Source of the DNA: Curvibacter sp. AEP1-3
GTDB lineage: Bacteria > Pseudomonadota > Gammaproteobacteria > Burkholderiales > Burkholderiaceae_C
Assembly (NCBI RefSeq): GCF_002163715.1
Contig: NZ_CP015698.1
Location: 2,394,200-2,458,199 of the forward strand
Length of the DNA: 64,000 bases
Reading direction: 5' to 3'
Shown: positions 1 through 64,000 of the stretch, piece after piece
Layout: each line of letters opens with the position of its first letter
Numbering within the stretch: position 1 is the stretch's first letter
Notes under the pieces: model-generated
The model's input: only the letters and a program-made list of their open reading frames with translations
Database searches by the model: none
Told to the model about the DNA's origin: nothing
Program-made: the position numbers and the translations under genes

Positions 1-51
1 ACCAACGATCAAACCGCAAGCCAGTGCCACGAGGCCGAGAATGTTTTCCAT
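1..51 (-). CDS. atpE: ATP synthase F0 subunit c, 5' end only
   Basis: Only the first 17 codons are inside the window; they read MENILGLVALACGLIVG on the minus strand, the hydrophobic N-terminus of the betaproteobacterial F0 c subunit that forms the proton-carrying ring. A good ribosome site (TAGGAG, minus strand, about 58-63) precedes the ATG. It follows atpB by 60 bases and continues the order atpI-atpB-atpE. The rest of the gene lies beyond the left edge. Confidence 0.9.
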   Translation of the reverse strand, partial: MENILGLVALACGLIVG

Positions 52-111
52 GAGAAGCTCCTAAAAGTTAGTGGAAAAGAAAAAGAAAAACGAAACAGAG
101 AAAAAGTTACA

Positions 112-990
112 TCAATGTGCGTCGTGCGCTTGACCGGTATAGATCAGCGTCAACATCATAAAGATGAAGGCTTGCAAGGTGATCACGAGGATGTGGAACA
201 GTGTCCACACGGTTCCGGCGACGATGTGACCAATGGCCAAACCAACACCGGTTGCCGACAGCGCCCAGCCGCCACCCATCAGGGCAATCAACATGAACAC
301 CAATTCACCTGCAAACATGTTGCCGAACAACCGCATGCCATGGGACACGGTTTTGGCAAGGTATTCGATCATCTGCATCAGGAAGTTCACGGGATACAAA
401 GCCCAGTGATCACCGAAAGGTGCAGCAATCAGTTCGTGCGCCCAGCCACCCAGACCCTTGATCTTGATGTTGTAAACCAGGCAGACAAACAAAACAGAGC
501 AGGACAAACCCAATGTGGTCGACAAATCAGCGGTAGGAACCACGCGCATGTAGTCTTTGAAGCCCATGGCAGGACCGGCGCTGTGCCAGATGGCAGGAAT
601 CAGGTCGACTGGCAACATGTCCATGGCGTTCATCAGGAAAATCCAGACAAACACTGTCAAAGCCAAAGGAGAAATCAACTTGCGGCTGGTGGCATTGTGA
701 ATCACGCCCTTGGCCTGGTTCTCCACCATCTCGGACAGGATTTCTACAGCCGCCTGGAAACGACCGGGAACTCCGGAAGTTGCCTTGCGGGCTGCATTCC
801 ACAAAAGGAAACATCCCAAAACACCTAGGACCACCGAGAAAAAGACGGAGTCCAGATTGAACAGGCTGAAGTCAACAATGCTCGTTTGCTTGACGCTTTC
901 GAAGTCAAAGTTTTTCTGCAAGTGCTGCAGGTGGTGCTGAATGTACTCACCAGCAGATGGGGCATGGGTTTCAGCGTGTTCAGAAGCCAT
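112..990 (-). CDS. atpB: ATP synthase F0 subunit a
   Basis: This 292-residue membrane protein is the F0 a subunit, which forms the half-channels carrying protons to and from the c ring of ATP synthase. It has several strongly hydrophobic segments. The conserved stretch with the essential arginine is visible as SHGMRLFGNMFAGELVF, followed by the C-terminal membrane segments. Length is normal for betaproteobacteria. It lies between atpI (13 bases upstream) and atpE (downstream), so it is part of the atp operon read leftwards out of the window. Nothing unusual is seen. Confidence 0.97.
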   Translation of the reverse strand: MASEHAETHAPSAGEYIQHHLQHLQKNFDFESVKQTSIVDFSLFNLDSVFFSVVLGVLGCFLLWNAARKATSGVPGRFQAAVEILSEMVENQAKGVIHNATSRKLISPLALTVFVWIFLMNAMDMLPVDLIPAIWHSAGPAMGFKDYMRVVPTADLSTTLGLSCSVLFVCLVYNIKIKGLGGWAHELIAAPFGDHWALYPVNFLMQMIEYLAKTVSHGMRLFGNMFAGELVFMLIALMGGGWALSATGVGLAIGHIVAGTVWTLFHILVITLQAFIFMMLTLIYTGQAHDAH

Positions 991-1003
991 ATGTCACCAA
1001 AAT

Positions 1004-1510
1004 TCAAAGGTTTACAGCGGGATGCCGGTGCTTGGATTGCAGCCACGCGGCTACCCAGTACACCTTCATCGTCACCACGAAGCCAACCACGAGGGCCAGC
1101 CAATTCAGCGCGGGAACCAGTTTGGGAGCCGCCAGCAGCAATGCCACCGTCAAAACCACCTTCACTACTTCCCACACCACAAAACTCAAAAAGGCCGCCC
1201 CAGAGTCCTTCAACAATGCTTGCCTGCGCAATCCGCGGGCCAACACCATGGCAGGAACAATCACAGCCAACGCTCCGTATGCCGCAGACACTCCTGCTGC
1301 ATGACCGAAGCTCCAACCCGCAATCGTCGCAACCACCAGAGCGGTTGCAATCTGCATACCGATGACCCGCCAAGGGGATACCGGAGGGTTGCGCTGGCGC
1401 CATTGCCGGGCTTCTTCAGCCGTCAGGGGCTTGAACTCCTCATCCGACCCCCCATCTGGGTTGTCAGAGTCTGCGGAAACAGGGGCTGCGTGCGTGTTTG
1501 TCATTGTCAA
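1004..1510 (-). CDS. atpI: ATP synthase subunit I (AtpI)
   Basis: A 168-residue protein with a polar N-terminus (about 45 residues, ending near EEARQWRQRNPP) followed by four hydrophobic segments, the usual plan of the small AtpI protein that opens F-type ATPase operons and helps assemble the c ring. It is the first gene of the atp operon and is followed by atpB after 13 bases. The 245 bases between it and ybeD must hold promoters for both directions; I could not place a convincing -35/-10 pair there. The family is poorly conserved, so assignment rests largely on position and membrane pattern. Confidence 0.88.
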   Translation of the reverse strand: MTMTNTHAAPVSADSDNPDGGSDEEFKPLTAEEARQWRQRNPPVSPWRVIGMQIATALVVATIAGWSFGHAAGVSAAYGALAVIVPAMVLARGLRRQALLKDSGAAFLSFVVWEVVKVVLTVALLLAAPKLVPALNWLALVVGFVVTMKVYWVAAWLQSKHRHPAVNL

Positions 1511-1756
1511 ATTCGCGCTCAGACTGCTACCCAGTTCAATGCACAGCCTCTGATTATACGTAGAAACCCGCTTTCACCAGCAAATCCGCGAAATCCCCAC
1601 AGCATCAGTTCTCTGTAAGGATGCGCAGTCAGGCGCCACGCAGGCAAAACCGCGGCGACGATAATGCGCAAACACGGTTGCCTGGCGCTTTGTTACAGGC
1701 ATCTATGACTGTGCTGTGACAGGCACGGCATGACCACTCATTTGAAAGGCGCATCA

Positions 1757-2059
1757 ATGGCCACCCCACCGACACCCGGCAACTTTCCGGAAATCTCACG
1801 CGCTGAATCCTTGATCGAGTACCCCTCCCAATTCCCCATCAAGGTGATGGGGCATAAGGTGGATGGATTGGTGCATGCCATCACCATGATCGCCAAGGAA
1901 TTCGACCCCGGCTTTGACGCGTCCACCATCGAATTGCGCGAGAGCAAGGGCGGCAACTACCTCGGCGTGACCATCACCATCACCGCCACCAGCCGCGAGC
2001 AGCTCGATGAGCTGTACCGCACCTTGAGCACGCACCCCATGGTGAAAGTGGTGCTGTAA
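1757..2059 (+). CDS. ybeD: DUF493 (YbeD-like) protein
   Basis: A small soluble protein (100 residues from this start) of the DUF493/YbeD family, recognised by the core reading [17 protein letters not shown] near its N-terminus and an ACT-like alpha/beta length. YbeD genes commonly sit next to lipB, as here, where lipB begins 4 bases after the stop, so a role tied to lipoylation is suggested by context though not shown. I chose ATG 1757 because AAAGG lies about 8 bases upstream; an in-frame ATG at 1730 would add nine residues. The three genes ybeD-lipB-lipA are closely packed and probably one transcript. Confidence 0.88.
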
Positions 2060-2063
2060 AGCG

Positions 2064-2768
2064 GTGGGCATCGACCTCCAGCAGCGTGGCCGGTTGGACT
2101 ATGTGCCAACCTATGAAGCCATGCAAAGTTTTACCAACGAAAGAGACGTGGGACCCTCGTCGGAAGTGCGCGACCAGCTATGGATTTGTGAGCACCCTCC
2201 CGTTTTCACACAGGGCCTCGCAGGCAAGCCGGAACACATCTTTATGCCCGGCGACATTCCGGTGGTGCAAACCAACCGGGGCGGACAGGTAACGTACCAC
2301 GGCCCCGGGCAGGTGATGGGCTACCCCATGATTGATCTCAAGCGCGCAGGCTATTTCGTCAAAGAATACGTGTACCGCATTGAAGAGGCGGTGATCAAAA
2401 CGCTGTTCCATTTTGGGGTGACCGGGCACCGCGTCGCAGGTGCGCCCGGCATTTACGTACGACTGGACGACCCCACCGGTCACGCGTCCTTGGTGCAACG
2501 CCCACAGCACGGCGCCGCCACCCGCTCCGACCCGGATTTCACGGGGCTGGGCAAGATTTCGGCATTGGGCATCAAAGTCAGCCGCAACTGCACGTACCAC
2601 GGCGTCGCCCTGAATGTGGCCATGGACCTGGAACCCTTCTCACGTATCAACCCTTGCGGCTATGCCAAGCTCCAAACGGTGGATCTTTCTACAATCGGGG
2701 TCCAAGTCAGCTGGCAGGACGCCGCTGATGTGTTGGGCCACAAGCTCGCCACTTACCTTGCACCCTGA
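2064..2768 (+). CDS. lipB: Octanoyl-[ACP]:protein N-octanoyltransferase
   Basis: LipB moves octanoyl groups from octanoyl-ACP to the lipoyl domains of 2-oxoacid dehydrogenases and glycine cleavage H protein, the first step of lipoate assembly. The family signatures are visible: [11 protein letters not shown] (residues about 72-82) and the segment [15 protein letters not shown], which holds the conserved lysine and catalytic cysteine. The start is GTG, 4 bases after the ybeD stop. The 234-residue length is normal. lipA follows directly on the same strand after 43 bases. Confidence 0.96.
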
Positions 2769-2811
2769 GGGTGCCACCGGGGCAACTGCCTCCCTGAACC
2801 TACGCCACACC

Positions 2812-3837
2812 ATGAGCCAAAGCGACACCACCCGCGACTCCAGCACCGCCAACCCCACCGTGCGCGAAGCCCAATCGACCGCGGACTACAACCCATTGGC
2901 CAAGCAAAAAGCACAGGCCAAATTGGCGCGCATCCCGGTCAAGGTGCAGCAAGGTGAAGTGCTGAAAAAGCCGGACTGGATCCGCGTCAAAGCCGGTAGC
3001 CCGACCACCCGCTTCTACGAAATCAAGGAGACACTGCGGGCCAACAAGCTGGTTACCGTGTGCGAGGAAGCCAGCTGCCCTAACATTGGTGAATGCTTCG
3101 GCAAAGGCACAGCCACTTTCATGATCATGGGTGACAAGTGCACCCGCCGCTGCCCCTTCTGCGATGTGGGCCACGGCCGTCCCGACCCGCTGGATGTGAA
3201 CGAGCCCGACAACCTGGCCAAGACGATTGCCCAGCTCAAACTCAATTACGTGGTGATTACCAGCGTGGACCGCGACGACCTGCGCGACGGCGGTGCCGGC
3301 CACTTCGTGGAGTGCATCCGCAAAACGCGCGAACTCTCACCCAAGACGCAGATCGAGGTGCTGGTGCCTGACTTTCGCGGCCGCGACGACCGGGCGCTCG
3401 AAATTCTGAAGGCCGCGCCGCCCGATGTGATGAACCACAACCTGGAAACCATTCCCCGCCTCTACAAGGAAGCGCGCCCCGGGTCGGATTACCAATTTTC
3501 ACTGAACCTGCTCAAGAAGTTCAAGGCGCTGTTCCCCGACGTGCCCACCAAGAGCGGCTTGATGGTCGGCTTGGGCGAGACCGACGATGAAATCCTCGAA
3601 GTAATGCGCGACATGCGCGCCCACAACATCGAAATGCTGACCATCGGCCAGTACCTCGCCCCAAGCACCAGCCACCTGCCGGTGCGCCGCTATGTGCACC
3701 CCGACACCTTCAAGATGTTCGAGGACGAGGCCTACAAGATGGGCTTCAAGCACGCCGCGGTCGGTGCCATGGTGCGCTCCAGCTACCACGCGGACGTTCA
3801 AGCCGGTCACGCAATGAGTGCTGTGAACAATCAGTAG
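2812..3837 (+). CDS. lipA: Lipoyl synthase, C-terminus altered by transposon
   Basis: LipA is a radical-SAM enzyme that inserts two sulfurs into protein-bound octanoyl groups. Both iron-sulfur cluster motifs are present: the auxiliary cluster [12 protein letters not shown] and the radical-SAM cluster CTRRCPFC. The start is ATG 2812 after a short gap from lipB. The 3' end is unusual: codons up to GHAMSA are native, but a Tn7-like element begins inside the next codon (base 3822), so the protein now ends in VNNQ encoded by the transposon terminus. The original ending, APAV then TGA, is found 34.5 kb away at 38383-38397. All catalytic parts are intact, so the enzyme is probably still functional, with a tail one residue longer than before. 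Confidence 0.97.
3817..3821. repeat. 5-bp target site duplication, left copy
   Basis: AGTGC lies immediately before the transposon terminus TGTGAAC and is part of native lipA (codons Ser-Ala). Its partner is at 38380-38384. A 5-bp duplication is the hallmark of Tn7-type insertion. Confidence 0.93.
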
Positions 3838-3880
3838 AATAAGAGAAAAATTAGAAGTTAGTGAGAAAAATCAATAGAGA
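3822..3880. repeat. Transposon left end: terminal repeat and TnsB-site-like repeats
   Basis: The terminus TGTGAAC is followed by GAGAAAAATTAGAAGTTAG (3843-3861) and an overlapping second copy GAGAAAAATCAATAGAG (3863-3879). The first matches the inner repeat of the right end (GAGAAAAAGTGCAGAAGTTAG, minus strand). These are probably binding sites for the element's TnsB. The GTG start codon of the TnsE-like gene (3861) lies inside this array, so TnsB binding could also repress that gene. Confidence 0.8.
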
Positions 3881-5594
3881 TTTTTCGAATTCAGTTGGCG
3901 GAAACTACGAATCCTCCAATGGAACTCCAAGAATTTCGGTGTTTCCGCAGGACCAATCTCATTGGCGGATTGACTGGTTCGGCGACATTGCATTCCCCGA
4001 TAGATCGGTTCGCAGGAAGCAACCATCGGTTTTTTTGCACCTCTCGCGCCTTGCGGATGAGCGCTTCCGATCGGATCCGTCGGTCTTGCTGCACCCACAG
4101 TGCACCGGCCCAGCAAAGCTTCAAAGACGAATCTGGGTCTCGGTCGGCACCCTGGCACTGGTTCGAATCGGAGACATTTGGCACAAGGGCGGATTAGCAC
4201 TGCGTCCCGATTACGAATTGGAAGAGTTTGCGAGCCTTCAAGTTGACCCGGGGTCAACGGCCATTGTCAAAGCCGGCTTGAATCTCAATAACGAGGGTTT
4301 CCTGCTCCCCATTAGTGAGCATCCCTGGCACATCCAGTGCACGCAGTCCTACTGCTTGATGGTCCAGCTTCCCCATGACCGCAGACTGATCATCCCCTGC
4401 GTGGAGTTGGCCCGCTTTTACTTCGGGTCGTCCAGCGGACTGATTTCCCGGCTGTTCCTGCCGCCTCTGTTTCGTGATGCGCTGTTTTCCAGCGCCTCGC
4501 TGGATCCTTATTCCCGCAGGCTTCAAATTGATCTAGCAGACAAGATGTCTGGCGCCTCAGCCGCAGATATTGGTCGGATCGCCATGGACCCTATCGCTGC
4601 GCGGGCAGCGCGGATTGTCGGAAACTCTTGCCTCAGAGCATCTACTGCCGGACTGCCCATCTATCCACAAGCGCGCTTTCCCTTTGAAGGAAAGACGAAC
4701 CTGATTGCATCAGGCCGTTGGCTTTCCCATGGCGGAGTCCCCAAGTCGACCTTCTTGGTTTACAACCTGCGCTCCTGCTCACACCCGTTCCCATTCCGCT
4801 CGCTCCAGTACACCACTAAGGGGGCGCAGCCGCGCCCCAAACTCCCAAATCAGGCCCGAAGTCCAACAGAAGAACCCAGAATCCTGCGCTCGTCTGCACC
4901 TGAGGTTAAAAATCCGGCTTTGGTCGAGAAAGACGCTTCCAGCAAGCTCGCTGGCAAGACCAGGCAGGTCAGGGAATTAGCACGCTTCCCTGACCTGGAA
5001 CGGAAGTCCATCTGGCGAAGTATGCGGCTCATGGCAGACGAATCTGCCACTGAACATGTCAACTCCGGCGCTCCAACCATCGACTCCATGGCAGTTGGAG
5101 AGCCCGGTTCGGGCCGACGCGTGCGCCCGGTTGAGTTGTCTGTCGTTTCCGCAAAGGCATCTGGCAAGCAGGAGGTGATACCTCTGTTTTTGCAGGATAC
5201 GGTGGAAGACCTCAAGCAATTGAAAGGGTTGACCGTAGAACTCCTCACAGAAAGTCTAGAAGATGGCTGGACCGTACCCATCTCGGTGCTGGCTAACTCT
5301 GATGGCGAGGTGGCACCAGAACTGATGATCGACTGCCCAGAGCATGGTCTGCGCATGCGCAAGGCAGCTGTTTTTGCATTCAAACGTAAATCTGAGCATT
5401 TGTGCGCTGTCGTCATCGAGGCCAATCCACCCCATACCAAAATCATCCCCACCACTGGCCAAGATGAGAATGAAGTCTGGTTGACCCTGCGCTGCGCGGC
5501 CGTGGACTTCTCCAAGGCCGCACCCAGCGATACGCTTGATGCGCCACTCGCAGAGTTGATCTCCTGGGTGTTTGACGAAGAGGATCCAGTCTAA
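3861..5594 (+). CDS. TnsE-like protein of the transposon left end (remote similarity)
   Basis: A 577-residue protein with a GTG start placed inside the end repeats and read inward. By eye it follows the plan of Tn7 TnsE (about 540 residues): an N-terminal HWRIDWF segment, a central LIIPCVELARFYFG motif like the IP-x-LELAR segment of TnsE, a long low-complexity polar linker (about 320-440), and a C-terminal domain with RKAAVFAFKRKSEHLCAVV like the KAVGVQRNGSEFVLLEV region of TnsE. These comparisons are from memory of TnsE and are not an alignment score. In Tn7, TnsE directs insertion into DNA undergoing lagging-strand synthesis, including conjugating plasmids. Here the gene lies at the opposite end from tnsABC-tniQ, not beside it. 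If not TnsE, it is an unknown end-linked accessory protein. Confidence 0.55.
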   Translation: MRKINRDFSNSVGGNYESSNGTPRISVFPQDQSHWRIDWFGDIAFPDRSVRRKQPSVFLHLSRLADERFRSDPSVLLHPQCTGPAKLQRRIWVSVGTLALVRIGDIWHKGGLALRPDYELEEFASLQVDPGSTAIVKAGLNLNNEGFLLPISEHPWHIQCTQSYCLMVQLPHDRRLIIPCVELARFYFGSSSGLISRLFLPPLFRDALFSSASLDPYSRRLQIDLADKMSGASAADIGRIAMDPIAARAARIVGNSCLRASTAGLPIYPQARFPFEGKTNLIASGRWLSHGGVPKSTFLVYNLRSCSHPFPFRSLQYTTKGAQPRPKLPNQARSPTEEPRILRSSAPEVKNPALVEKDASSKLAGKTRQVRELARFPDLERKSIWRSMRLMADESATEHVNSGAPTIDSMAVGEPGSGRRVRPVELSVVSAKASGKQEVIPLFLQDTVEDLKQLKGLTVELLTESLEDGWTVPISVLANSDGEVAPELMIDCPEHGLRMRKAAVFAFKRKSEHLCAVVIEANPPHTKIIPTTGQDENEVWLTLRCAAVDFSKAAPSDTLDAPLAELISWVFDEEDPV

Positions 5595-5659
5595 AGCCGC
5601 AGGGCGTCGATTACCGCTGAAAGCTAACTGACCTCGGATGGAGTCTTGATCACCCGCCA

Positions 5660-6229
5660 TTATTGAACCTTGCGCAGTAAGGCCTTGACCCTTGCAAAGC
5701 CTTCCGGGGTCTCTGCGACTTTTTCTGGTGCAAGCCCATCCAGTTTGTCGTGAGGGGTGTCTAACCAACGGCGGGCTTTCAGCAAGTCGCCCAACGTCTT
5801 ACATGCCAAGTTGTCCAATTCGGCAAGCCGCTCGTAGTCTGGGCTGCCAAACTCCCGCCCAACGGGCGCCATCCTGTCCCAATCGGCCATGTCATCAACC
5901 GGCGGGCCCTGGCGCATTTGCGCACTTGAAACCTCAATTCCTGGAGAAACCTTGAACATGCCCTTGAGTTCCAGCCCTGATTTGTCGCGTGCTGGGGCCA
6001 AGCGCAGCCAAGCCTCAAAAGCGGCTTGCAGGTCGAGCCAGAGTTCTGCTGATGTCCCAAAGGCGCGTGCAAGCTTGGTTGCCAAACTGGTGTCGATGTT
6101 GGCTGTACCAGTGATCAAATTGGATAAATGCTCCTGACCTATCCCAATTTTGGCAGCAGCATCAGCCAAACTCATTCCACCAAGGTACTGGGCCAGGACT
6201 GCGCCCGGTTTCGGAGGATCCGACGTCAC
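5660..6229 (-). CDS. higA: HigA-family antitoxin, XRE-type DNA-binding
   Basis: A 189-residue protein whose first 90 residues read as the HigA addiction-antidote family: PGAVLAQYLGGMSLADAAAKIG, helix-turn-helix near residues 20-65, then the typical FGTSAELWLDLQAAFE ending of that domain. The remaining 100 residues are an extension of unknown role. HigA proteins bind their own promoter and neutralise an RNase toxin HigB. The start is GTG and overlaps the TGA of an upstream open frame (GTGA), which implies translational coupling, yet no intact toxin gene is present upstream. It is probably an orphan antitoxin. Confidence 0.8.
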   Translation of the reverse strand: MTSDPPKPGAVLAQYLGGMSLADAAAKIGIGQEHLSNLITGTANIDTSLATKLARAFGTSAELWLDLQAAFEAWLRLAPARDKSGLELKGMFKVSPGIEVSSAQMRQGPPVDDMADWDRMAPVGREFGSPDYERLAELDNLACKTLGDLLKARRWLDTPHDKLDGLAPEKVAETPEGFARVKALLRKVQ

Positions 6230-6306
6230 TTTTGCTTCTCCTGAAGATCACCATCGAACAAATAATAGCCCTCCTTGATTTGCCTGTGTACCGCATGGAT
6301 TGAGCC
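6226..6306 (-). pseudogene. Remnant of the gene once upstream of higA
   Basis: The minus-strand frame that ends at 6226-6228 encodes about 25 plausible codons (IHAVHRQIKEGYYLFDGDLQ near its end), but an in-frame stop lies close upstream and no start with a ribosome site is seen. Its TGA overlaps the GTG of the HigA gene. It is likely the 3' end of a lost partner gene; I cannot tell whether that was a HigB toxin. Confidence 0.35.
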
Positions 6307-6418
6307 AAATCTCTACACATGGAGTTGTCGCGAAGACGCTTACAAATCACGGCCAAACGAGGTTGTGCTTATGCATACCCCTTAACTTCACGAAGCAGCC
6401 ACCTAGACTGGACGTTTT

Positions 6419-6910
6419 ATGGATACCCACCAACAGCCGGTTTGGCAGGCTTACCCAGTACAAGTCCTATTCATCGATTTTGATGGTGTTCTGCACCCGG
6501 AGTTCTGCCATGAATCTCAGCACTTTATGCATAGGGACAGCTTTGAGGCGATTCTTCGTGCGTTCCCGAAGATGGATGTCGTGATTTCCAGCACCTGGCG
6601 CTTGAAACGCCAATTGCCTGAACTCAAAGCGTTGTTTTCTGAAGATGTGGCAGAAAGGGTGATTGGTTTAACACCACTGTACGCAGAACTAGAGAACATT
6701 CCAGACCGGCTGGTTGGCTATGAGCGGGAAGCCGAATGCTTGGCTTGGCTTCAACGCCATGACCGAGCCTCCCAGTCATGGCTAGCACTGGATGACCGAT
6801 CATGGAACTTCAGGCCGTTCAACCGCAACGTATTTCTTTTGGACGGCCATGTGGGGCTTGATGCAAATGCGGCAGGTGGATTGCTTGCCCGCTTGTCCCA
6901 AAGCTGCTGA
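6419..6910 (+). CDS. HAD-family phosphatase of the RNA-repair (SAK) type
   Basis: A 163-residue protein carrying HAD motif I, FIDFDGVLHPEF (about residues 18-29, with both catalytic aspartates), motif II in VISSTWRLKR, and a late acidic motif LALDDRSWNF. The arrangement matches the small HAD domain found in Swiss-army-knife RNA repair proteins and as stand-alone genes in mobile elements, where it is predicted to act as a polynucleotide 3' phosphatase. It stands alone between the higA region and a strong hairpin terminator (6960-7012). Function beyond phosphatase chemistry is inferred from the family. Confidence 0.75.
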   Translation: MDTHQQPVWQAYPVQVLFIDFDGVLHPEFCHESQHFMHRDSFEAILRAFPKMDVVISSTWRLKRQLPELKALFSEDVAERVIGLTPLYAELENIPDRLVGYEREAECLAWLQRHDRASQSWLALDDRSWNFRPFNRNVFLLDGHVGLDANAAGGLLARLSQSC

Positions 6911-6959
6911 AGCGCACATAAGACTCCAGAACCAAATACGTTAAAATCACCGACAACAT

Positions 6960-7012
6960 AGCCGCCACGCCTCTGCTTCAGCACGCGCAACCTTGGCGGC
7001 TTTTTATTTTTT
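6960..7012 (+). terminator. Long-loop hairpin terminator after the HAD gene
   Basis: AGCCGCC (6960-6966) pairs with GGCGGCT (6995-7001) around a 28-base loop that contains its own short stem, and is followed by TTTTTATTTTTT. A TTAAAAT box lies just upstream at about 6941-6947, so this could also be a free-standing small RNA of about 60 nucleotides. Confidence 0.6.
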
Positions 7013-7766
7013 CCTGCCTCCGGCCAGCGCCATTGTTTTCGTAACTTGCGCTGGCTGCATATCATTTTGGCTGTGTGTCGCTGGCCAGGGCTGGGAGCAC
7101 TGCCTGATTGCATCGGCAACATGCAAAAGGCCGGATTGATGTCGATGCCGATCTAAGTTTTACGCCCCCGCCCCCCCTAACAGTCCTCTTACGAATTTTT
7201 TTCCAAGGATCGCACAGCGTTCTAAGGACGCTTAGTGTTCATACGGTTTTCAGAGGTCTTTCATGGCATAGGCATCGGTGAACGTAGCCAAAGAAGTGCA
7301 CCATGAATTGCAGGGCTGGGATGCCTGGCAATCAGAAAATTGCTGGCAAGGCGGACAATCCACCAGCATGGCGAAACGCCAAGATACATGCAGCTAGAAC
7401 TTACAAATCCTCGAATGCACTGAAAAATCGCTCGAAATTCGGGTGAAAAGCACAACCGCATTTCACAAAGCGATATTTGACACTTTTTTCCTTGTCAAAT
7501 ACCACACTATTCTTCGTTGGTGTTTTGCAACATACGACACTAAGGTTGTCGTGACATCCTCGCCCAGCTTGGGTTTCAAGAGGGTTATCCTGTTTATATG
7601 AACAGGCCCTCCCCTCTTGACATAGCCTTAAACCCGAATAGGGAGATCAGTCTTAGGTGTTGCGAAAATCGTCTGGCGTATACATAATTGTCTTGTAAGC
7701 ATGTTTCCGGTAGTGGAAGTTAGCTATCAAAGATATAGCAAACAAGGGAGACAGTAGCGAGTCAGA
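7013..7766. other. Non-coding stretch with no recognised gene
   Basis: I see no convincing gene on either strand. Short open frames occur (for example minus 7261-7461) but lack ribosome sites and protein-like composition. The stretch contains a C-rich run near 7165-7177 and is likely eroded cargo DNA. Its last 200 bases may be the leader of the small genes that follow. Confidence 0.5.
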
Positions 7767-7804
7767 CCATCAGCTGAAAGGCAAAAGCCACATCTGATGG
7801 TTTT
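7767..7804 (+). terminator. Attenuator-like hairpin before small gene 7830
   Basis: CCATCAG (7767-7773) pairs with CTGATGG (7794-7800), enclosing a smaller GGCAAAAGCC hairpin, and is followed by TTTTCTCGTTT. It sits 25 bases before an ATG, so it may be a transcription attenuator in a leader, or the end of a small upstream RNA. Confidence 0.5.
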
Positions 7805-7829
7805 CTCGTTTCTGAATAAAAGGGTAGCA

Positions 7830-8204
7830 ATGAGTAACAGTACGAACTTTTTTGACCGCGATGATGTCAAAGTAAAAGTTGAGCAATTGTGGGCAGCAGT
7901 TTTCGAGAGTAGCGGCAAGGTTCTTGAACAGCACACGAAATTTGGATTTGATGGCGTTGCAATGGCCAAAGACCCATCACTTGCAGATCGGGTAACAAAC
8001 CTCCAAATATTAGGGGCGGTGATTGATGTCTTGCTAAAGCCGAATTCGACATTGGGCGATCTGGAGTATGAGCAACAACGCCAGCTCTTGAATGCAAGAG
8101 CACAGATCACAACTATGGAACAGTTGGCTGCTGCGATGCAAGCGAAGAATGAAGCTGATTATCAAAGAGCCGTTGAGGCACTAGATAGACAAGCGGTGAT
8201 GTAA
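7830..8204 (+). CDS. Small alpha-helical protein of unknown function
   Basis: From ATG 7830 the product is 124 residues, begins MSNSTNFFDRDDVKVKVEQL, and is rich in charged and helix-forming residues with no membrane segment or cysteine. I do not recognise it. An upstream in-frame ATG (7797) falls within the hairpin tail and is less likely. A second small gene follows 21 bases after the stop with a strong ribosome site, and a good terminator closes the pair, so the two form a bicistronic unit. Confidence 0.6.
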   Translation: MSNSTNFFDRDDVKVKVEQLWAAVFESSGKVLEQHTKFGFDGVAMAKDPSLADRVTNLQILGAVIDVLLKPNSTLGDLEYEQQRQLLNARAQITTMEQLAAAMQAKNEADYQRAVEALDRQAVM

Positions 8205-8225
8205 TTTAATAGCTAGGAGGTGATC

Positions 8226-8387
8226 ATGAAAGATCTTAATTTCAATATTTACGCCCTCGCTGCGCCTTCCACGCCTAGCGAGTACATGGCATTGCTTGAT
8301 GAAGCTCTACGCATGGCTAACGAGCTAAACGAGCAGATCGACTGCCAAACAACTTTTCTTGAAGTGCTGCACGAAGCAAGCGTGTAA
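8226..8387 (+). CDS. 53-residue protein of unknown function
   Basis: This small frame begins MKDLNFNIYALAAPSTPSEY and has the best ribosome site in the area (AGGAGGTGATC just before ATG 8226). The product is acidic and helical (ALLDEALRMANELNEQ). It follows the 124-residue gene by 21 bases and ends 24 bases before a rho-independent terminator. Two tightly linked small genes could be a toxin-antitoxin or phage-type pair, but nothing in the sequences proves this. Confidence 0.6.
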   Translation: MKDLNFNIYALAAPSTPSEYMALLDEALRMANELNEQIDCQTTFLEVLHEASV

Positions 8388-8411
8388 CACGTCCACACCC
8401 GATGCATAAAG

Positions 8412-8434
8412 AACCCGCTTTGGCGGGTTTTTTA
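8412..8434 (+). terminator. Rho-independent terminator
   Basis: ACCCGC-TTTG-GCGGGT followed by TTTTTTATT, directly after the 53-residue gene; it ends the bicistronic unit at 7830-8387. Confidence 0.85.
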
Positions 8435-8621
8435 TTGCCCCATTGAAAATGGACCGACCACCTCGGGTGGAATGATGGGCTAGCTGCGATGTACCCATTT
8501 TCAGTAGCAGTTGGGTTCGAGTGTTGGCGCTGATGGAGTCTTGACAGTGCGTGCCGATCCAATTTTGATAGGGGGCTTGTAGCCAGACTTTGTTAGTCCA
8601 ACTGTGGATAACTATAGCCCC

Positions 8622-9437
8622 TTACGTGCTGGCCACCTCCTGACTGATCGTGGTTTTGCGAGTCAACTCTCTGGATCTAATCTTCCCTTTGGCCTCTGTG
8701 GAGCTGTGCCTGAATCGATAGGACTCGTTACCCGTCTCGACGATATGGCAGTGGTGGGTGAGCCGGTCCAACAATGCCGTGGTCATCTTTGCATCCCCGA
8801 ATACGGCAGACCATTCCGCAAATGTCAGATTCGTAGTGATCAGTACGCTGGTGTGTTCATAGAGTTTGGACAGTAGATGAAACAGCATTGCACCTCCCGC
8901 TTGGCTGAATGGCAGGTAGCCCAGCTCATCCAGAACGACCAAGTCCATGCGCATCAAACTCATGGCGATGCGACCTGGATTGCCCTTGGCTTTCTCCTGC
9001 TCTAACGCATTGACCAGATCCACTGTCGAGTAGAACCGTACACGCTTGGAATGGTGTGTCAGACCGTTGATGCCCAATGCCGTTGCCAAATGAGTTTTGC
9101 CGGTACCAGGCCCACCGATCAGGACAACGTTTTGAGCATCCTCTGTAAAGCTCAGATCAGCCAGTTTCTTGATCAATACCTTGTCCACTTGCGAAACCTC
9201 GAAGTCAAAGCCTGCAAGGTCCCGGTGGATTGGGAAGCGTGCCGCTTTCATTTGATGGGCAATGGAGCGCATGTGCCTGTCCACATCTTCGGCCTGGAGC
9301 AAGTGCTCAGTCAACCAGCGTGAGCTCTGAATTGTTGCTCCGCCATCTTGCTCCATGAGGTCAGCCCAGGCATTGGCCATTCCGCCTAAGCGCAGTGCCT
9401 TGAGCTCACTTTGCACATCTCGTTGGGACTCAGACAT
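8622..9437 (-). CDS. istB: IS21-family helper ATPase IstB
   Basis: A DnaC/IstB-type AAA ATPase of 271 residues that assists IS21 transposition by target DNA handling. Walker A is [11 protein letters not shown], Walker B is [13 protein letters not shown], and sensor residues follow in [11 protein letters not shown]. The start ATG 9437 gives [20 protein letters not shown], the usual IstB beginning. It overlaps the istA 3' end by 8 bases, as in intact IS21 operons. The protein is intact although its transposase partner is broken. Confidence 0.92.
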
Positions 9438-9848
9438 GGATAGCTCCTTGATCATCGTTATGGGTTGGGCGTAGGCGGTCGTACCGCGCGGTATCTGCTG
9501 TGGGCAGGTGAGTGAGCTGCAATGAGGTCTGTGCGAATTCCGGTAAGGACGGCGCATTAAGTCGCGCCAGTACATTGCGCACATGCTCAACGCTGACACT
9601 GCCATTGGGCGTGGCTCCTTCGAGCACCAGATCTACTGCTACCAACACAGCATCCAGGCCAGCCTGCGGAACAGTGGCCAGCACCTGAGCCATCGTGCGA
9701 TCGCCTCCGGGGTGACGCAGGAGGGATTTGCGCAAGCGCTGTAAAGGCTCTGGCAGATCTAAGAACGGTGCGCCATTGCGCAATGCTCCGGGCTTACGCT
9801 GCACCAATTCGATGTAGTGCTGCCAGTCGTAGGTCGTCTGGCCACTGC
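9430..9848 (-). pseudogene. istA: IS21-family transposase IstA, C-terminal fragment
   Basis: Only about the last 139 codons remain, reading TTYDWQHYIELVQRKPGAL onward, a typical IstA C-terminal region after the DDE catalytic domain. The upstream part, with all catalytic residues, is replaced by the IS3-family element whose end is at 9849. Confidence 0.85.
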
Positions 9849-9913
9849 GACGTCCCCCCATAATTGAGTAGCAGTTGAGCTTGGAGTCCAATCCCATAGA
9901 CAGGAGATTGGAC

Positions 9914-10177
9914 GTGAAAAAGAGATTTACGGAAGAACAGATCATTGGCTTCCTGCGCGAAGCCGAAGCGGGCCTGGCGGTAGCCGAGCTGTGCCGCCGG
10001 CACGGCTTCTCAGAGGCCAGCTATTACCTGTGGCGCAGCAAGTTTGGCGGCATGAACGTGTCAGATGCCAAGCGCCTCAAGGAGCTGGAAGCGGAGAACG
10101 GGCGGCTCAAGCGGCTATTGGCAGAGGCGATGCTGGAGAACGAGGTAACGAAAGAAGCCTTGAGAAAAAAGTGGTGA
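9914..10177 (+). CDS. IS3-family OrfA (helix-turn-helix subunit)
   Basis: An 87-residue protein from a GTG start, reading KKRFTEEQIIGFLREAEAG, then the helix-turn-helix of IS3-family OrfA (VAELCRRHGFSEASYYLWRS) and a leucine-zipper-like LKELEAENGRLKRLLAEAML. It binds the element's ends. The stop overlaps the orfB frame (GTGGTGA at 10171-10177); a fused OrfAB would arise by frameshifting in the AAAAAA tract just before it. Confidence 0.9.
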   Translation: MKKRFTEEQIIGFLREAEAGLAVAELCRRHGFSEASYYLWRSKFGGMNVSDAKRLKELEAENGRLKRLLAEAMLENEVTKEALRKKW

Positions 10178-11034
10178 GCGCACCGGCCAGACGTGAACTG
10201 GTGCGCCACATGGTCAGCCACGGTTTGAGCGAGCGCCGCTCGCTGCGCGTCGTCGGTATGAGCGCCAGTGCCTACCGCTATGAGCCAGCCCAGGATCGCA
10301 ACGGTGCGCTCAAGGAGAGGATCATTGCCCTAGCCCAGCGCCATCGCCGTTACGGGGCCGGCATGATCTATCTGAAGCTGCGCCAAGCTGGTGAACTGGT
10401 CAACCACAAGCGTGTGGACCGGCTGTACGCCGAAGCAGGCCTGCAAGTGAAGAAGCGCAAGCGCAAGAAGATCCCCCTGTCAGATCGGCATCCTCTGGAG
10501 CAGCCGACGGCGGCCAATCAGGTGTGGTCGATGGACTTCGTGTTTGACCGCACCGCCGAGGGACGCAGCATCAAGAACCTCACGGTGGTGGATGACGCCA
10601 CCCATGAGGCCGTGGCGATCGTGCCTGAGCGTGCACTGGGTGGCAACCAACTGGTTCGCATCTTGGAGCAGTTGGCGCACACGCGAGGGCTGCCCAAAGC
10701 AATCAGAACCGATAACGGCAAAGAGTTCTGCAGTCGAGCCATGCTGACCTGGGCCCATGCTAGGGGTGTTCAGTTGTTCCTGATCGAGTCAGGCAAGCCC
10801 AACCAGAACGCATACATCGAATCATTCAACGGACGATTCCGCGATGAATGTCTAAATGAACATTGGTTCACCAGTCTGCAGCATGCCAGGGTAATCGTTG
10901 AAGCATGGCGACGTGAATACAACGAAGAGCGACCCAAGAGATCACTGGGTGGACTGACCCCGGCAGCCTATGCAAAAACACTGATTCAGAAACCAGTTAA
11001 ATTAACCCCGGACTCCAAAGCCCAGTGCTACTGA
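10174..11034 (+). CDS. IS3-family OrfB transposase (DDE integrase core)
   Basis: About 286 residues with the HTH_21 region (RRYGAGMIYLKLRQAGELVN) and the rve catalytic core: first Asp in WSMDFVFDRT, second in IRTDNGKEFCS, Glu in NAYIESFNGRFRDECLNEHWF. The frame is open back to 9991, as is normal for a product made by -1 frameshifting from orfA; the GTG at 10174 is only the independent start candidate. Intact and probably active. Confidence 0.9.
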   Translation: MSAPARRELVRHMVSHGLSERRSLRVVGMSASAYRYEPAQDRNGALKERIIALAQRHRRYGAGMIYLKLRQAGELVNHKRVDRLYAEAGLQVKKRKRKKIPLSDRHPLEQPTAANQVWSMDFVFDRTAEGRSIKNLTVVDDATHEAVAIVPERALGGNQLVRILEQLAHTRGLPKAIRTDNGKEFCSRAMLTWAHARGVQLFLIESGKPNQNAYIESFNGRFRDECLNEHWFTSLQHARVIVEAWRREYNEERPKRSLGGLTPAAYAKTLIQKPVKLTPDSKAQCY

Positions 11035-11229
11035 AACTGGGGGGACGTCGGATGCACTGAGGTGGCCGATCAAGTTGCGGCTACTCGGCAGGAAAGTTAA
11101 ATTTATTTGTATACGCGATATGTCCTAGACACATGTCAAAAAATGTATGCTGCACTGATGTACGAATGCATTTAGCATCTGGGGTGCAATCACTTACATA
11201 CAAACTTTAGCCATTCACAGCACATCTCA

Positions 11230-12066
11230 ATGTCAAATCCAGCGTCCGACCTCATCTCGCAGAACATGACGAATTCAAAATTCTTTGATGTACCTGTAGA
11301 CGAGCGCTACCGAGCCCCCGCGTTGGACAAGGGGCTGGACATCCTGGAACTGCTGGCCACCCAGCCACACGGCTTGACGCGCGCCGAAATCGTGAAGGAG
11401 ATGGATCGCAGCGCCAGCGAGATTTACCGCATGCTGGAGCGCCTGGTGGCGCGGCAATATGTGATGCGCAACCCCTCAGGGGACAGGTACGCGCTGAGCC
11501 TGAAGCTGTTTGCGCTGGCGAACATGCATCCGCCACTGAGCCGCCTCATCAACCAGGCCCTGCCAGTGATGGACGACTTCGCCCGCAAAGCCGAACAGTC
11601 GTGTCACATGGGGGTGTACGACCGCGGCAATGTGCTGATCGGTGCGCAGATCAATAGCCCGCGCGGTTGGAGTTTTTCGGTTCAACGCGGTGCGCGTGTG
11701 GGTCTGCTGGACACCGCCTCGGGCCACCTGCTGTTGGCCTTTTCCGACCCTGGCAGCTACGCGCGCATGCTGGCCGAACACACACCACTGGATGGAGAAG
11801 TCCCGATCACGGAAGAGAAGCTGCAGGCCACGCTGGCGGCCATCCGCGAGCGCGGCTACCTGGAGCGTGAATCGGCCCAGTCGTTCGGTGTGGTTGACAT
11901 TTCTTTCCCAATACTCGGGCCCGACAACACGGCCTTGGCCACCCTCACCTGCCCCTACATCCGCCGCATTGACCGGCACATCGGTCCCGATATGACCGAA
12001 GTGCGCGAACACCTGCGTGAAACCGCCCGTACGCTCTCCTTTAAACAGAATAATGTAAGCATTTAA
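11230..12066 (+). CDS. IclR-family transcriptional regulator
   Basis: A 278-residue regulator. A winged helix (residues about 30-90, ALDKGLDILELLATQPHGL and the recognition part SASEIYRMLERLVARQYV) is followed by the IclR effector domain with GLLDTASGHLLLAF and ERGYLERESAQSFGVVDIS. IclR proteins usually control a nearby catabolic operon and bind a small organic effector, but here both neighbours are IS-related or broken genes, so it is an orphan. A weak hairpin (12190-12210) follows. The upstream 180 bases include direct and inverted ATGTA/TACAT-like repeats that could be its operator. Confidence 0.9.
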   Translation: MSNPASDLISQNMTNSKFFDVPVDERYRAPALDKGLDILELLATQPHGLTRAEIVKEMDRSASEIYRMLERLVARQYVMRNPSGDRYALSLKLFALANMHPPLSRLINQALPVMDDFARKAEQSCHMGVYDRGNVLIGAQINSPRGWSFSVQRGARVGLLDTASGHLLLAFSDPGSYARMLAEHTPLDGEVPITEEKLQATLAAIRERGYLERESAQSFGVVDISFPILGPDNTALATLTCPYIRRIDRHIGPDMTEVREHLRETARTLSFKQNNVSI

Positions 12067-12189
12067 TACCCCACAAGCGGTGACAAGGCTCACGTCAAAT
12101 TAATGCAATTGAGTGCCTACTATAGAAATTAGGAGTTTACTTTCTGAAAAACATCTATTTACTTGTTAAAACACTAGGCGCCTAGAAAA

Positions 12190-12210
12190 GGGGCCCGTCC
12201 AGCGAGCCCC
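12190..12210 (+). terminator. Possible terminator after the IclR gene
   Basis: GGGGC (12190-12194) pairs with GCCCC (12206-12210) and is followed by TATTTAACC; the T-run is weak. A TAGGCGCCTA palindrome lies just upstream. Confidence 0.4.
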
Positions 12211-12340
12211 TATTTAACCAAACAAAATAAATGTTAATTTTTTTAAAACTTCCCAAAGATCCAACTGAAGAAAGTCGCCAGCGGTCTTTGTAACTCGGAC
12301 AGTGTATGCCCCAAATGGCAGCCCAGCAATTTGACTGATA

Positions 12341-13000
12341 TCAACGAAGGGAGTGTATTTTTTGTGCTGGAAGTGTTATGGAAGTAGGCACTCCATAATT
12401 TCCACCGGCAGCCTTTACATCAACATTAATACCCAGAGCAACTGTATTGACAGGTCCATAAATACCAAGATCAGTACTTGTGAATGTAATCTCAACATTT
12501 GCGCCGTTTACCGACGCTGGGATTACATCATTGCCCCAGTCACCGACACCTCGAGCTGCTTGATGCCGATCCATGATCAATTAAAAGTAGCACCTCCGCT
12601 CGTATTGTTGTACATCGCCGTTCTCCAATACAAGGTGTTGCCCAACTCGTGCTGTTCACGATAATACTTCACGGCTAGCCTTGAAGGCTTCGATGCCCAG
12701 GCAGCACACAAATTCTTGATAGTTATCAATTTCTGCCACGCTCCATTTGCAAAGGCAGCGCTGAACACATCGCCTGAGGGAATTCCGGAGTTGTAGATAT
12801 CTGAACCGATCTTCGAATCCGTAACCAATACATCTGAAATATCTCGCAATCCACTTGCAGACAGTTCCCCAGCAGGTCTACGCACTTCATCATAGCGCCA
12901 CCGACAAACGCTGGTGTATCCAGTACTACTTCAGTTGAAGACAATGCCGGAGTTGTAGGAGTTATGTAATCAGTCTGAAGCTTCCTTGAAATCTTGAGCC
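12341..13000 (-). pseudogene. Frameshifted remnant of an unknown secreted/beta-rich protein
   Basis: Three minus-strand frames join into one protein-like sequence if two frameshifts are allowed (near 12880 and 12580): LQTDYITPTTPALSSTEVV, then SGDVFSAAFANGAWQKLITI and YYREQHELGNTLYWRTAMYN, then PASVNGANVEITFTSTDLGI to the end. The Gly/Ser/Thr/Asn-rich composition suggests a beta-structured surface or phage-tail type protein. I do not recognise the family. The 5' end is cut by the second IS3-family element at 13004. The gene is dead. Confidence 0.5.
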
Positions 13001-13003
13001 AGT

Positions 13004-14135
13004 TAGAAGTAGAGAAAATCCCCCCAACGGAGTCTCTACGTGAAGAAATCAAAGTTCAGTGAAAGCCAAATCGTCGGCATCTTGAAAGAAGTCGAACTGG
13101 GAGCCAAGGTCGGTGAGACCTGTAGGAAGCACGGCGTCAGCGAACCCACTTACTACAAGTGGAAGAGTCAGTTCAGCGGCATGACGGTATCCCACCTGTC
13201 ACAGCTGCGGGAACTGCAAGACGAGAACGCCAAGCTCAAACGCATGTATGCCGACCTGGCCCTCATGCACCACGCCTTGAAGGACGTCGTAGACCGAAAG
13301 CTCTGACCCCGGCACGTCGAACTGATGTGGTGCAAACGCTCATGACCGAGCACGGCATGAGCCAGCGCAGGGCCTGTGTGGCCAGCGGCATCGCTCGCTC
13401 CACACTGCGCTATTGCCACAAGCAGAGCGACGACTCCGGGGTCATCCAGTTCATGCAGACCTACATGGCCACCAATTCACGACACGGCTTTGGCCTGTTG
13501 TACGCCAGCGCCCGTTATCAGAACCAACCTTGGGGCAAGACGGTGCTGTGGAGGGTGTATTGCCAGCTCCATCTCAACCCACCACGGCGGGGCAAGAAGC
13601 GGCTGCCCGCACGTATCCGGCAACCCCTTGAAGCGGGCAATCAGCCCAATCAGGGCTGGAGTTGTGACTTCATGTCGGATGCACTGTGGTCGGGTCGCAG
13701 GTTCCGCACCTTCAATGTCATCGACGAGTTCAACCGGGAAGCGTTGCGCATCGAGATTGACACCAGCTTGCCCGCTGCGCGGGTCATCCGGGCCTTGAAC
13801 GAGTTGGTGGAGGTGCGTGGTGCACCGCTGTCGATTCGGATGGACAACGGCCCGGAGTTCATTGCCCATGCGCTGGCCGATTGGGCCAAGTCAAAGGGCA
13901 TCGCCCTCAATCACATCCAGCCTGGAAAGCCAACCCAGAATGCCTATGTGGAACGATTCAACCGGACTTACCGCACCGAAGTGCTGGACTGCTATGTCTT
14001 TGATTCCTTGCAGGAGGTCAGGGACATGACGGAGGACTGGCTGCATCGCTACAACCACCATCGTCCACATGAAGCATTGGGCTCAATCCCTCCGGTTGAG
14101 TACCGTGTGAAACAATTCCCCAACCTCTACTTCTG
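13004..14135 (+). mobile_element. IS3-family insertion sequence (copy 2, different type)
   Basis: A 1,132-bp element with short terminal inverted repeats (left TAGAAGTAGAG, right on minus strand CAGAAGTAGAG) flanked by the 3-bp direct repeat AGT (13001-13003 and 14136-14138). It encodes orfA and orfB in overlapping frames and is not the same element as copy 1. The orfB stop codon TGA is completed by the first base of the target duplication. Confidence 0.82.
13040..13306 (+). CDS. IS3-family OrfA
   Basis: An 88-residue GTG-started protein: KKSKFSESQIVGILKEVELG, helix-turn-helix ETCRKHGVSEPTYYKWKSQF, and a coiled-coil segment LRELQDENAKLKRMYADLAL. It is the DNA-binding partner of the downstream transposase. 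The orfB frame overlaps its 3' end, as in IS3 elements that make the transposase by frameshift. Confidence 0.9.
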   Translation: MKKSKFSESQIVGILKEVELGAKVGETCRKHGVSEPTYYKWKSQFSGMTVSHLSQLRELQDENAKLKRMYADLALMHHALKDVVDRKL

Positions 14136-14136
14136 A
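13297..14136 (+). CDS. IS3-family OrfB transposase
   Basis: About 279 residues from the overlap with orfA. The integrase core is complete: Asp in WSCDFMSDALW, Asp in IRMDNGPEFIA, Glu in QNAYVERFNRTYRTEVLDCY. The C-terminal YNHHRPHEALG segment is typical. The stop TGA is formed across the IS end (TG) and the flanking target duplication (A). Probably functional. Confidence 0.9.
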   Translation, partial: KALTPARRTDVVQTLMTEHGMSQRRACVASGIARSTLRYCHKQSDDSGVIQFMQTYMATNSRHGFGLLYASARYQNQPWGKTVLWRVYCQLHLNPPRRGKKRLPARIRQPLEAGNQPNQGWSCDFMSDALWSGRRFRTFNVIDEFNREALRIEIDTSLPAARVIRALNELVEVRGAPLSIRMDNGPEFIAHALADWAKSKGIALNHIQPGKPTQNAYVERFNRTYRTEVLDCYVFDSLQEVRDMTEDWLHRYNHHRPHEALGSIPPVEYRVKQFPNLYF

Positions 14137-14196
14137 GTGGTTCAGGAAATCGAGGTGGCTTCAGCTGGAGATCAAAGACAAGGGCTGGGCGTTTGG

Positions 14197-14304
14197 TCAA
14201 CTCAACCGGAATACGCAGCCCAACTTGCGGATGGTCTGACCGGTGCGTTTACCCAGCTTGATATAGAGCTTGACTGCTCGGATTCGGTCTTCGTACGAAT
14301 ACAT
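14197..14304 (-). pseudogene. IS3-family OrfA N-terminal remnant
   Basis: A 35-codon frame starts MYSYEDRIRAVKLYIKLGKR and continues TGQTIRKLGC, the beginning of a third type of IS3-family OrfA, then runs into a stop. The rest of that element is absent. Confidence 0.7.
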
Positions 14305-14445
14305 TAACTACCCCCAAGGTAGTCCAAGATTTTGTCCGCCCCCCCCCCCCGCTAACACACAGGATGACAAGACGCGCAGTAATTTGGGTGTTTCAATCCT
14401 GCGTTTTCAGTCACAATGACCAGAGGATACGCAGGAGAACATCCG

Positions 14446-15678
14446 ATGATCACCAGTGTAAGTGGCCTAAACCGTGAAGCATTTGACGCCCAAAGGACTG
14501 TCTACCGTATTGGGGATCCCGGCGAATCGGCTTACCTGATTGAAAGTGGGTGTGTGGAGGTTTTCGTCGGCCCTCAAGGAGAACAACGAAGGGTGGCAGT
14601 ACTGGCCGAAGGCGCGTTGTTTGGCGAGGTGGCGCTGCTGGATCGACAACAACGAACCGCAACTGTGCGCACTTTGACTGCAACCAGCTTGATTCGCATT
14701 GATCGCGAGCATGTGGAGGAACTCCTCGTACGCGCAGATCCGGTCATTCAGTACTTGCTGCGATTGCTGCTTGAGCGCTTCCGTCTGACGACTGGTTATG
14801 TTGTCAACTCCGATGCAAATCCGGCAAACACTGCTACGCCGGCAAGGCCGGTGAAGGATCTTCATTTGACTGCAGTGCATACGCTTTCGCTGGCACACGA
14901 CCTGGCCGACAGCATTGACAACAATCAGCTCGCGCTGTTTTACCAACCCATCATCCTGTTGCAGAGCAAAGCCTTGGTCGGTTTTGAAGCGCTGGTGCGC
15001 TGGCAATATCCCAAGATGGGGCCGATCAGCCCCGACGAATTCATTCCCCTGGCTGAAAAAACCGGGCTGATACACCGGGTGGGTCAGTGGGTGCTCAAGC
15101 GCGCGACTTCTGACTGGGCCCATTTGCGTGGTCTGTGTGCAGATAATGCCCAGCACCATCCGTTTATCAGCGTGAATCTGTCAGCGCCGGAACTGTGCGG
15201 TCCGGACATCGTGCAAAGCATACAGGCCTGCCTGGCCGAACAAAACATGCTTTCACATGAGCTACGTATTGAACTGACAGAGACTGTCATCGTCAGCAGC
15301 CTGGAGGCCGTATCGCGCACCATCAACGCTTTGCGGGCTTTGGGTATCGGTATTGCGCTGGATGACTTTGGCACCGGCTATGCGGGCCTAGACTACCTGC
15401 AGACGCTGCCGTTTTCGTGCATCAAGATCGACAAGGTGTTTGTGGAGCAAATGCACACCGCTGAGCGCAGCTTCCAGATTGTCAAGTCGGCGCTGGAATT
15501 GTCGCGTCAGCTTGGGCTGGGGACGGTGGCTGAAGGTATTGAAGACCCATCCACCAGCAACACGCTGGCGGAGATGGGCTGCACCTATGCTCAAGGCTAT
15601 TATTTTGCGCGGCCCATGCCGGTGCACGAAGTACAAGCCTGGGCCGAAACGTTCGCCCAGCGCAAATATCCTGCCTAG
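14446..15678 (+). CDS. cNMP-binding/EAL c-di-GMP phosphodiesterase
   Basis: A 410-residue cytoplasmic protein. Residues about 10-125 form a cyclic-nucleotide-binding (CAP-type) sensor domain with GEVALLDRQQRTATVRT. Residues about 155-405 are an EAL domain with the catalytic set present: FEALVRW, VNLSAPEL, ELTETVI, LDDFGTGYAGLDYL, IKIDKVFV and AEGIED. It should hydrolyse c-di-GMP under control of a bound nucleotide or similar ligand. ATG 14446 is preferred because AGGAG lies 8 bases upstream; ATG 14416 would add ten residues. It stands alone, so it would act on biofilm or motility decisions of the host from within the transposon. Confidence 0.9.
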   Translation: MITSVSGLNREAFDAQRTVYRIGDPGESAYLIESGCVEVFVGPQGEQRRVAVLAEGALFGEVALLDRQQRTATVRTLTATSLIRIDREHVEELLVRADPVIQYLLRLLLERFRLTTGYVVNSDANPANTATPARPVKDLHLTAVHTLSLAHDLADSIDNNQLALFYQPIILLQSKALVGFEALVRWQYPKMGPISPDEFIPLAEKTGLIHRVGQWVLKRATSDWAHLRGLCADNAQHHPFISVNLSAPELCGPDIVQSIQACLAEQNMLSHELRIELTETVIVSSLEAVSRTINALRALGIGIALDDFGTGYAGLDYLQTLPFSCIKIDKVFVEQMHTAERSFQIVKSALELSRQLGLGTVAEGIEDPSTSNTLAEMGCTYAQGYYFARPMPVHEVQAWAETFAQRKYPA

Positions 15679-15886
15679 AGCGTTTGCAGCAGCCGCAGCG
15701 CCGCGTTCAGGGAGGCGGCCTGATTGGCAGAGCAAAATGTACCACGCGTTTGTCAAAACCTCAATGAAGAGACAACGACAAACCCACCGAAGCGAGTCTT
15801 TCGTAGCATCCAATTAGATCGCCAGCTTTTTGCTTAGCTCTATTGGAAAAAAACTGCGTCTGTTGCCTAACTTGAGGAAACGAGCC

Positions 15887-16759
15887 TCATTTAGTTGGTC
15901 TGACAGAATTTCTTCGAGCTCCTGCGCTTCGCTTGGGAGCTGTCGGTTTTGATCTTTTGACTGCGGCACCTTTTGCCGAGGTGCCAGTGGCTGCGGCATT
16001 TGATGGGTCATTTTTTACTTCCTTTACAACTGGATTCAAGAACTGTACCAAGGGGGTATCACATGGAATGCTTGCATAAACGCCGACGCCAGCAGCCAAT
16101 TCGATCTCTAAATCGGATGGGGTTCTAACATGTGTGAAGAGCCGCTCGGCTTCCCTTCGGTCAATCACGAATCCGTGTGAGGGATATGCTACACCAAGGC
16201 GCTGTAACGCATTTTGTTTAAGGTTTTTCCCTCTGACGTTGAGACGCTTGCCGTATTCGTTAGCGACATTGAGAGAGCGTGCAGTCGCGCCAAGCTTTTC
16301 AGGGTCTATTTGCTTGTAAATGGGCTCGAAAACGCCACCGGTAAGCATGGCCGCTATCTCCGCAGCCATTTTGAAGCTGATGGTGCCGTCACTTCGCTCC
16401 TTGATTTTGAGCATGATGGTCTCAAAGGTTGAGAAGGCGTGAGCTTCCAAGCTGTTTAAAGCCTCGCTGACGACTAGCCCGGAATCGCGCTCTCCGATTT
16501 CATCGCGCTTGGAGATCTGGACATCCAGTGGCCCGAGTTCAGATTCATCAGCCATAGCCAATTCATTGGCACCGACGACACACAGAGTTCCTGCGCTCTT
16601 GCACCACCCAGCAATATAAGCTGTTACGTTGGTGTAAGCGTCTTGGAAGGTACGGCTGATCCGGTAGGCGGCATCAGCTGAGCCACCAGGCGTGCAAATG
16701 AGGTACTGCCTACATCCATCGGGAGATAAGCGACAGAAGGATTGCCTTGGCTGACTCAG
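15887..16759 (-). pseudogene. ClpP-like serine dehydrogenase proteinase family, 5' end truncated or divergent
   Basis: The frame encodes a Clp/crotonase-fold protein of the SDH_sah type. It reads YLICTPGGSADAAYRISRTF, then CKSAGTLCVVGANELAMADE, SELGPLDVQISKRDE, and a helical region KMAAEIAAMLTGGVFEPIYK. The serine of CKSAGTL is the likely nucleophile. The ATG at 16561 lies after this motif, so translation from it would miss the active site. The frame stays open upstream to about 16759 (CTG) without a good start, and the usual first 50 or so residues are not seen. The C-terminus is a low-complexity Ala/Lys/Ser/Pro tail. Either the 5' end is deleted or an unusual start is used. Confidence 0.6.
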
Positions 16760-16942
16760 GAGAGAGCGCAGTTGCGCAAATGAGAGTTTGAAGCGTCCTA
16801 TGCAATGCCTGCTGGCGGATGGTCTACTACTGCTCCCGGTACCGGTCGATCATTTGATCATTCAGAGCATGAACATACAGCTATCCGTCGATGTCCCTAT
16901 CCATAGGCACCAAAGCACCACCTCTGATCAACCAATTGACGC
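16760..16942. other. Intergenic stretch without recognised gene
   Basis: Between the proteinase remnant and the recombinase-like gene I see only short frames without ribosome sites. It probably holds the eroded 5' part of the proteinase gene. Confidence 0.4.
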
Positions 16943-17929
16943 TCATTGGGTTGCCCGCGGTGGCTCGCGAAGCTTCGCCAGAGTAACCTCATGAAGGGAG
17001 CCAAGTGCGCGTTGGCGCGCAAGAGCACTTAGCTCAATGGAAATGTCCATACGCCGTCCTACTTGATTTCGAACAATTCCTATGTCGCGGGCTGCATTTC
17101 GTGTCGTGCCCTCGACGTAAGCTGAGCGCAGTATGCGCGGGTTGATGGCTTCCTTCGCTTCTTTTTCGTTGTCTCTGCCAGACTGCATCAATGCCCAGAT
17201 GGACCAGGTGCACAATGAATCGCCACTTCTCAAGTTGGAAATCAGGGCCGAACTCGGCTTGATGCTTCGAGACGTTGCCTCCTGACGACATTGCTGATAT
17301 CGCCTCCACAGCGCCACGAGCTCAACGGGAAGGACAACGGGATACGGCCGATTGCCACAGGTAAGCGTACCTTCCCCTGAAACGCGCGAAATTCGGAGGT
17401 CTCGCACCTTCAAAAGGGAAATTTCGCGTGGTGACATAGCTCCCCAAAACCCAAGTCCCAGCGCGAAGTACCGGCGTGCTTGCTGCTCATCAGCGGCAAG
17501 GGGGGCGTTGGAAAGTACCTCGCGCAGGGATGGTGAAAGCGACTTTCCGATGGTTGGCAATTCGCCGGAGCGCATTGCGGTAGGGATAGAAGCATCGACA
17601 TCACGCGGATCCCAATTCAGCCACCCAGATCTTGTGCAGTGCAACAAGAAGGCTCTTGTGATACGAAAAGCCTGCAGTGCGCTAGAAGGCTTTAGCGGCT
17701 TCCATTGACTAGAGATTGCCGAGCGATCCGTCGACAGGCACGTGACATAGGCAGTCCAGTGCTCCGGCTCGAAGTGGGAGACCTCAACAATACCAATCGA
17801 AGCGCAGAAGGTGGACAAGCGTGCGACCTCGCCACGGTATGCGGTGATGGCGGCATCCGAGATCGCCTTCGATTTCAACCAGTCCACCTCAGCATCCGTG
17901 AATGTCACAGTAGAAATTTTTGTTGCCAT
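16943..17929 (-). CDS. Tyrosine-recombinase-fold protein with degraded active site
   Basis: A 328-residue protein from ATG 17929. Residues about 8-110 look like the core-binding (SAM-like) domain of tyrosine recombinases. The catalytic domain follows (LGLGFWGAMSPREISLLKV), but key residues are missing: the first arginine position reads MSPREI where active enzymes have the pattern LRPGEI, the HxxR box reads RILR in INPRILRSAYV, and no GH...Y segment is found. It therefore probably binds DNA without cutting it. It is transcribed divergently from the adjacent methyltransferase across a palindrome (17936-17951). It may be a relic integrase or a repurposed DNA-binding subunit. Confidence 0.6.
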   Translation of the reverse strand: MATKISTVTFTDAEVDWLKSKAISDAAITAYRGEVARLSTFCASIGIVEVSHFEPEHWTAYVTCLSTDRSAISSQWKPLKPSSALQAFRITRAFLLHCTRSGWLNWDPRDVDASIPTAMRSGELPTIGKSLSPSLREVLSNAPLAADEQQARRYFALGLGFWGAMSPREISLLKVRDLRISRVSGEGTLTCGNRPYPVVLPVELVALWRRYQQCRQEATSRSIKPSSALISNLRSGDSLCTWSIWALMQSGRDNEKEAKEAINPRILRSAYVEGTTRNAARDIGIVRNQVGRRMDISIELSALARQRALGSLHEVTLAKLREPPRATQ

Positions 17930-17935
17930 AACCAG

Positions 17936-17951
17936 AATTATGTGCATAATT
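17936..17951. promoter_or_regulatory. Palindrome between divergent genes, candidate operator
   Basis: AATTATG-TG-CATAATT is a perfect 7-bp inverted repeat with a 2-base centre, located between the recombinase-like start (17929) and the methyltransferase start (17958). One bound regulator could control both directions. It overlaps alternative starts of both genes (17947 minus, 17940 plus). Confidence 0.55.
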
Positions 17952-17957
17952 TTGGAA

Positions 17958-19160
17958 ATGCGCTACAGATCAATCAAGTCTGCAAAAGTTTTTCGAGGTC
18001 AGGTTCTGACACCGGAGAAGCTGGCCGCCCGCTTGGCTCAGAGCATTACCGTTCCTGATGGTGACTGGTTGGAACTTGGTGTGGGCTCTGGGCGATTGTT
18101 GGAGGCCTGTGTCGCATCACACTCCATTGATCGCTACGTCGCCGTCGAGCTTGATCGCAGATTAGCCGCCAAGTGCGCAACTCCGGCGCCTACCGAGCTG
18201 CACTTTGCCAATGTGCTGCAACCCGACGCATTGGATGCTGTACTTGGCAATCGCCGCTTTAGTTGTACCGTTGGCAACCCTCCCTTTGGCGTGGGTGCGG
18301 TGTCCCCAGCAGCGCAAGCGCGTCTGAAAGCCCTTTACCCGCAGGTGACTCAAATTAATGCGTGGGCGAGGCTTGACCTGTATTTTTTGCTCGAGTCACT
18401 GGCGCGTCTCAAGAGACCTGGTGAGGCCGCATTCATCGTTGCCGCGCCTATCGTCCAGGATCCTGCATTGGCTACGTTCCGTCAGACCCTGATCGACTCG
18501 GCGTCAGAGATTGAATGCCACGAGCTCCCGGCGGATACTTTCGACAAGCGTGCGGAGGTTCAGTCGTTTTTGCTCATCGCACGCTTCGGCCAGACACGCG
18601 GGGCGAATGTCACTCTCGGACGACTTGTTGGCACGGACTTCGAACTGACAGTTTCCAGACGAGTGAGTCGTACCGAAGCCATTCATCGGATGGATTTGGC
18701 ACATCACGAGTTCCAAGACTTCACACAGGCTTTGGCCCGACGCACAGGATTCACGACGCTTGAAGACTTGGGCGCACGGATTGTCCGAGGCAGCCGCTCT
18801 CGGCATCAATTCGAAGACCTGGGCATTGAGCACTTTCACACCAGCGATTTCCCTCAGACCAGGGGCGACATTGCATTTGGAGCGGAGCCGCTGGGAGCCT
18901 TTCAGACAGCAGAAGCCGGCAACATTCTGGTGCCTCGGGTAGGAACGCGCTGCATAGACCGCGCCGCCTTTGTCGCGAAGGGTCGCCGAGCATTCACAGA
19001 GGCGGTGTATCGCGTCGTAGTACCACAGCAGACACGTGTCTCGGTCTTCGACTGGATCAGCAGCGAAGAAGGTAAAGCCTGGCGCCGCAGTGCGGCGCAT
19101 GGATCCTGCGCGAAACATCTGACTGTGGGTGCTTTGATGGCGATGCCCGTGCCGGCCTGA
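17958..19160 (+). CDS. N6-adenine-type DNA methyltransferase
   Basis: A 400-residue SAM-dependent methyltransferase. Motif I LELGVGSGRLLEA (about 38-50) binds SAM, acidic motif II follows in VAVELDRR, and the catalytic motif IV is NPPF in TVGNPPFGVG (about 107-110), typical of N6-adenine DNA methylases. The C-terminal half (from about 200) resembles a target-recognition region, with QFEDLGIEHFHTSDF and a basic end. No restriction endonuclease is visible beside it. The upstream gene is divergent and downstream lies the end of the minus-strand three-gene operon, so it is a solitary methylase, possibly protecting the element or marking its own DNA. ATG 17940 is an alternative start. Confidence 0.75.
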   Translation: MRYRSIKSAKVFRGQVLTPEKLAARLAQSITVPDGDWLELGVGSGRLLEACVASHSIDRYVAVELDRRLAAKCATPAPTELHFANVLQPDALDAVLGNRRFSCTVGNPPFGVGAVSPAAQARLKALYPQVTQINAWARLDLYFLLESLARLKRPGEAAFIVAAPIVQDPALATFRQTLIDSASEIECHELPADTFDKRAEVQSFLLIARFGQTRGANVTLGRLVGTDFELTVSRRVSRTEAIHRMDLAHHEFQDFTQALARRTGFTTLEDLGARIVRGSRSRHQFEDLGIEHFHTSDFPQTRGDIAFGAEPLGAFQTAEAGNILVPRVGTRCIDRAAFVAKGRRAFTEAVYRVVVPQQTRVSVFDWISSEEGKAWRRSAAHGSCAKHLTVGALMAMPVPA

Positions 19161-19175
19161 TCCGGCAGGGTTGCT

Positions 19176-20090
19176 TCATTCAATCTCGAACCAATGGGTC
19201 CGATGAACGCCTCGCGTACGGCCTTCTTTGCGCTCAGGGTGGTCATACACAACACGCATACGATCCATCTCAACGCAATACAGAGCAGCGCCAATGGCTG
19301 CAGGTTTGGTTCCAAACGGTGCCACGGCCAGTCGATTGCACTGACTTCCGTCCAGACCCCGATGGACCTCCTGTAAAAGCAGGTATGCCCCGCGGGGATT
19401 ATTCGCGCCGCTGAAGCGAACACCGGGACTGAACTGCTCGATCAACCGTGTGTTGGCCATCAATGCGTGCATATCCCAGGTAGCTTGATATGGAGGCGTT
19501 CCGAAGACGACTGTCACATCGGTATAAAAGTGGCCATCATCATCACTCAGCACTCGCAGAAGGCGTGCACCCTCGAAGCCAAGAAAGGCCACCAGATGCG
19601 CCTTGTTGCCGCCTGAAAGCAACGGTGTAAAAGCGGGAATCGCATTCTTTGCCCGGAACCCAAGGCTGAGATCGAAAGCCGAGCCCGGCGCCGGGGACTC
19701 CCCCGCTGGACGTCGAACATACTCGCGAGGTTCGGTGTAAATGAATACACATCTTGCTGGCTGAAATGATAGTTTGCGGTAGGCACGCAGGATCAATGCG
19801 ATTTCCGGAAACTCCATTGTTGTGGCGTCAATGACGATGCTTGACGCAGGAAACTTGCGCGGAATGTCCTCCAGTTCATCGGAGCGGAATGAGGTTCCAT
19901 CGATGATCAGCTCAAAGCGCTGGGGATCGTACTGCACAAAGGCTGACCGGCGGGCCAGGCTACGCGACTGCGGTGCAGAAAACTTACTGCGGTCATCTAG
20001 GTCTTCGCGCCCATAGAACGCGAAGTCGAAGCTACCCTTTTCGCTAGCCAAGGCCGCCTCAGCAACCACGTCTTGACGGATGAATTTCAT
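19176..20090 (-). CDS. Unknown third protein of the PRTase/ATPase operon
   Basis: A 304-residue protein from ATG 20090 (MKFIRQDVVAEAALASEKGS). I do not recognise the family. It contains hydrophobic strand-like runs (ASSIVIDATTMEF, ARCVFIYTEP, KAHLVAFLGF, TDVTVVFGTPPYQ) that suggest a Rossmann-like alpha/beta core, and a conserved-looking C-terminal motif, VYDHPERKEGRTRGVHRTHW, rich in His and Arg. It starts 11 bases after the ATPase stop and is the last gene of the operon. In a conflict system it would be the natural place for an effector or substrate-binding partner; this is inference from position only. Confidence 0.65.
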   Translation of the reverse strand: MKFIRQDVVAEAALASEKGSFDFAFYGREDLDDRSKFSAPQSRSLARRSAFVQYDPQRFELIIDGTSFRSDELEDIPRKFPASSIVIDATTMEFPEIALILRAYRKLSFQPARCVFIYTEPREYVRRPAGESPAPGSAFDLSLGFRAKNAIPAFTPLLSGGNKAHLVAFLGFEGARLLRVLSDDDGHFYTDVTVVFGTPPYQATWDMHALMANTRLIEQFSPGVRFSGANNPRGAYLLLQEVHRGLDGSQCNRLAVAPFGTKPAAIGAALYCVEMDRMRVVYDHPERKEGRTRGVHRTHWFEIE

Positions 20091-20101
20091 GGTCGAAGCC
20101 C

Positions 20102-22087
20102 TCAGAACAGCTGTCTGGTGGAACCCGGCGTTTCCTGCTCGGGGGCTACGATCTCTTTGAGGAGCGACTCGAACGCTTGGGGCGAATGACACAGAATGGT
20201 GTTGACTTGGCTCGCTTTCAGCGTGATCTTGCGGCGCTTGCGGTAGCTGACGCTGAAGTGTGGCGCAAAGATGCGGTTCAGCACCCAGTCAGACTGGGCG
20301 ATGTCGTAGTCGGATTTACTCTTTGTGTCCGGCTCCTCATACAACACGGACCAAGTCCTGGCCTCTTTGAGGAGGTGGATAGCAGCCTCCGACAGGCCAG
20401 CCTTGTCAGAATGGTCGATCGAAAAGTGGTTGATTTCTGGTTCACTCTGTGCGGCGCGTCGATTAAAGGCCTCGAACAGGGTTCCAAGTCGGCGCACCAT
20501 CTCGCGCAACTTTTCGCCATGCAGCCCGAGCTGTGGCACATCCTCAAACATAGCATCCGAAACCTGTCGCGCCGCCTGCGCCTGAAACTCATAGCTGACA
20601 GGCTCAATGTCATTGCGCTCTGAGCGCTGAAACGCCAAGAGCAAAGTGACATGGCATAGTTCTTGGAAATATCGCAGGCTAGGTCTCGATAGCTGGCAAA
20701 AGCGATAGAACCCAGCGTACAGGAGATTGGGGCGTTGCGGCAGTCCTGCATAAAGGTGGAAGAGGCAGCCATACAAGTTGTTGTCTATCCATCCCCCGAC
20801 CTTGTAGAACGGATCGTCTCCACTCTTGTCCCCCGTGAGGGCGTTAAAGGTAGTGAGAACCGATTGCGGATCGCCTGTGCGATTCAGCAGTGCCCCCAAG
20901 ACCACACTGGCCCGCGCCTTTGCCGGATCGATGAGCGCTGCCGCCTTCTGATCCGCGCGCAGATTGTGACGGCCCAGACCCTTATCGATCATATCGGTCA
21001 ACCGTCGTTTGAGTGGCTCATCGTCCATGACCCGATGCGCTATCTCGGTGGAGGTCAGGCTCGGCAACAGTTCACGAACGCGTCCTACAACGGCGCGACG
21101 ATATTTGTCCGAGAGCCGGTAGTCGAGGTGTGCGGGATCATGAAGACGGTCCGGATCAAATGCATCGCATCCAAAACTCACCCCCCCTAGGTGGAGGCGT
21201 AGCAGGAACAGCTCTGCCGCAAGCAACTCAAACTCATTTTCTTCTGAAAGCAAATGCTCCAGGTCAATTTTGCGTAAATCGTGTAGCTCAACAATGCGTT
21301 CATCGCTACTCGTTTTGAAATCTGTGACCGCATCGCGCTTGTGAGCAATATGGACGGCGAGGCGAAGGCTTGGGTGTTTGATCGCGTCGCAAATGATCAT
21401 TCGCTGGTGTTCGCCCAGATTCTCAAATTCGTCAATGAAGGCGCGAAAGGAAAGATCTTTCAGCCGAGGCAACTTCTTGGCCATGTCCTCGGCCAGCCGC
21501 GGCAAAACCGAAGAGAACGACAGAAAGATTGGGGCCTCACATCGCTTCGGGTTACGAACCCACAACTCCAGCTCGGCGAGCTTCTCTTCCACAAACTCAC
21601 CCAGCTCACCCACCACGGCTACTTGTTTCGAAAACTGAACCGCCAATGCAGAACTAATAGGCAGCGCGCGCACGTCTAAAGAGCCCGCACTCAGATCGGC
21701 GCGCGCCATGTTGTCTACAGCTTGGTGTACCTCGGCCAAAAGCTGCAGAGCCACATAGTGCGAGAACGCCATCCGTGCTTCTTCTTCACCAAGCCAGGCC
21801 GTCGTCATGAGCGAACAAAAACCAGTGTCTGGCCGGAGGTAAAGACCTACGCTCTTGAGGACTTCATCGTCGATCTGCCGTTTGCGTGGACTGAACGTAG
21901 TGCTATGGCAAAAGTGCCGGATGAACATTGTCTTCCCGCAACCGCGTCCACCAAGTATCCGCACGGACTTGGTATCCGCAAAGATGCTGATACGGCCGAA
22001 GAACGGAGGGACGATGAATTGATCTGAGACATCCGCTGGCAACTGCTCCGCGCGGTTTTTAAGAAAGGCTTCTGCAAGGATGGACAT
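20102..22087 (-). CDS. ORC/CDC6-like AAA ATPase
   Basis: A 661-residue protein with a clear Walker A GGRGCGKT (residues 46-53) and a Walker B-like FRAFIDEFENLG near residue 220, followed by helical regions. The spacing and the front part (ILGGRGCGKTMFIRHFC) fit the ORC/CDC6-like STAND-type ATPases described in bacterial conflict systems, used there as a switch that senses invasion and activates an effector. It is flanked on the same strand by a phosphoribosyltransferase (9 bases upstream) and an unknown protein (11 bases downstream), so the three are co-transcribed. The exact trigger is unknown. It could instead be a DNA-binding helper unrelated to defence. Confidence 0.75.
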   Translation of the reverse strand: MSILAEAFLKNRAEQLPADVSDQFIVPPFFGRISIFADTKSVRILGGRGCGKTMFIRHFCHSTTFSPRKRQIDDEVLKSVGLYLRPDTGFCSLMTTAWLGEEEARMAFSHYVALQLLAEVHQAVDNMARADLSAGSLDVRALPISSALAVQFSKQVAVVGELGEFVEEKLAELELWVRNPKRCEAPIFLSFSSVLPRLAEDMAKKLPRLKDLSFRAFIDEFENLGEHQRMIICDAIKHPSLRLAVHIAHKRDAVTDFKTSSDERIVELHDLRKIDLEHLLSEENEFELLAAELFLLRLHLGGVSFGCDAFDPDRLHDPAHLDYRLSDKYRRAVVGRVRELLPSLTSTEIAHRVMDDEPLKRRLTDMIDKGLGRHNLRADQKAAALIDPAKARASVVLGALLNRTGDPQSVLTTFNALTGDKSGDDPFYKVGGWIDNNLYGCLFHLYAGLPQRPNLLYAGFYRFCQLSRPSLRYFQELCHVTLLLAFQRSERNDIEPVSYEFQAQAARQVSDAMFEDVPQLGLHGEKLREMVRRLGTLFEAFNRRAAQSEPEINHFSIDHSDKAGLSEAAIHLLKEARTWSVLYEEPDTKSKSDYDIAQSDWVLNRIFAPHFSVSYRKRRKITLKASQVNTILCHSPQAFESLLKEIVAPEQETPGSTRQLF

Positions 22088-22096
22088 GGACTCTCC

Positions 22097-23008
22097 TTAG
22101 CGATCGAACAAGGGTTGCCAGCGAGCGGTCTTGATAGACAGCAGTGGCATCGAATTGTTTGGAACGGCATGCTCGAAAGCGACTACCAAATCGAGCGAGT
22201 GCCGGGTCTTGACAGGGAGACCATTGCGACGACACAACTCAGCGACATATGCTTGCACATCCGCCAGCGAATTCGCAGAGTCAGCACCCCAGAGCTGTGG
22301 ATCCTTATCCGACGGCCTGAAGAAGCGATGGCCGGCGCCGAGGATCTCTACTGGGTGAGTCTCGAGCCAGGGTAGCGCTTCGCTGATCTTCGTGACGCCA
22401 GCGTCAAAGGCGAGCAATGGGCAGTAGATGAGCGCACGCTTGCCGACTTGTTCTGAAAGTTTGTAGTAATTGGCGAAAGTCTGGAATTGTCGGCCTGTAC
22501 CAACCATGTCGTCGATAAACACCAGGGCGCGGACGGTGCCAGGCAAGGTCGCGAGGTTCTCCGGGCGGCACATCAGCTTCTTGGAGACGCCCAGATGACG
22601 TCGGAATTGTCGAATGACGACGGCACCGCTTTTGCCTGGGATTTCTTCAAAAGTGCCATCGACAGCGACGAAGCGCAAGGCGGACCATTCGTCGCCATCG
22701 CGCAAAGCGGTTTCGAAGGCGTCCGAATCAGGGAATGCCAAGTTCGCAGAATCACGCAGCACTCGTGGCAACTCACAATGCACCAAATGGTGGAAGGAGC
22801 TGCGAACCATAGCGTCTGATCGATAGGTCAGACTATTGAGGACATGGGCGGCAAGGTATTTGTCCTCCAACGAAGTGAAGTTCGCCAACCAACCACTCAG
22901 CCGGATCTGGTCGATCCCGGTGATAATGCCCTTGTGTAGCAGCAGCCGAAAGCGGTGTTCGATTTCATCGAAGAATCCAAGCCGGTCCTTGGGGACGTTG
23001 AACGCCAC
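22097..23008 (-). CDS. Phosphoribosyltransferase-fold protein (PRTase-CE type)
   Basis: A 303-residue protein with the PRPP-binding signature ALVFIDDMVGTGRQF (about 161-175: hydrophobic strand, two Asp, GTG loop). The N-terminal 100 residues are helical and not typical of salvage PRTases, and no purine or pyrimidine pathway gene is near. This combination, paired with an ORC/CDC6-like ATPase, matches the phosphoribosyltransferase conflict-effector class (PRTase-CE) predicted from comparative genomics. A plausible activity is transfer or removal of phosphoribosyl groups on nucleotides or nucleic acid when triggered. First gene of a three-gene minus-strand operon. Confidence 0.75.
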   Translation of the reverse strand: MAFNVPKDRLGFFDEIEHRFRLLLHKGIITGIDQIRLSGWLANFTSLEDKYLAAHVLNSLTYRSDAMVRSSFHHLVHCELPRVLRDSANLAFPDSDAFETALRDGDEWSALRFVAVDGTFEEIPGKSGAVVIRQFRRHLGVSKKLMCRPENLATLPGTVRALVFIDDMVGTGRQFQTFANYYKLSEQVGKRALIYCPLLAFDAGVTKISEALPWLETHPVEILGAGHRFFRPSDKDPQLWGADSANSLADVQAYVAELCRRNGLPVKTRHSLDLVVAFEHAVPNNSMPLLSIKTARWQPLFDR

Positions 23009-23337
23009 TATTCATTCCCCTGTATCAAATGTGGGCGGAGTGTCACACAACTTTGTCGACAGGCATCGTGATGTCGCGATACCGACGGAGTGGCTGCATT
23101 TTTCTTATTCATGAAGACCGTGCCGAATGCGTATTCCAGTGAAAGCCCGTCACTCGGACTGTGGACTGAACCTGCGCTGCCTCATTCAAAAGAGCAGCGA
23201 GCTGAGTTTATTAAGCAGTGAATTTTGTAAGCAAAGTACGCTGAAGCCCATCTTCTCACTTCAAATTGAGTAAGGAAATGGCAATACGCTCCCCACAAAA
23301 GCAGAGGACTGAACCCGACCTCCCGCAATTGGGTTAA
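23009..23337. other. Intergenic region upstream of the PRTase operon
   Basis: 329 bases with no convincing gene. It should contain the promoter for the PRTase-ATPase operon (minus) and the end of the P-loop gene transcript. I could not single out a promoter or operator. Confidence 0.4.
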
Positions 23338-23772
23338 TCAAATACTTAAGAGTGCTTCAATGTCTTTGACAATCTTGCGTGCCAATTTTTTATTGGCTTG
23401 AGATTGCGCAGTCACATCAGGTTCGCCAATTTTTAAGATGGTTTCGACAGTGAATTTATTCAGTTGCGCGAACTCTTGTACGGCATCCGTAGTGCCGCCT
23501 CTTGATCTTGTGGCACAGAGAATGAACTGGCATTTTGCTTCTGCAAAAATGCTCAAAGACTCATCGACAATCTTCCTGTTGTCGCCACGGCTCTCCACGC
23601 CGATGCGGTGCCCATTAACGGAAATAACTGCTCGGATTTCGATTTCCGTTTCGCGTATGTCCCTGATCACTTTCAGATCAGGAAACACTTTAAAAAGTTG
23701 CTCGTAGACGGCCTTGATCGTTTGACTCTTGCCGAGGTTCGACCGCCCGGACACTGTAAATATTTTTTTCAA
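23338..23772 (-). CDS. Small P-loop NTPase of unknown role
   Basis: A 144-residue protein beginning MKKIFTVSGRSNLGKSQTIK with Walker A GRSNLGKS (residues 9-16). A later hydrophobic strand, CQFILCATRSRGGT, is in the place of a Walker B or sensor segment. The small size recalls stand-alone P-loop proteins in defence and mobile loci. It stands alone: 330 bases separate it from the PRTase operon on the same strand, and a candidate small RNA lies upstream on the other strand. Substrate and role cannot be told from sequence. Confidence 0.65.
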   Translation of the reverse strand: MKKIFTVSGRSNLGKSQTIKAVYEQLFKVFPDLKVIRDIRETEIEIRAVISVNGHRIGVESRGDNRKIVDESLSIFAEAKCQFILCATRSRGGTTDAVQEFAQLNKFTVETILKIGEPDVTAQSQANKKLARKIVKDIEALLSI

Positions 23773-23908
23773 AGTTTTCCCTTACTGATACATAAACGTC
23801 GAAGTTGCTAAACACTTGAGCTGCAACCATGCTTTTTGCTTTGTTGGCAGTCAGATTTAACTTTCTTACGGTCTCAATGGTTTGGCCTCAAGTCTTCTAA
23901 AATATCCG

Positions 23909-23992
23909 ATGGGCGTATGCCCCTCGTTTTAGCTCCCTGAACGAGGCCATCTTCGAAGGTTCAGCCCGGATTCGTGCGGGCTTCTTTTGTAA
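23909..23992 (+). ncRNA. Candidate structured small RNA with terminator
   Basis: A closing stem GATGG/CCATC (about 23909-23913 with 23948-23952) encloses two hairpins, GGGC-GTAT-GCCC and CCTCGTT-...-AACGAGG, giving a three-way junction. It is followed by a rho-independent terminator, AGCCCGGATTCGTGCGGGCT (23963-23982) with CTTCTTTTGT. A TAAAAT box lies just upstream (about 23899). It lies between two minus-strand genes and does not overlap either. I do not match it to a known riboswitch family. It could be a regulatory RNA linked to the quorum-sensing locus. Confidence 0.5.
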
Positions 23993-24001
23993 GTTCAGTT
24001 T

Positions 24002-24571
24002 CTATGCCAAGCAGTCAATGACATTGGCAAATACTGCATGGCGTCCGTACATCTTGGGCGGCCCAGCGCGATGCGCCTTGAATCCAGCGCGGCGCAACAG
24101 ACGTTCAATTCCCAATGGGGAGACCGTAATCAATTCCTTGGCACCATGGGCCCGGGCGGTCGCAATGGATTGGTGCAACAGCTCTATCGCAATCTCGCTG
24201 GAGAACTGCCCCAGGGCGCTAGTCGCGTTGGCATTGAAGTCCACTGCTGCGAACCGGGAGAGCTCCCACACATCTGGTGAGCTGGGCGGTGTCTTGCCAT
24301 TGAGAAGCTCAGGGAAGACTTCTCCCAGCAAGTAAGGCTTGGTGGTTGGCAGCAAGCGCCCTAATCCAATGATTTCAGATGCGTCGTCGTGGGCCACCAC
24401 ATAGACCGTGTCGTTACGGTCGAACTGGTCCGTTTCAATGCCGTGCTCGCATTGCAACTCCCAGCCCAGCATCTCCACAAAAACGCGATGCCGGTATTGC
24501 GAAAGCCCCTGAAAATATTCACTCGAAAAGCTATTTACCGTTCCTGCCCTGAAATCCACGAAATTCCCCAT
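24002..24571 (-). CDS. luxI: LuxI-type acyl-homoserine lactone synthase
   Basis: A 189-residue autoinducer synthase that makes N-acyl-homoserine lactone from SAM and acyl-ACP or acyl-CoA. The family residues are visible: YRHRVFVEMLGWEL (Arg, Phe, Trp), ETDQFDR (Glu and Asp of the SAM site), GLGRLLPTTKPYLL, and WELSRFAV. The start is ATG 24571. A well-formed lux box (24616-24635) lies 45 bases upstream with a good -10 (TGTAAT, minus strand 24589-24594) about 20 bases beyond it, so the gene should be activated by the neighbouring LuxR in a positive loop. The predicted leader is very short and lacks a strong ribosome site. Confidence 0.95.
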   Translation of the reverse strand: MGNFVDFRAGTVNSFSSEYFQGLSQYRHRVFVEMLGWELQCEHGIETDQFDRNDTVYVVAHDDASEIIGLGRLLPTTKPYLLGEVFPELLNGKTPPSSPDVWELSRFAAVDFNANATSALGQFSSEIAIELLHQSIATARAHGAKELITVSPLGIERLLRRAGFKAHRAGPPKMYGRHAVFANVIDCLA

Positions 24572-24615
24572 CCATCTTGTTGGACGGTATTACATCGAAG
24601 CTCTTCTTTCTTGTA

Positions 24616-24635
24616 ACCTACTATTTTTAGCAGGG
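24616..24635 (-). promoter_or_regulatory. lux box of the luxI promoter
   Basis: ACCTACTATTTTTAGCAGGG fits the NNCT-N12-AGNN pattern and is symmetric in CCT.CTA....TAG.AGG. On the minus strand a TGTAAT -10 follows 21 bases beyond the box, the spacing expected when LuxR binds next to the -35 region. It fills the gap between the rsaM-like stop (24636) and luxI. Confidence 0.8.
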
Positions 24636-25061
24636 TCACAAGATGTTTTCAGCGGGAGAAGATGCTCGATTTTGAGCTACCGGTTGGGGCACTTCAAAGG
24701 CATGGACGGTTTGCTGCCAAGGAAGCAGGGCATCCATCAGCTGCCCCAATTTTTCCAGACTTGCCTCCCACGGCAATGCCCGACCATCGTTGCCAACAAG
24801 ATTGACATTGGTGCGCGGCGAGCCCAAACGCCAAGGCGCGCTGCCTTGGGCGCGTTCATCGATCACCCAATCCCATCCCACGGTCAGGTAGGGTTGTGTT
24901 TCCGAAAACCACTCCGTATAGCCCGTGATGGTGGCAGCACGGCCGCAATTGGACAGGCTGTTGTCCTTATCTTCGTCCAGAGATGTCACCAGATGCTTGA
25001 AAGGGACCTGCATCAGTTCGGGGATTCCGACCAATACGAGACCATTTTCAATAAGTTTCAT
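24636..25061 (-). CDS. rsaM: RsaM-like (DUF4902) modulator of quorum sensing
   Basis: A 141-residue protein from ATG 25061 beginning MKLIENGLVLVGIPELMQV, with a central GYTEWFSETQPYLTVGWDW segment typical of the small RsaM-like proteins encoded between luxR and luxI in Burkholderia and relatives. Those proteins restrain autoinducer output, by an unclear mechanism, and are not DNA-binding. The position between luxR and luxI on the same strand supports this strongly. An upstream ATG at 25091 overlaps the luxR stop (TGATG) and would add ten residues by coupled translation. The last 25 residues are divergent. Confidence 0.8.
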   Translation of the reverse strand: MKLIENGLVLVGIPELMQVPFKHLVTSLDEDKDNSLSNCGRAATITGYTEWFSETQPYLTVGWDWVIDERAQGSAPWRLGSPRTNVNLVGNDGRALPWEASLEKLGQLMDALLPWQQTVHAFEVPQPVAQNRASSPAENIL

Positions 25062-25090
25062 GGGAAGGCTCTTTTCACCAAAGGCGAGCA

Positions 25091-25804
25091 TCAGAACAAC
25101 AGGCCCATCATGACGGCACGCACTACGGCGGCTGTCTTGTTGGAGGTTCGGAGCTTGTGCACTGCATTTTTGATGTGAAAGTCCACAGTGTTTTTGGAGA
25201 TGGACAGAATGTCAGAAATCTCTCCCGCTGACTTGCCATCTGCACTCCAGCGCAAGACCTCGAGCTCTCGCTCCGTAAGGTTGGGATTAAATTGCGCGCG
25301 CAGGTCCGACTGGTAGACGTTGGAGAGCGACAGGTGTGCGACCGACACCAGCCAACGCATGCGGCTTTCGTTGGCCTGCAACTCCAGCGCAGAAATCTTG
25401 TCGTTGGAGCGTGCCAGCGTGAGCAAGCTGGCGGCTCCCGATCCATCCAAACTGGACTGAGACCACCCCTGACTCAGGCCATGGGCCTGCGCCTCTTCCC
25501 ACATATCGGTGGCATCGCTGAACAATCCGTCGTTCCAGAGGAATGGCGTATTGCTCCTGCGCCCTTGCAGTACGGTAGGGTCTTGGTTCACGTAGTTTTG
25601 TTTTTGGTAATGCTCTTGCCAGACTTGGGGGTAGTTATTCAGGAGAACCACCCGTTTGCTGGTCAGCGGATAAGGGAACTGCAGGCCAAACGCGCAGTAT
25701 TCAAAACCGAGGTCACGTGCCGCTGCTGCGATATAGGCATAAATTTCCTTTTCATCCTTGGTGCTGTCCAGATTGCAAATCAATTGCTCGAACCAGCTCT
25801 GCAT
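25091..25804 (-). CDS. luxR: LuxR-type quorum-sensing regulator
   Basis: A 237-residue regulator from ATG 25804 (MQSWFEQLICNLDSTKDEKE). Residues about 15-160 are the autoinducer-binding domain, with the conserved Trp/Tyr/Asp set in WQEHYQKQNYVNQDPTV and PFLWNDGLF. Residues about 175-235 are the LuxR helix-turn-helix (LTERELEVLRWSADGKSAGE, then ISKNTVDFHIKNAVHKL). It heads the luxR-rsaM-luxI series on the minus strand. It should bind the lux boxes at 24616-24635 and 26042-26061 when acyl-homoserine lactone accumulates. An in-frame extension to 26050 exists but is not protein-like. Confidence 0.95.
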   Translation of the reverse strand: MQSWFEQLICNLDSTKDEKEIYAYIAAAARDLGFEYCAFGLQFPYPLTSKRVVLLNNYPQVWQEHYQKQNYVNQDPTVLQGRRSNTPFLWNDGLFSDATDMWEEAQAHGLSQGWSQSSLDGSGAASLLTLARSNDKISALELQANESRMRWLVSVAHLSLSNVYQSDLRAQFNPNLTERELEVLRWSADGKSAGEISDILSISKNTVDFHIKNAVHKLRTSNKTAAVVRAVMMGLLF

Positions 25805-26041
25805 AACTACCCCCCATTTCCCTGTGCGATCGGTAGACCAATCTGTATGGCCGACATGCATTTTTATGCAGAGCAGTTTGACAGAATTTTCCGCCAATGA
25901 ATACCTGATGCTCCTGCCAAGCATCCAGTGGAACAAATTCGGCAAGTATGTAATCGCTAGAAGGGCGGTTCCCTCGCCCTCAACCAAGAGGACTGATTCA
26001 GAGGTAACTGCGCTATTGGACGCCACTTGGGTGGCTTTGAA

Positions 26042-26061
26042 ACCTACCAATCTTGGTAGCT
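26042..26061. promoter_or_regulatory. Second lux box-like palindrome
   Basis: ACCTACCAATCTTGGTAGCT has the form NNCT-N12-AGNN and its core CTACCAA-TC-TTGGTAG is a perfect inverted repeat. It lies 237 bases upstream of luxR and 615 bases before the lipid operon. No strong -10 follows at the usual spacing on either strand, so the controlled promoter is not settled. Confidence 0.65.
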
Positions 26062-26676
26062 AAGTTCCAAAAAATCTTTCGCGATAGCTGTCACCTATTA
26101 AAAATGGTGGGTTACAAAATCTGACATTTCGAATCCAATATTGGCCATCGGTACCTGCTTATCAAGACAGGTTTCGAGTCTCAAGAAGTGCGGCGATTTG
26201 ACCGCCACATTGAGGCCTTCGCCAGAATAAATGCCCAGACTGCAGCCTAACGCTGCGCCAAGGGCTTGCCGTTTCCAGAATTTAGATGCTGTCATACCGT
26301 TTTTTCCATGTCATACCTCGTCCTTTGGATCCTCATCTCCAGCGCGTGGCCTTGGTCGCCAAGGCTGGTTGGATAGCGTCCGACCAAATATCACCCTGGC
26401 GAGTGGCGTAAAAAAAGCGACCCAACATTTCAGCACTGCCTGCGCAAGAAAGCAGTGCGCCAGTTGGATTCTCAAATTTTCAGTCTAAGTCGTTCAAGCA
26501 TGTGAGGTAGCTCACTCATTAAGCCGCATGCAGGATTTGCTGCGCAATTTAGAGTATTCGACGTGTGCACGCAGAACAGTGCGCGGACATAGGCCCCCAG
26601 TATTTCTGATATCTACTTGTCACAAAATTTCAACGACTCGAAGAGAGTCACGACTAATCAATATTGAGGGAGTTGA
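26062..26676. other. Divergent regulatory region between luxR and the lipid operon
   Basis: 615 bases with no confident gene. A minus-strand frame at 26098-26295 (MTASKFWKRQALGAALGCSL, 65 residues) has a hydrophobic start like a signal segment but no clear ribosome site. An inverted repeat CACTGC...GCAGTG occurs near 26430-26453. The lipid operon promoter must lie here; a TTGTCA occurs near 26617, but I could not fix a matching -10. Confidence 0.4.
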
Positions 26677-26949
26677 ATGACGCTTACTACAGATCGAGGG
26701 CTACACATTAGCTCTTCAAACGGAACTTCTTTAGAGAACGAAAGAAATGCCGCAACCAAATCCTATTGTCTCTGCAGCAGAAAGTCTCTGGCAGACATTC
26801 TTGAGTTTCAGCGATTTGCACCACTTCCGTTTGACGCAATGATTCAAGAGTACACCTCGTGCGGCGAGGGATGCGGGTCCTGTATTCCCGCGCTCAAAGA
26901 ACTTTTTGATAGCGAGGAAAGCACGTACATGTTGGAGGATTCGGTATGA
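26677..26949 (+). CDS. BFD-like [2Fe-2S] protein, first gene of the lipid operon
   Basis: A 90-residue protein with the cysteine pattern CLC near residue 32 and CGEGCGSC near residue 64, the four-cysteine arrangement of bacterioferritin-associated ferredoxin (BFD) type [2Fe-2S] domains; the segment SLADILEFQRFAPLPFDAMI fits the helical BFD fold between them. It overlaps the next gene, a diiron desaturase, by 4 bases (ATGA), so it is probably the electron donor to that enzyme. GGGAG lies before the ATG. Composition is AT-rich like the rest of the operon. Confidence 0.8.
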   Translation: MTLTTDRGLHISSSNGTSLENERNAATKSYCLCSRKSLADILEFQRFAPLPFDAMIQEYTSCGEGCGSCIPALKELFDSEESTYMLEDSV

Positions 26950-27791
26950 CAACAATGTTATTTCCAACTCTGTATGAACGGCTTGAAAGTTGCCGTTGGA
27001 ATATGAGGTCCAGCATTCCATGGCACGAATTCGATCCAAGCAAGTTGAGCGAGCGCCAGAAGCATGGAATCAAAATGAATGCAATTTTGGAGTGGTCCGC
27101 GATGCCCACCGCCGAAATGTTTTTACGAGACAACAGCCATGATGTGGACTTCTCAGCCTTTGTTTCTATATGGTTCTTTGAGGAACAAAAGCACAGCCTA
27201 GTATTGCTTGAATATCTGCGGCGCTTTGCGCCCGAATACCTCCCAACCGAGCAAGAACTCAGCGCGGTTCGTTTTTCATTTGATCCGGCACCTCCACTAG
27301 AAAGCTTGGCTTTGCATTTCTGCGGCGAAGTGCGCTTGAACTTGTGGTATCGATGCGCAAGTCTTTATCACTCGGAACCCGTCATCAAAAGCATATATGG
27401 AATATTGGCGAACGATGAAGCAAGACACGCTCGCGCCTATTGTGACTACATGAAGAAGGAACTTGGTCGTGACGGATTGAACGCACGCCTCGCATTTTCC
27501 AAGATTGGTGTACTAATGACAAATGCAAGGATGAATAAAGCCATGCACCCAACAAATCTTCACGTCAATAAAACCCTGTTCCCGAATGACACTGTAAACG
27601 GCCGACTACCCGATCCAGACTGGCTGTCGACCTGGTTGGACCAAGAGATTCAATTCGACTCCGAATGGGAGATAGGCGTTGAAAAGGGGATTCTTGGAAA
27701 CCTTTCTAGCCTGCTAAATGAAGATTTTAAAAATGCGCATGCGTTACGCACGTATCGTAAAGATTTGACCAAAAACACGGAAATGGCGTAA
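26946..27791 (+). CDS. Soluble acyl-ACP desaturase-like diiron enzyme
   Basis: A 281-residue ferritin-fold protein. The two diiron motifs are visible: Glu in AILEWSAMP with FFEEQKHSLVL, and later FCGEVRLNLWYR with NDEARHARAYC. This is the E..EExxH...E..DExRH layout of soluble acyl-ACP desaturases, which place a double bond at a fixed position of an ACP-bound fatty acid, or of related oxygenases. It overlaps the BFD-like ferredoxin gene and shares the operon with an acyl carrier protein, a likely substrate carrier. Somewhat shorter than plant desaturases; regiochemistry cannot be predicted. Confidence 0.8.
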   Translation: MTTMLFPTLYERLESCRWNMRSSIPWHEFDPSKLSERQKHGIKMNAILEWSAMPTAEMFLRDNSHDVDFSAFVSIWFFEEQKHSLVLLEYLRRFAPEYLPTEQELSAVRFSFDPAPPLESLALHFCGEVRLNLWYRCASLYHSEPVIKSIYGILANDEARHARAYCDYMKKELGRDGLNARLAFSKIGVLMTNARMNKAMHPTNLHVNKTLFPNDTVNGRLPDPDWLSTWLDQEIQFDSEWEIGVEKGILGNLSSLLNEDFKNAHALRTYRKDLTKNTEMA

Positions 27792-27796
27792 TCAAT

Positions 27797-28669
27797 ATGG
27801 CAACAAAAGAAGACATTCAATTTCACTACGACGTTGACAATAATTTTTATCAATCATTTCTCGACAAGACCTACCGAGCATACAGCTGCGGCGTGTGGCG
27901 AACAGCGGAAACGCTTGAGCTGGCGCAACAGCACAAATTAGATCGTCTGTGTCGATTTGCCAACGTGTCTCGTGGAGATGCAATCTTGGATGTCGGATGC
28001 GGTTGGGGTGGCCTTATGGAGCGCGCTATCCAGAAGTTTGGAGCTAGCTCCGCACACGGACTCACTTTAAGCGCGGATCAAACCAGCTTCATCAAGGAAT
28101 TGGCACGACCGGATATTTCGGTAGATTTGCGCTCGTGGCAAGACTTCAATAGCTTTACAAATCACTATGACGCAATCATTTCAATTGGAGCGTTTGAGCA
28201 CTTTGCTTCGCTCGAAGATAGACAATTGAACCGCCATCGTGACGTGTATAAGAAGTTTTTCCAGTGGTGCAGGAAGGTTTCAAAGGACGACGCGCACGTT
28301 GCGCTACAGACAATTGTTACCTCAAGGCAACCCAGAACCCTTTCAGAGGTACGTGATACGAGGTACCTGCTAGAAAAGGTCTTCCCTGGCTCTGCGTTGC
28401 CAAGCATCAGCGATATCCAAGCGTCAGTGAGTGACGTATATGAAATCTCAAGTGCGAAGCGCATTGGCCTCGACTATGCGCGAACACTCAGTCATTGGGA
28501 GGCTCGCCTAAAAGAGCATGAGCAAGAGACCATCAATAACTATGGACGCCCACTCTATGACCACTACATGTCATATTTTTCTCAGGCCCGTCGTAGTTTT
28601 GAAGCCGGAGTAGTCGATCTTTATCAGATTTCCCTACAGCCTGTAAAGCAAGCGCGGGTCGTATTTTAA
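27797..28669 (+). CDS. Cyclopropane-fatty-acid-synthase-like methyltransferase
   Basis: A 290-residue SAM-dependent methyltransferase of the CFA synthase/mycolic acid methyltransferase family: IQFHYDVDNNFYQSFLDKTY, AYSCGVWRTAETLELAQQ, SAM motif ILDVGCGWGGLMERA, and GAFEHFASLEDR. Such enzymes add a methyl or methylene group across a cis double bond. It lacks the long N-terminal domain of E. coli Cfa, as in mycobacterial homologues. It starts 5 bases after the desaturase stop, so the simplest reading is that it modifies the double bond made by that enzyme (cyclopropane or methyl branch). Confidence 0.85.
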   Translation: MATKEDIQFHYDVDNNFYQSFLDKTYRAYSCGVWRTAETLELAQQHKLDRLCRFANVSRGDAILDVGCGWGGLMERAIQKFGASSAHGLTLSADQTSFIKELARPDISVDLRSWQDFNSFTNHYDAIISIGAFEHFASLEDRQLNRHRDVYKKFFQWCRKVSKDDAHVALQTIVTSRQPRTLSEVRDTRYLLEKVFPGSALPSISDIQASVSDVYEISSAKRIGLDYARTLSHWEARLKEHEQETINNYGRPLYDHYMSYFSQARRSFEAGVVDLYQISLQPVKQARVVF

Positions 28670-28671
28670 GA

Positions 28672-29088
28672 ATGCCTCCTCGGCCATTTATTTCGACTTC
28701 CGAATTCAGCCCATTTCCATACGAAGTGGATTTCACGGGATTCTTGAGCAACACAGTCGCGGTCAGATGGATGGAGCAGCTGCGCGTAAAGATGATGTCA
28801 GACCATTTTTCTGATGTCGATGCCGGGGACCCTAGCAATCTCTCCGTCATCGCAAAAACGGACGTCAATTATCTTCGCCCCATTGCTTACGGAGACTCCA
28901 TTATCGGATCGGTATGGGTAAATATGGTTATGAGGTCGCGCTGGGAAGTGGGATTTAGCTTTATTTCGAAAATCAACGGCCAACAAACAATTGTGGGTAC
29001 CCAGATTGGGGCATTTCTTAGCCCTATATCGCTTCTTCCAACTCGAGTTCCGCAGAGTATCGCGGACAAATTTAAAAACTATTGTTAA
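28672..29088 (+). CDS. 4HBT-type (hotdog) acyl thioesterase
   Basis: A 138-residue hotdog-fold protein: YEVDFTGFLSNTVAVRWMEQ, then SVIAKTDVNYLRPIAYGDSI, and SRWEVGFSFISKINGQQTIV, the YbgC/4-hydroxybenzoyl-CoA-thioesterase pattern. The usual early catalytic Asp/Glu position (V-x-W/Y-x-D/E) reads EVDFTGFL, so an acid is present. It follows the methyltransferase by 2 bases and precedes the acyl carrier protein by 12, so it probably releases the finished acyl chain from that carrier. Confidence 0.8.
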   Translation: MPPRPFISTSEFSPFPYEVDFTGFLSNTVAVRWMEQLRVKMMSDHFSDVDAGDPSNLSVIAKTDVNYLRPIAYGDSIIGSVWVNMVMRSRWEVGFSFISKINGQQTIVGTQIGAFLSPISLLPTRVPQSIADKFKNYC

Positions 29089-29100
29089 CAGGGAATAGAA

Positions 29101-29367
29101 ATGACTACGTTCGAAAAAATCTTGGCAGATGTTAAAGAAGTGATTCTCGACACAATTGATGTTGCCCCGGAAAAAATCATACCTACCGCATCACTTCGAG
29201 ATGATTTGGATGCTGATTCACTCGACAGCATCGAAATTGTCATGGCTCTTGAGGATAAGTTTGCGGTGGTTTTTCTGCAGGAAGTGACCGAGAAATTAGT
29301 TACTGTAAATGACCTCGTTTGCCACATTGAAACCATGGTGATCGATGCGGCTGCAAGTGTCGTGTGA
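29101..29367 (+). CDS. Acyl carrier protein
   Basis: An 88-residue acyl carrier protein with the phosphopantetheine attachment site DADSLDSIEIVMALED (serine near residue 40) and the expected four-helix pattern. It differs from housekeeping AcpP, so it is a dedicated carrier for this pathway. It needs a phosphopantetheinyl transferase encoded elsewhere. It is the fifth of nine genes and marks the operon as an ACP-tethered fatty-acyl pathway. Confidence 0.92.
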   Translation: MTTFEKILADVKEVILDTIDVAPEKIIPTASLRDDLDADSLDSIEIVMALEDKFAVVFLQEVTEKLVTVNDLVCHIETMVIDAAASVV

Positions 29368-29400
29368 TGTCAGTGACCATACATATTCATTAGGATCGCC

Positions 29401-30315
29401 ATGAACTCGATATCACTACCTCAGAAGGCTAAGCGCACTACGGAAATCGGATTCGCGGATAAGCCAGCAATAAAGCTGATTCGCCAGTGCTTTCCACCGT
29501 TGTCTGCAGTTGTACCCGCAATAGCTGCGCGACTTGCGCTGAAGTTATTCTTAACACCTCAGCGATTCCGGACGCCATCCTGGGAATCAGAAAAACTTAA
29601 GTCTGCTGTTGAGAGTCGTATTCGCACCAGCACCTCTGAAGTCGCCGTATATAAATGGGGAAACGGAGAAGAAAGAGTACTGCTTTGTCACTCTTGGGGC
29701 GGGCGTGGTAGTCAGTTGGGCGCTTTTGTAGAACCACTACTCAACAACGGATTTTCTGTGGTTGCTTTTGACGCGCCGGCACACGGCAAATCATCAGGAA
29801 AGACGACGGACATGATGGAATACACCGCCGCCGTGCACAGTGTCGTTGAGAAACACGGTCCATTTCATTCAATCATTGGACACTCATTTGGTGCGGGCAA
29901 CACAATGTTCGCAAAGCAGCTATATAAATTTCAAGTTACTAAAACAGTATTGATAGGCTGCTTTTCGGACGCAGCCTGGATCACTGACCGGTTTGGTGAA
30001 TTGCTAAATATTCCCCAGAAAACCATCCAACGTATGCGTGAAGTCTTGGAGGTCAAACATGCTCCTCGGCTAAGTTGGAAAAAACTAGACATCGTTTCCA
30101 TGGTGAATTCAGACCCCTCGGAAATTTTACTTGTTCATGATCAAGACGATGTTGAGATTCCATTTTTCCATGCTGAAGAATTCATCAACCGATGCAAGCC
30201 CGTGAGGAAAATTGAAACAATCGTAACCGCTGGATTGGGGCATCGAAAAATCCTACGAGATGATCGAACAATCTCCGGAGTCTGCAGCTTCATTGGAAAA
30301 GCGAATAACAAATAA
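29401..30315 (+). CDS. Alpha/beta hydrolase
   Basis: A 304-residue alpha/beta hydrolase: oxyanion region CHSWGGRGSQLGAFV, strand FSVVAFDAPAHGKSSG, nucleophile elbow GHSFGAGN, acid in LLVHDQDDVEIPF, and histidine in GLGHRKIL. The fold is complete and soluble. Possible roles are hydrolysis of an ester, lactone or acyl-lipid intermediate. It lies 33 bases after the ACP gene and 6 before the membrane desaturase in the same operon. Confidence 0.85.
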   Translation: MNSISLPQKAKRTTEIGFADKPAIKLIRQCFPPLSAVVPAIAARLALKLFLTPQRFRTPSWESEKLKSAVESRIRTSTSEVAVYKWGNGEERVLLCHSWGGRGSQLGAFVEPLLNNGFSVVAFDAPAHGKSSGKTTDMMEYTAAVHSVVEKHGPFHSIIGHSFGAGNTMFAKQLYKFQVTKTVLIGCFSDAAWITDRFGELLNIPQKTIQRMREVLEVKHAPRLSWKKLDIVSMVNSDPSEILLVHDQDDVEIPFFHAEEFINRCKPVRKIETIVTAGLGHRKILRDDRTISGVCSFIGKANNK

Positions 30316-30321
30316 AAGGCG

Positions 30322-31233
30322 ATGGAGATGCTTAGTAATACCGGTATACAAAAATCAGAAAGCCTTCGAATTATTAAGATTCGTGCGGCACTTGTTTATA
30401 TAGCGTCGATGGGGATTTTCTTTGTCCCCTTCGACTGGTCACTAGTGTGGCTCACATTGCTAACGTTCAGCTTCCGAACCTTTGGGTGGGAGGCGGGACA
30501 TCATCGATATTTCTCTCATAGGAGCTTCAAAACCTCCCGAGCCTTTCAATTAATACTAGCGTGTTTGGGGGCATCATCTGGGCACAAAGGCCCAATTTGG
30601 TGGGCGACATTGCACAGAGCGCATCATAAGCATGCTGATATGCCACTGGATCCGCATAGTCCTGTGCAAAAAGGACGAATGTACGCATACATCGGCTGGG
30701 TTTTGGATTCGGCAAATGCAGATACCGATCTAGACGCCGCGAAAGATCTATCTAAGTTTCCTGAGCTGGTGTGGGTTAATAAATATCACTATTTGTTCCC
30801 TTATATCTTACTCATCGGAGTCTTTTCAATTGGCCAGTTTTCTGACATTTTGGGGCCCAAAGTTAATGGATTTTCAGCAGTAATTTGGGCTTTTTTCTTC
30901 AGCACGTTCTTGTCGCTGCAAGGAGGTTTCTTTGTCAACGTGTTTACGCATGGGCCAATACCCAAGTTCATAGGCTATAGAACATTTGAAACGCGCGATA
31001 CAACGTCCAACAATTGGCTGCTATGTTTATTGAGCTTCGGAGCGTCTTGGCATAACAACCATCATCGATATATGAATTCAGCTAGGGCTGGGTTTTATTG
31101 GTGGGAATTGGATATGACCTATCTTGTATTGAGAGTACTTTCGTTTTTTCACATTGTTTGGGATTTGCACGAAGTGCCAGCTGCCGTTCTGCTCGAAGGA
31201 AAATCCGGTGCAATGACCATTGTCAACAAGTAA
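30322..31233 (+). CDS. Membrane-bound fatty-acyl desaturase (SCD type)
   Basis: A 303-residue integral membrane desaturase with three histidine boxes: HHRYFSH, HRAHHKH and HNNHH, plus four hydrophobic membrane segments (about 18-50, 70-90, 155-180, 190-215). This is the stearoyl-CoA/acyl-lipid desaturase family that needs an external electron donor. With the soluble diiron desaturase in the same operon it makes a second oxidation likely, either another double bond or, by analogy with JamB-type enzymes, a triple bond. It starts 6 bases after the hydrolase gene. Confidence 0.9.
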   Translation: MEMLSNTGIQKSESLRIIKIRAALVYIASMGIFFVPFDWSLVWLTLLTFSFRTFGWEAGHHRYFSHRSFKTSRAFQLILACLGASSGHKGPIWWATLHRAHHKHADMPLDPHSPVQKGRMYAYIGWVLDSANADTDLDAAKDLSKFPELVWVNKYHYLFPYILLIGVFSIGQFSDILGPKVNGFSAVIWAFFFSTFLSLQGGFFVNVFTHGPIPKFIGYRTFETRDTTSNNWLLCLLSFGASWHNNHHRYMNSARAGFYWWELDMTYLVLRVLSFFHIVWDLHEVPAAVLLEGKSGAMTIVNK

Positions 31234-31288
31234 GCGAGCCTGCAAATATCATCCGCAGTTAATTCTTGCATGGACCTAGAAGGAAAAA

Positions 31289-32686
31289 ATGAATACGTTC
31301 ATCGGTGCTGCAATTCAGTTCTTTACCATGATTCGCAAAATGCGAGAACATAAGAGGAATGAACACTTAACAAAACATTCGCTGCAAGTATTGCAACTAA
31401 AGAAGTTTAGAAAACTAGTTAAGCATGCTTACAAATACTCCCCATATTATCGAGAGTTGATTGAAAAGCGATCAATTAATGTAAATACTTGCATTCCATC
31501 CGACTTCCCAATTTTGACTAAAGAGTTGGTTGTAGAGAATTTTGATCGGATATCAACTGAACGGAGCATAAATAAAAAATCTATATCTGATTTTTTGGCC
31601 AATTCGAAAAATCCCGCAGATCTCTTTCTCGGGAAATACTATATCGTCCATACTTCCGGTTCAAATGGACAAGTCGCTTACTTTCCTTTTTCTCGTCGAG
31701 ACTGGGCTTGCGGCTTTTCTCATATAAGTAGGACTAGAAAAGTACCCGTGCCTTTCTCGCCAACGAAAATTGCCTGCTACCTTGCAGCTGATGGGCATTA
31801 CGCAGGCGTCTCCTGGGCAACGACAGGGAAGCAATTCATCAACAAAATGTTTTTCAATGTTTTAACTCTGGAGATTAATTCCCCATTGGATGAAACCATT
31901 AAAAAATTAAATGATTTTCAGCCTGAACTGTTGACAGGCTACCCCTCAAGTCTCGCCGTGCTTGCTCAAAAACAGCGAGAAGGCATCTTACGCATTTCTC
32001 CACGAAACGTTGAATTAGGGGGCGAGCCTTCAACCCCCGAGGACGCGGAGAATTTAAGAGCAGCCTTTCGTAGCGGCATCGTAAATTATTATGGAAGTAC
32101 GGAATTTATGGTGATGGGGGCCTCTCCACTCAACACCTCGTCAATTAAATTGTATGAAGACGATCTGCATTTTGAATTAAATGATGACCATTCCATTGTC
32201 ACTTCTCTTTTTAACCATACGTTCCCCCTAATTCGATATCGTATGGGAGATGTGCTGATGCCGGAGAATGCTGTTGAAGAGGAGCACCCCTATCAAATGA
32301 TACGAGGCATCATTGGTCGATCCGAATCAGCTCCTCAATTTATAAATGAGGATGGAGCTAATGATTTTATAAGTCCTCATACGATTAATGAAATATTCGT
32401 TCCTGGAGTTGCGCGTTTTCAAATGCGTGTGCAGACTTCAGAGTCTTTCAGTTTTTTGGTGTGCATGGAAAAAGGGTTGAGTTCGACAGAGATTGCCAAC
32501 GCAATAGATTTGTTAAAATCCCGAATTCGGCAAATTCTTCAAAAGAAGAAGATGAGTAACGTGTACTTTGAGATACACCATGTCGATGAACTCTTGGTGG
32601 ATCCCGCAACCAGAAAATTTCGCCTAATTGTCAATGAGGTTAATGCCGAGTCGCAGCACCTTCAATTGCAAGCCATGCGAGCGTAA
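31289..32686 (+). CDS. PaaK/CapK-like adenylate-forming enzyme
   Basis: A 465-residue member of the phenylacetate-CoA ligase/CapK branch of adenylating enzymes: KHAYKYSPYYRELIEK at the N-terminus, the nucleotide loop IVHTSGSNGQVAYF, GGEPSTPEDAENLR, a YYGSTEFMVMG motif, and FPLIRYRMGDVLMP. It activates a carboxylic acid as acyl-adenylate and joins it to CoA, to the operon's ACP, or to an amine/alcohol acceptor. It is read with the other lipid genes after a 55-base gap. The substrate is unknown; loading or final condensation of the modified fatty acid are the likely steps. Confidence 0.8.
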   Translation: MNTFIGAAIQFFTMIRKMREHKRNEHLTKHSLQVLQLKKFRKLVKHAYKYSPYYRELIEKRSINVNTCIPSDFPILTKELVVENFDRISTERSINKKSISDFLANSKNPADLFLGKYYIVHTSGSNGQVAYFPFSRRDWACGFSHISRTRKVPVPFSPTKIACYLAADGHYAGVSWATTGKQFINKMFFNVLTLEINSPLDETIKKLNDFQPELLTGYPSSLAVLAQKQREGILRISPRNVELGGEPSTPEDAENLRAAFRSGIVNYYGSTEFMVMGASPLNTSSIKLYEDDLHFELNDDHSIVTSLFNHTFPLIRYRMGDVLMPENAVEEEHPYQMIRGIIGRSESAPQFINEDGANDFISPHTINEIFVPGVARFQMRVQTSESFSFLVCMEKGLSSTEIANAIDLLKSRIRQILQKKKMSNVYFEIHHVDELLVDPATRKFRLIVNEVNAESQHLQLQAMRA

Positions 32687-32742
32687 ACACTAGTGGATCG
32701 GAAACGAAGTGTGCCCATTAGAAATTTCAATTCCTCAAGATA

Positions 32743-33666
32743 ATGGGATCGGTTAAAGCATCCTTTCAAAGCCGCATGAATAATCTTCGCTCACTGAACT
32801 CGCTACGTCTTTCTGAAATCGACACTCTCGCATTTGCTGGCGGTGGAAATCGTTGTTGGTGGCAAGGTGGTGCTCTTACGCATCTGCTCAGCAGGGGGAT
32901 GAGCCTTCCCAGGCAATTGGTTGGAACAAGTGCGGGGGCGGCGGTAGCTACCTCATGTGTGACTGCTGACCCTGAATTTGCATTGAATGCCTGTATTGAT
33001 CTTTACGCCACTAATCAAAGTATTTTTAATTGGACGGCCCTTTCTCGGGGGAAATTTCAATTTGCACATCAGCATATATATCCGGCATGGATAGAGTCCT
33101 TTCTGAATCCGAAAACATTCTCTGCATTGGAAAAATCTGGAACGAAAATCAAAGTGGGGGTGACTCGGCCGGCACCTTGGCTAGGAATGGCCGGCTCCGT
33201 TGCATTTGGAACGCTTGCATATTTGATCGATAAGCATATTTGGCACAGCATCCATCCTCGGTTGCCAAAGCTATTTGGATTGCGGCAGGCTTTCATTGAT
33301 CTGGACCAATGCTCAACCGTTTCAGACGCGCATTCTGTATTGTGCGCGGCGGCGGCGGCGCCCCCTATCTTGCAATCACGATTTGTTAGTAATTTCAGAG
33401 CGATTGACGGTGGATACACGGACAATGCGCCGATACATAAGCAAGATCAGGATGAACAACGGCGAACCTTGGTACTTTTGACGCGCAATTATCCAAACCT
33501 ACCTCAAATGTTTAATTGGAGAGGGCGGAACTACTGGCAGCCTAGCAAACGTGTTCCCGTTTCTACTTGGGATTGCACAACGCATACGACGGTTCGAGAC
33601 GCTTTCGATCTTGGAAAGATGGATGCCATAAAGGCGTTGGATACAGGGATTTTGAAGATTGCGTAA
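32743..33666 (+). CDS. Patatin-like phospholipase
   Basis: A 307-residue patatin-fold enzyme. The glycine-rich oxyanion segment is FAGGGNRCWWQGGAL, the nucleophile motif is GTSAGAAV, and the catalytic aspartate is in IDGGYTDNAP. It hydrolyses acyl ester bonds in phospholipids, so it could release fatty acids as pathway substrate or act on the product. It is the last gene of the operon, 100 bases before the tniQ stop on the opposite strand. Confidence 0.88.
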   Translation: MGSVKASFQSRMNNLRSLNSLRLSEIDTLAFAGGGNRCWWQGGALTHLLSRGMSLPRQLVGTSAGAAVATSCVTADPEFALNACIDLYATNQSIFNWTALSRGKFQFAHQHIYPAWIESFLNPKTFSALEKSGTKIKVGVTRPAPWLGMAGSVAFGTLAYLIDKHIWHSIHPRLPKLFGLRQAFIDLDQCSTVSDAHSVLCAAAAAPPILQSRFVSNFRAIDGGYTDNAPIHKQDQDEQRRTLVLLTRNYPNLPQMFNWRGRNYWQPSKRVPVSTWDCTTHTTVRDAFDLGKMDAIKALDTGILKIA

Positions 33667-33765
33667 TGCTTGCGTATTCCGGTCTAACTGACCATCCGCA
33701 CCGGATCAATCGGGGCCTCTGTAAGTGCGCCACTGCTGCATCTTCATTGGCAAGATGCTTGGGTT

Positions 33766-34773
33766 TCATCTTGCACGCCAATTGGCAAAACTCTCAACTA
33801 TTTCGAGATAGAACTGCGGTGCTCTGTCAAAGTCTTTGAACATGTGGTTGTAGCGCACACCTTTTGCCCGCCATGCACTTCGCAACCGAGGCTCCAAGTC
33901 CATCATCAACCAGCCGATCAGTTGGATGACATGGTGCCGCTCCGCAAGCAACCGTGATTCAAAGCCAAGTTTTCCATTTACCAGCTCTATTGGCGGCACA
34001 GCGAGCTCACGGCAGACATGGTCGTGAAGCTTCACTGTTGAACAGCGCGACAGTAACAAAAGCGCCAGTTGTCGCATCACGCTGAGATTGTCTAAATCTG
34101 TGGCGCTCGGGGTGCCGGACATCACCGCTGCAGAGATCCCAGACAGCCAATCCATCACGATGGGCTCATAGGATTCAACCGAATCCACCAAGTCACTGGC
34201 CAGACTTGCCCCGCAGGCAAAACAGTCGGAAATCAACTCCCGATGCTGCCCTTGCGGATTGCCCATATCCCCCCGGTGAAAAGCCACCCCCGCTCCACAC
34301 GCGACACAACGATCCCGCAACATGCACTGGTGGCGAGAGCAGGTGGTTATAAAAGCCACACGCCACTCTTTGCGAAAGTACGGAACGAGATCTTCAAAAA
34401 GACACTGCGGGCAGTACTGCATCCCGAAGCCCTGCCGCGTCCTATGAAACATCTGCAGCGTGGTTATCCATTGCAAAGACCCGGATGTCCTGAAGGACGG
34501 ATACAAACACCCCTCGTAACTGCGCAGCGTGGTCCCACGAGCCTGCTCAATCGGAGTTCCGGTTCGGTCACTGAGTACATCAACGAGCCAATCGGGGCCC
34601 AGGCGGTCGATGTCCCTGTTCCAGACTTGTAATTGGTTTCCAAAAATCAGATTGCAAAAAGTCTGAACCCGCAATCCGTGGCCCCTGGCCAGGCGCACAA
34701 GCCAAGAGGACAAAAGCTCATCTGGGAGAGGCTTGTATCGAATGGGCCATAACGGTGATGTCATGCCCTGCAT
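33766..34773 (-). CDS. tniQ: TniQ-family target-selection protein
   Basis: A 335-residue TniQ protein. The N-terminal TniQ motif is PLPDELLSSWLVRLARGHGL and the zinc-binding knuckles are CPQCLFEDLVPYF, CSRHQCMLRDRCVAC and CFACGASL. In Tn7-like elements such proteins bridge a chosen target to TnsC. It is the only TniQ in the element, so it is the best candidate for recognising the lipA 3' end; the region after the zinc fingers (about 215-335) is helical and may bind DNA. It starts 5 bases after the tnsC stop and is the last gene of tnsABC-tniQ. Confidence 0.9.
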   Translation of the reverse strand: MQGMTSPLWPIRYKPLPDELLSSWLVRLARGHGLRVQTFCNLIFGNQLQVWNRDIDRLGPDWLVDVLSDRTGTPIEQARGTTLRSYEGCLYPSFRTSGSLQWITTLQMFHRTRQGFGMQYCPQCLFEDLVPYFRKEWRVAFITTCSRHQCMLRDRCVACGAGVAFHRGDMGNPQGQHRELISDCFACGASLASDLVDSVESYEPIVMDWLSGISAAVMSGTPSATDLDNLSVMRQLALLLLSRCSTVKLHDHVCRELAVPPIELVNGKLGFESRLLAERHHVIQLIGWLMMDLEPRLRSAWRAKGVRYNHMFKDFDRAPQFYLEIVESFANWRAR

Positions 34774-34778
34774 GCCCG

Positions 34779-35681
34779 TTAGAACCGTTGATGCTCTTTG
34801 CGCCTGGATGGGGGCAGCCAGCGCAGCGCACCGATTTGTTCTAGGGCAATTTCCTCGGCCCCCGTCCGGATGGCATCAATCGCCAACGCCTTGAAGAGAT
34901 CACACATGTCGCCCAACGTCCCCTCGCTGCGGTCATGGATGGCTTGCATTTTTTCGGGCGACTTGAGGTCAGAGGCTTTCTTAAGTGGTGTGCGTTTCTC
35001 CAAGGTAGCCAGCAAGCTACCAAAGTGCACATCGGCCTTCCACAGTGGTAGTACTTCGGGCGTGAACCGACTAGACATCTGGGGATCGGTATTGAATGCG
35101 TTGTACGCATCCTCGATGCCCGCTGCCACGATAACCACCTTGGTTTCATTGCCAAGGCTCTTCAGCGCATTCCTGAAGTCTCTTTGCTTATTCATGCTCC
35201 CGGCGATCAGGTGATGGATTTCATCAATGATCAACATCTTGACGCCCATCTGCTTGAACAGCAGCTTGACCTGGGAGTTCTTTTCCTGGGGAGAACTCGT
35301 GGGTTTATAAGGTGCCATCAATGCATCCAAGATCCGTGTGTAAAACGCGGACACATCTGGCGTAGGCGGGGATTCCACCATCACCACAGGACAGGTCGTC
35401 ACCTCGGCTGTCGCATCCAGGTCAACCGGATGTAGTTCCAGGAAGCGCTCCAAAATGGACGTCTTACCGTTGAACGAAGGTGCTACCAGCAACATATTGG
35501 GCATGCGCGTTATGCGTGGATATTCCAGCAGCTCTTCCAGGCGCGCCAGTATCTCTTTGGCCTTGCCGTAACCCAACCAAGTGCCGGATTGAATCGACTT
35601 GATGCGCACGGCATCCGCGGCGTCTACCAGTGCCCTGGCTGCATCGTTGAGATGCGGATAGGCTTGCGTCGCATCAGTCAT
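34779..35681 (-). CDS. tnsC: TnsC/TniB-type AAA ATPase
   Basis: A 300-residue AAA ATPase that couples target choice to transposase activation. Walker A reads VAPSFNGKTSILERF, Walker B reads MLIIDEIHHLIAGS, and a sensor region follows in KVVIVAAGIEDAYNAF. It is shorter than Tn7 TnsC and nearer the TniB type. Its start overlaps the tnsB stop by 4 bases and tniQ follows 5 bases after its stop, so the four genes are one operon. Confidence 0.92.
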   Translation of the reverse strand: MTDATQAYPHLNDAARALVDAADAVRIKSIQSGTWLGYGKAKEILARLEELLEYPRITRMPNMLLVAPSFNGKTSILERFLELHPVDLDATAEVTTCPVVMVESPPTPDVSAFYTRILDALMAPYKPTSSPQEKNSQVKLLFKQMGVKMLIIDEIHHLIAGSMNKQRDFRNALKSLGNETKVVIVAAGIEDAYNAFNTDPQMSSRFTPEVLPLWKADVHFGSLLATLEKRTPLKKASDLKSPEKMQAIHDRSEGTLGDMCDLFKALAIDAIRTGAEEIALEQIGALRWLPPSRRKEHQRF

Positions 35682-37591
35682 TCGTCATCCAACGCTTGCA
35701 CGTCATCGGGGTTGTAGCCGTGGACCGCTGGCGGCGGAGTCGCAGATTTCGCGGGTGCTGACACATTGGGCATGGTTTTCTTCTTCTCAGCCCTGGTCTT
35801 CTCATGCTCAGTCCGTCGTTGTGCTTCGCGACGGGCTACCTTGGTCTTGCCGGCCGCATCCTCTTCCAAAGCGCGCTGCTCATTGATGATGGCAAAGACT
35901 GCCTTTTCGTTTTCTTTGGAAATGCCGCGCTTTTCAGCCAACCCCTGCGCATTGCGCAGCTCCCAAATGCTGACCGGCGGCAAACTGCTATCGCGGTAGG
36001 GGATCGTCACGTATCGCTTTGAAAGTTCGTCGTAAAAGTAGAGCTGACTGATGTCGCGAGGGTCGCGATGGAATTTGAATTTGCGCTTGTGCTTGGGAAA
36101 CTCCGGGTCCATCACGCCCATCCAGGCCCGCAACACATCGTGGTAGTAATGGACGTCATCAATGACGACGCCATAGGCCTGAATGGTGCGTTCGATGAAT
36201 GGAGTAAAGTTGATTCTGAGAAGTTCTTCGTCAGTGCGTCTGGCGGGCAAGCCACGACCAGGTTTGTCTTTGGTTCCCAGCAACCCTTGCCGCCACTTCT
36301 CCAACGGAGGCATGCCAATACCACCATGATCCTCCAAGTGGTACCGAGCAAAAAACAGCACAAGCCACTTTTCGATCTCATCCATGGTCATGCAGGCATT
36401 GCCCTCAGCGTCGTACTCGTAGAGTTCTTCCGGACCCGAAAATGTTGCCCCTTTCAAAGTCTTGAGTCCCTCAGTGACGGTCCCCATGAGGCGTTCAATG
36501 TGGGCTCCATAGCGCGGCTTCTTGACCGGGCGTAGATGGATATCGATGTCATAAACCCTGCAAGCCGACTTCAGCATGTCACCTCGAAACTCGCGCGCGT
36601 TGTCCATGTGAAGAATACCCATGACACCCCACATGTTCCAATCCACGCTAACTATGCTCCTTCGGCGCAACCAAGCGTCCTTGGGAAGAATCGCGTGGCT
36701 GATGCACATGCCAGCTGACATTGCAGAAGGAGCCTCCAGCGAAAGGTACATGCCCAAACACACCCTGCTGAACACATCGATTGCCAAGGTGATCCAAGCT
36801 CGTTTGATGGACTTGCGGTGCTTGTCGTCCACGATCATCACGGGCAGCAAGGTGTGATCGATCTGTACAATGCTTAACGGCCAATCAGCGTCAGGAATAA
36901 CGCCCTTGATCGGTTGATGTTTGGCGTGGGCCACGGCGGCGCCATAGCGCAATCGCGTCCTTTCTGGCCCGTTGGTCTGATTCAATCTGGCGCGTATCGT
37001 ATTGACCGCAGGTAGCTTGAGTTCGGCGTTGGAGCACAAGCGCCGGATCTCTTTGATGGTCGCAGCGATAGACACGTGCTGGTCGGTGTCGTGAAACTCT
37101 GCCAAGGTCTTTGCAATGATGGCCTCCACCTCCGGTGCAATACGCGGCTTTGCTTTGCCGCCGCGATTGCGGTACATCGGCAGGAGAGACGAGAGCGTGC
37201 CGGTAGCGCGATACGCGGTGACCCAGCGGTACACCGTGGCCCTGCTGACTTGGGCTTCTGCCGCAATCTCGTCGTACAGCGCGTTAGATCGCTGGTAGCG
37301 ACTCAGCAACAAGGGCTCAATCCACTCGCGTCTTTTCTGGGCGATGGCCCAGTCGAACTCGGTGACGTCAAGGAGCTCCGGCTCCACAGTTTTTGCCGCA
37401 GGCTTCTCCGCTACAAGCGTGGGTGGCCCGATATCACCCATTTTGAGGAGCACTTTGTTGCCAGTCTCAATGTCTCTGGCAAGAACAAGATTGACGTCCG
37501 CCAGATTCAAGATGACGTACTCACGCCCACCATTGGTGACTGTTGCCCCTTTGGTAACCCAATACTGGGTGGGGGTGGTGCGGTCGTTCAT
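35678..37591 (-). CDS. tnsB: TnsB/TniA-type DDE transposase
   Basis: A 637-residue transposase. Two helix-turn-helix regions are in the first 200 residues (QVSRATVYRWVTAYRATGTL). The DDE core follows: Asp in IVQIDHTLLPVM, Asp in LHMDNAREFRGD, and Glu in YGAHIERLMGT. A Mu-type C-terminal region and a basic, charged tail (AQRRTEHEKTRAEKKKTM) complete it. It cuts the 3' ends, joins them to the target and binds the end repeats. Overlap with tnsA (upstream) and tnsC (downstream) is 4 bases each. Confidence 0.94.
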   Translation of the reverse strand: MNDRTTPTQYWVTKGATVTNGGREYVILNLADVNLVLARDIETGNKVLLKMGDIGPPTLVAEKPAAKTVEPELLDVTEFDWAIAQKRREWIEPLLLSRYQRSNALYDEIAAEAQVSRATVYRWVTAYRATGTLSSLLPMYRNRGGKAKPRIAPEVEAIIAKTLAEFHDTDQHVSIAATIKEIRRLCSNAELKLPAVNTIRARLNQTNGPERTRLRYGAAVAHAKHQPIKGVIPDADWPLSIVQIDHTLLPVMIVDDKHRKSIKRAWITLAIDVFSRVCLGMYLSLEAPSAMSAGMCISHAILPKDAWLRRRSIVSVDWNMWGVMGILHMDNAREFRGDMLKSACRVYDIDIHLRPVKKPRYGAHIERLMGTVTEGLKTLKGATFSGPEELYEYDAEGNACMTMDEIEKWLVLFFARYHLEDHGGIGMPPLEKWRQGLLGTKDKPGRGLPARRTDEELLRINFTPFIERTIQAYGVVIDDVHYYHDVLRAWMGVMDPEFPKHKRKFKFHRDPRDISQLYFYDELSKRYVTIPYRDSSLPPVSIWELRNAQGLAEKRGISKENEKAVFAIINEQRALEEDAAGKTKVARREAQRRTEHEKTRAEKKKTMPNVSAPAKSATPPPAVHGYNPDDVQALDDE

Positions 37592-38250
37592 AGCGCAGCT
37601 CCTGGCAATTGCAACTCGACATCACCGCCGAAAGGAGTATCTAAGTCAGTATGCAAGCGCCGCTGGAAAAGCATGCTCCAGATTACCGGCAACCAGTGAA
37701 GTCGTTCGTTGTCGGTCAACGCCAGAGTGGCCAGGATGCGCTCGGAGGACGAAACCCCATGGTTGTCAGCCATGGCTTGCAACACACGCATGCAATCCGT
37801 TTCCAATGGGTCAACGTTGCGGTACTCCCGCAAGAACTTGATGTTGGCCAACCGAGGGAGGCGGATTTCCGTTTCATCGACCGTCCGGAACTCCCACCCG
37901 AGGGACTCGGCATAGACCTGCGCTGCAGCAAATTTGGGTGCGTAATCCGCGGCGTGTTTCTTCAGAAAGTCGCTGCGCTTCACTTCTGCGAGTAGCGGTT
38001 TCCGGTTCTGGCCCGACTCGGGATCCGGTCGGTATTTCACGAGGACGTCGGGAACATAGCCCCTCGGTACCCCCTTCACTGGAATACGAACGGGTTGCAC
38101 CTCGAATGATTCCACAGCATCATCAAAGTCCAGAGCCAGCAGGTAGTCTTTCTCAAGAAGAGACTCAAAAGGGTCCATTACCTCGCTTTTACGACTTGAG
38201 TAGGCCCCGGTGACGAACAGGTGGTTTTTGGGGATCTTGCGAACAGGCAT
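37588..38250 (-). CDS. tnsA: TnsA endonuclease
   Basis: A 220-residue TnsA. The restriction-enzyme-like catalytic residues are visible as Glu in DPFESLLEKDYL, Asp in GYVPDVLVKYR and Glu-x-Lys in LLAEVKRSDFL; the C-terminal part (about 150-220) is the TnsC-contacting domain. TnsA cuts the 5' strands so the element moves by cut-and-paste and does not form cointegrates. It is the first gene, 40 bases inside the right-end repeats, so TnsB bound there may repress the operon. Confidence 0.93.
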   Translation of the reverse strand: MPVRKIPKNHLFVTGAYSSRKSEVMDPFESLLEKDYLLALDFDDAVESFEVQPVRIPVKGVPRGYVPDVLVKYRPDPESGQNRKPLLAEVKRSDFLKKHAADYAPKFAAAQVYAESLGWEFRTVDETEIRLPRLANIKFLREYRNVDPLETDCMRVLQAMADNHGVSSSERILATLALTDNERLHWLPVIWSMLFQRRLHTDLDTPFGGDVELQLPGAAL

Positions 38251-38290
38251 GTGACCAGTCTAGCGATTTGGGAGACATTTCTAATCCAGT

Positions 38291-38379
38291 CTCGCTAACT
38301 TCTGCACTTTTTCTCATTATCTATAGATAAAATCTACAAATAACTAACCTTGTTTCTCAGAATCGGGTGACGGTTCACA
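38291..38379. repeat. Transposon right end: terminal repeat and TnsB-site-like repeats
   Basis: Read on the minus strand from 38379 this contains the terminus TGTGAAC, a first repeat GAGAAACAAGGTTAG (38344-38358) and a second, longer one GAGAAAAAGTGCAGAAGTTAG (within 38291-38315). The repeats share GAGAAA-A and GTTAG with the left end. They lie directly upstream of tnsA (start 38250) and so overlap its promoter region, as in Tn7 where TnsB represses its own operon. Confidence 0.8.
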
Positions 38380-38384
38380 AGTGC
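38380..38384. repeat. 5-bp target site duplication, right copy
   Basis: AGTGC follows the right terminus exactly. Reading on from it in the lipA frame gives AGT GCA CCC GCG GTC TGA, the displaced native lipA ending (Ser-Ala-Pro-Ala-Val-stop), which confirms the pre-insertion sequence. Confidence 0.93.
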
Positions 38385-38397
38385 ACCCGCGGTCTGA
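38383..38397 (+). pseudogene. lipA: Displaced native lipA C-terminal codons
   Basis: Read from the right target duplication in the lipA frame: GCA CCC GCG GTC TGA, i.e. Ala-Pro-Ala-Val-stop. Before insertion the gene ended GHAMSAPAV. This short tail is no longer translated as part of lipA. Confidence 0.85.
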
Positions 38398-38417
38398 ACC
38401 CAAAGCGCTACCAATTT

Positions 38418-38461
38418 AATAGCTGCTCGCGCACAACTACCGTGCGCCAGCAGCTATTTTT
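38418..38461 (+). terminator. Native lipA terminator, now separated from lipA
   Basis: AATAGCTGCT (38418-38427) pairs with AGCAGCTATT (38449-38458), with inner GCGCAC/GTGCGC pairing, followed by a T-run. It belongs to the repeated TAGCTGCTCGCGCA family also seen near 41050 and 59770. It would have ended lipA transcription and now lies 34.5 kb from it. Confidence 0.8.
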
Positions 38462-38464
38462 GCT

Positions 38465-38941
38465 TCAAGGCTTGGCGTAGCCACTCTCCACCCAGGCCAC
38501 TGCGCTGGCGCGGCTCAGCTTGAAGGCAGGGGACACTTTGACCTGCGCCAACAGATCGTCACCTTCGTCACGGGCAGTCAGTGTGGCGCTGGGGTTTTCG
38601 TCATCGGGTTCGATGTCTAGATAGACCCTTACGCGCCCTTCACCGGCTGCCACTTCCAGACTCTGATGCAGGGTGGCGTGTAATTGTTGTTCGCTGCGGC
38701 GCACGAATTCACGCGCCGTTTTCACCAAGGTCAAAAAGGCACTCTGGTCCAGCGGCTTGGGGTTCTTTTTGTCGCGCCCCATGGTCCAGGGGCCGACCAG
38801 CGCGGGCTCCGAGGCACCGTCGGCCGTCATCGCGACCGCCCATCCATCGTCGTCTTCGTTTTTCACCACGCGGGCCGTCCAGCCGTCGCTGATCCAGAGA
38901 CGGGGCTCCTGGGTCTTCATGTCGGATTCGTTCAAGTTCAT
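38465..38941 (-). CDS. Conserved hypothetical protein
   Basis: A 158-residue soluble protein (MNLNESDMKTQEPRLWISDG) that I do not recognise as a named family. It has a mixed alpha/beta look (DGWTARVVKNEDDDGWAVAM, VRVYLDIEPDDENPSATL), no signal peptide and no membrane segment. The in-frame ATG at 38920 is an alternative start. It is convergent with lipA in the uninterrupted chromosome. Codon use is like the core genes, not the transposon cargo. Confidence 0.7.
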   Translation of the reverse strand: MNLNESDMKTQEPRLWISDGWTARVVKNEDDDGWAVAMTADGASEPALVGPWTMGRDKKNPKPLDQSAFLTLVKTAREFVRRSEQQLHATLHQSLEVAAGEGRVRVYLDIEPDDENPSATLTARDEGDDLLAQVKVSPAFKLSRASAVAWVESGYAKP

Positions 38942-39081
38942 GGCGTGGAGTATGCAGGGAGACCGACGCCAACCCCCGTGACATCGACAGAAATCGGGGC
39001 ATTCCGCTTCTGAATTTAAGCGCATAAAAAATGAACAACAATAGCGATCCCCAGTTGTCAATTTCACCCATCTAACACACC

Positions 39082-40128
39082 ATGTACCACGCAGCCTCTG
39101 ACCGATACGACGGACGTGTTCCCTACCGCACTTGCGGCAAAAGCGGCCTCAAACTTCCAGCGGTGTCGCTGGGCCTGTGGCACAACTTTGGCGACGCCAC
39201 ACCGTTCCAGACTCAGCGCGACATGCTGCGTACGGCCTTCGATTTGGGCATCACCCACTTCGATCTGGCCAACAACTACGGCCCCCCATATGGCAGCGCG
39301 GAAACCAATTTCGGCGAACACCTGCGCCGTGATTTCATGCCCTACCGAGACGAGCTGATCATCTCCAGCAAGGCCGGTTACGACATGTGGCCCGGCCCTT
39401 ATGGACAGGGCGGTGGCTCGCGCAAATACGTGCTCGCCAGCCTGGACCAGAGCTTGAAGCGCATGGGCCTGGAGTACGTGGATATCTTCTACAGCCACCG
39501 TTTTGACCCCGACACCCCGCTGGAAGAAACCATGGGCGCTCTGGCCACCGCCGTGCAGCAAGGCAAGGCCCTCTACGCCGGCATCAGCAGCTACTCCGGC
39601 ACCAAAACCCGCGAAGCGGCAGCCATCTTGAAGAGCATGGGCGTGCCCATGCTGATTCACCAACCGTCGTACAGCCTGATGAACCGCTGGATCGAGGAAG
39701 ACCTGCTGGACGCGCTGGATGAAACCGGCATGGGCTGCATCGCCTTCAGCGCGCTGGCACAGGGCCTGCTGACCAACAAGTACCTCAACGGTGTGCCTGC
39801 AGACGCGCGCATCAACCGCCCGGGCGGTGGCTCTTTCAAGCAGGACCATTTGAGCGAGCAAAACCTCAAACATGTGCGCGCCCTCAACGAGATCGCCCAA
39901 GCCCGCGGCCAGAGCCTGGCCCAGATGGCCACTGCGTGGGTCTTGCGCGATGCACGCGTCACCTCTGCGCTGATAGGTGCCAGCAAGCCCGAGCAGATCG
40001 TGGACCTGGTGGGCGCCATGAGCAATCTGAATTTCAGCGCGGAGGAGCTGGCTGCAATTGATGGCCACGCGGTGGACGGCGGCATCAACCTGTGGAAGCG
40101 CCCTTCCACCGACCAGCGACTGGCCTGA
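39082..40128 (+). CDS. gpr: Aldo/keto reductase of the YghZ/Gpr type
   Basis: A 348-residue NADPH-dependent aldo/keto reductase. Catalytic Asp and Tyr lie in FDLANNYGPPYGSAE, Lys in ISSKAGYDMWPGPYG, His in FYSHRFDPDTPLEET; the stretch WPGPYGQGGGSRKY marks the YghZ (L-glyceraldehyde-3-phosphate reductase) subgroup. The cofactor end SALIGASKPEQI is intact. It detoxifies reactive aldehydes such as methylglyoxal or triose phosphates. It stands as a core gene followed by an exporter. Confidence 0.85.
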   Translation: MYHAASDRYDGRVPYRTCGKSGLKLPAVSLGLWHNFGDATPFQTQRDMLRTAFDLGITHFDLANNYGPPYGSAETNFGEHLRRDFMPYRDELIISSKAGYDMWPGPYGQGGGSRKYVLASLDQSLKRMGLEYVDIFYSHRFDPDTPLEETMGALATAVQQGKALYAGISSYSGTKTREAAAILKSMGVPMLIHQPSYSLMNRWIEEDLLDALDETGMGCIAFSALAQGLLTNKYLNGVPADARINRPGGGSFKQDHLSEQNLKHVRALNEIAQARGQSLAQMATAWVLRDARVTSALIGASKPEQIVDLVGAMSNLNFSAEELAAIDGHAVDGGINLWKRPSTDQRLA

Positions 40129-40174
40129 ACCACAGGCCCCGGTTTGCGAATACGGTGCGGCTAAGCTTCAGCGA

Positions 40175-41020
40175 ATGAACGCTTCTCTTCTCGCGCTTGC
40201 CGCTATCGCCCTCTGGGGCAGCCTGGCCCCTTTGGGGGTTTCTCTGGGCCACGTGCCGCCATTTCTGCTCACGGGAGTGGGTCTGGTCATCGGCAGCGTG
40301 ATCGGCCTGGTGCTATCGCGCGGGCGGGTAAGCGAATGGAAGGTGCCCGCCGCCACCTTGGCACTGGGGGTGTACGGGCTGTTCGGATTTCATTTTTTGC
40401 TCTTCATCGCCTTGCGCCATGCACCGCCGGTACAGGCCAACCTGGTGAACTACCTGTGGCCGCTGGGCATTGTGTTGATGGCACCGCTGTTTCTGCCCGG
40501 TATGCGTCTGCGTGCGCTGCACGTAGCCGCAGCCTTGCTGGGCTTTGCCGGTGCGGCGTTGGCCATTCTGGGCGGCCGTCATGCGGGCAGCGACATGGGC
40601 GGGTGGGCCTGGGGTTACCTGCCGGCCATGGTGTCTGCATTCGTCTGGGCGAGCTATTCGTTGATGACGCGACGGGTGCCGCCCTTCCCGAATGCGGCCA
40701 TTGGCTTGTTTGGGCTGGTGTCCGGGATGCTCTCGCTGCTGTGCCACGCGCTCCTGGAGCCATCCGTCACACTGAGTGCACACGATTGGCAGTTGCTGGC
40801 GGCGTTAGGCCTGGGCCCTTTGGGCGGCGCGTTTTACCTCTGGGATGCGGCGCTCAAACGCGGGGATGCACGCACCATCGGCGTGTTGTCATTTCTAACG
40901 CCGTTGCTGTCCACCCTGGGCCTGCTCTGGATACGGGGCGAATGGCCTAGCGCCAGTGTGGCGTTGGCTGCCGCGATGATCGTAGGGGCGGCTGTTTTGG
41001 GCTCACGCGCCAAACCATAA
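40175..41020 (+). CDS. EamA/DMT-family transporter
   Basis: A 281-residue inner-membrane protein of ten hydrophobic segments with the two-fold EamA repeat (MNASLLALAAIALWGSLAPL and AWGYLPAMVSAFVWASYSLM). Members export amino acids, nucleobases or other metabolites; the substrate here cannot be told. I chose ATG 40175 because the open frame before it is polar and overlaps the aldo/keto reductase gene. A family-type hairpin with a long A/T run (about 41032-41080) follows. Confidence 0.85.
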   Translation: MNASLLALAAIALWGSLAPLGVSLGHVPPFLLTGVGLVIGSVIGLVLSRGRVSEWKVPAATLALGVYGLFGFHFLLFIALRHAPPVQANLVNYLWPLGIVLMAPLFLPGMRLRALHVAAALLGFAGAALAILGGRHAGSDMGGWAWGYLPAMVSAFVWASYSLMTRRVPPFPNAAIGLFGLVSGMLSLLCHALLEPSVTLSAHDWQLLAALGLGPLGGAFYLWDAALKRGDARTIGVLSFLTPLLSTLGLLWIRGEWPSASVALAAAMIVGAAVLGSRAKP

Positions 41021-41031
41021 TTCAATGAAAT

Positions 41032-41081
41032 GTGGCGCTAGCGCCCATGGAATATGCGCGAGCAGCTATAAAAAAAAATAG
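41032..41081 (+). terminator. Terminator-like repeat after the EamA gene
   Basis: TGGCGCTAGCGCCCA is a perfect hairpin followed by GCGCGAGCAGCTATAAAAAAAAATAGC, a half copy of the AGCAGCTAT repeat family. It lies between two converging genes (EamA plus, ptsI minus) and may end both transcripts. Confidence 0.5.
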
Positions 41082-41096
41082 CGCAGCGCAGTACAC

Positions 41097-42878
41097 TCAC
41101 ACGTAGCCGCCCGCCAACTCCAGGGCGGGGTCTTCCGCCGTTCGGACCCGCTGGGCCCACGCCGCCAGTTTGCTGGTGTCCGAGCGCAGGATTTCTTGCT
41201 TGACGGCCAGAATCTGTGCGGGGTGCATGGAGAAGCTGCGCAGGCCCAAGCCCAGCAGCAGGCGGGTCAGGGTCACGTCCCCTGCCATCTCACCGCACAC
41301 GCTCACGTCCTTGCCCTGGGCACGACATTCAGCAATGGTGTCGGCTACCAGACGCAGCACGGCCGGATGCAAGGGGTCATACAAATGCGCTACCGACTCG
41401 TCTGCCCGGTCAATCGCCAGCGTGTACTGGATCAAGTCGTTGGTGCCGATGGAGAGAAAGTCGAAATACTTCAGGAACAGCTGCAGACTCAGCGCTGCAG
41501 CCGGAATCTCGATCATGGCACCCAGCTGCACGGGGCCGTAGGCCAGACCGCGACGGTCCAGTTGCGCGCGGGCCTGATCCACATGCGCCAGAGTCTGCCG
41601 GATTTCGCTGGCATGCGCGAGCATGGGTATGAGCAAACGCACTTTGCCGTGGGCCGCCGCCCGCAAAATGGCGCGGAGCTGTGTGAGGAACATGGCAGGG
41701 TCTGCCAGGCTCCAGCGGATGGCCCGCAAGCCCAGCGCGGGGTTCAGGTGGGCGTCGTCGCGCACCGATTCGTCCAGCGGCTTGTCGGCACCTACGTCCA
41801 CGGTGCGGATGGTGACCGGCAGGCCTTGCATGCCTTCGACCGCTTTTTTGTAGGCCTGGTACTGCTCTTCTTCATCCGGCAATTTGCCGTGGCGCCCCAT
41901 GAACAGGAACTCGCTGCGGAACAGGCCCACACCCAGCGCGCCGGCTTTGAGGGCGTGTTGGGCGTCCTCCGGCATTTCAATATTGGCCAGCAGCTGGATC
42001 TTTTCTTCATCCATGGTGACGGCCGGGGTATGCAGCAAACGCTGCAAGCGCCCACGCTCCAATTCGCCTTGACGCTGCTTGAAGCCGTATTCGGCCAGGA
42101 TGATGGGAGACGGGTCTACGATAACCACGCCGGCGTCGCCATCGATGATGACCCAATCGTCCTGCCGCACCAATTGGCTGCAGGTGCGGGCCCCCACCAC
42201 GGCGGGAATGTCCATGCTGCGCGCCACGATGGCGGTGTGCGAAGTTTTGCCGCCCACATCGGTGATGAAGCCGGCAAACACGCTTTGCTTGAACTGCAGC
42301 ATGTCGGCCGGGGACAGGTCATGCGCAATGAGCACCAACGGCACATCCACCGTGTCGTCCAGCAACAGGTCCTGCTGAGAGCCCTTGCGGCCACCGCGTT
42401 GGGAAGGTTGTACGACCGGAGATTGTGCGCCCTTCATGGCTCGCAGCACGCGTTCACAGATTTGCTCCATGTCCGCCTTGCGTTCGCGCAGGTAGGCATC
42501 TTCCATCTCGTCGAAATGGCGGGCCACGATCTCAAGCTGGGTGGTCAGCGCCCATTCGGCGTTGTACAGGCGCTCGGTAATCCAGTGCTTGACGCCGCCG
42601 ACCAGCTCTTCATCCTGCAAGAGCATCAGGTGCACGTCGAGCAGGGCTGCCAATTCGGTAGGCGCCTCTTTGGGGCCCATGCGACTGATGCTGGCCTGCA
42701 GGCGAGCGATTTCTTCAACCACGGCGTCGCGCCCTGCACGGACGCGGGCAATCTCGGCCTCGACCTCTTCAGGTTGGATGAAATAGTGCGCCACATCCAC
42801 GCGACTGGACGCCACCAGCACGGCACGGCCGATGGCAATGCCGCGCGAGACGGCCAGACCGTGGATAGAGAATGTCAT
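41097..42878 (-). CDS. ptsI: PEP-protein phosphotransferase, enzyme I
   Basis: A 593-residue enzyme I that takes phosphate from phosphoenolpyruvate and passes it to HPr. The N-terminal HPr-binding domain precedes the phosphohistidine motif GGKTSHTAIVARSMDIPAVV; the PEP-binding TIM barrel contains LFRSEFLFMGR and SIGTNDLIQYTLAIDR, and the catalytic cysteine lies in CGEMAGD. Its start overlaps the ptsH stop by 4 bases. With only ManX-type EIIA and HPr present, the cluster is a regulatory phosphorelay as in many betaproteobacteria, without a sugar permease here. Confidence 0.96.
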   Translation of the reverse strand: MTFSIHGLAVSRGIAIGRAVLVASSRVDVAHYFIQPEEVEAEIARVRAGRDAVVEEIARLQASISRMGPKEAPTELAALLDVHLMLLQDEELVGGVKHWITERLYNAEWALTTQLEIVARHFDEMEDAYLRERKADMEQICERVLRAMKGAQSPVVQPSQRGGRKGSQQDLLLDDTVDVPLVLIAHDLSPADMLQFKQSVFAGFITDVGGKTSHTAIVARSMDIPAVVGARTCSQLVRQDDWVIIDGDAGVVIVDPSPIILAEYGFKQRQGELERGRLQRLLHTPAVTMDEEKIQLLANIEMPEDAQHALKAGALGVGLFRSEFLFMGRHGKLPDEEEQYQAYKKAVEGMQGLPVTIRTVDVGADKPLDESVRDDAHLNPALGLRAIRWSLADPAMFLTQLRAILRAAAHGKVRLLIPMLAHASEIRQTLAHVDQARAQLDRRGLAYGPVQLGAMIEIPAAALSLQLFLKYFDFLSIGTNDLIQYTLAIDRADESVAHLYDPLHPAVLRLVADTIAECRAQGKDVSVCGEMAGDVTLTRLLLGLGLRSFSMHPAQILAVKQEILRSDTSKLAAWAQRVRTAEDPALELAGGYV

Positions 42879-43144
42879 TCGCCTTCGCCGAACTTGTCGT
42901 TGATGAGTGCTAGCAGCGCGTCCATGGCTTCCTGTTCGCGCTCGCCGTTGGTCTCCAGCGTGATCTCGGAGCCGATGCCGGCTGCCAGCATCATGACGCC
43001 CATGATGCTCTTGGCATTCACGCGGCGCTCGCCACGGGACATCCAGACTTCACAGGGAAAGCTGCCCGCCAGTTTGGTGAATTTGGCGGAAGCGCGTGCG
43101 TGCAGGCCCAGTTTATTGACTATGGTCGTGTTGGTGCTGATCAT
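42875..43144 (-). CDS. ptsH: Phosphocarrier protein HPr
   Basis: An 89-residue HPr. The phosphorylated histidine is in NKLGLHARASAKFTKL (near residue 15) and the regulatory-serine region follows in NAKSIMGVMMLAAGIGSE. It relays phosphate from enzyme I to EIIA. Its start lies inside the 3' end of the EIIA gene (32-base overlap), so translation is probably coupled. Confidence 0.96.
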   Translation of the reverse strand: MISTNTTIVNKLGLHARASAKFTKLAGSFPCEVWMSRGERRVNAKSIMGVMMLAAGIGSEITLETNGEREQEAMDALLALINDKFGEGE

Positions 43145-43559
43145 GGGTTTTGCGATGTTGGTTCTGGGGTGCCGTCACGGCGACTTGCATGATGCTCTGG
43201 GTCCCTCCGGCGAGCGCCCGGGTGACAAGGACGTCCAAGGCTTCGTTCCGGTAGTTCACGGTGCGCAACAGCATGGGCAGGTTCACGCCCGCCACGAGCT
43301 TGGACATATGCCCGTCCACGACTTTCTGCGCCACGTTGCAGGGGGTGGCACCGAACACATCGGTCAGCACCAGGGCTTGAGGGGTGTCGAAGCGGCTGAG
43401 CAAGGCTTTGGCGGCAGCCCGCGTGATTTCAGGATTCTCACTCGGGGGCACATCGAGGGCGACTACGCCATCTCCGGCGTCCGGATAGACGTGCAACACG
43501 CAGGCCCGCAACGCGCTAGCCAGAGGTGCATGGGCGATGATGAGGATGCCTGTGTTCAT
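43113..43559 (-). CDS. PTS EIIA component, mannose (ManX) type
   Basis: A 148-residue EIIA of the mannose/fructose family: active-site histidine in ILIIAHAPLASALR, and LTDVFGATPCNVAQKV and AGVNLPMLLRTVNY typical of the fold. In betaproteobacteria this lone EIIA with HPr and EI acts in regulation of carbon and storage metabolism. The last residues (HRKTHDQHQHDHSQ) are a His-rich tail overlapping the ptsH start. Confidence 0.93.
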   Translation of the reverse strand: MNTGILIIAHAPLASALRACVLHVYPDAGDGVVALDVPPSENPEITRAAAKALLSRFDTPQALVLTDVFGATPCNVAQKVVDGHMSKLVAGVNLPMLLRTVNYRNEALDVLVTRALAGGTQSIMQVAVTAPQNQHRKTHDQHQHDHSQ

Positions 43560-43581
43560 ACAAAGTCAGAGTGGGCTTTGA

Positions 43582-44805
43582 TTATGGCGCCTTTGCCCGG
43601 CATGCCACCAGATAAGCAAGCACGCATGCAAGGCCATAAACACCGAAAGCCGATTGGTACGCAGCCGGCTCTGCTAAGCCCGCCGCCTTGAACGCATCGA
43701 GCAACAGGCCTATTCCCCATTGCACGGCAAAAACACCGGCGAAGATCACGAGGTTGTAAGCCGAAAGGGCGCGACCGGCCAGCTCGGAGCGGAAGACCAT
43801 GCCCACGGCAGGCTGCGCCAGTGCCACGACAGTCGTAGCCACGCAATACAAAGTAAATATGACAGCAGCGCCCACCGGATAAGCGGGGGTAGCTATGATT
43901 AATATAGCAAGGAGAGCAAAGGTCAAGGGCGTCCACCGGCGAATCAGGATTTCGGCTGCATAGCCTTTGCGGGCGAGCCAAGGGTTGGCCATGCCCCACA
44001 CCCAGTACGCCAGCAACATGGCCACATTGAGCCAGAAGAGTCCCGTGGCTGCCTCGGCCGCGGTGTAGCCAGCCACCTTGGTCATCCAGGGGCCGGCCCA
44101 CAGGGTTTGCATGGCGACGAGGCCACCGTAGTTGAAAAATCCCAACGGGGCCAGGGCTCTGAAATAAGGGTTGCGCCACACTTCGCTGTAGCCGGTGTTG
44201 GTCTTGGCACTGGGTGCTTCGCTATCTCTCTGTCCTGTCCAGGCCGGTACCTGCCAGGCAATCACGGCCATGCTGATGGCAACCAAAGCTGCGAGCAGCA
44301 AAAAGATGCCTCGCCATCCGATGGCGGGTAACAGCCACTGAACCGGCAGGGTTGACGCAACCATGCCGAAAGCGCCGACCATCAACATCCATGAGTTCGC
44401 GCGCATGAGCTGCTCCGGGGCATACCAGCGGCGGTAACCGGTCAGCGGTGCCATCAGGCAGGCACACACGCCCACACCACACAAGATGCGCGCGAGCAAC
44501 AGACCCTGGAATCCGTCAGCCTTTGCAAAGGCTATGCAACCTGCGAGAGCCGCGCCCAGAAAAGCCAGTTCGACTTTGCGCGGGCCATGGCGATCCAGCC
44601 ATCGCCCCAAGGGGAGTTGCATGGCGGCAAAGCCCAGAAAGTAACCGCCTGCGAGCAGACCGAGGTCTGCCGAGCGGAGTTGGAATTCAGCGACCAGGGT
44701 AGGTGCAATGGTGGCAGTGATGGCGCGGATCAAAGCCGACAAGAAGTACGCCAGCGCAAACGCGACGAACACGGCAATGGCGCGCTGGCGCGTTAAAAGA
44801 TTCAT
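43582..44805 (-). CDS. MFS transporter
   Basis: A 407-residue major facilitator with twelve hydrophobic segments. The loop 2-3 signature appears as GRWLDRHGPRKVEL. It starts MNLLTRQRAIAVFVAFALAY at 44805, overlapping by 4 bases the stop of the lipoprotein gene, so it is coupled to it. The substrate is not evident. Genes 45323 to 43582 (lipoprotein, MFS) and possibly DUF4197 form one minus-strand unit. Confidence 0.88.
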   Translation of the reverse strand: MNLLTRQRAIAVFVAFALAYFLSALIRAITATIAPTLVAEFQLRSADLGLLAGGYFLGFAAMQLPLGRWLDRHGPRKVELAFLGAALAGCIAFAKADGFQGLLLARILCGVGVCACLMAPLTGYRRWYAPEQLMRANSWMLMVGAFGMVASTLPVQWLLPAIGWRGIFLLLAALVAISMAVIAWQVPAWTGQRDSEAPSAKTNTGYSEVWRNPYFRALAPLGFFNYGGLVAMQTLWAGPWMTKVAGYTAAEAATGLFWLNVAMLLAYWVWGMANPWLARKGYAAEILIRRWTPLTFALLAILIIATPAYPVGAAVIFTLYCVATTVVALAQPAVGMVFRSELAGRALSAYNLVIFAGVFAVQWGIGLLLDAFKAAGLAEPAAYQSAFGVYGLACVLAYLVACRAKAP

Positions 44806-45323
44806 GGGGTTTGCAGGTCTTCGAGAAAGGGTTGCGTAATGGACTCCGTCAGCGTCTCTGCATACACCGCGAGGTGATAGACATCTGCGCCACGGCGTAT
44901 CCATGTCAGGCGGGCTTGCACGGGCTGTCCTTTCGGATTTTGGCCATCTGCACGCAGCGATACGGCTTGCGTGGCCCACGCTGGTGCTTGCCACGATGCG
45001 GGTTGAGAAGCCTCCGTGCGCAGCGCCTGCAGTGCAAATGCTCTCCATTGCTGCACTACTCGGGTGGCTGCCTCGGTGTCCTGAGCGCGTACATGGCTGA
45101 TGGCGAATAGGGCCCCATCCGCCTCGCAACCCATCATCTGCAAATCAAGTGGCGTGGCGGCCAGATGGACCGGACGGGTCGCTGTGTCGGCCTTGCAAGG
45201 AAGGCGCGCCTTCAAGTCCTGCATTTGGACCTGACGCCAATTCAACGCCGGCGTACATGCTTGCAAGGCCGCCAGCGCGAGCAGCCCCACCATGCGCAGG
45301 CATACTCCGGACCACCCTGTCAT
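44802..45323 (-). CDS. Predicted lipoprotein of unknown function
   Basis: A 173-residue protein with a type II signal peptide (LRMVGLLALAALQAC, lipobox LQAC near residues 20-23), so it is probably an outer- or inner-membrane lipoprotein. The mature part has no family I recognise; it contains a pair of cysteines and a beta-rich C-terminus (VQARLTWIRRGADVYHLAVY). It overlaps both its neighbours by 4 bases (DUF4197 upstream, MFS downstream), which indicates one translationally coupled operon. Confidence 0.75.
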   Translation of the reverse strand: MTGWSGVCLRMVGLLALAALQACTPALNWRQVQMQDLKARLPCKADTATRPVHLAATPLDLQMMGCEADGALFAISHVRAQDTEAATRVVQQWRAFALQALRTEASQPASWQAPAWATQAVSLRADGQNPKGQPVQARLTWIRRGADVYHLAVYAETLTESITQPFLEDLQTP

Positions 45324-46024
45324 TTCAACGCGCCGAACACTTTGGTCAAGATGCTGCTGCCGTAGGCGACCGGGTTCTGACGGATCTTCTTTTCTTCCTC
45401 GGAAATCATGAAATACAGGCCGTCCAGTGTTTTGCCCGTCACATACTGCTGAATATTGGCATCTTCCTTTTTCATCAATCCGAGTTCGGACGCTTTGCCC
45501 GCCAGTTGGTTGTATTTGTCCGCCATACCCACCTTGGCGGTTGCCTGCGTCACGATGGGCAGGAACTTAACTGCCAAGGGAGCTCGCGTCTTCTCAGCGA
45601 AGAACTGGCTGACGGCTGTGTCCCCGCCGCCCAGAATGCCTTTGGCATCTTGAACGCTCATGCCTTGTACGGCTTTGGTCAAAACATCTTTGGCCATCGG
45701 GACGGCCGCTTCTGCGCCACGGTTCATGGAAGTAATCAGCTCGTCCACGCGAGCGCCCTGTCCGAAGGTACGCAAGAGCTTGGCAGCATCTTCCAGATAC
45801 GAAGGCAGGTTGATGCGAACTTTTTCGTTTCCGAGGAATCCATCCAACACTCCAAGCTGAGAAATGGCTGCGGAAGCGCCTTTGTCGAGTGCGGCCTTCA
45901 GTCCCTTGGTGGCATCGGTGTTGGTCAGGTCTGCCAATGTCAACGCATAGGCGTGTTGGTGTGCCAAGGTGGCCCACAAGCCGACTGCACCGAGTGAGAA
46001 AGAATTAAACTGGCGACGATCCAT
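45320..46024 (-). CDS. DUF4197 domain protein, periplasmic
   Basis: A 234-residue protein. A short twin-arginine-like start MDRRQFNSFSLGAVGLWATL with a hydrophobic stretch to HAYA suggests export. The rest fits DUF4197: TDATKGLKAALDKGASAAIS, KIRINL-like VRINLPSYLEDAAKLLRTFG, and GKTLDGLYFMISEEEKKIR. Function is unknown. It starts 15 bases from the divergent TlpA-like gene and the two share a palindromic ribosome site (46025-46035). Confidence 0.85.
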   Translation of the reverse strand: MDRRQFNSFSLGAVGLWATLAHQHAYALTLADLTNTDATKGLKAALDKGASAAISQLGVLDGFLGNEKVRINLPSYLEDAAKLLRTFGQGARVDELITSMNRGAEAAVPMAKDVLTKAVQGMSVQDAKGILGGGDTAVSQFFAEKTRAPLAVKFLPIVTQATAKVGMADKYNQLAGKASELGLMKKEDANIQQYVTGKTLDGLYFMISEEEKKIRQNPVAYGSSILTKVFGALK

Positions 46025-46035
46025 AGGAACTTCCT
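46025..46035. promoter_or_regulatory. Palindromic ribosome-binding site shared by divergent genes
   Basis: AGGAACTTCCT provides a Shine-Dalgarno sequence on both strands: AGGAAG 5 bases before the DUF4197 start (minus) and AGGAA 10 bases before the TlpA-like start (plus). The 15-base gap leaves no room for ordinary promoters between the genes, so each transcript probably starts inside the other gene. Confidence 0.6.
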
Positions 46036-46039
46036 GCGT

Positions 46040-46537
46040 ATGAAAAAACATTGGGTGTTGGGTAGCATCGTAGCGGCTTGCGCCGTAGGCGTAGCCGCTT
46101 TTTTGACCACCAGTAAACACGATGCTCCTGCGTCCACCTTCGTTCTGCTCGATGGTAGCCAGTTGCAGACCAAGGACTTGCGCGGGCGTGTCACCCTGGT
46201 GAACTTCTGGGCGACGAGCTGTACAACTTGTGTGGCCGAGATGCCGCACATGGTTGAGACCTATGAGAAGTACAAGGGCAAGGGCTACAACATGGTTGCG
46301 GTGGCCATGGCTTACGATCCGCCCAGCTACGTGGTCAACTTCGCACAGACACGCAAATTGCCGTTCGATGTGGCGATTGACAACACCGGCGCTGTCGCAA
46401 AGTCTTGGGGCGAGGTCACCTTAACGCCCACCAGTTACCTCGTGGATAAGCGCGGGGAGATCGTAAAGCGCTATGTCGGCCAGCCGGACTTCGCAGAATT
46501 GCACCGTTTGATCGAGAAATTGCTCCAGGAGACGTGA
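46040..46537 (+). CDS. TlpA-like periplasmic thioredoxin
   Basis: A 165-residue TlpA/ResA-type protein. An N-terminal hydrophobic segment (WVLGSIVAACAVGVAAFL) anchors or exports it; the thioredoxin fold follows with the redox motif CTTC in NFWATSCTTCVAEMP, and the cis-proline in LTPTSYLVDKRG. The CTTC sequence is less common than CPPC but both cysteines are present. It probably reduces periplasmic disulfides, for instance in cytochrome maturation. Confidence 0.88.
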   Translation: MKKHWVLGSIVAACAVGVAAFLTTSKHDAPASTFVLLDGSQLQTKDLRGRVTLVNFWATSCTTCVAEMPHMVETYEKYKGKGYNMVAVAMAYDPPSYVVNFAQTRKLPFDVAIDNTGAVAKSWGEVTLTPTSYLVDKRGEIVKRYVGQPDFAELHRLIEKLLQET

Positions 46538-46662
46538 GTCGTTCCGCTCGGGCAAGCGATGAGGGGCTCTTCGCCATCAGGCAGGTTGCGCTGGTAGTTT
46601 TTGGCGGTGATAAAGTGATGCTGTGCGCCTAGCGCAGATTTTCAGCGTCCTGTTCATCCCCC

Positions 46663-47157
46663 ATGTCCGCACCTCTCCCGGTTCCCAATATTCGTTTTGC
46701 TGAAACCGCTGCCGATTTCGATGCAGTGCGCGAGCTTTTCCAGGAATACGCCAGCCAGTTGGGGGTGGATCTGTGTTTCCAGAATTTTTCAGCAGAGTTG
46801 AGTGGCCTTCCCGGAGACTACGACGCGTCAAGGGGCGCATTGCTTCTGGCTGAGGTGGATGATGCTTGGGCCGGGTGCTGTGCTCTCAGACCACTTGACA
46901 CTGCGGACTACCCCAACGCCGCAGAAATGAAGCGGCTGTTTGTGAAGCCGGGCCATCGCGGTCTGGGAATTGGACGCCTGCTCGCAGAGGCCATCATGGA
47001 TGCTGCCCGCGCCAGAGGCTACGACTGCATCCTGTTGGATACCTTGGATGATATGGAAACTGCCCGAGCTTTGTATGCGGAGCTGGGCTTTGAAGAAGTG
47101 CCCCCCTACTATTTCAACCCGATAGCGGGGGCGCACTACTTGAAGGCAGAGCTCTAG
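46663..47157 (+). CDS. GNAT-family N-acetyltransferase
   Basis: A 164-residue GNAT acetyltransferase. The acetyl-CoA binding motif is KRLFVKPGHRGLGIGRLLAE (pattern Q/RxxGxG/A) and the later YAELGFEEVPPYYFNPIAGA is typical of the YhbS/ElaA-like group acting on small molecules or amino groups. It is convergent with the peroxiredoxin gene, 16 bases away. Substrate unknown. Confidence 0.88.
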   Translation: MSAPLPVPNIRFAETAADFDAVRELFQEYASQLGVDLCFQNFSAELSGLPGDYDASRGALLLAEVDDAWAGCCALRPLDTADYPNAAEMKRLFVKPGHRGLGIGRLLAEAIMDAARARGYDCILLDTLDDMETARALYAELGFEEVPPYYFNPIAGAHYLKAEL

Positions 47158-47173
47158 GCCCTGCGTCAAGCCA

Positions 47174-47680
47174 TCAGGCTTTCGCTTGGGCCAACAAGGT
47201 GCCGGCGTCGCTCACTTCAAATTTGCCCGCAGCTTCCACATTCAAGGTAGCCACTTTTCCATCCTTGACCAACATGGAATAGCGGTTGCTACGCAAACCG
47301 AGACCCTTGCCTGTCAGATCCAGGGTGAGGCCGGTGGCTTTGGTGAAGGTTGCATCGCCATCACCCAGCATACGGACCTTGGTGCCGGTCTTCTGTTCGC
47401 GCGCCCAAGCGCCCATCACGAAGGCGTCATTCACACTGACGCACCAAATCTCATCCACACCCGCAGCCATGAAGGCTTCTGCACTTTCCACATAGCCTGG
47501 AACGTGTTTCGCTGAGCAGGTAGGTGTAAAGGCGCCGGGAAGGGCAAACAGAGCGATCGTCTTGCCAGCAGTAGCCTTTGCAACATCCACGGGGTTAGGA
47601 CCAATGCTGCAGCCTTCGCCTTCCACTTCGGAATACTCCATCAACGTGGTCGCGGGAAGGGTATCGCCTACTTGAATCAT
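47174..47680 (-). CDS. Peroxiredoxin, Prx5 type
   Basis: A 168-residue thiol peroxidase. The peroxidatic cysteine is in FALPGAFTPTCSAKHVPGY, and the conserved VNDAFVMGAW and GLRSNRYSMLV segments identify the Prx5/AhpE-like group. It reduces peroxides with thioredoxin, glutaredoxin or glutathione. A second cysteine lies in EIWCVSVND. It lies just past the end of the ribosomal cluster and behind a bidirectional terminator, so it has its own promoter. Confidence 0.93.
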   Translation of the reverse strand: MIQVGDTLPATTLMEYSEVEGEGCSIGPNPVDVAKATAGKTIALFALPGAFTPTCSAKHVPGYVESAEAFMAAGVDEIWCVSVNDAFVMGAWAREQKTGTKVRMLGDGDATFTKATGLTLDLTGKGLGLRSNRYSMLVKDGKVATLNVEAAGKFEVSDAGTLLAQAKA

Positions 47681-47714
47681 GTTTGCTCCTTATGCAATGT
47701 GTAAGTACCAATGA

Positions 47715-47739
47715 AAACGGCCCACATTGTGGGCCGTTT
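47715..47739. terminator. Bidirectional terminator after rpsQ
   Basis: AAACGGCCCAC-ATT-GTGGGCCGTTT is a near-perfect hairpin with T-runs on both strands, between rpsQ (minus, stop 47773) and the peroxiredoxin gene. It probably ends the S10 operon transcript; the spc operon genes (rplN onward) do not follow here. Confidence 0.8.
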
Positions 47740-47772
47740 CTTATTCAACTGCAGTGACCAAGTCTTATAGAC

Positions 47773-48042
47773 TTAAACCGCAGCTGCCTTTTCCACCAAA
47801 CGGGTAGCAACCCAGTTCTTAGTTTTGGAAATGGGCTTGCTCTCAGTGATCTCGATCACATCGCCCAGCTTGTACTCGCCCTTTTCGTCGTGGGCGTGGT
47901 ACTTGCTGGTCTTTGCAACGATCTTGCCGTAGAGCTCGTGCTTCACACGGCGCTCAATCAGCACAGTCACAGTCTTAGCACGCTTGTCGCTGACCACCTT
48001 GCCGATCAAGGTGCGCTTGAGGGATTTTTTAGCTTCCGTCAT
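47773..48042 (-). CDS. rpsQ: 30S ribosomal protein S17
   Basis: An 89-residue S17 ([39 protein letters not shown]), an OB-fold protein binding the 5' domain of 16S rRNA. It is the last gene of the S10 cluster in this genome, 10 bases after rpmC, and a strong hairpin follows its stop. The normal next gene, rplN, is absent. Confidence 0.97.
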
Positions 48043-48052
48043 TTATCGCTCC

Positions 48053-48262
48053 TTATTTGGCGGATTTTTCAGCGCTTTGCTTCTCGACAAGAATAGTCTT
48101 GGCGCGAGCAATGTCACGGCGCGCAATGCGCACCGAAGCGGTATTGTTGATCTGTTGCGTGGCTTTTTGCATACGCAGGCCAAAGTGGGCTTTTTGCAGC
48201 TCTTTGACTTCGTTTTGCAGGCCAGCAACGTCTTTTTGGCGCAGTTCAGCAGCTTTCGTCAT
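48053..48262 (-). CDS. rpmC: 50S ribosomal protein L29
   Basis: A 69-residue helical L29 ([20 protein letters not shown], then [20 protein letters not shown]) located at the peptide exit tunnel surface. Normal length, 16 bases after rplP and 10 before rpsQ, in the standard S10 operon order. Confidence 0.96.
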
Positions 48263-48278
48263 TTCGATATCTCCTGAA

Positions 48279-48695
48279 TTACTGGCCGATCATGCGGCTG
48301 ACAAATGTAGTACGCAGTGGCAGCTTCGCAGCGGCCAAACGGAAAGCTTCGCGAGCGAGTTCTTCGGGCACGCCGACGATCTCGAAAACGATCTTGCCAG
48401 GCTGAATTTCAGCCACGTAGTACTCTGGGTTACCTTTACCGTTACCCATACGCACTTCAGCAGGCTTCTGGGAAATCGGCTTGTCAGGGAACACGCGGAT
48501 CCAGATACGGCCGCCACGCTTCACGTGACGGGAAATTGCACGGCGTGCAGCTTCGATCTGGCGAGCCGTCAGACGGCCGCGGTCAGTACATTTCAGACCG
48601 AAGTCACCGAAGGCAACCGAGCTTCCGCGGGTTGCGATACCGGTGTTACGGCCCTTTTGCTCTTTGCGGTATTTCCGGCGAGCGGGTTGCAACAT
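48279..48695 (-). CDS. rplP: 50S ribosomal protein L16
   Basis: A 138-residue L16 ([40 protein letters not shown] core), which helps shape the tRNA-binding region of the 50S subunit. It follows rpsC after 2 bases. No unusual residues are seen. Confidence 0.97.
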
Positions 48696-48697
48696 GA

Positions 48698-49579
48698 TTA
48701 TTCTCCTTTACCGTCAGCTGCTGCAGCTGGCGCGGCGACTTTGCGAACGCGCTTAACGGCGGGTTTAGCGTCAGCACCGAGTGCTTCAGCGGGTTTGTCG
48801 CTGCCGTCAGCAGGAGCGGCATTGCCACCTGCGGGACGACGTGCACCACGAGGAGCAGCGCCTGGGCGTGCACCACGATCGTCACGGCGGGGACCGCGTG
48901 GACGACGCTCTTCTTCAGCGCGAGGCTCAACGGCTGCTGGCAGATCGTTGCGTCCCAAGGTATCACCCTTGTAGACCCAAACCTTCACGCCAATGATGCC
49001 GTATGTTGTCTTGGCTTCAGAAGTACCGTAGTCGATATCAGCACGCAGTGTGTGCAAAGGCACGCGGCCTTCACGGTACCACTCGGTACGTGCAATTTCG
49101 ATACCGTTCAAACGGCCAGACGACATGATCTTGATGCCAAGAGCGCCCAAACGCATAGCGTTTTGCATGGCACGCTTCATGGCGCGACGGAACATGATGC
49201 GCTTTTCGAGCTGTTGGGTGATGCTGTCAGCAATCAGCTTTGCATCGATTTCAGGCTTGCGCACTTCTTCGATGTTCACTGCCACTGGCACGCCCAATTG
49301 CTTGCCCAGGTCACGCTTCAAGTTTTCGATGTCTTCACCCTTCTTGCCGATCACCACGCCCGGACGCGCCGAGAAAATGGTGATACGTGCGTTCTTGGCA
49401 GGACGCTCGATCAGGATGCGAGACACAGAGGCGTTCTTGAGCTTGGCCTTCAGGTATTCACGAACCTTGATGTCTTCCGACAACATGCCGGCGAAATCAC
49501 GGTTGCTTGCGTACCAGCGAGAAGACCAGTTACGGCTGATCGCCAAACGAAAGCCGGTTGGGTGGATTTTTTGTCCCAT
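48698..49579 (-). CDS. rpsC: 30S ribosomal protein S3, with long C-terminal tail
   Basis: A 293-residue S3 from ATG 49579 ([20 protein letters not shown]). The KH domain is at [20 protein letters not shown]. After about residue 215 there is a low-complexity Arg/Ala/Pro/Gly-rich extension of about 75 residues, which is common in burkholderialean S3 proteins and much longer than the E. coli tail. S3 sits at the mRNA entry site. It lies 16 bases after rplV. Confidence 0.96.
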
Positions 49580-49595
49580 ATCTTCCTGGCCTCTT

Positions 49596-49925
49596 TCAGT
49601 TTCCAACCGTCACGTACACATGGCACGTGGGCTTGCGGATTTGATTGCCACGGCCCTTTGCACGGGCTGTGAAGCGACGCAAAGAAGCACCTTGCTCAAC
49701 GTAGATGGTTTTCACCTTCAATTCGTCGATGTCAGCGCCGTCGTTGTGTTCAGCATTGGCAATAGCGGACTCCAGAACCTTCTTGATAATCACAGCAGCT
49801 TTTTTCTGTGTGAATTGCAAGATGTTCAGAGCTTGATCAACTTTCTTGCCACGGATCAGGTCCGCGACCAGACGACCCTTGTCAACAGACAAACGGACGC
49901 CACGAAGGGTTGCACGAGTTTCCAT
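49596..49925 (-). CDS. rplV: 50S ribosomal protein L22
   Basis: A 109-residue L22 from ATG 49925 ([20 protein letters not shown]), with the exit-tunnel hairpin in the C-terminal half ([20 protein letters not shown]). The open frame extends upstream into rpsS but the ATG preceded by AGGAGG-like sequence (minus strand near 49930) is the natural start. Confidence 0.96.
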
Positions 49926-49935
49926 GGTCACCTCC

Positions 49936-50214
49936 TTATTTCTTCTGGACTTTTTTGTCCGCAGGGTGACCCTTGAAAGTACGTGTGAGCGCGAACTCAC
50001 CCAACTTGTGGCCAACCATTTGATCGGTGATATAGACAGGCACGTGCTGCTTGCCGTTGTGAACGGCGATGGTCAAGCCGATGAATTCGGGCAGGATCAT
50101 GGAGCGACGGGACCAAGTCTTAATCGGCTTCTTGTCCTTGGTTGCCACGGCCTTTTCGGTCTTGGCAATCAGGTGATGGTCGACGAAAGGACCTTTTTTC
50201 AGTGAACGAGTCAT
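49936..50214 (-). CDS. rpsS: 30S ribosomal protein S19
   Basis: A 92-residue S19 ([40 protein letters not shown]), a head-domain protein of the 30S subunit that contacts S13. Gaps of 10-11 bases to rplV and rplB are normal for the operon. Confidence 0.97.
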
Positions 50215-50225
50215 TTACCTACCCC

Positions 50226-51050
50226 TTACTTCTTGCGACGCGACACGATCATGACCTGCGTGCGCTTGTTGTTACGGGTACGGTAGCCCTTGGTCAGATT
50301 ACCCCAAGGATCGACTGCATGACGGCCTTCACCGGTCTTGCCTTCACCACCACCGTGTGGGTGGTCAACAGGGTTCATCACCACACCACGGACGGTTGGG
50401 CGAATACCCATCCAACGCTTCACACCGGCCTTGCCCAACTGGCGCAGGCTGTGCTCTTCGTTGGCCACTTGACCGATGGTCGCGCGGCAGTCGATGTGGA
50501 TCTTGCGGACTTCACCGGAACGCACACGCACCTGGGCGTATGTGCCTTCACGAGCCAACAGTGTGGCGGAAGTACCGGCAGAGCGGATGATCTGAGCACC
50601 CTTGCCCACTTGCAACTCTACGCAATGGATGATGGAACCCACTGGAATGTTGCGGATAGGCAATGTGTTGCCAACGCGGATGGGAGCTTCGGAACCGTTT
50701 TGAATGGTTGCGCCTACTTCCAAGCCACGTGGGGCGATGATGTACTTGCGTTCGCCGTCTGCGTAGCACACCAATGCGATGTGTGCAGAGCGGTTTGGAT
50801 CGTACTCAATGCGTTCCACTTTCGCGGGGATGCCATCCTTGTTACGGACAAAATCCACTACGCGGTAGTGATGCTTGTGACCACCACCCTTGTGACGGGT
50901 AGTGATGTGGCCGTTGTTGTTACGGCCAGCTTGCTGGAACTGGGGTTCCAACAAAGCTGCATGAGGCGCACCCTTGTACAGGTGGTCACGCGAAATCTTC
51001 ACCACGCCACGACGGCCTGGGGAAGTTGGTTTCATTTTAATGACAGCCAT
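50226..51050 (-). CDS. rplB: 50S ribosomal protein L2
   Basis: A 274-residue L2 ([20 protein letters not shown]). The conserved C-terminal histidine region near the peptidyl-transferase centre is present in [20 protein letters not shown]. It is 2 bases after rplW. Fully conserved. Confidence 0.98.
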
Positions 51051-51052
51051 GA

Positions 51053-51379
51053 TTACGCAGCCTCCCCGCCGAGGTTCAGCTCTTGACCGGGCTTCAGGGT
51101 CACGTAGGCTTTGCGAACATTGTCGCGACGGCCAACAGACTTACCGAAACGCTTGGTCTTGCCCTTGGTGTTCACCACAGAAACGCCTTTTACCTCGACC
51201 TTGAACATCAATTCCACTGCGGCCTTGATTTCATACTTGGTAGCGTCTTGCAGCACCTTGAAAGTCACAGCATTGCTCTTTTCGGCAACCATGGTGGCCT
51301 TTTCGGACACGATGGGGGCGACGAGCACTTGCATCAAACGACCTTCGTCGAATTTGGTCAGATTGGGACCGTGGCTCAT
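51053..51379 (-). CDS. rplW: 50S ribosomal protein L23
   Basis: A 108-residue L23 ([20 protein letters not shown]), the docking point for trigger factor and SRP at the exit tunnel. Its start overlaps the rplD stop by 4 bases (coupled translation). Confidence 0.97.
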
Positions 51380-51996
51380 GCAAACATCTCCTTGAGTGTG
51401 TCCATGGCAGCCTTAGTCACCAACACCTTGCGGTAGTGGACCAAAGACAGGGGGTCAGCATAACGGGGCTCAACCACCAGAACATTCACCAGGTTACGGG
51501 ATGCCAGATACAGGTTTTCGTCAACCTCATCAGCGATCACCAACACGGATTCCAGATTCATTGCCTTGAACTTTGCAGCCAAAGCCTTGGTCTTGGGAGA
51601 CTCCACTTTCAGGGAATCCACCACGGCCAAACGGCCTTCGCGCACCAGCTGAGACAAGATGGATGCCATGCCTGCGCGGTACATCTTCTTGTTGATCTTC
51701 TGGCCGAAGTTTTCATCAGGCATGTTCGGGAAAATACGACCGCCGCCGCGCCACAGTGGCGAGGAGGTCATACCAGCGCGAGCGCGACCGGTTCCCTTTT
51801 GCTTGAAAGGCTTCTTGGTGCTGTGCTTGACCTGTTCACGGTCTTTTTGAGCACGTGTACCTTGACGGGCGTTAGCCTGGAAGGCCACAACCACTTGGTG
51901 CACCAGATCTTCGTTGTAATCACGACCGAATACGGCTTCAGGAGCATCGTACTTGGAAGTTGCCTGACCTTGTTCATTCAGGAGTTCGACTTGCAT
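51376..51996 (-). CDS. rplD: 50S ribosomal protein L4
   Basis: A 206-residue L4 ([20 protein letters not shown]) with the extended tunnel loop rich in Arg/Gly ([20 protein letters not shown]). L4 is the autoregulator of S10 operons in enterobacteria; whether that holds here is not shown. It overlaps the rplC stop by 1 base. Confidence 0.97.
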
Positions 51997-52670
51997 CAGT
52001 TCGCTCCTTTAGAGGCTTTGGCTTTGACAGCTGGACGAACGGTCACGAAGCCACCCTTGGATCCAGGGATAGCACCCTTGATCAACAGGAGTTGGCGAGC
52101 TTCGTCGACACGGATAACGTCCAGGTTTTGAGTCGTCACGGTGGCATCGCCCAAGTGACCAGTCATGCGCTTTCCGGGGAAAACGCGACCTGGATCCTGA
52201 GCCATACCGATAGAGCCGGGCACATTGTGCGAGCGGCTGTTACCGTGGGATGCGCGCTGGGAAGACATGTTGTGGCGCTTGATGGTGCCGGCGTAGCCTT
52301 TACCAATCGAAGTACCCTGCACGTCCACTTTCTGCCCCACTGAAAACACGTCGGTCACAGGCACAGTTGCGCCTGTTGCGTATTTCGCAGCGGATTCGGC
52401 AGTCACGCGGAATTCTTGGATGATTTCGCCGGCTTCAACACCAGCTTTGGCCAAGTGGCCAGCAACAGGCTTGGTGATACGCGAAGCTTTGCGCGCACCG
52501 AATGTGACCTGCAAGGCCACATAGCCGTCGTTCTCTTGGGTTTTCACCTGTGTCACACGGTTGTTGGACACATCCACCACGGTAACGGGAACTGCGTCCC
52601 CGTCGTCCGTGAATAGACGCATCATGCCAACTTTGCGACCCAGCAACCCTAAGTGATTGCTAAGACTCAT
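51996..52670 (-). CDS. rplC: 50S ribosomal protein L3
   Basis: A 224-residue L3 from ATG 52670 ([20 protein letters not shown]), with the extension [20 protein letters not shown] that reaches toward the peptidyl-transferase centre. The 198-base gap to rpsJ upstream contains two hairpins (52765-52782, 52839-52860), so a separate promoter for rplC onward is possible. Confidence 0.97.
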
Positions 52671-52868
52671 TGTTTTCTCCGTAACTTCCACCCACAGCAA
52701 CTTCAATTGGCTGCTGTGTTTTGATGATGAAAGACTGTTAATAAAACTCTACCCCCAAGCCATCGGCCTCTGAGCAGAGGCCAGCGAGTATAGCCGGCGC
52801 TCGCATTTTGTGCAAGCCCCAACCCACTCACGTTAATGGCCCGGCATTTTCACGCCGGGCTGGTCTGC
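52671..52868 (-). promoter_or_regulatory. rpsJ-rplC spacer with two hairpins
   Basis: This spacer is much longer than others in the cluster. It holds GCCCGGC/GCCGGGC (52839-52860) just after the rpsJ stop and GGCCTC/GAGGCC (52765-52782) further on. The first resembles a terminator without a clear T-run, the second a leader hairpin before rplC. Together they suggest that the str part and the S10 part are separate or attenuated transcription units. Confidence 0.5.
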
Positions 52869-53183
52869 TTATTGCAGTTTGATTTCCACGTCCACGCCAG
52901 CAGGCAGGTCGAGCTTCATCAAAGCATCCACGGTTTTATCCGTTGGATCCACGATGTCCATCAAACGCTGGTGGGTGCGGATTTCAAACTGGTCACGACT
53001 TGCCTTGTTCACGTGAGGTGAACGCAGAATGTCGAAGCGCTTCATGCGTGTTGGCAAAGGCACGGGACCTTTGACAATCGCGCCGGTGCGCTTAGCAGTG
53101 TCAACAATTTCAGCTGCCGATTGATCGATCAGCTTGTAGTCAAACGCCTTCAGGCGAATGCGGATTTTTTGCTTGGCGGCCAT
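52869..53183 (-). CDS. rpsJ: 30S ribosomal protein S10
   Basis: A 104-residue S10 ([40 protein letters not shown]), also known as the antitermination factor NusE. It lies 21 bases after tuf and is separated from rplC by 198 bases, so here it appears attached to the str operon. Confidence 0.98.
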
Positions 53184-53204
53184 CGTAATTCCTTAATATG
53201 CGAA

Positions 53205-54395
53205 TTACGCGATGATTTTGGCAACCACGCCGGCGCCCACGGTACGACCGCCTTCGCGAATAGCGAAACGCAGGCCTTCTTCCATGGCGATGGGGTTGAT
53301 CAATTTCACAGTGATGGACACGTTGTCGCCAGGCATCACCATTTCTTTGCCTTCAGGCAACTCGATCGCACCGGTCACGTCCGTGGTACGGAAGTAGAAC
53401 TGGGGACGGTAGTTGTTGAAGAAAGGAGTGTGACGGCCGCCTTCGTCCTTGGACAGAACGTAGATTTCGCCGGTGAAGTGGGTGTGGGGCTTGATGGAGC
53501 CGGGCTTGCACAGCACTTGGCCGCGCTCGACGTCTTCACGCTTGGTGCCGCGCAACAGGATACCGACGTTGTCGCCAGCTTGACCTTGGTCCAACAGCTT
53601 GCGGAACATTTCCACGCCTGTGCAGGTGGTCTTCTGGGTGTCTTTGATACCGACGATTTCGATTTCTTCGCCGACCTTGACGATACCGCGCTCAACGCGA
53701 CCTGTCACCACGGTACCACGACCGGAGATGGAGAACACGTCTTCCACGGGCATCAGGAATGCGCCGTCCACTGCACGCTCAGGGGTGGGGATGTAGGTGT
53801 CCAGTGCGTCAGCCAGCTTCATGATGGCTTCTTCGCCCAGGGCGCCCTTGTCGCCTTCCATGGCCAACTTGGCGGAACCACGCACGATGGGGGTGTCGTC
53901 GCCAGGGAATTCGTACTTGGACAGGAGTTCGCGAACTTCCATTTCCACCAGTTCGAGCAATTCTTCGTCATCAACCATGTCGCACTTGTTCAGGAACACG
54001 ATGATGTAAGGAACGCCCACCTGGCGAGCCAACAGGATGTGCTCGCGAGTCTGGGGCATGGGGCCGTCAGCAGCAGAACAAACCAGAATAGCGCCGTCCA
54101 TTTGGGCAGCACCAGTGATCATGTTCTTCACATAGTCAGCGTGGCCGGGGCAGTCCACGTGAGCGTAGTGGCGGTTAGCGGTTTCGTATTCGACGTGAGC
54201 GGTGTTGATGGTAATACCGCGTGCTTTTTCTTCAGGAGCAGCGTCGATCTGGTCGTAGGCCTTGGCAGATCCGCCGAACTTTGCAGCCAACACGGTGGTG
54301 ATAGCAGCTGTCAGGGTTGTCTTGCCGTGGTCCACGTGACCAATCGTGCCCACGTTCACGTGGGGCTTGGTACGGGTGAATTTTTCTTTTGCCAT
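53205..54395 (-). CDS. tuf: Elongation factor Tu
   Basis: A 396-residue GTPase that delivers aminoacyl-tRNA to the ribosome. G motifs are complete: [26 protein letters not shown] and GSAKLA. Highly conserved through the three domains to [11 protein letters not shown]. It is downstream of fusA (109-base gap) and upstream of rpsJ. Betaproteobacteria usually have a second tuf copy elsewhere; that is not in this window. Confidence 0.99.
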
Positions 54396-54504
54396 GTTTC
54401 AATTCTCCAAAGAGCTAATCCCGTGTGTTGGTTTTACGTCTGCACGATGTTGCTGATTCGCCCCGCACGGGAACAGGGCGGCACACCGTCGCAGACAACA
54501 AAAA

Positions 54505-56607
54505 TTACTTCGCGCGCGCTGCCATGATGGCTTCAGACACGTTACGTGGGGCTTCCGCGTAGTGTTTGAATTCCATCGTGTAGGTTGCACGACCTTGCGA
54601 CATCGAACGCAGCGATGTGGAGTAGCCGAACATTTCGGACAATGGAACTTCAGCCTTGATTGCTTTGCCACCGCCAACCATGTCGTCCATACCTTGCACC
54701 ATACCGCGGCGTGAGGACAAATCGCCCATCACGTTGCCGGCGTAGTCTTCAGGTGTTTCCACCTCCACAGCCATCATGGGCTCCAGAATCACGGGGTTGG
54801 CCTTGCGGCAACCTTCCTTGAAACCGAAGATAGCGGCCATCTTGAACGCGTTTTCGTTGGAGTCCACGTCGTGGTACGAACCGAAGGTCAAAGTCACCTT
54901 GACATCCACCACGGGATAGCCCGCCATCACGCCTTGGGTCAGGGCTTCAATCACGCCCTTTTCCACTGCAGGGATGTATTCACGGGGAACCACACCACCC
55001 TTGATCGCGTCGACGAATTCAAAGCCCTTGCCGGCTTCGTTCGGCTCAACGGTAAACACGACGTGACCGTATTGACCCTTACCACCGGATTGACGAACGA
55101 ACTTACCTTCGACATCGGACACGCTCTTGCGAATGGTTTCGCGGTAAGCCACCTGGGGCTTGCCCACGTTAGCTTCCACGCCGAATTCGCGCTTCATGCG
55201 GTCAACAATAATTTCCAAGTGCAATTCGCCCTGACCACCAATGATGGTCTGGCCGGATTCTTCGTCTGTCTGCACGCGGAAAGATGGATCTTCTGCAGCC
55301 AGACGGCTCAAAGCGATACCCATTTTTTCCTGGTCAGCCTTGGTCTTCGGCTCGACGGCTTGACGGATCACAGAGTCAGGGAACACCATGCGCTCCAGAG
55401 TGATCACGGCTGCAGGGTCGCACAAGGTTTCACCTGTGGTCACATCCTTCAAGCCCACACATGCAGCGATGTCACCGGCGCGGATTTCATCCACTTCTTC
55501 GCGGTTGTTCGCGTGCATTTGCACGATTCGGCCGATACGTTCTTTCTTGCCGCGCACAGCGTTGTAAACGGTGTCGCCTTTTTTCAGCACGCCGGAGTAA
55601 ACGCGAACGAAAGTCAACTGACCCACAAACGGGTCGGTCATCAGCTTGAACGCCAAAGCAGCAAACTTTTCGTTGTCGTCAGCCTTGCGGGTGACTTCTT
55701 TTTCGTCTTCGTCAAAGCCCTTGATGGCCTTCACGTCCAGAGGAGAAGGCATCAGTTCAATCACGGCGTCCAACATGCGCTGCACACCCTTGTTCTTGAA
55801 CGCAGTACCGCACAACATGGGCTGGATTTCACCAGCAATGGTGCGTGCGCGCAGACCGGCAGTGATTTCCTCTTCGGACAGTTCACCTTCTTCCAGGTAC
55901 TTGTTCATCAGGTCTTCAGAGGCTTCAGCAGCCGCTTCGACCATCTTTTCGCGCCACTCTTTGGCGGTTTCCACGAGTTCTGCGGGGATCTCTTCAAAGG
56001 TGAACTTCATACCCTGGGAAGCTTCGTCCCAGATGATGGCTTTCATCTTGCGCAGATCAACCACACCGGTGAAGTTTTCTTCGGCACCGATTGGGATCAC
56101 GATAGGCACAGGGCTGGCCTTCAAGCGCAGCTTCATCTGGTCCACGACCTTGAAGAAGTTGGCACCGGTACGGTCCATCTTGTTCACGAAGGCCAAACGT
56201 GGCACTTTGTACTTGTTAGCCTGACGCCAAACGGTTTCAGACTGGGGCTGCACGCCACCCACTGCGCAGTAAACCATGCAGGCGCCGTCCAGCACGCGCA
56301 TGGAACGCTCCACTTCAATCGTGAAGTCCACGTGTCCGGGGGTGTCAATGATGTTGATGCGGTGCTCAGCGAAAGAAGAGTCCATGCCCTTCCAGAAGCA
56401 AGTTGTAGCCGCGGAGGTAATGGTGATACCACGCTCTTGCTCTTGCTCCATCCAGTCCATCGTGGCCGCGCCATCGTGCACTTCGCCGATTTTGTGGTTC
56501 ACGCCGGTGTAGAAAAGAATACGCTCGGTCGTGGTGGTTTTGCCGGCGTCAATGTGCGCAGAAATACCGATATTGCGGTAGCGCTCAATGGGGGTAGTGC
56601 GAGCCAT
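54505..56607 (-). CDS. fusA: Elongation factor G
   Basis: A 700-residue GTPase that drives translocation, starting [20 protein letters not shown] at 56607. G motifs [23 protein letters not shown] and [10 protein letters not shown] are intact, and the C-terminal domains IV-V ([20 protein letters not shown]) are present. It follows rpsG and precedes tuf in the standard str operon. Confidence 0.99.
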
Positions 56608-56753
56608 GATGGATCCTTGGTTGATCAAATTCTTGAGAGGGTCTGCCGCACAATGCAGCAAGACAAACGACTTTCAGAGTATGGCCAGCCCACATGACAG
56701 CGCCATTGCGCTGCCCGGACCTGCCAAGCTCTAAAAGCCGCGATTTCCGTTGC

Positions 56754-57227
56754 TTAGAAACGGAAGTGAGAGAAGGCCTTGTTGGCTTCAGCCATACGGT
56801 GCACTTCGTCACGCTTCTTCATGGCGCCGCCACGGCCTTCAGTGGCTTCCAACATTTCGTTGGCCAGGCGCTGAGCCATGGACTTTTCACCACGCTTGCG
56901 AGCGGCTTCCTTGATCCAGCGCATGGACAAAGCCAAGCGACGGACGGGACGCACTTCAACAGGCACTTGGTAGTTGGCACCACCCACGCGGCGGGATTTC
57001 ACTTCCACCATGGGCTTGACGTTGTTGATTGCAACGGTAAACGCTTCCAGAGCATCCTTATCGGGGTGCTTTTTGGCGATCAGCTCGAGTGCGCCGTAAA
57101 TGATGCGCTCTGCAACTGCTTTTTTGCCGCCTTCCATGATCACGTTCATGAATTTGGACAGCTCGACGTTGCCGAACTTGGGATCCGGCAGGATTTCACG
57201 TTTAGGGACTTCGCGACGACGTGGCAT
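56754..57227 (-). CDS. rpsG: 30S ribosomal protein S7
   Basis: A 157-residue S7 ([20 protein letters not shown]), which nucleates assembly of the 30S head. The 146-base gap to fusA is somewhat long. Nothing unusual in the protein. Confidence 0.98.
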
Positions 57228-57390
57228 ATTTCACCTCATATTGCTTCAGTTGGTATCTTTTCAGACACCGCGAGAGTTATTCAAAACTCCCACTTACTCG
57301 ACCCACACGGACAATTCCGGGCTTCGGGTCACTTCGCTGTATCTCCGCGCCACGCGGGGAACAGCACCGAAAAATTCGAACCTACAGAGC

Positions 57391-57768
57391 TTATTTAGCC
57401 TTTGGCTTCTTAGCACCGTACTTGGAACGGGACTGCTTGCGGTCTTTCACGCCTTGCAAGTCCAAAGAACCGCGAACGATGTGGTAACGCACACCGGGCA
57501 AGTCCTTGACACGACCGCCGCGAACCAGCACCACGCTGTGTTCCTGCAGGTTGTGGCCTTCACCGCCGATGTAAGAGATCACCTCAAAACCGTTGGTCAA
57601 GCGCACTTTGGCAACTTTACGCAGAGCGGAGTTAGGCTTTTTAGGAGTCGTTGTGTACACGCGAGTGCATACACCGCGACGCTGCGGAGAGTTCTGCATG
57701 GCAGGGCTCTTCGACTTGATGGTCTCGACCTCACGGCCTTGACGCACGAGTTGGTTAATGGTTGGCAT
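57391..57768 (-). CDS. rpsL: 30S ribosomal protein S12
   Basis: A 125-residue S12 ([20 protein letters not shown]), with the decoding-site loops [15 protein letters not shown] and [16 protein letters not shown]. The lysines whose change gives streptomycin resistance are the wild-type residues. It is the first gene of the str operon; the 113 bases to dacC upstream must contain the promoter. Confidence 0.98.
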
Positions 57769-57881
57769 TGAAAAACGTCCCTAAACGTTTGAATATTACG
57801 AAAACGTGAATCCCTTCGGAATTTCCGAAAAGCCTTCTAATGTAGCAGATCAAGGGTTTTCACGCAAACTGCTTGCGGCAA

Positions 57882-59066
57882 TCAGCGGATCCAGAGGCGC
57901 AAAGCGTCCCAGGCACGACCGATGATCCCTGCCTGCTCCACACCGTCGAGCGCCAAAAGCGGCACTTCAGCCACCACTTGGTCGCCGGCACGCACCTTCA
58001 AAGTACCGAGCACCTGACCCTTGGCCACAGGCGCCACGATAGGCTCATTGCGGACGACTTCGGTCTTGAGTTGTGCGGCGGTACCTGCAGGCACTGCCAC
58101 GATCACACCCTGCGCACGTCCGGCCTTGACTTCGGAACTGGCACCTTTCCAGACCTTGGGGGTGACAACGGCAGCGCCGGCGTCATACAGCTTTACCGCT
58201 TCAAAAGCGGTGTAACCCCAGTTCAAGAGCTTCTGGGATTCGTTGGCGCGGGCATTTTCACTCTCGGTTCCCAGCACGATGGACAGGAGACGACGGCTTC
58301 CAGTGGCGGCCGGAGTACCTGCAGGTGCGCCCGCCGTTGCCAGCGCAGGGAAGTCACGTTTGGCGGTGGCCACCAGGCAATAGCCGGCGGCATCCGTGTG
58401 GCCCGTCTTCAGACCGTCGACCGTGGGATCGCGAAACAACAAAAGGTTACGGTTGCTGTCATTGGCAGCAGGTGTACCGGGATAGCGGTATTTCTTGATC
58501 GCGTAGTAACCCACGTAGTCCGGGAAGTCGCTCATCAGTCGAGTGGCCAGGATGCTGAGGTCACGGGCAGTCGTGATGTGGCCAGCCTCTGTCAAACCCT
58601 CCGGGTTCCGGTAGCCGGTGTTCTTCATGCCCAGCACCTTCGCTTGGTCATTCATCATCTGAACGAAGCGCTCCAACGATCCACCCACGCCTTCGGCCAG
58701 AGCCATCGTGGCGTCATTACCGCTTTGCACGATCATGCCTTTGATAAGGTCTTCGACGGGCACCTGCATCTTGGGGTCGATGAACATGCGCGAGCCCGGC
58801 ATCTTCCAGGCGCGCTCACTGACGGGGAATGTCTGCTTCAAGTCGATTTTTTTGGATCGCAACGCGTCGAACACGAGGTAAGCCGTCATCAACTTGGTGA
58901 GCGAGGCGGGCTCCACCGGCATATCCATGTCCTTGGATGCCAGGATTTGGTTGGAAGTAACGTCCAGCAGCAAATAAGCGCGGGCAGCCACTTCAGGGGG
59001 ATGCGGAGCCTGTGCGGCAACGGCAAAGCTCAGGGCCGCCAAAACGGAGGCAATCAAGAATTTCAT
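57882..59066 (-). CDS. dacC: D-alanyl-D-alanine carboxypeptidase (PBP5/6 type)
   Basis: A 394-residue low-molecular-mass penicillin-binding protein that removes the terminal D-Ala from peptidoglycan stems. A signal peptide (MKFLIASVLAALSFAVAAQA) precedes the catalytic domain with SLTK (serine nucleophile), SGN and KTG motifs; the C-terminal end includes the beta-rich second domain and an amphipathic helix (IIGRAWDALRLWIR) for membrane attachment. It stands upstream of the str operon. Confidence 0.93.
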   Translation of the reverse strand: MKFLIASVLAALSFAVAAQAPHPPEVAARAYLLLDVTSNQILASKDMDMPVEPASLTKLMTAYLVFDALRSKKIDLKQTFPVSERAWKMPGSRMFIDPKMQVPVEDLIKGMIVQSGNDATMALAEGVGGSLERFVQMMNDQAKVLGMKNTGYRNPEGLTEAGHITTARDLSILATRLMSDFPDYVGYYAIKKYRYPGTPAANDSNRNLLLFRDPTVDGLKTGHTDAAGYCLVATAKRDFPALATAGAPAGTPAATGSRRLLSIVLGTESENARANESQKLLNWGYTAFEAVKLYDAGAAVVTPKVWKGASSEVKAGRAQGVIVAVPAGTAAQLKTEVVRNEPIVAPVAKGQVLGTLKVRAGDQVVAEVPLLALDGVEQAGIIGRAWDALRLWIR

Positions 59067-59128
59067 AGGTCAGTCAAGTTGGGAATCAAAGAGGTAGAGG
59101 CGCAAGCCTTGCGGTCGGGCCCGCAGAG

Positions 59129-59761
59129 TCAGGCCCGGAGATGACGCGCCACCAGGCTGCGCAACAAGGGCAATTGTCCATGAAAGAAGTGGCCGCCCCC
59201 GGGCACCACCGTCACCGGCAGACTTTGGGGACGGGCCCAGTTCATTACATCAGCCAAGGGTACGGTGTCATCCTGCTCGCCGTGCAGCACCAGGGTGCAA
59301 TCGTGCAAGTCAGGCGCCACGGGCGCTACCTCGAAGCGGCTCGCCGCAGTGCCCACCAGCACAACCTTGGCAAGGTCACGCCCCGCCATGGCGGTCACCG
59401 CGTGGCTCGTTACAAACGCTCCGAAGGAAAATCCCGCCAGCGCCAGCGTCCCGTCAGGGGTGGCGTGCGCCACCACAGCCAGCATGTCTTGCAGTTCGCC
59501 AGTGCCGTTGTCGTAAGAGCCTTCACTGCCACCCACACCTCGAAAATTAAATCGTACGGCACGCCACCCCGTCTGCACAAAGGCGCGCGCCACCGTCTGC
59601 ACCACCTTGTTGTCCATGCTTCCGCCGAACAGCGGATGAGGATGGGCAATAACCGCCGTACCGCGCCAGGCCTGCGCAGGGATATCAACAGGCTCATCGA
59701 TGAGCCCTTCCAGCACGCCGGACGGACCCGCGATCCGGAATTTTTGTGTAGAGGAATTCAT
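59129..59761 (-). CDS. Alpha/beta hydrolase, small KANL/dienelactone-like type
   Basis: A 210-residue alpha/beta hydrolase. It contains HPHPLFGGSMDNKVVQTVAR, RFNFRGVGGSEGSYDNG, nucleophile elbow GFSFGAF, acid HGEQDDTVP and histidine GGGHFFHGQ. This compact form, close to the dienelactone hydrolase group, is common and of unknown substrate. It follows dacC on the same strand by 62 bases of upstream spacing and ends before a repeat-family hairpin on its 5' side. Confidence 0.85.
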   Translation of the reverse strand: MNSSTQKFRIAGPSGVLEGLIDEPVDIPAQAWRGTAVIAHPHPLFGGSMDNKVVQTVARAFVQTGWRAVRFNFRGVGGSEGSYDNGTGELQDMLAVVAHATPDGTLALAGFSFGAFVTSHAVTAMAGRDLAKVVLVGTAASRFEVAPVAPDLHDCTLVLHGEQDDTVPLADVMNWARPQSLPVTVVPGGGHFFHGQLPLLRSLVARHLRA

Positions 59762-59767
59762 TTGCTA

Positions 59768-59820
59768 TGGATTCAGTAGCTGCTCGCGCACATTTGGCGG
59801 GCGCTACCGGCACTTTTTAT
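59768..59820. repeat. Copy of the TAGCTGCTCGCGCA hairpin repeat
   Basis: GTAGCTGCTCGCGCACATTTGGCGGGCGCTACC followed by GGCACTTTTTATT. It shares TAGCTGCTCGCGCA with the lipA terminator at 38418, but its second arm is degenerate. It lies between the ferredoxin and hydrolase genes. Confidence 0.55.
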
Positions 59821-59825
59821 TCAAA

Positions 59826-60176
59826 TCAGCGGCCGAGGTGGGCGGGCGTCAACAAGCGCTCCACCACTTTGCCGTTCTTCAGATGCGACTCAACGATTTC
59901 TTCAATGTCTTGTGCATCCACAAAGGTATACCAAACGGCCTCCGGATACACCACCGCCACCGGGCCGGCAGCACAGCGGTCCAGACAACCCGCCTTGTTG
60001 ACCCGCACTTGGCCGGGGCCGGACAAACCGGCTTCTTTGACGAGCTGCTTGCAACGGTCAAAACCCTCTTGAGCATTGTGGTGTGCACAGCAGTCTTCCC
60101 CGTTTTTGCGCTCATTGAGGCAGAAGAAGATGTGGCGCTCGTAGTAAGAGGCAGTGGTTTGTGTGGTGTCGGTCAT
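59826..60176 (-). CDS. Thioredoxin-like [2Fe-2S] ferredoxin
   Basis: A 116-residue ferredoxin of the thioredoxin-fold type. Cysteines for the cluster are in RHIFFCLNERKNGEDCC and AGCLDRCAAGPVAVVYPE. The partner enzyme is not evident. It is 9 bases after the VanZ-like gene on the same strand, so they are probably co-transcribed. Confidence 0.9.
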   Translation of the reverse strand: MTDTTQTTASYYERHIFFCLNERKNGEDCCAHHNAQEGFDRCKQLVKEAGLSGPGQVRVNKAGCLDRCAAGPVAVVYPEAVWYTFVDAQDIEEIVESHLKNGKVVERLLTPAHLGR

Positions 60177-60185
60177 GGCGGGGTT

Positions 60186-61280
60186 CTAGTTTTTCGCATC
60201 CCGGCGGCCAATTTGTCCGAGCAGATAAACCGATGCCACATAGGGCCACAGCCACCCGACCCACTGCGCCAAACCATTGAAGCGGATGAAGCGCCCCTGC
60301 TCCCACAGCAGCAAGGTCTGCGCAAAATACGGACTCTCCGGCGCCTGGTTCAACAAACTCAAATACACACCGAGAGAGAGCAAAGCCAATGCGGCACTGG
60401 CCCGCCAGGAGGCGAAGACAAACAGCAGCGCCAGCGAAGCCCCGGTGAACAAGCCGATTTGGGCTGGCACATCCAACCACGCCCAGGCATGCAGCGGCCC
60501 CCAACTGAGCGCGGCGGACAAGGCTGAAACCAGAATGGCAGACCCGGTGGTCACTCCCACCACCACCATGCGCCGCCACACCGGACGAACTACACAAAAG
60601 CCCAAGAGGCAGGGAATCAACAAACCCAAGGCCACGCACAACAACTCTGTGCCGGGCGCAAGCGGCAACAACTCGGTATCACGCACCGGCAGCCACGCCT
60701 CGAAACTCGAATCCTCCACGTAGGACTGCAGCAGCGCCTCCAGCCGGGTCACCACTTGACCCAGCCCCAAGGGCACCGATGCAGGAAAGAGTAAGCCCAC
60801 CGGCCAGGTCGACAAGAGCACGATGCCACCACGGGAATGCGGCACAAACCACCGGCTGCGCAACTGGTTCCAGCGATCAATTGCACCCGCCTTTTGCAGC
60901 ACAAAGGCCGCTATCGCACCCACCCATGCCCCCGCAGCATTCAACAGAAAGTCCTCCCGCGAGGGCACCCGCGACGGCAAATAACTTTGGAGCCCCTCCA
61001 TACACAGGGAGAGCAGCACCACGCCTACGGGCGCCCACCAAACGGAAGAGCGCCGCCACCCCGAACGCAAGGCACCGAGCCCGACCAGGCCACCCAAGGG
61101 CACGTACCCGGCCACGTTGACCGCGACGTCAAACCCGGTCCAGTAACGGGGTGTAGGCGCCAGCAAAAACTCCCAGCTGGCAATACCCTGATCGCGCCAT
61201 TCCACAAATGGAAACAGGCTCGCATACACCACCAGCGCTGCGTACAGGGCAGCCAAAGGCCATGCGGTGGACTTGTGCAT
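60186..61280 (-). CDS. VanZ-family membrane protein
   Basis: A 364-residue polytopic membrane protein. The N-terminal half carries the VanZ-like pattern (LYAALVVYASLFPFVEWRDQ, then DVAVNVAGYVPLGGLVGLG and SREDFLLNAAGAWVGAIAAF), followed by further membrane segments. VanZ relatives are implicated in envelope stress and lipid-linked processes but the biochemical role is not established. It is flanked closely by hemJ (12 bases) and the ferredoxin gene (9 bases). Confidence 0.82.
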   Translation of the reverse strand: MHKSTAWPLAALYAALVVYASLFPFVEWRDQGIASWEFLLAPTPRYWTGFDVAVNVAGYVPLGGLVGLGALRSGWRRSSVWWAPVGVVLLSLCMEGLQSYLPSRVPSREDFLLNAAGAWVGAIAAFVLQKAGAIDRWNQLRSRWFVPHSRGGIVLLSTWPVGLLFPASVPLGLGQVVTRLEALLQSYVEDSSFEAWLPVRDTELLPLAPGTELLCVALGLLIPCLLGFCVVRPVWRRMVVVGVTTGSAILVSALSAALSWGPLHAWAWLDVPAQIGLFTGASLALLFVFASWRASAALALLSLGVYLSLLNQAPESPYFAQTLLLWEQGRFIRFNGLAQWVGWLWPYVASVYLLGQIGRRDAKN

Positions 61281-61292
61281 GGCAAAGCGTCG

Positions 61293-61721
61293 TCAGAAAG
61301 GCTTCACCACCACAAGGATGACGATGGCCGTGAGCAAGAGCACCGGAATCTCATTAAACCAGCGATAAAACACATGGCTGCGCTGGCTGATACCGGCTTC
61401 CAACTTGCGCAGCATCACGGAGCACCCATGGTGATAACCGATGACCAGCAAGACCAGCATGAGCTTGGCGTGCATCCACCCGCTGCCGGGTCCCATACCA
61501 ATGCCGTAACCCAACCACAGATACAGACCCAAGCCCAAGGCCGGCCCTGCCAGCAAGGTGGTGAAGCGCAGCAGCTTGCGCGCCATCAACAGCAAGCGCG
61601 CCCGCTCGGCATCAGAGCCTGCGGGCACCATCGCCAGATTCACAAAAATGCGAGGGAGATAGAACAAGCCGGCGAACCAGCTGGCGATAAATACGATGTG
61701 GAGGGCTTTGATCCAGAGCAT
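61293..61721 (-). CDS. hemJ: Protoporphyrinogen IX oxidase HemJ
   Basis: A 142-residue four-helix membrane protein from ATG 61721 (MLWIKALHIVFIASWFAGLF). The conserved HemJ motifs are the N-terminal histidine in KALHIVF, WMHAKLMLVLLVIGYHHGC and FYRWFNEIPVLLL. It oxidises protoporphyrinogen IX in haem synthesis and is related to CopD-family proteins. The open frame extends upstream, but this Met begins the family-typical N-terminus. Confidence 0.88.
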   Translation of the reverse strand: MLWIKALHIVFIASWFAGLFYLPRIFVNLAMVPAGSDAERARLLLMARKLLRFTTLLAGPALGLGLYLWLGYGIGMGPGSGWMHAKLMLVLLVIGYHHGCSVMLRKLEAGISQRSHVFYRWFNEIPVLLLTAIVILVVVKPF

Positions 61722-61963
61722 GAGCAAGTGTAGCCCCCACGCTCCACCGCTGCGCGGGTCGCTGCCCCCCAAGGGGGCTCATTTGCCTTGGGGCCGCCCG
61801 GCGGCAAATGGTGCAGTCGCAGGCACTGGCGTGCGCAACATTCCTAGGGCGGGCTGAGCGTTTTGCGCAGGTCAAGGAGGAGGCCGAAGGCCGGGGGACA
61901 CGGAGCAAAACGCTCAGCCCGCCCGATCTCCTCCAAGCAAAAAGGAGAAAAGGGAAAGTACAG
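61722..61963. other. Intergenic region upstream of hemJ, rich in inverted repeats
   Basis: No gene is seen. It contains a CCCCCCAAGGGGG hairpin (about 61769-61781), a GGGGCCGCCCGGCGGC stretch, and the 20-bp inverted repeat described separately. It is the 3' flank of the group II intron. Confidence 0.5.
61847..61924. repeat. Perfect 20-bp inverted repeat, long hairpin
   Basis: GGGCGGGCTGAGCGTTTTGC (61847-61866) is exactly inverted as GCAAAACGCTCAGCCCGCCC (61905-61924) around 38 bases. No gene is inside. It could be a strong RNA hairpin, a terminator remnant, or the ends of a tiny non-autonomous element. Confidence 0.8.
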
Positions 61964-62217
61964 GATCGAGTAGGGTGAGGGGTTACCCCCTCAGCCCTCT
62001 CACACCACCGTACGTGCGGTTCCGCATACGGCGGTTCAAGTAGGACGCTGGAGGTGCTGGTGGGTTGCCACCAGCGAGACCAGCCCGAGTGATCGAGTAG
62101 GGTGAGGGGTTACCCCCTCAGCCCTCTCACACCACCGTACGTGCGGTTCCGCATACGGCGGTTCAAGTAGGACGCTGGAGGTGCTGGTGGGTTGCCACCA
62201 GCGAGACCAGCCCGAGT
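61964..62217. repeat. 127-bp perfect tandem duplication of the intron 3' end
   Basis: The sequence from GATCGAGTAGGGTGAGG to CCAGCCCGAGT occurs at 61964-62090 and again at 62091-62217 without visible difference. Each copy includes the last 17 codons of the maturase, domain V and domain VI. Only the upstream (right-hand) copy is joined to the ORF. Confidence 0.92.
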
Positions 62218-63557
62218 TGCGTGAAGTATTTCGTCGGGAGAGCTTGGCGCAGGTGTTTGGCACCGGCGTTCCACCATGGACCATGGCCATTGACGCTGGA
62301 CTTCCATGCCCGCTGGGCATCGAGCCCGAGTGCGAGCATTTTGGATTCCCGCGTCTTTGTCCTTTTCCATTGCCTCCACATCAGGGCGCGTAGCCGTCTA
62401 CGTACCCACATATCCAGTGCTTCGATGGGCTTGTGGCTCTGGGTCAGGCTGAAGTAGTTCATCCATCCCCGTAAAACCGGATTTAGCTTTTCGATGGTCT
62501 GGGGCAGTGGCCTGCCCCGTCCCTGTGCACAGTATGTGCGCACGGCGTGCATCAGGCGTTGCGTGCTTTCCTTGGCTATTCGGATTTTGCTGGCTCGTTG
62601 TGCTGTCACGCTGTATCCCAGAAACTTGCGTTTCCATGGCCGCTCAACCGCACTTTTGGTCTCGTTCACAGTGAGCTTGAGCCGGTTTGCAAGAAACCTC
62701 TTTATGCCCTCCATGATGCGTTGGCCCGCCCGCTGACTGCTCACGTAGATGTTGCAGTCATCCGCATACCTGCAAAACAGCAGCTTGCGTGCCTCTAGCT
62801 CCCGGTCTAAATCAGTCAACAGGATGTTGGACAGTAGTGGTGACAGGGGGCCGCCTTGCGGTGTACCCTCGTACCGTGGTGTCTCTACCCCGTTGGCCAT
62901 CATCCCGGCCTCCAGAAACCTGCGTATCAGGCTCAGGACGGTTTTGTCCTGTACCTGGCGTGCCACCCGCGCCATCAGCACGTCGTGGTTGACACGGTCG
63001 AAGAATTTCTCCAGGTCCATGTCCACCACCCAGCGCTTGCCGCCACGGATGTACTCTGCCGCTTTGCTTACCGCCTGCTTCGCACTTTTCCCCGGTCTGA
63101 AGCCGTAGCTGCTTTGCGAGAAGGTAGGTTCAAACAGGGGTTGCATCGCCTGATGTAGCGCCTGCTGAATCAGCCTGTCCACCACCGTGGGCACTCCGAG
63201 CGTGCGTACCCCGCCTTGCGGCTTGGGTATGTCCACCCGACGTACCGCTTGGGGGCGGTAGGTTCCATCCAGTAACGACTTCTTTACTTGCGACCAGTTC
63301 ACTTTGAGCCACGTCTTGAGGTCTTCACAGCGCATTCCGTCAATGCCGGGTGCGCCGCGATTCTTCATGACTCGGCTGTAAGCGAGCTGCATGTTGTCGC
63401 GATCCACGACTCGGCTCATGAGCCGGTCTCTCTCCGATTTCGGTTGCTCGACGTACGCCGTACCCACCTCAGCACCCACGTGCGCACTCCCCAGATTCCG
63501 TCCGGTTCCTTCGCTGTGGGCCCCTCTTGCGAGGGCTTCTGCTTCATCGATTGGCAT
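62163..63557 (-). CDS. ltrA: Group II intron reverse transcriptase/maturase
   Basis: A 464-residue intron-encoded protein. RT blocks include RVDIPKPQGGVRTLGVPTV, SSYGFRPGKSAKQAV, VVDMDLEKFFDRVNHDVL, GTPQGGPLSPLLSNILL and the catalytic YADD in FCRYADDCNIYV. Domain X for splicing follows (LRGWMNYFSLTQSHKPIEAL). There is no HNH endonuclease domain, so retrohoming would use other priming. The first 45 residues are not conserved-looking, and Met near residue 48 (MSRVVDRDNMQLAYSRVMKN) is an alternative start. Confidence 0.93.
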   Translation of the reverse strand: MPIDEAEALARGAHSEGTGRNLGSAHVGAEVGTAYVEQPKSERDRLMSRVVDRDNMQLAYSRVMKNRGAPGIDGMRCEDLKTWLKVNWSQVKKSLLDGTYRPQAVRRVDIPKPQGGVRTLGVPTVVDRLIQQALHQAMQPLFEPTFSQSSYGFRPGKSAKQAVSKAAEYIRGGKRWVVDMDLEKFFDRVNHDVLMARVARQVQDKTVLSLIRRFLEAGMMANGVETPRYEGTPQGGPLSPLLSNILLTDLDRELEARKLLFCRYADDCNIYVSSQRAGQRIMEGIKRFLANRLKLTVNETKSAVERPWKRKFLGYSVTAQRASKIRIAKESTQRLMHAVRTYCAQGRGRPLPQTIEKLNPVLRGWMNYFSLTQSHKPIEALDMWVRRRLRALMWRQWKRTKTRESKMLALGLDAQRAWKSSVNGHGPWWNAGAKHLRQALPTKYFTQLGLVSLVATHQHLQRPT

Positions 63558-63993
63558 CGAGTGACTTCGTTCCTACTCTCGTTTCCACTTGTTCGGGCCT
63601 TCGGTGCCGCCTCTTGTGGCTCATCACCTTGGGTTGCACCTACTATGCCCTCTGCTGACTTCTGAGCGAGCCTCCCGTCACCTTTCGATGGCCGGTAGCC
63701 CTTACGGGCACCACACTCAGATCTCTCCGGGTATTACGCACCCACTTTCACGCTTATGTCCGTCGGATCTACGCCACAGAGTTCCGTGCAAGTTTTGGGC
63801 TTCAGAGATTTCGGACTCCTTACCCCCCTGTGGCGCCTCATATCCGCTTCCTGTTCGTCGAACCAGCGCTTTGCCATCCGGCTTCCTTCAGACTCGCAGT
63901 CGCCCGCGAAGCCCTTGCCATTGGCTAACCCTTCCCCTTGCAGGGCGAGTAGAGGTCTTTCACCTCCTAGTGAGAGCGTCCTGCCGGACGCAC
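63558..63993 (-). ncRNA. Group II intron 5' RNA domains
   Basis: 436 bases of intron RNA upstream of the maturase gene, starting GTGCGTCCGGCAGGACGC. Repeated hairpin-forming segments such as AGGAGGTGAAAGACCT and GCCCGTAAGGGC are visible, as expected of domain I. No protein is encoded here. Confidence 0.65.
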
Positions 63994-64000
63994 CGAAAAA

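What the first reader, a model, noticed from the sequence alone, without database searches (positions are those of the whole stretch)
3822..38379. A 34.6-kb Tn7-like transposon defined to the base, inserted in the 3' end of lipA
Seen directly: TGTGAAC termini with 20 of 29 matching bases, inner GAGAAAAA/AGAAGTTAG repeats at both ends, a perfect 5-bp duplication AGTGC, and tnsA-tnsB-tnsC-tniQ at the right end with tnsA outermost. Established: Tn7 makes 5-bp duplications and has this gene order. I do not recall lipA among the usual attachment genes for Tn7-like elements (glmS, comM, tRNA, parE, ffs and others), so this may be a new attachment site.
Basis: partly seen in the sequence, partly recalled or inferred. 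Interest (0 to 1): 0.92.

Follow-up and report, generated by a model that had tools for sequence, protein, structure and literature searches.

The report
Tn7-like transposon homing to lipA
A family of large jumping genes in many bacteria inserts itself at nearly the same point and the same way round into the last few codons of the lipoic-acid gene lipA and usually supplies a new ending for that gene, a landing site we could not find described before.

Summary
Confirmed and extended. Window 3822-38379 is a complete 34.6-kb Tn7-like element: TGTGAAC termini (20 of 29 bases), a perfect AGTGC duplication, tnsA-tnsB-tnsC-tniQ at the right end. A same-genus empty allele carries one AGTGC at exactly that point. 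lipA is a recurrent attachment site: 56 of 80 named loci found through the left-end gene hold lipA, from Burkholderiales, Neisseriales, Rhodocyclaceae and Gammaproteobacteria. In 59 non-duplicate records the left end lies 38 nt behind one conserved Tyr codon in 35, and 35-44 nt in 58. In 49 of 59 the element supplies LipA's stop codon and, as a rule, a short new C-terminus.

The left-end gene (3861-5594) is probably a remote TnsE of the Tn6022 kind. Between it and tniQ no gene is common to the eleven compact elements compared. TniQ of lipA elements forms one clade with one nested exception, whereas TnsE does not follow the site, so the short TniQ is the favoured selector (inferred). I found no report of lipA as a Tn7 site in the papers searched; supplements and most preprints were not searched. 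New variant of a known kind.

The parts
3822..38379 (.). Tn7-like element, 34,558 bp, left end at lipA, right end at tnsA
   Evidence: termini, target-site duplication, core genes
2812..3837 (+). lipA (lipoyl synthase) with its last codons replaced by the element's left end (V-N-N-Q-stop)
   Evidence: Pfam Radical_SAM and LIAS_N; sequence; single copy in the genome
3817..3821 (.). left copy of target-site duplication AGTGC
38380..38384 (.). right copy of target-site duplication AGTGC
38385..38397 (+). displaced native end of lipA (ACCCGCGGTCTGA)
   Evidence: empty allele L016 aligned across the join
3822..3850 (+). left terminal 29 bp
   Evidence: 20 of 29 matches to right terminus
38351..38379 (-). 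right terminal 29 bp
   Evidence: 20 of 29 matches to left terminus
3853..3868 (+). left inner repeat AGAAGTTAGTGAGAAA, presumed TnsB site
   Evidence: TnsB binding inferred
38288..38303 (-). right inner repeat AGAAGTTAGCGAGACT, presumed TnsB site
   Evidence: TnsB binding inferred
3861..5594 (+). TnsE-like protein, 577 aa, GTG start inside the left end
33766..34773 (-). TniQ, 335 aa, favoured lipA selector
34779..35681 (-). TnsC (TniB-type AAA ATPase)
   Evidence: PF05621 2e-67
35678..37591 (-). TnsB transposase
   Evidence: Mu-transpos_C and HTH Pfam hits; IS481-type NCBIfam hit below cut-off; 45-65% identity to the near full-length relatives
37588..38250 (-). TnsA endonuclease
   Evidence: PF08722 and PF08721 above cut-off
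5660..33666 (.). cargo: Xre/MbcA-like HTH, HAD_SAK_2, IS genes, cNMP-EAL protein, methyltransferase-like protein, CARF/ORC-CDC6-like/PRTase-CE conflict system, LuxR-DUF4902-LuxI, lipid-modifying gene cluster
   Evidence: of seven cargo proteins compared, only the HAD protein recurs, in one (G239) of the seven closest relatives, within the stretches fetched

Best explanation
A cut-and-paste Tn7-like transposon whose chromosomal home is the 3' end of lipA. SHOWN: boundaries, 5-bp duplication, empty site, nearly the same insertion point and the same orientation in many hosts, and replacement of the LipA tail and stop by the left terminus in most. INFERRED: the short TniQ recognises the conserved DNA that codes for the C-terminal R-S-S-Y-H-A-D region of LipA and recruits TnsC, which places the TnsA/TnsB-paired ends, left end first, about 38 bp behind the Tyr codon; the left terminus, which usually has stops in all frames, closes the lipA frame so the insertion is harmless. 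The TnsE-like protein at the left end is taken to serve a second, site-independent route, as in Tn7 and Tn6022. Sub-confidences: lipA as true attachment site 0.97; tail replacement as a kept feature 0.85; TniQ alone (no other element-coded selector) as reader of lipA 0.6.
For: Boundaries, duplication and empty site. Recurrence: 56 of 80 named loci hold lipA, 53 of them with lipA within 1.5 kb of the left-end gene. Distance from the Tyr codon to the left end in 59 non-duplicate records: 38 nt in 35, 35-44 nt in 58, 57 nt in one. Of 15 right ends searched within 600 bp of tnsA, 8 carry the left-side 5-mer behind ACA and 2 more (G190, G411) behind TCA (looked for afterwards); in G367 it stands farther out. 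Stop codon supplied by the left end in 49 of 59, native stop kept in 10; stops in all three frames within 36 nt in 46 of 59, against a mean of 15.8 and a maximum of 27 in 500 shuffles. TniQ tree of 47: the 25 rows counted as lipA (24 seen at lipA, L135 presumed) fall in one clade (98/100) with 2 Ralstonia rows nested in it. On the 28 elements with all four genes the site label needs 2 changes on TniQ, 3 on TnsB, 3 on TnsC, 5 on TnsE; on 78 TnsE-like proteins 6 changes, 4 forced. TniQ scores separate the sites: family sample 294 bits or more at lipA, 196 or less elsewhere; order sample 386 or more at lipA, 290 or less elsewhere apart from one row told under evidence against. G169 has TnsB and TnsC only 45% and 43% identical to the window's but TniQ 59%, and is at lipA. 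Between the TnsE-like gene and tniQ, no gene is common to the eleven compact elements compared.
Against: TniQ beats TnsB and TnsC on the site label by only one change, and not on the count forced by strong branches (2, 2, 2), so the trees exclude TnsE better than they single out TniQ. The window's TniQ is short (335 aa), and Faure et al. 2023 (section 11 read) hold that short TniQs usually work with a further selector. Three Ralstonia loci hold this TniQ clade but no lipA in the locus; two were in the tree, on a long branch; their ends were not recognised. In G635 a different 450-aa TniQ (131 bits) lies directly behind lipA in what looks like a stack of elements; it was labelled non-lipA in the tree and would add a change if labelled lipA. 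Many non-lipA rows have an undetermined site, and several are on another contig than lipA. 7 of 15 right ends lack ACA plus the duplication within 600 bp of tnsA. G058 carries a second left end with a TnsE-like gene away from lipA, and L107 a left end beside another gene. 11 of the 59 left ends score under 12 bits on the end profile, so their placing is less sure. The 59 records are related to each other, and most were found through the left-end gene, so an insertion turned the other way would be missed.
Confidence: 0.72

Rival explanations
1. The TnsE-like protein at the left end, not TniQ, is the lipA selector (or the two act together, as TniQ+TnsF do at comM).
For: It is the only other non-core gene present in all eleven compact lipA elements compared, and it lies at the lipA-side end. 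Its N-terminal part was barely tested against known folds.
Against: Its tree does not follow the site: 5 label changes against 2 for TniQ on the same 28 elements, 6 on the 78-row tree; lipA elements of Gammaproteobacteria and Neisseriales have a TnsE-like protein only 24-27% identical, while a non-lipA element reaches 45% over part of its length; a relative with 36% sits in a comM-type gene. Its C-terminal part resembles the TnsE C-terminal domain, a family known for plasmid targeting.
Confidence: 0.15
2. A host factor or guide RNA brings TniQ to lipA; TniQ does not read the DNA itself.
Against: No array-like direct repeats in the element at the settings used, no Rfam match at gathering, and no further gene common to the compact elements.
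Confidence: 0.2
3. One ancient insertion at lipA inherited with the host, not repeated targeting.
For: Most named hosts are Betaproteobacteria.
Against: Presence is patchy: 8 of 399 family genomes; none of the other four same-genus genomes in the sample has a match to TniQ or the TnsE-like protein, and one was aligned as a clean empty site; cargo compared is not shared; duplications are intact in several hosts; G367 has two left ends in tandem at lipA.
Confidence: 0.04

Closest known systems
Tn6022 / AbaR backbone family (comM-targeting, TniQ + TnsF, remote TnsE at left end)
   Same: tnsABC-tniQ at one end and a remote TnsE-like gene near the left end, as described in passages of PMC10293859; a relative with a 36% identical TnsE-like gene was found in a comM-type (YifB family) gene that matches only to position 282-284 of about 500.
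   Different: Site is lipA, not comM; no gene in operon behind tniQ and none common to the compact elements, so no TnsF seen; the host gene keeps its conserved part and gets a new stop, whereas comM is interrupted.
Tn7 (glmS, TnsABCDE)
   Same: TnsABC, TniQ-domain protein, TGT...ACA ends, 5-bp duplication, fixed orientation, the 3' end of a conserved metabolic gene as landing mark.
   Different: Left end, not right end, faces the target gene (Tn7 orientation recalled); insertion is inside the coding end in most, not behind it; TniQ is 335 aa and lacks a long TnsD-like C-terminal extension.
CAST I-B and I-F TniQ proteins
   Different: No CRISPR-like array seen in the window's element and no further gene common to the compact elements.

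Membership tests
Tn7-like transposon (TnsABC + TniQ) | TnsA endonuclease | tested here: met
   PF08722 and PF08721 above cut-off
Tn7-like transposon (TnsABC + TniQ) | TnsB transposase | tested here: met
   Mu-transpos_C 26.6 bits against a 21.7 cut-off; catalytic triad not examined
Tn7-like transposon (TnsABC + TniQ) | TnsC AAA regulator and TniQ | tested here: met
   PF05621 and PF06527
Tn7-like transposon (TnsABC + TniQ) | TGT...ACA ends and 5-bp duplication | tested here: met
   further elements
Tn7-like transposon (TnsABC + TniQ) | cut-and-paste mobility | not testable with these tools
   needs an assay; empty site and precise duplication are consistent
Tn6022 family | insertion in comM | tested here: not met
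   inserted in lipA
Tn6022 family | TnsF in operon with tniQ | tested here: not met
   in the window the gene behind tniQ (32743-33666) runs the other way; no gene common to the eleven compact elements between TnsE-like and tniQ. A weak tyrosine-recombinase hit at 16943-17947 (7.4e-5, far below cut-off) has no match in the stretches fetched from the seven closest relatives. No TnsF profile was run.
Tn6022 family | remote TnsE near the left end | tested here: inconclusive
   a gene of the right size lies at the left end (3861-5594); its fold match is given in the next row
TnsE | TnsE C-terminal domain fold | tested here: inconclusive

The most novel reading that the evidence does not exclude
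A short TniQ of about 340 residues, without TnsD-type extension, TnsF or CRISPR partner, by itself reads the conserved-motif codons of lipA and directs insertion inside a gene of central metabolism, while the transposon terminus has been shaped to act as a substitute LipA C-terminus with stops in every frame. Residues Q37, N52, A300 and N309, kept in at least 92% of lipA-site TniQs, in at most 27% of the others, and changed in the nested Ralstonia exception (chosen after looking), would then be specificity candidates.
Probability: 0.5. Interest if true: 0.78.

Novelty: new variant of a known kind. Interest (0 to 1): 0.62.

Why it matters
It adds a widely used, sharply defined chromosomal home for Tn7-like elements, in a gene for lipoate synthesis, across Beta- and Gammaproteobacteria. 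The insertion is mostly inside the coding end and the element closes the frame with its own terminus, which differs from landing behind a gene (Tn7) or breaking one (Tn6022). The lipA set, with its comM-borne relative and the Ralstonia exception, gives a natural series for asking which part of TniQ sets target choice, an open question for Tn7-like elements and CAST engineering.

Tried and rejected
TnsF: the weak tyrosine-recombinase hit at 16943-17947 was considered as a target selector and set aside because it has no match in the stretches fetched from the seven closest relatives and nothing recurs in all compact elements. Two gene pairs do recur in part: ParB-like and methylase-like frames in L136, L138, L144, L188, and a large frame in L069, L142, L189 (names by eye). 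RNA guide: no Rfam match at gathering in 2500-39500, and only three two-copy direct-repeat families in 3700-38500 at minimum length 20 and spacing up to 300. Plasmid carriage: the TniQ search of 72,556 plasmids gave 283 records, all under 60% identity (30-34% in the 25 listed), and the TnsE-like protein none at E 1e-5; by recall that collection leans to clinical strains. PDB sequence searches: the TniQ profile found two TniQ chains, the TnsE-like profile nothing sensible. First placing of left ends (which ended in a script error after printing) put several at wrong TG steps; it was replaced by a profile, and eight records were checked by eye and set by hand; one of them, L111, has an atypical end. 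The duplication typed for G411 was wrong by one base; the corrected one is. Dropped before counts: L068, L084, L088 (same records as G239, G351, G169); L109 and L117 hold lipA but were not caught by the motif used to place the end; L096 left out of trees as a copy of L095; L135 counted with lipA in the 47-row TniQ tree although its contig starts at the left end; L195 counted as non-lipA although it lies behind lipA. No Ralstonia ends were recognised by eye. A phylum-wide sample (398 genomes) gave 4 TniQ matches at 1e-70, all in the window's order and already known. Papers: PMC4781885, PMC5658596 and PMC2900268 were false leads on the passages seen (housekeeping-gene list or lipase); the other papers listed were judged by listing only.
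Full report
OBSERVATION. The left terminus begins at 3822, the right ends at 38379, 20 of 29 terminal bases match, AGTGC flanks both sides, and the right end holds tniQ, tnsC, tnsB and tnsA on the minus strand with tnsA outermost. The element occurs once in its genome as judged by TniQ and by the left-end gene, and lipA occurs once. A same-genus genome, G217, has an uninterrupted lipA (L016); the window's two flanks joined at a single AGTGC align to it through 240 bases without a gap.

THE LEFT END AND lipA. The insertion lies inside lipA, not behind it. The native end is ...Ser-Ala-Pro-Ala-Val-stop; with the element it becomes ...Ser-Ala-Val-Asn-Asn-Gln-stop, the last bases being the element's own terminus. 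The displaced native end stands at 38385-38397.

RECURRENCE. In 399 genomes of the family, 13 had a TniQ match at 1e-20. These 13 and four same-genus genomes were then searched for lipA and for the left-end gene. The eight with TniQ scores of 294 bits or more (own genome included) have the left-end gene behind the lipA 3' end (0.1-0.2 kb in six, about 2 and 6 kb in G099 and G239, where the left terminus itself still touches lipA). In G169 and G351 TniQ is on another contig than lipA, and the link rests on the same duplication sequence on both contigs. The five with best scores of 196 bits or less have TniQ on another contig than lipA or, in G121, 390 kb away. In 399 genomes of the order, 20 had matches, 23 in all: the eight at 386 bits or more lie about 4-46 kb behind lipA in the expected order (G000 and G190, the rest). 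The fifteen at 290 bits or less do not, with two remarks: a 450-aa TniQ lies directly behind lipA in G635, which carries several such genes, and in G574 lipA is on the same contig, 41 kb away, in the wrong order. Where TniQ and lipA are on different contigs of a draft a link cannot be excluded. A scan of named genomes with the left-end protein kept the best 80 of 99 loci; 56 hold lipA, 53 with lipA within 1.5 kb. Hosts with lipA, by record title, include Rhodoferax, Massilia, Herbaspirillum, Variovorax, Rhodocyclaceae, Candidatus Accumulibacter, Chromobacterium, Aquitalea, Formivibrio, Methylomonas, Rheinheimera and Alishewanella; Massilia (Burkholderiales), Chromobacterium (Neisseriales) and Alishewanella (Gammaproteobacteria) were looked up. 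Of the other 24 loci, one (L120) is in a comM-type gene (YifB family, TIGR00368, matched only to position 284 of 499); L086, L089, L107 and L135 show the family's left end but no lipA in reach (contig start, an IS, or another neighbour); for the rest the site was not determined.

PRECISION. The lipA end could be placed by motif in 62 sources; three repeat records were dropped, leaving 59. The left end begins 38 nt after the first base of the Tyr codon of R-S-S-Y-H-A-D in 35, at 35-44 nt in 58, and at 57 nt in one (eight placed by hand; 11 others or so-called weak ends, mostly of Gammaproteobacteria and Neisseriales, score under 12 bits on the profile). In all 59 the left end faces lipA, but most loci were found through the left-end gene, so the opposite orientation would be missed; in the TniQ-led family sample it was 8 of 8. 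The stop is supplied by the left end in 49 and is native in 10. Stops in all three frames within 36 nt of the end occur in 46 of 59, against 15.8 on average and 27 at most in 500 shuffles that keep composition; the records are related, so this is not a probability. Of 15 right ends searched within 600 bp of tnsA, 8 carry the left-side 5-mer behind ACA. Two more, G190 and G411, carry it behind TCA (looked for afterwards). G367 carries it farther out, followed at once by a second left end, so the same site was used twice; in G411 too a left-end-like stretch follows. No match was found in G058, L189, L196 and L066. tnsB of G190 is split.

WHICH PROTEIN CHOOSES lipA. Between the TnsE-like gene and tniQ, no frame of 100 aa or more is common to the eleven compact elements compared; two gene sets recur in four and three of them. 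The Massilia frigida element, whose right end was not recognised, has one further sizeable frame (462 aa) in its 2.1-kb gap. TniQ tree (47 rows, careful method): the 25 rows counted as lipA (L135 presumed) lie in one clade, support 98/100, with two Ralstonia rows nested on a branch of 1.91 changes per column; L195, the 450-aa TniQ behind lipA in G635, was labelled non-lipA and lies outside. On 28 elements with all four genes (quick method, long-branch warnings given), the label needs 2 changes on TniQ, 3 on TnsB, 3 on TnsC and 5 on TnsE-like; forced by strong branches: 2, 2, 2, 4. So the TnsE-like protein is disfavoured as selector; TniQ is favoured but not sharply separated from TnsB and TnsC. 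G169 adds weight: TnsB 45%, TnsC 43%, but TniQ 59% identical to the window's, at lipA. Eleven TniQ columns mark the lipA clade by the cut-offs used; five of them (Q37, N52, Y109, A300, N309) are changed in Ralstonia. The columns were chosen after looking.

KNOWN OR NEW. lipA, lipoyl and lipoate have no occurrence in the main texts of PMC10293859, PMC8649781 and PMC11406308 (term look-up). Searches for lipA with Tn7-like (13 papers, 12 listed), lipoyl synthase with TniQ (0), lipoyl synthase with Tn7 (2), lipoyl synthase with genomic island and integration site (0), and a six-term mixed search (87 papers, 10 listed) showed no report in the listings seen. Passages of three of these papers were opened and were unrelated. 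Supplements, most preprints and most subscription papers were out of reach. That Tn7 inserts right end first at glmS is recalled, not looked up.

VERDICT. A genuine Tn7-like element; lipA is its recurrent, precise, orientation-specific attachment site; the gene's frame is closed by the element's own end in most. Mechanism of recognition is inferred.

Noticed in passing
window 24002-33666: LuxI-DUF4902-LuxR genes (the RsaM label for DUF4902 is recalled) beside a plus-strand cluster of desaturases, CMAS-type methyltransferase, thioesterase, hydrolase, AMP-ligase and patatin: a possibly quorum-controlled lipid product as transposon cargo.
   Followed up: no
window 16943-23008: Conflict-system genes: CARF protein, ORC-CDC6-like, PRTase-CE, a type II methyltransferase-like protein and a weak tyrosine recombinase.
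   Followed up: partly
L055-L058 (G367), joined coordinate 61485: Two left ends of the family in tandem at lipA: the CTATT duplication is followed by a second left end and a broken second TnsE-like gene.
   Followed up: partly
L064 (G058:C1:3644001-3658000): A second left end with a TnsE-like gene lies away from lipA, its terminus next to an open frame that looks like a reverse transcriptase by eye.
   Followed up: no
L095, L096, L098: Ralstonia loci whose TniQ nests in the lipA clade on a long branch (L095, L098 in the tree), no lipA in the locus and no recognisable ends; possibly a retargeted or fixed relative.
   Followed up: partly
L195 and L196 (G635): Several Tn7-like TniQ genes around one lipA, one of 450 aa directly behind it, suggesting stacked elements of different kinds.
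   Followed up: no
L120 6894-7853: comM-type gene cut at residue 282 beside a TnsE-like gene 36% identical to the window's.
   Followed up: partly
L191-L192 (G411), behind tnsA: The right flank carries the left-side duplication GTAGT followed by a left-end-like stretch, perhaps a second tandem use of the lipA site.
   Followed up: no
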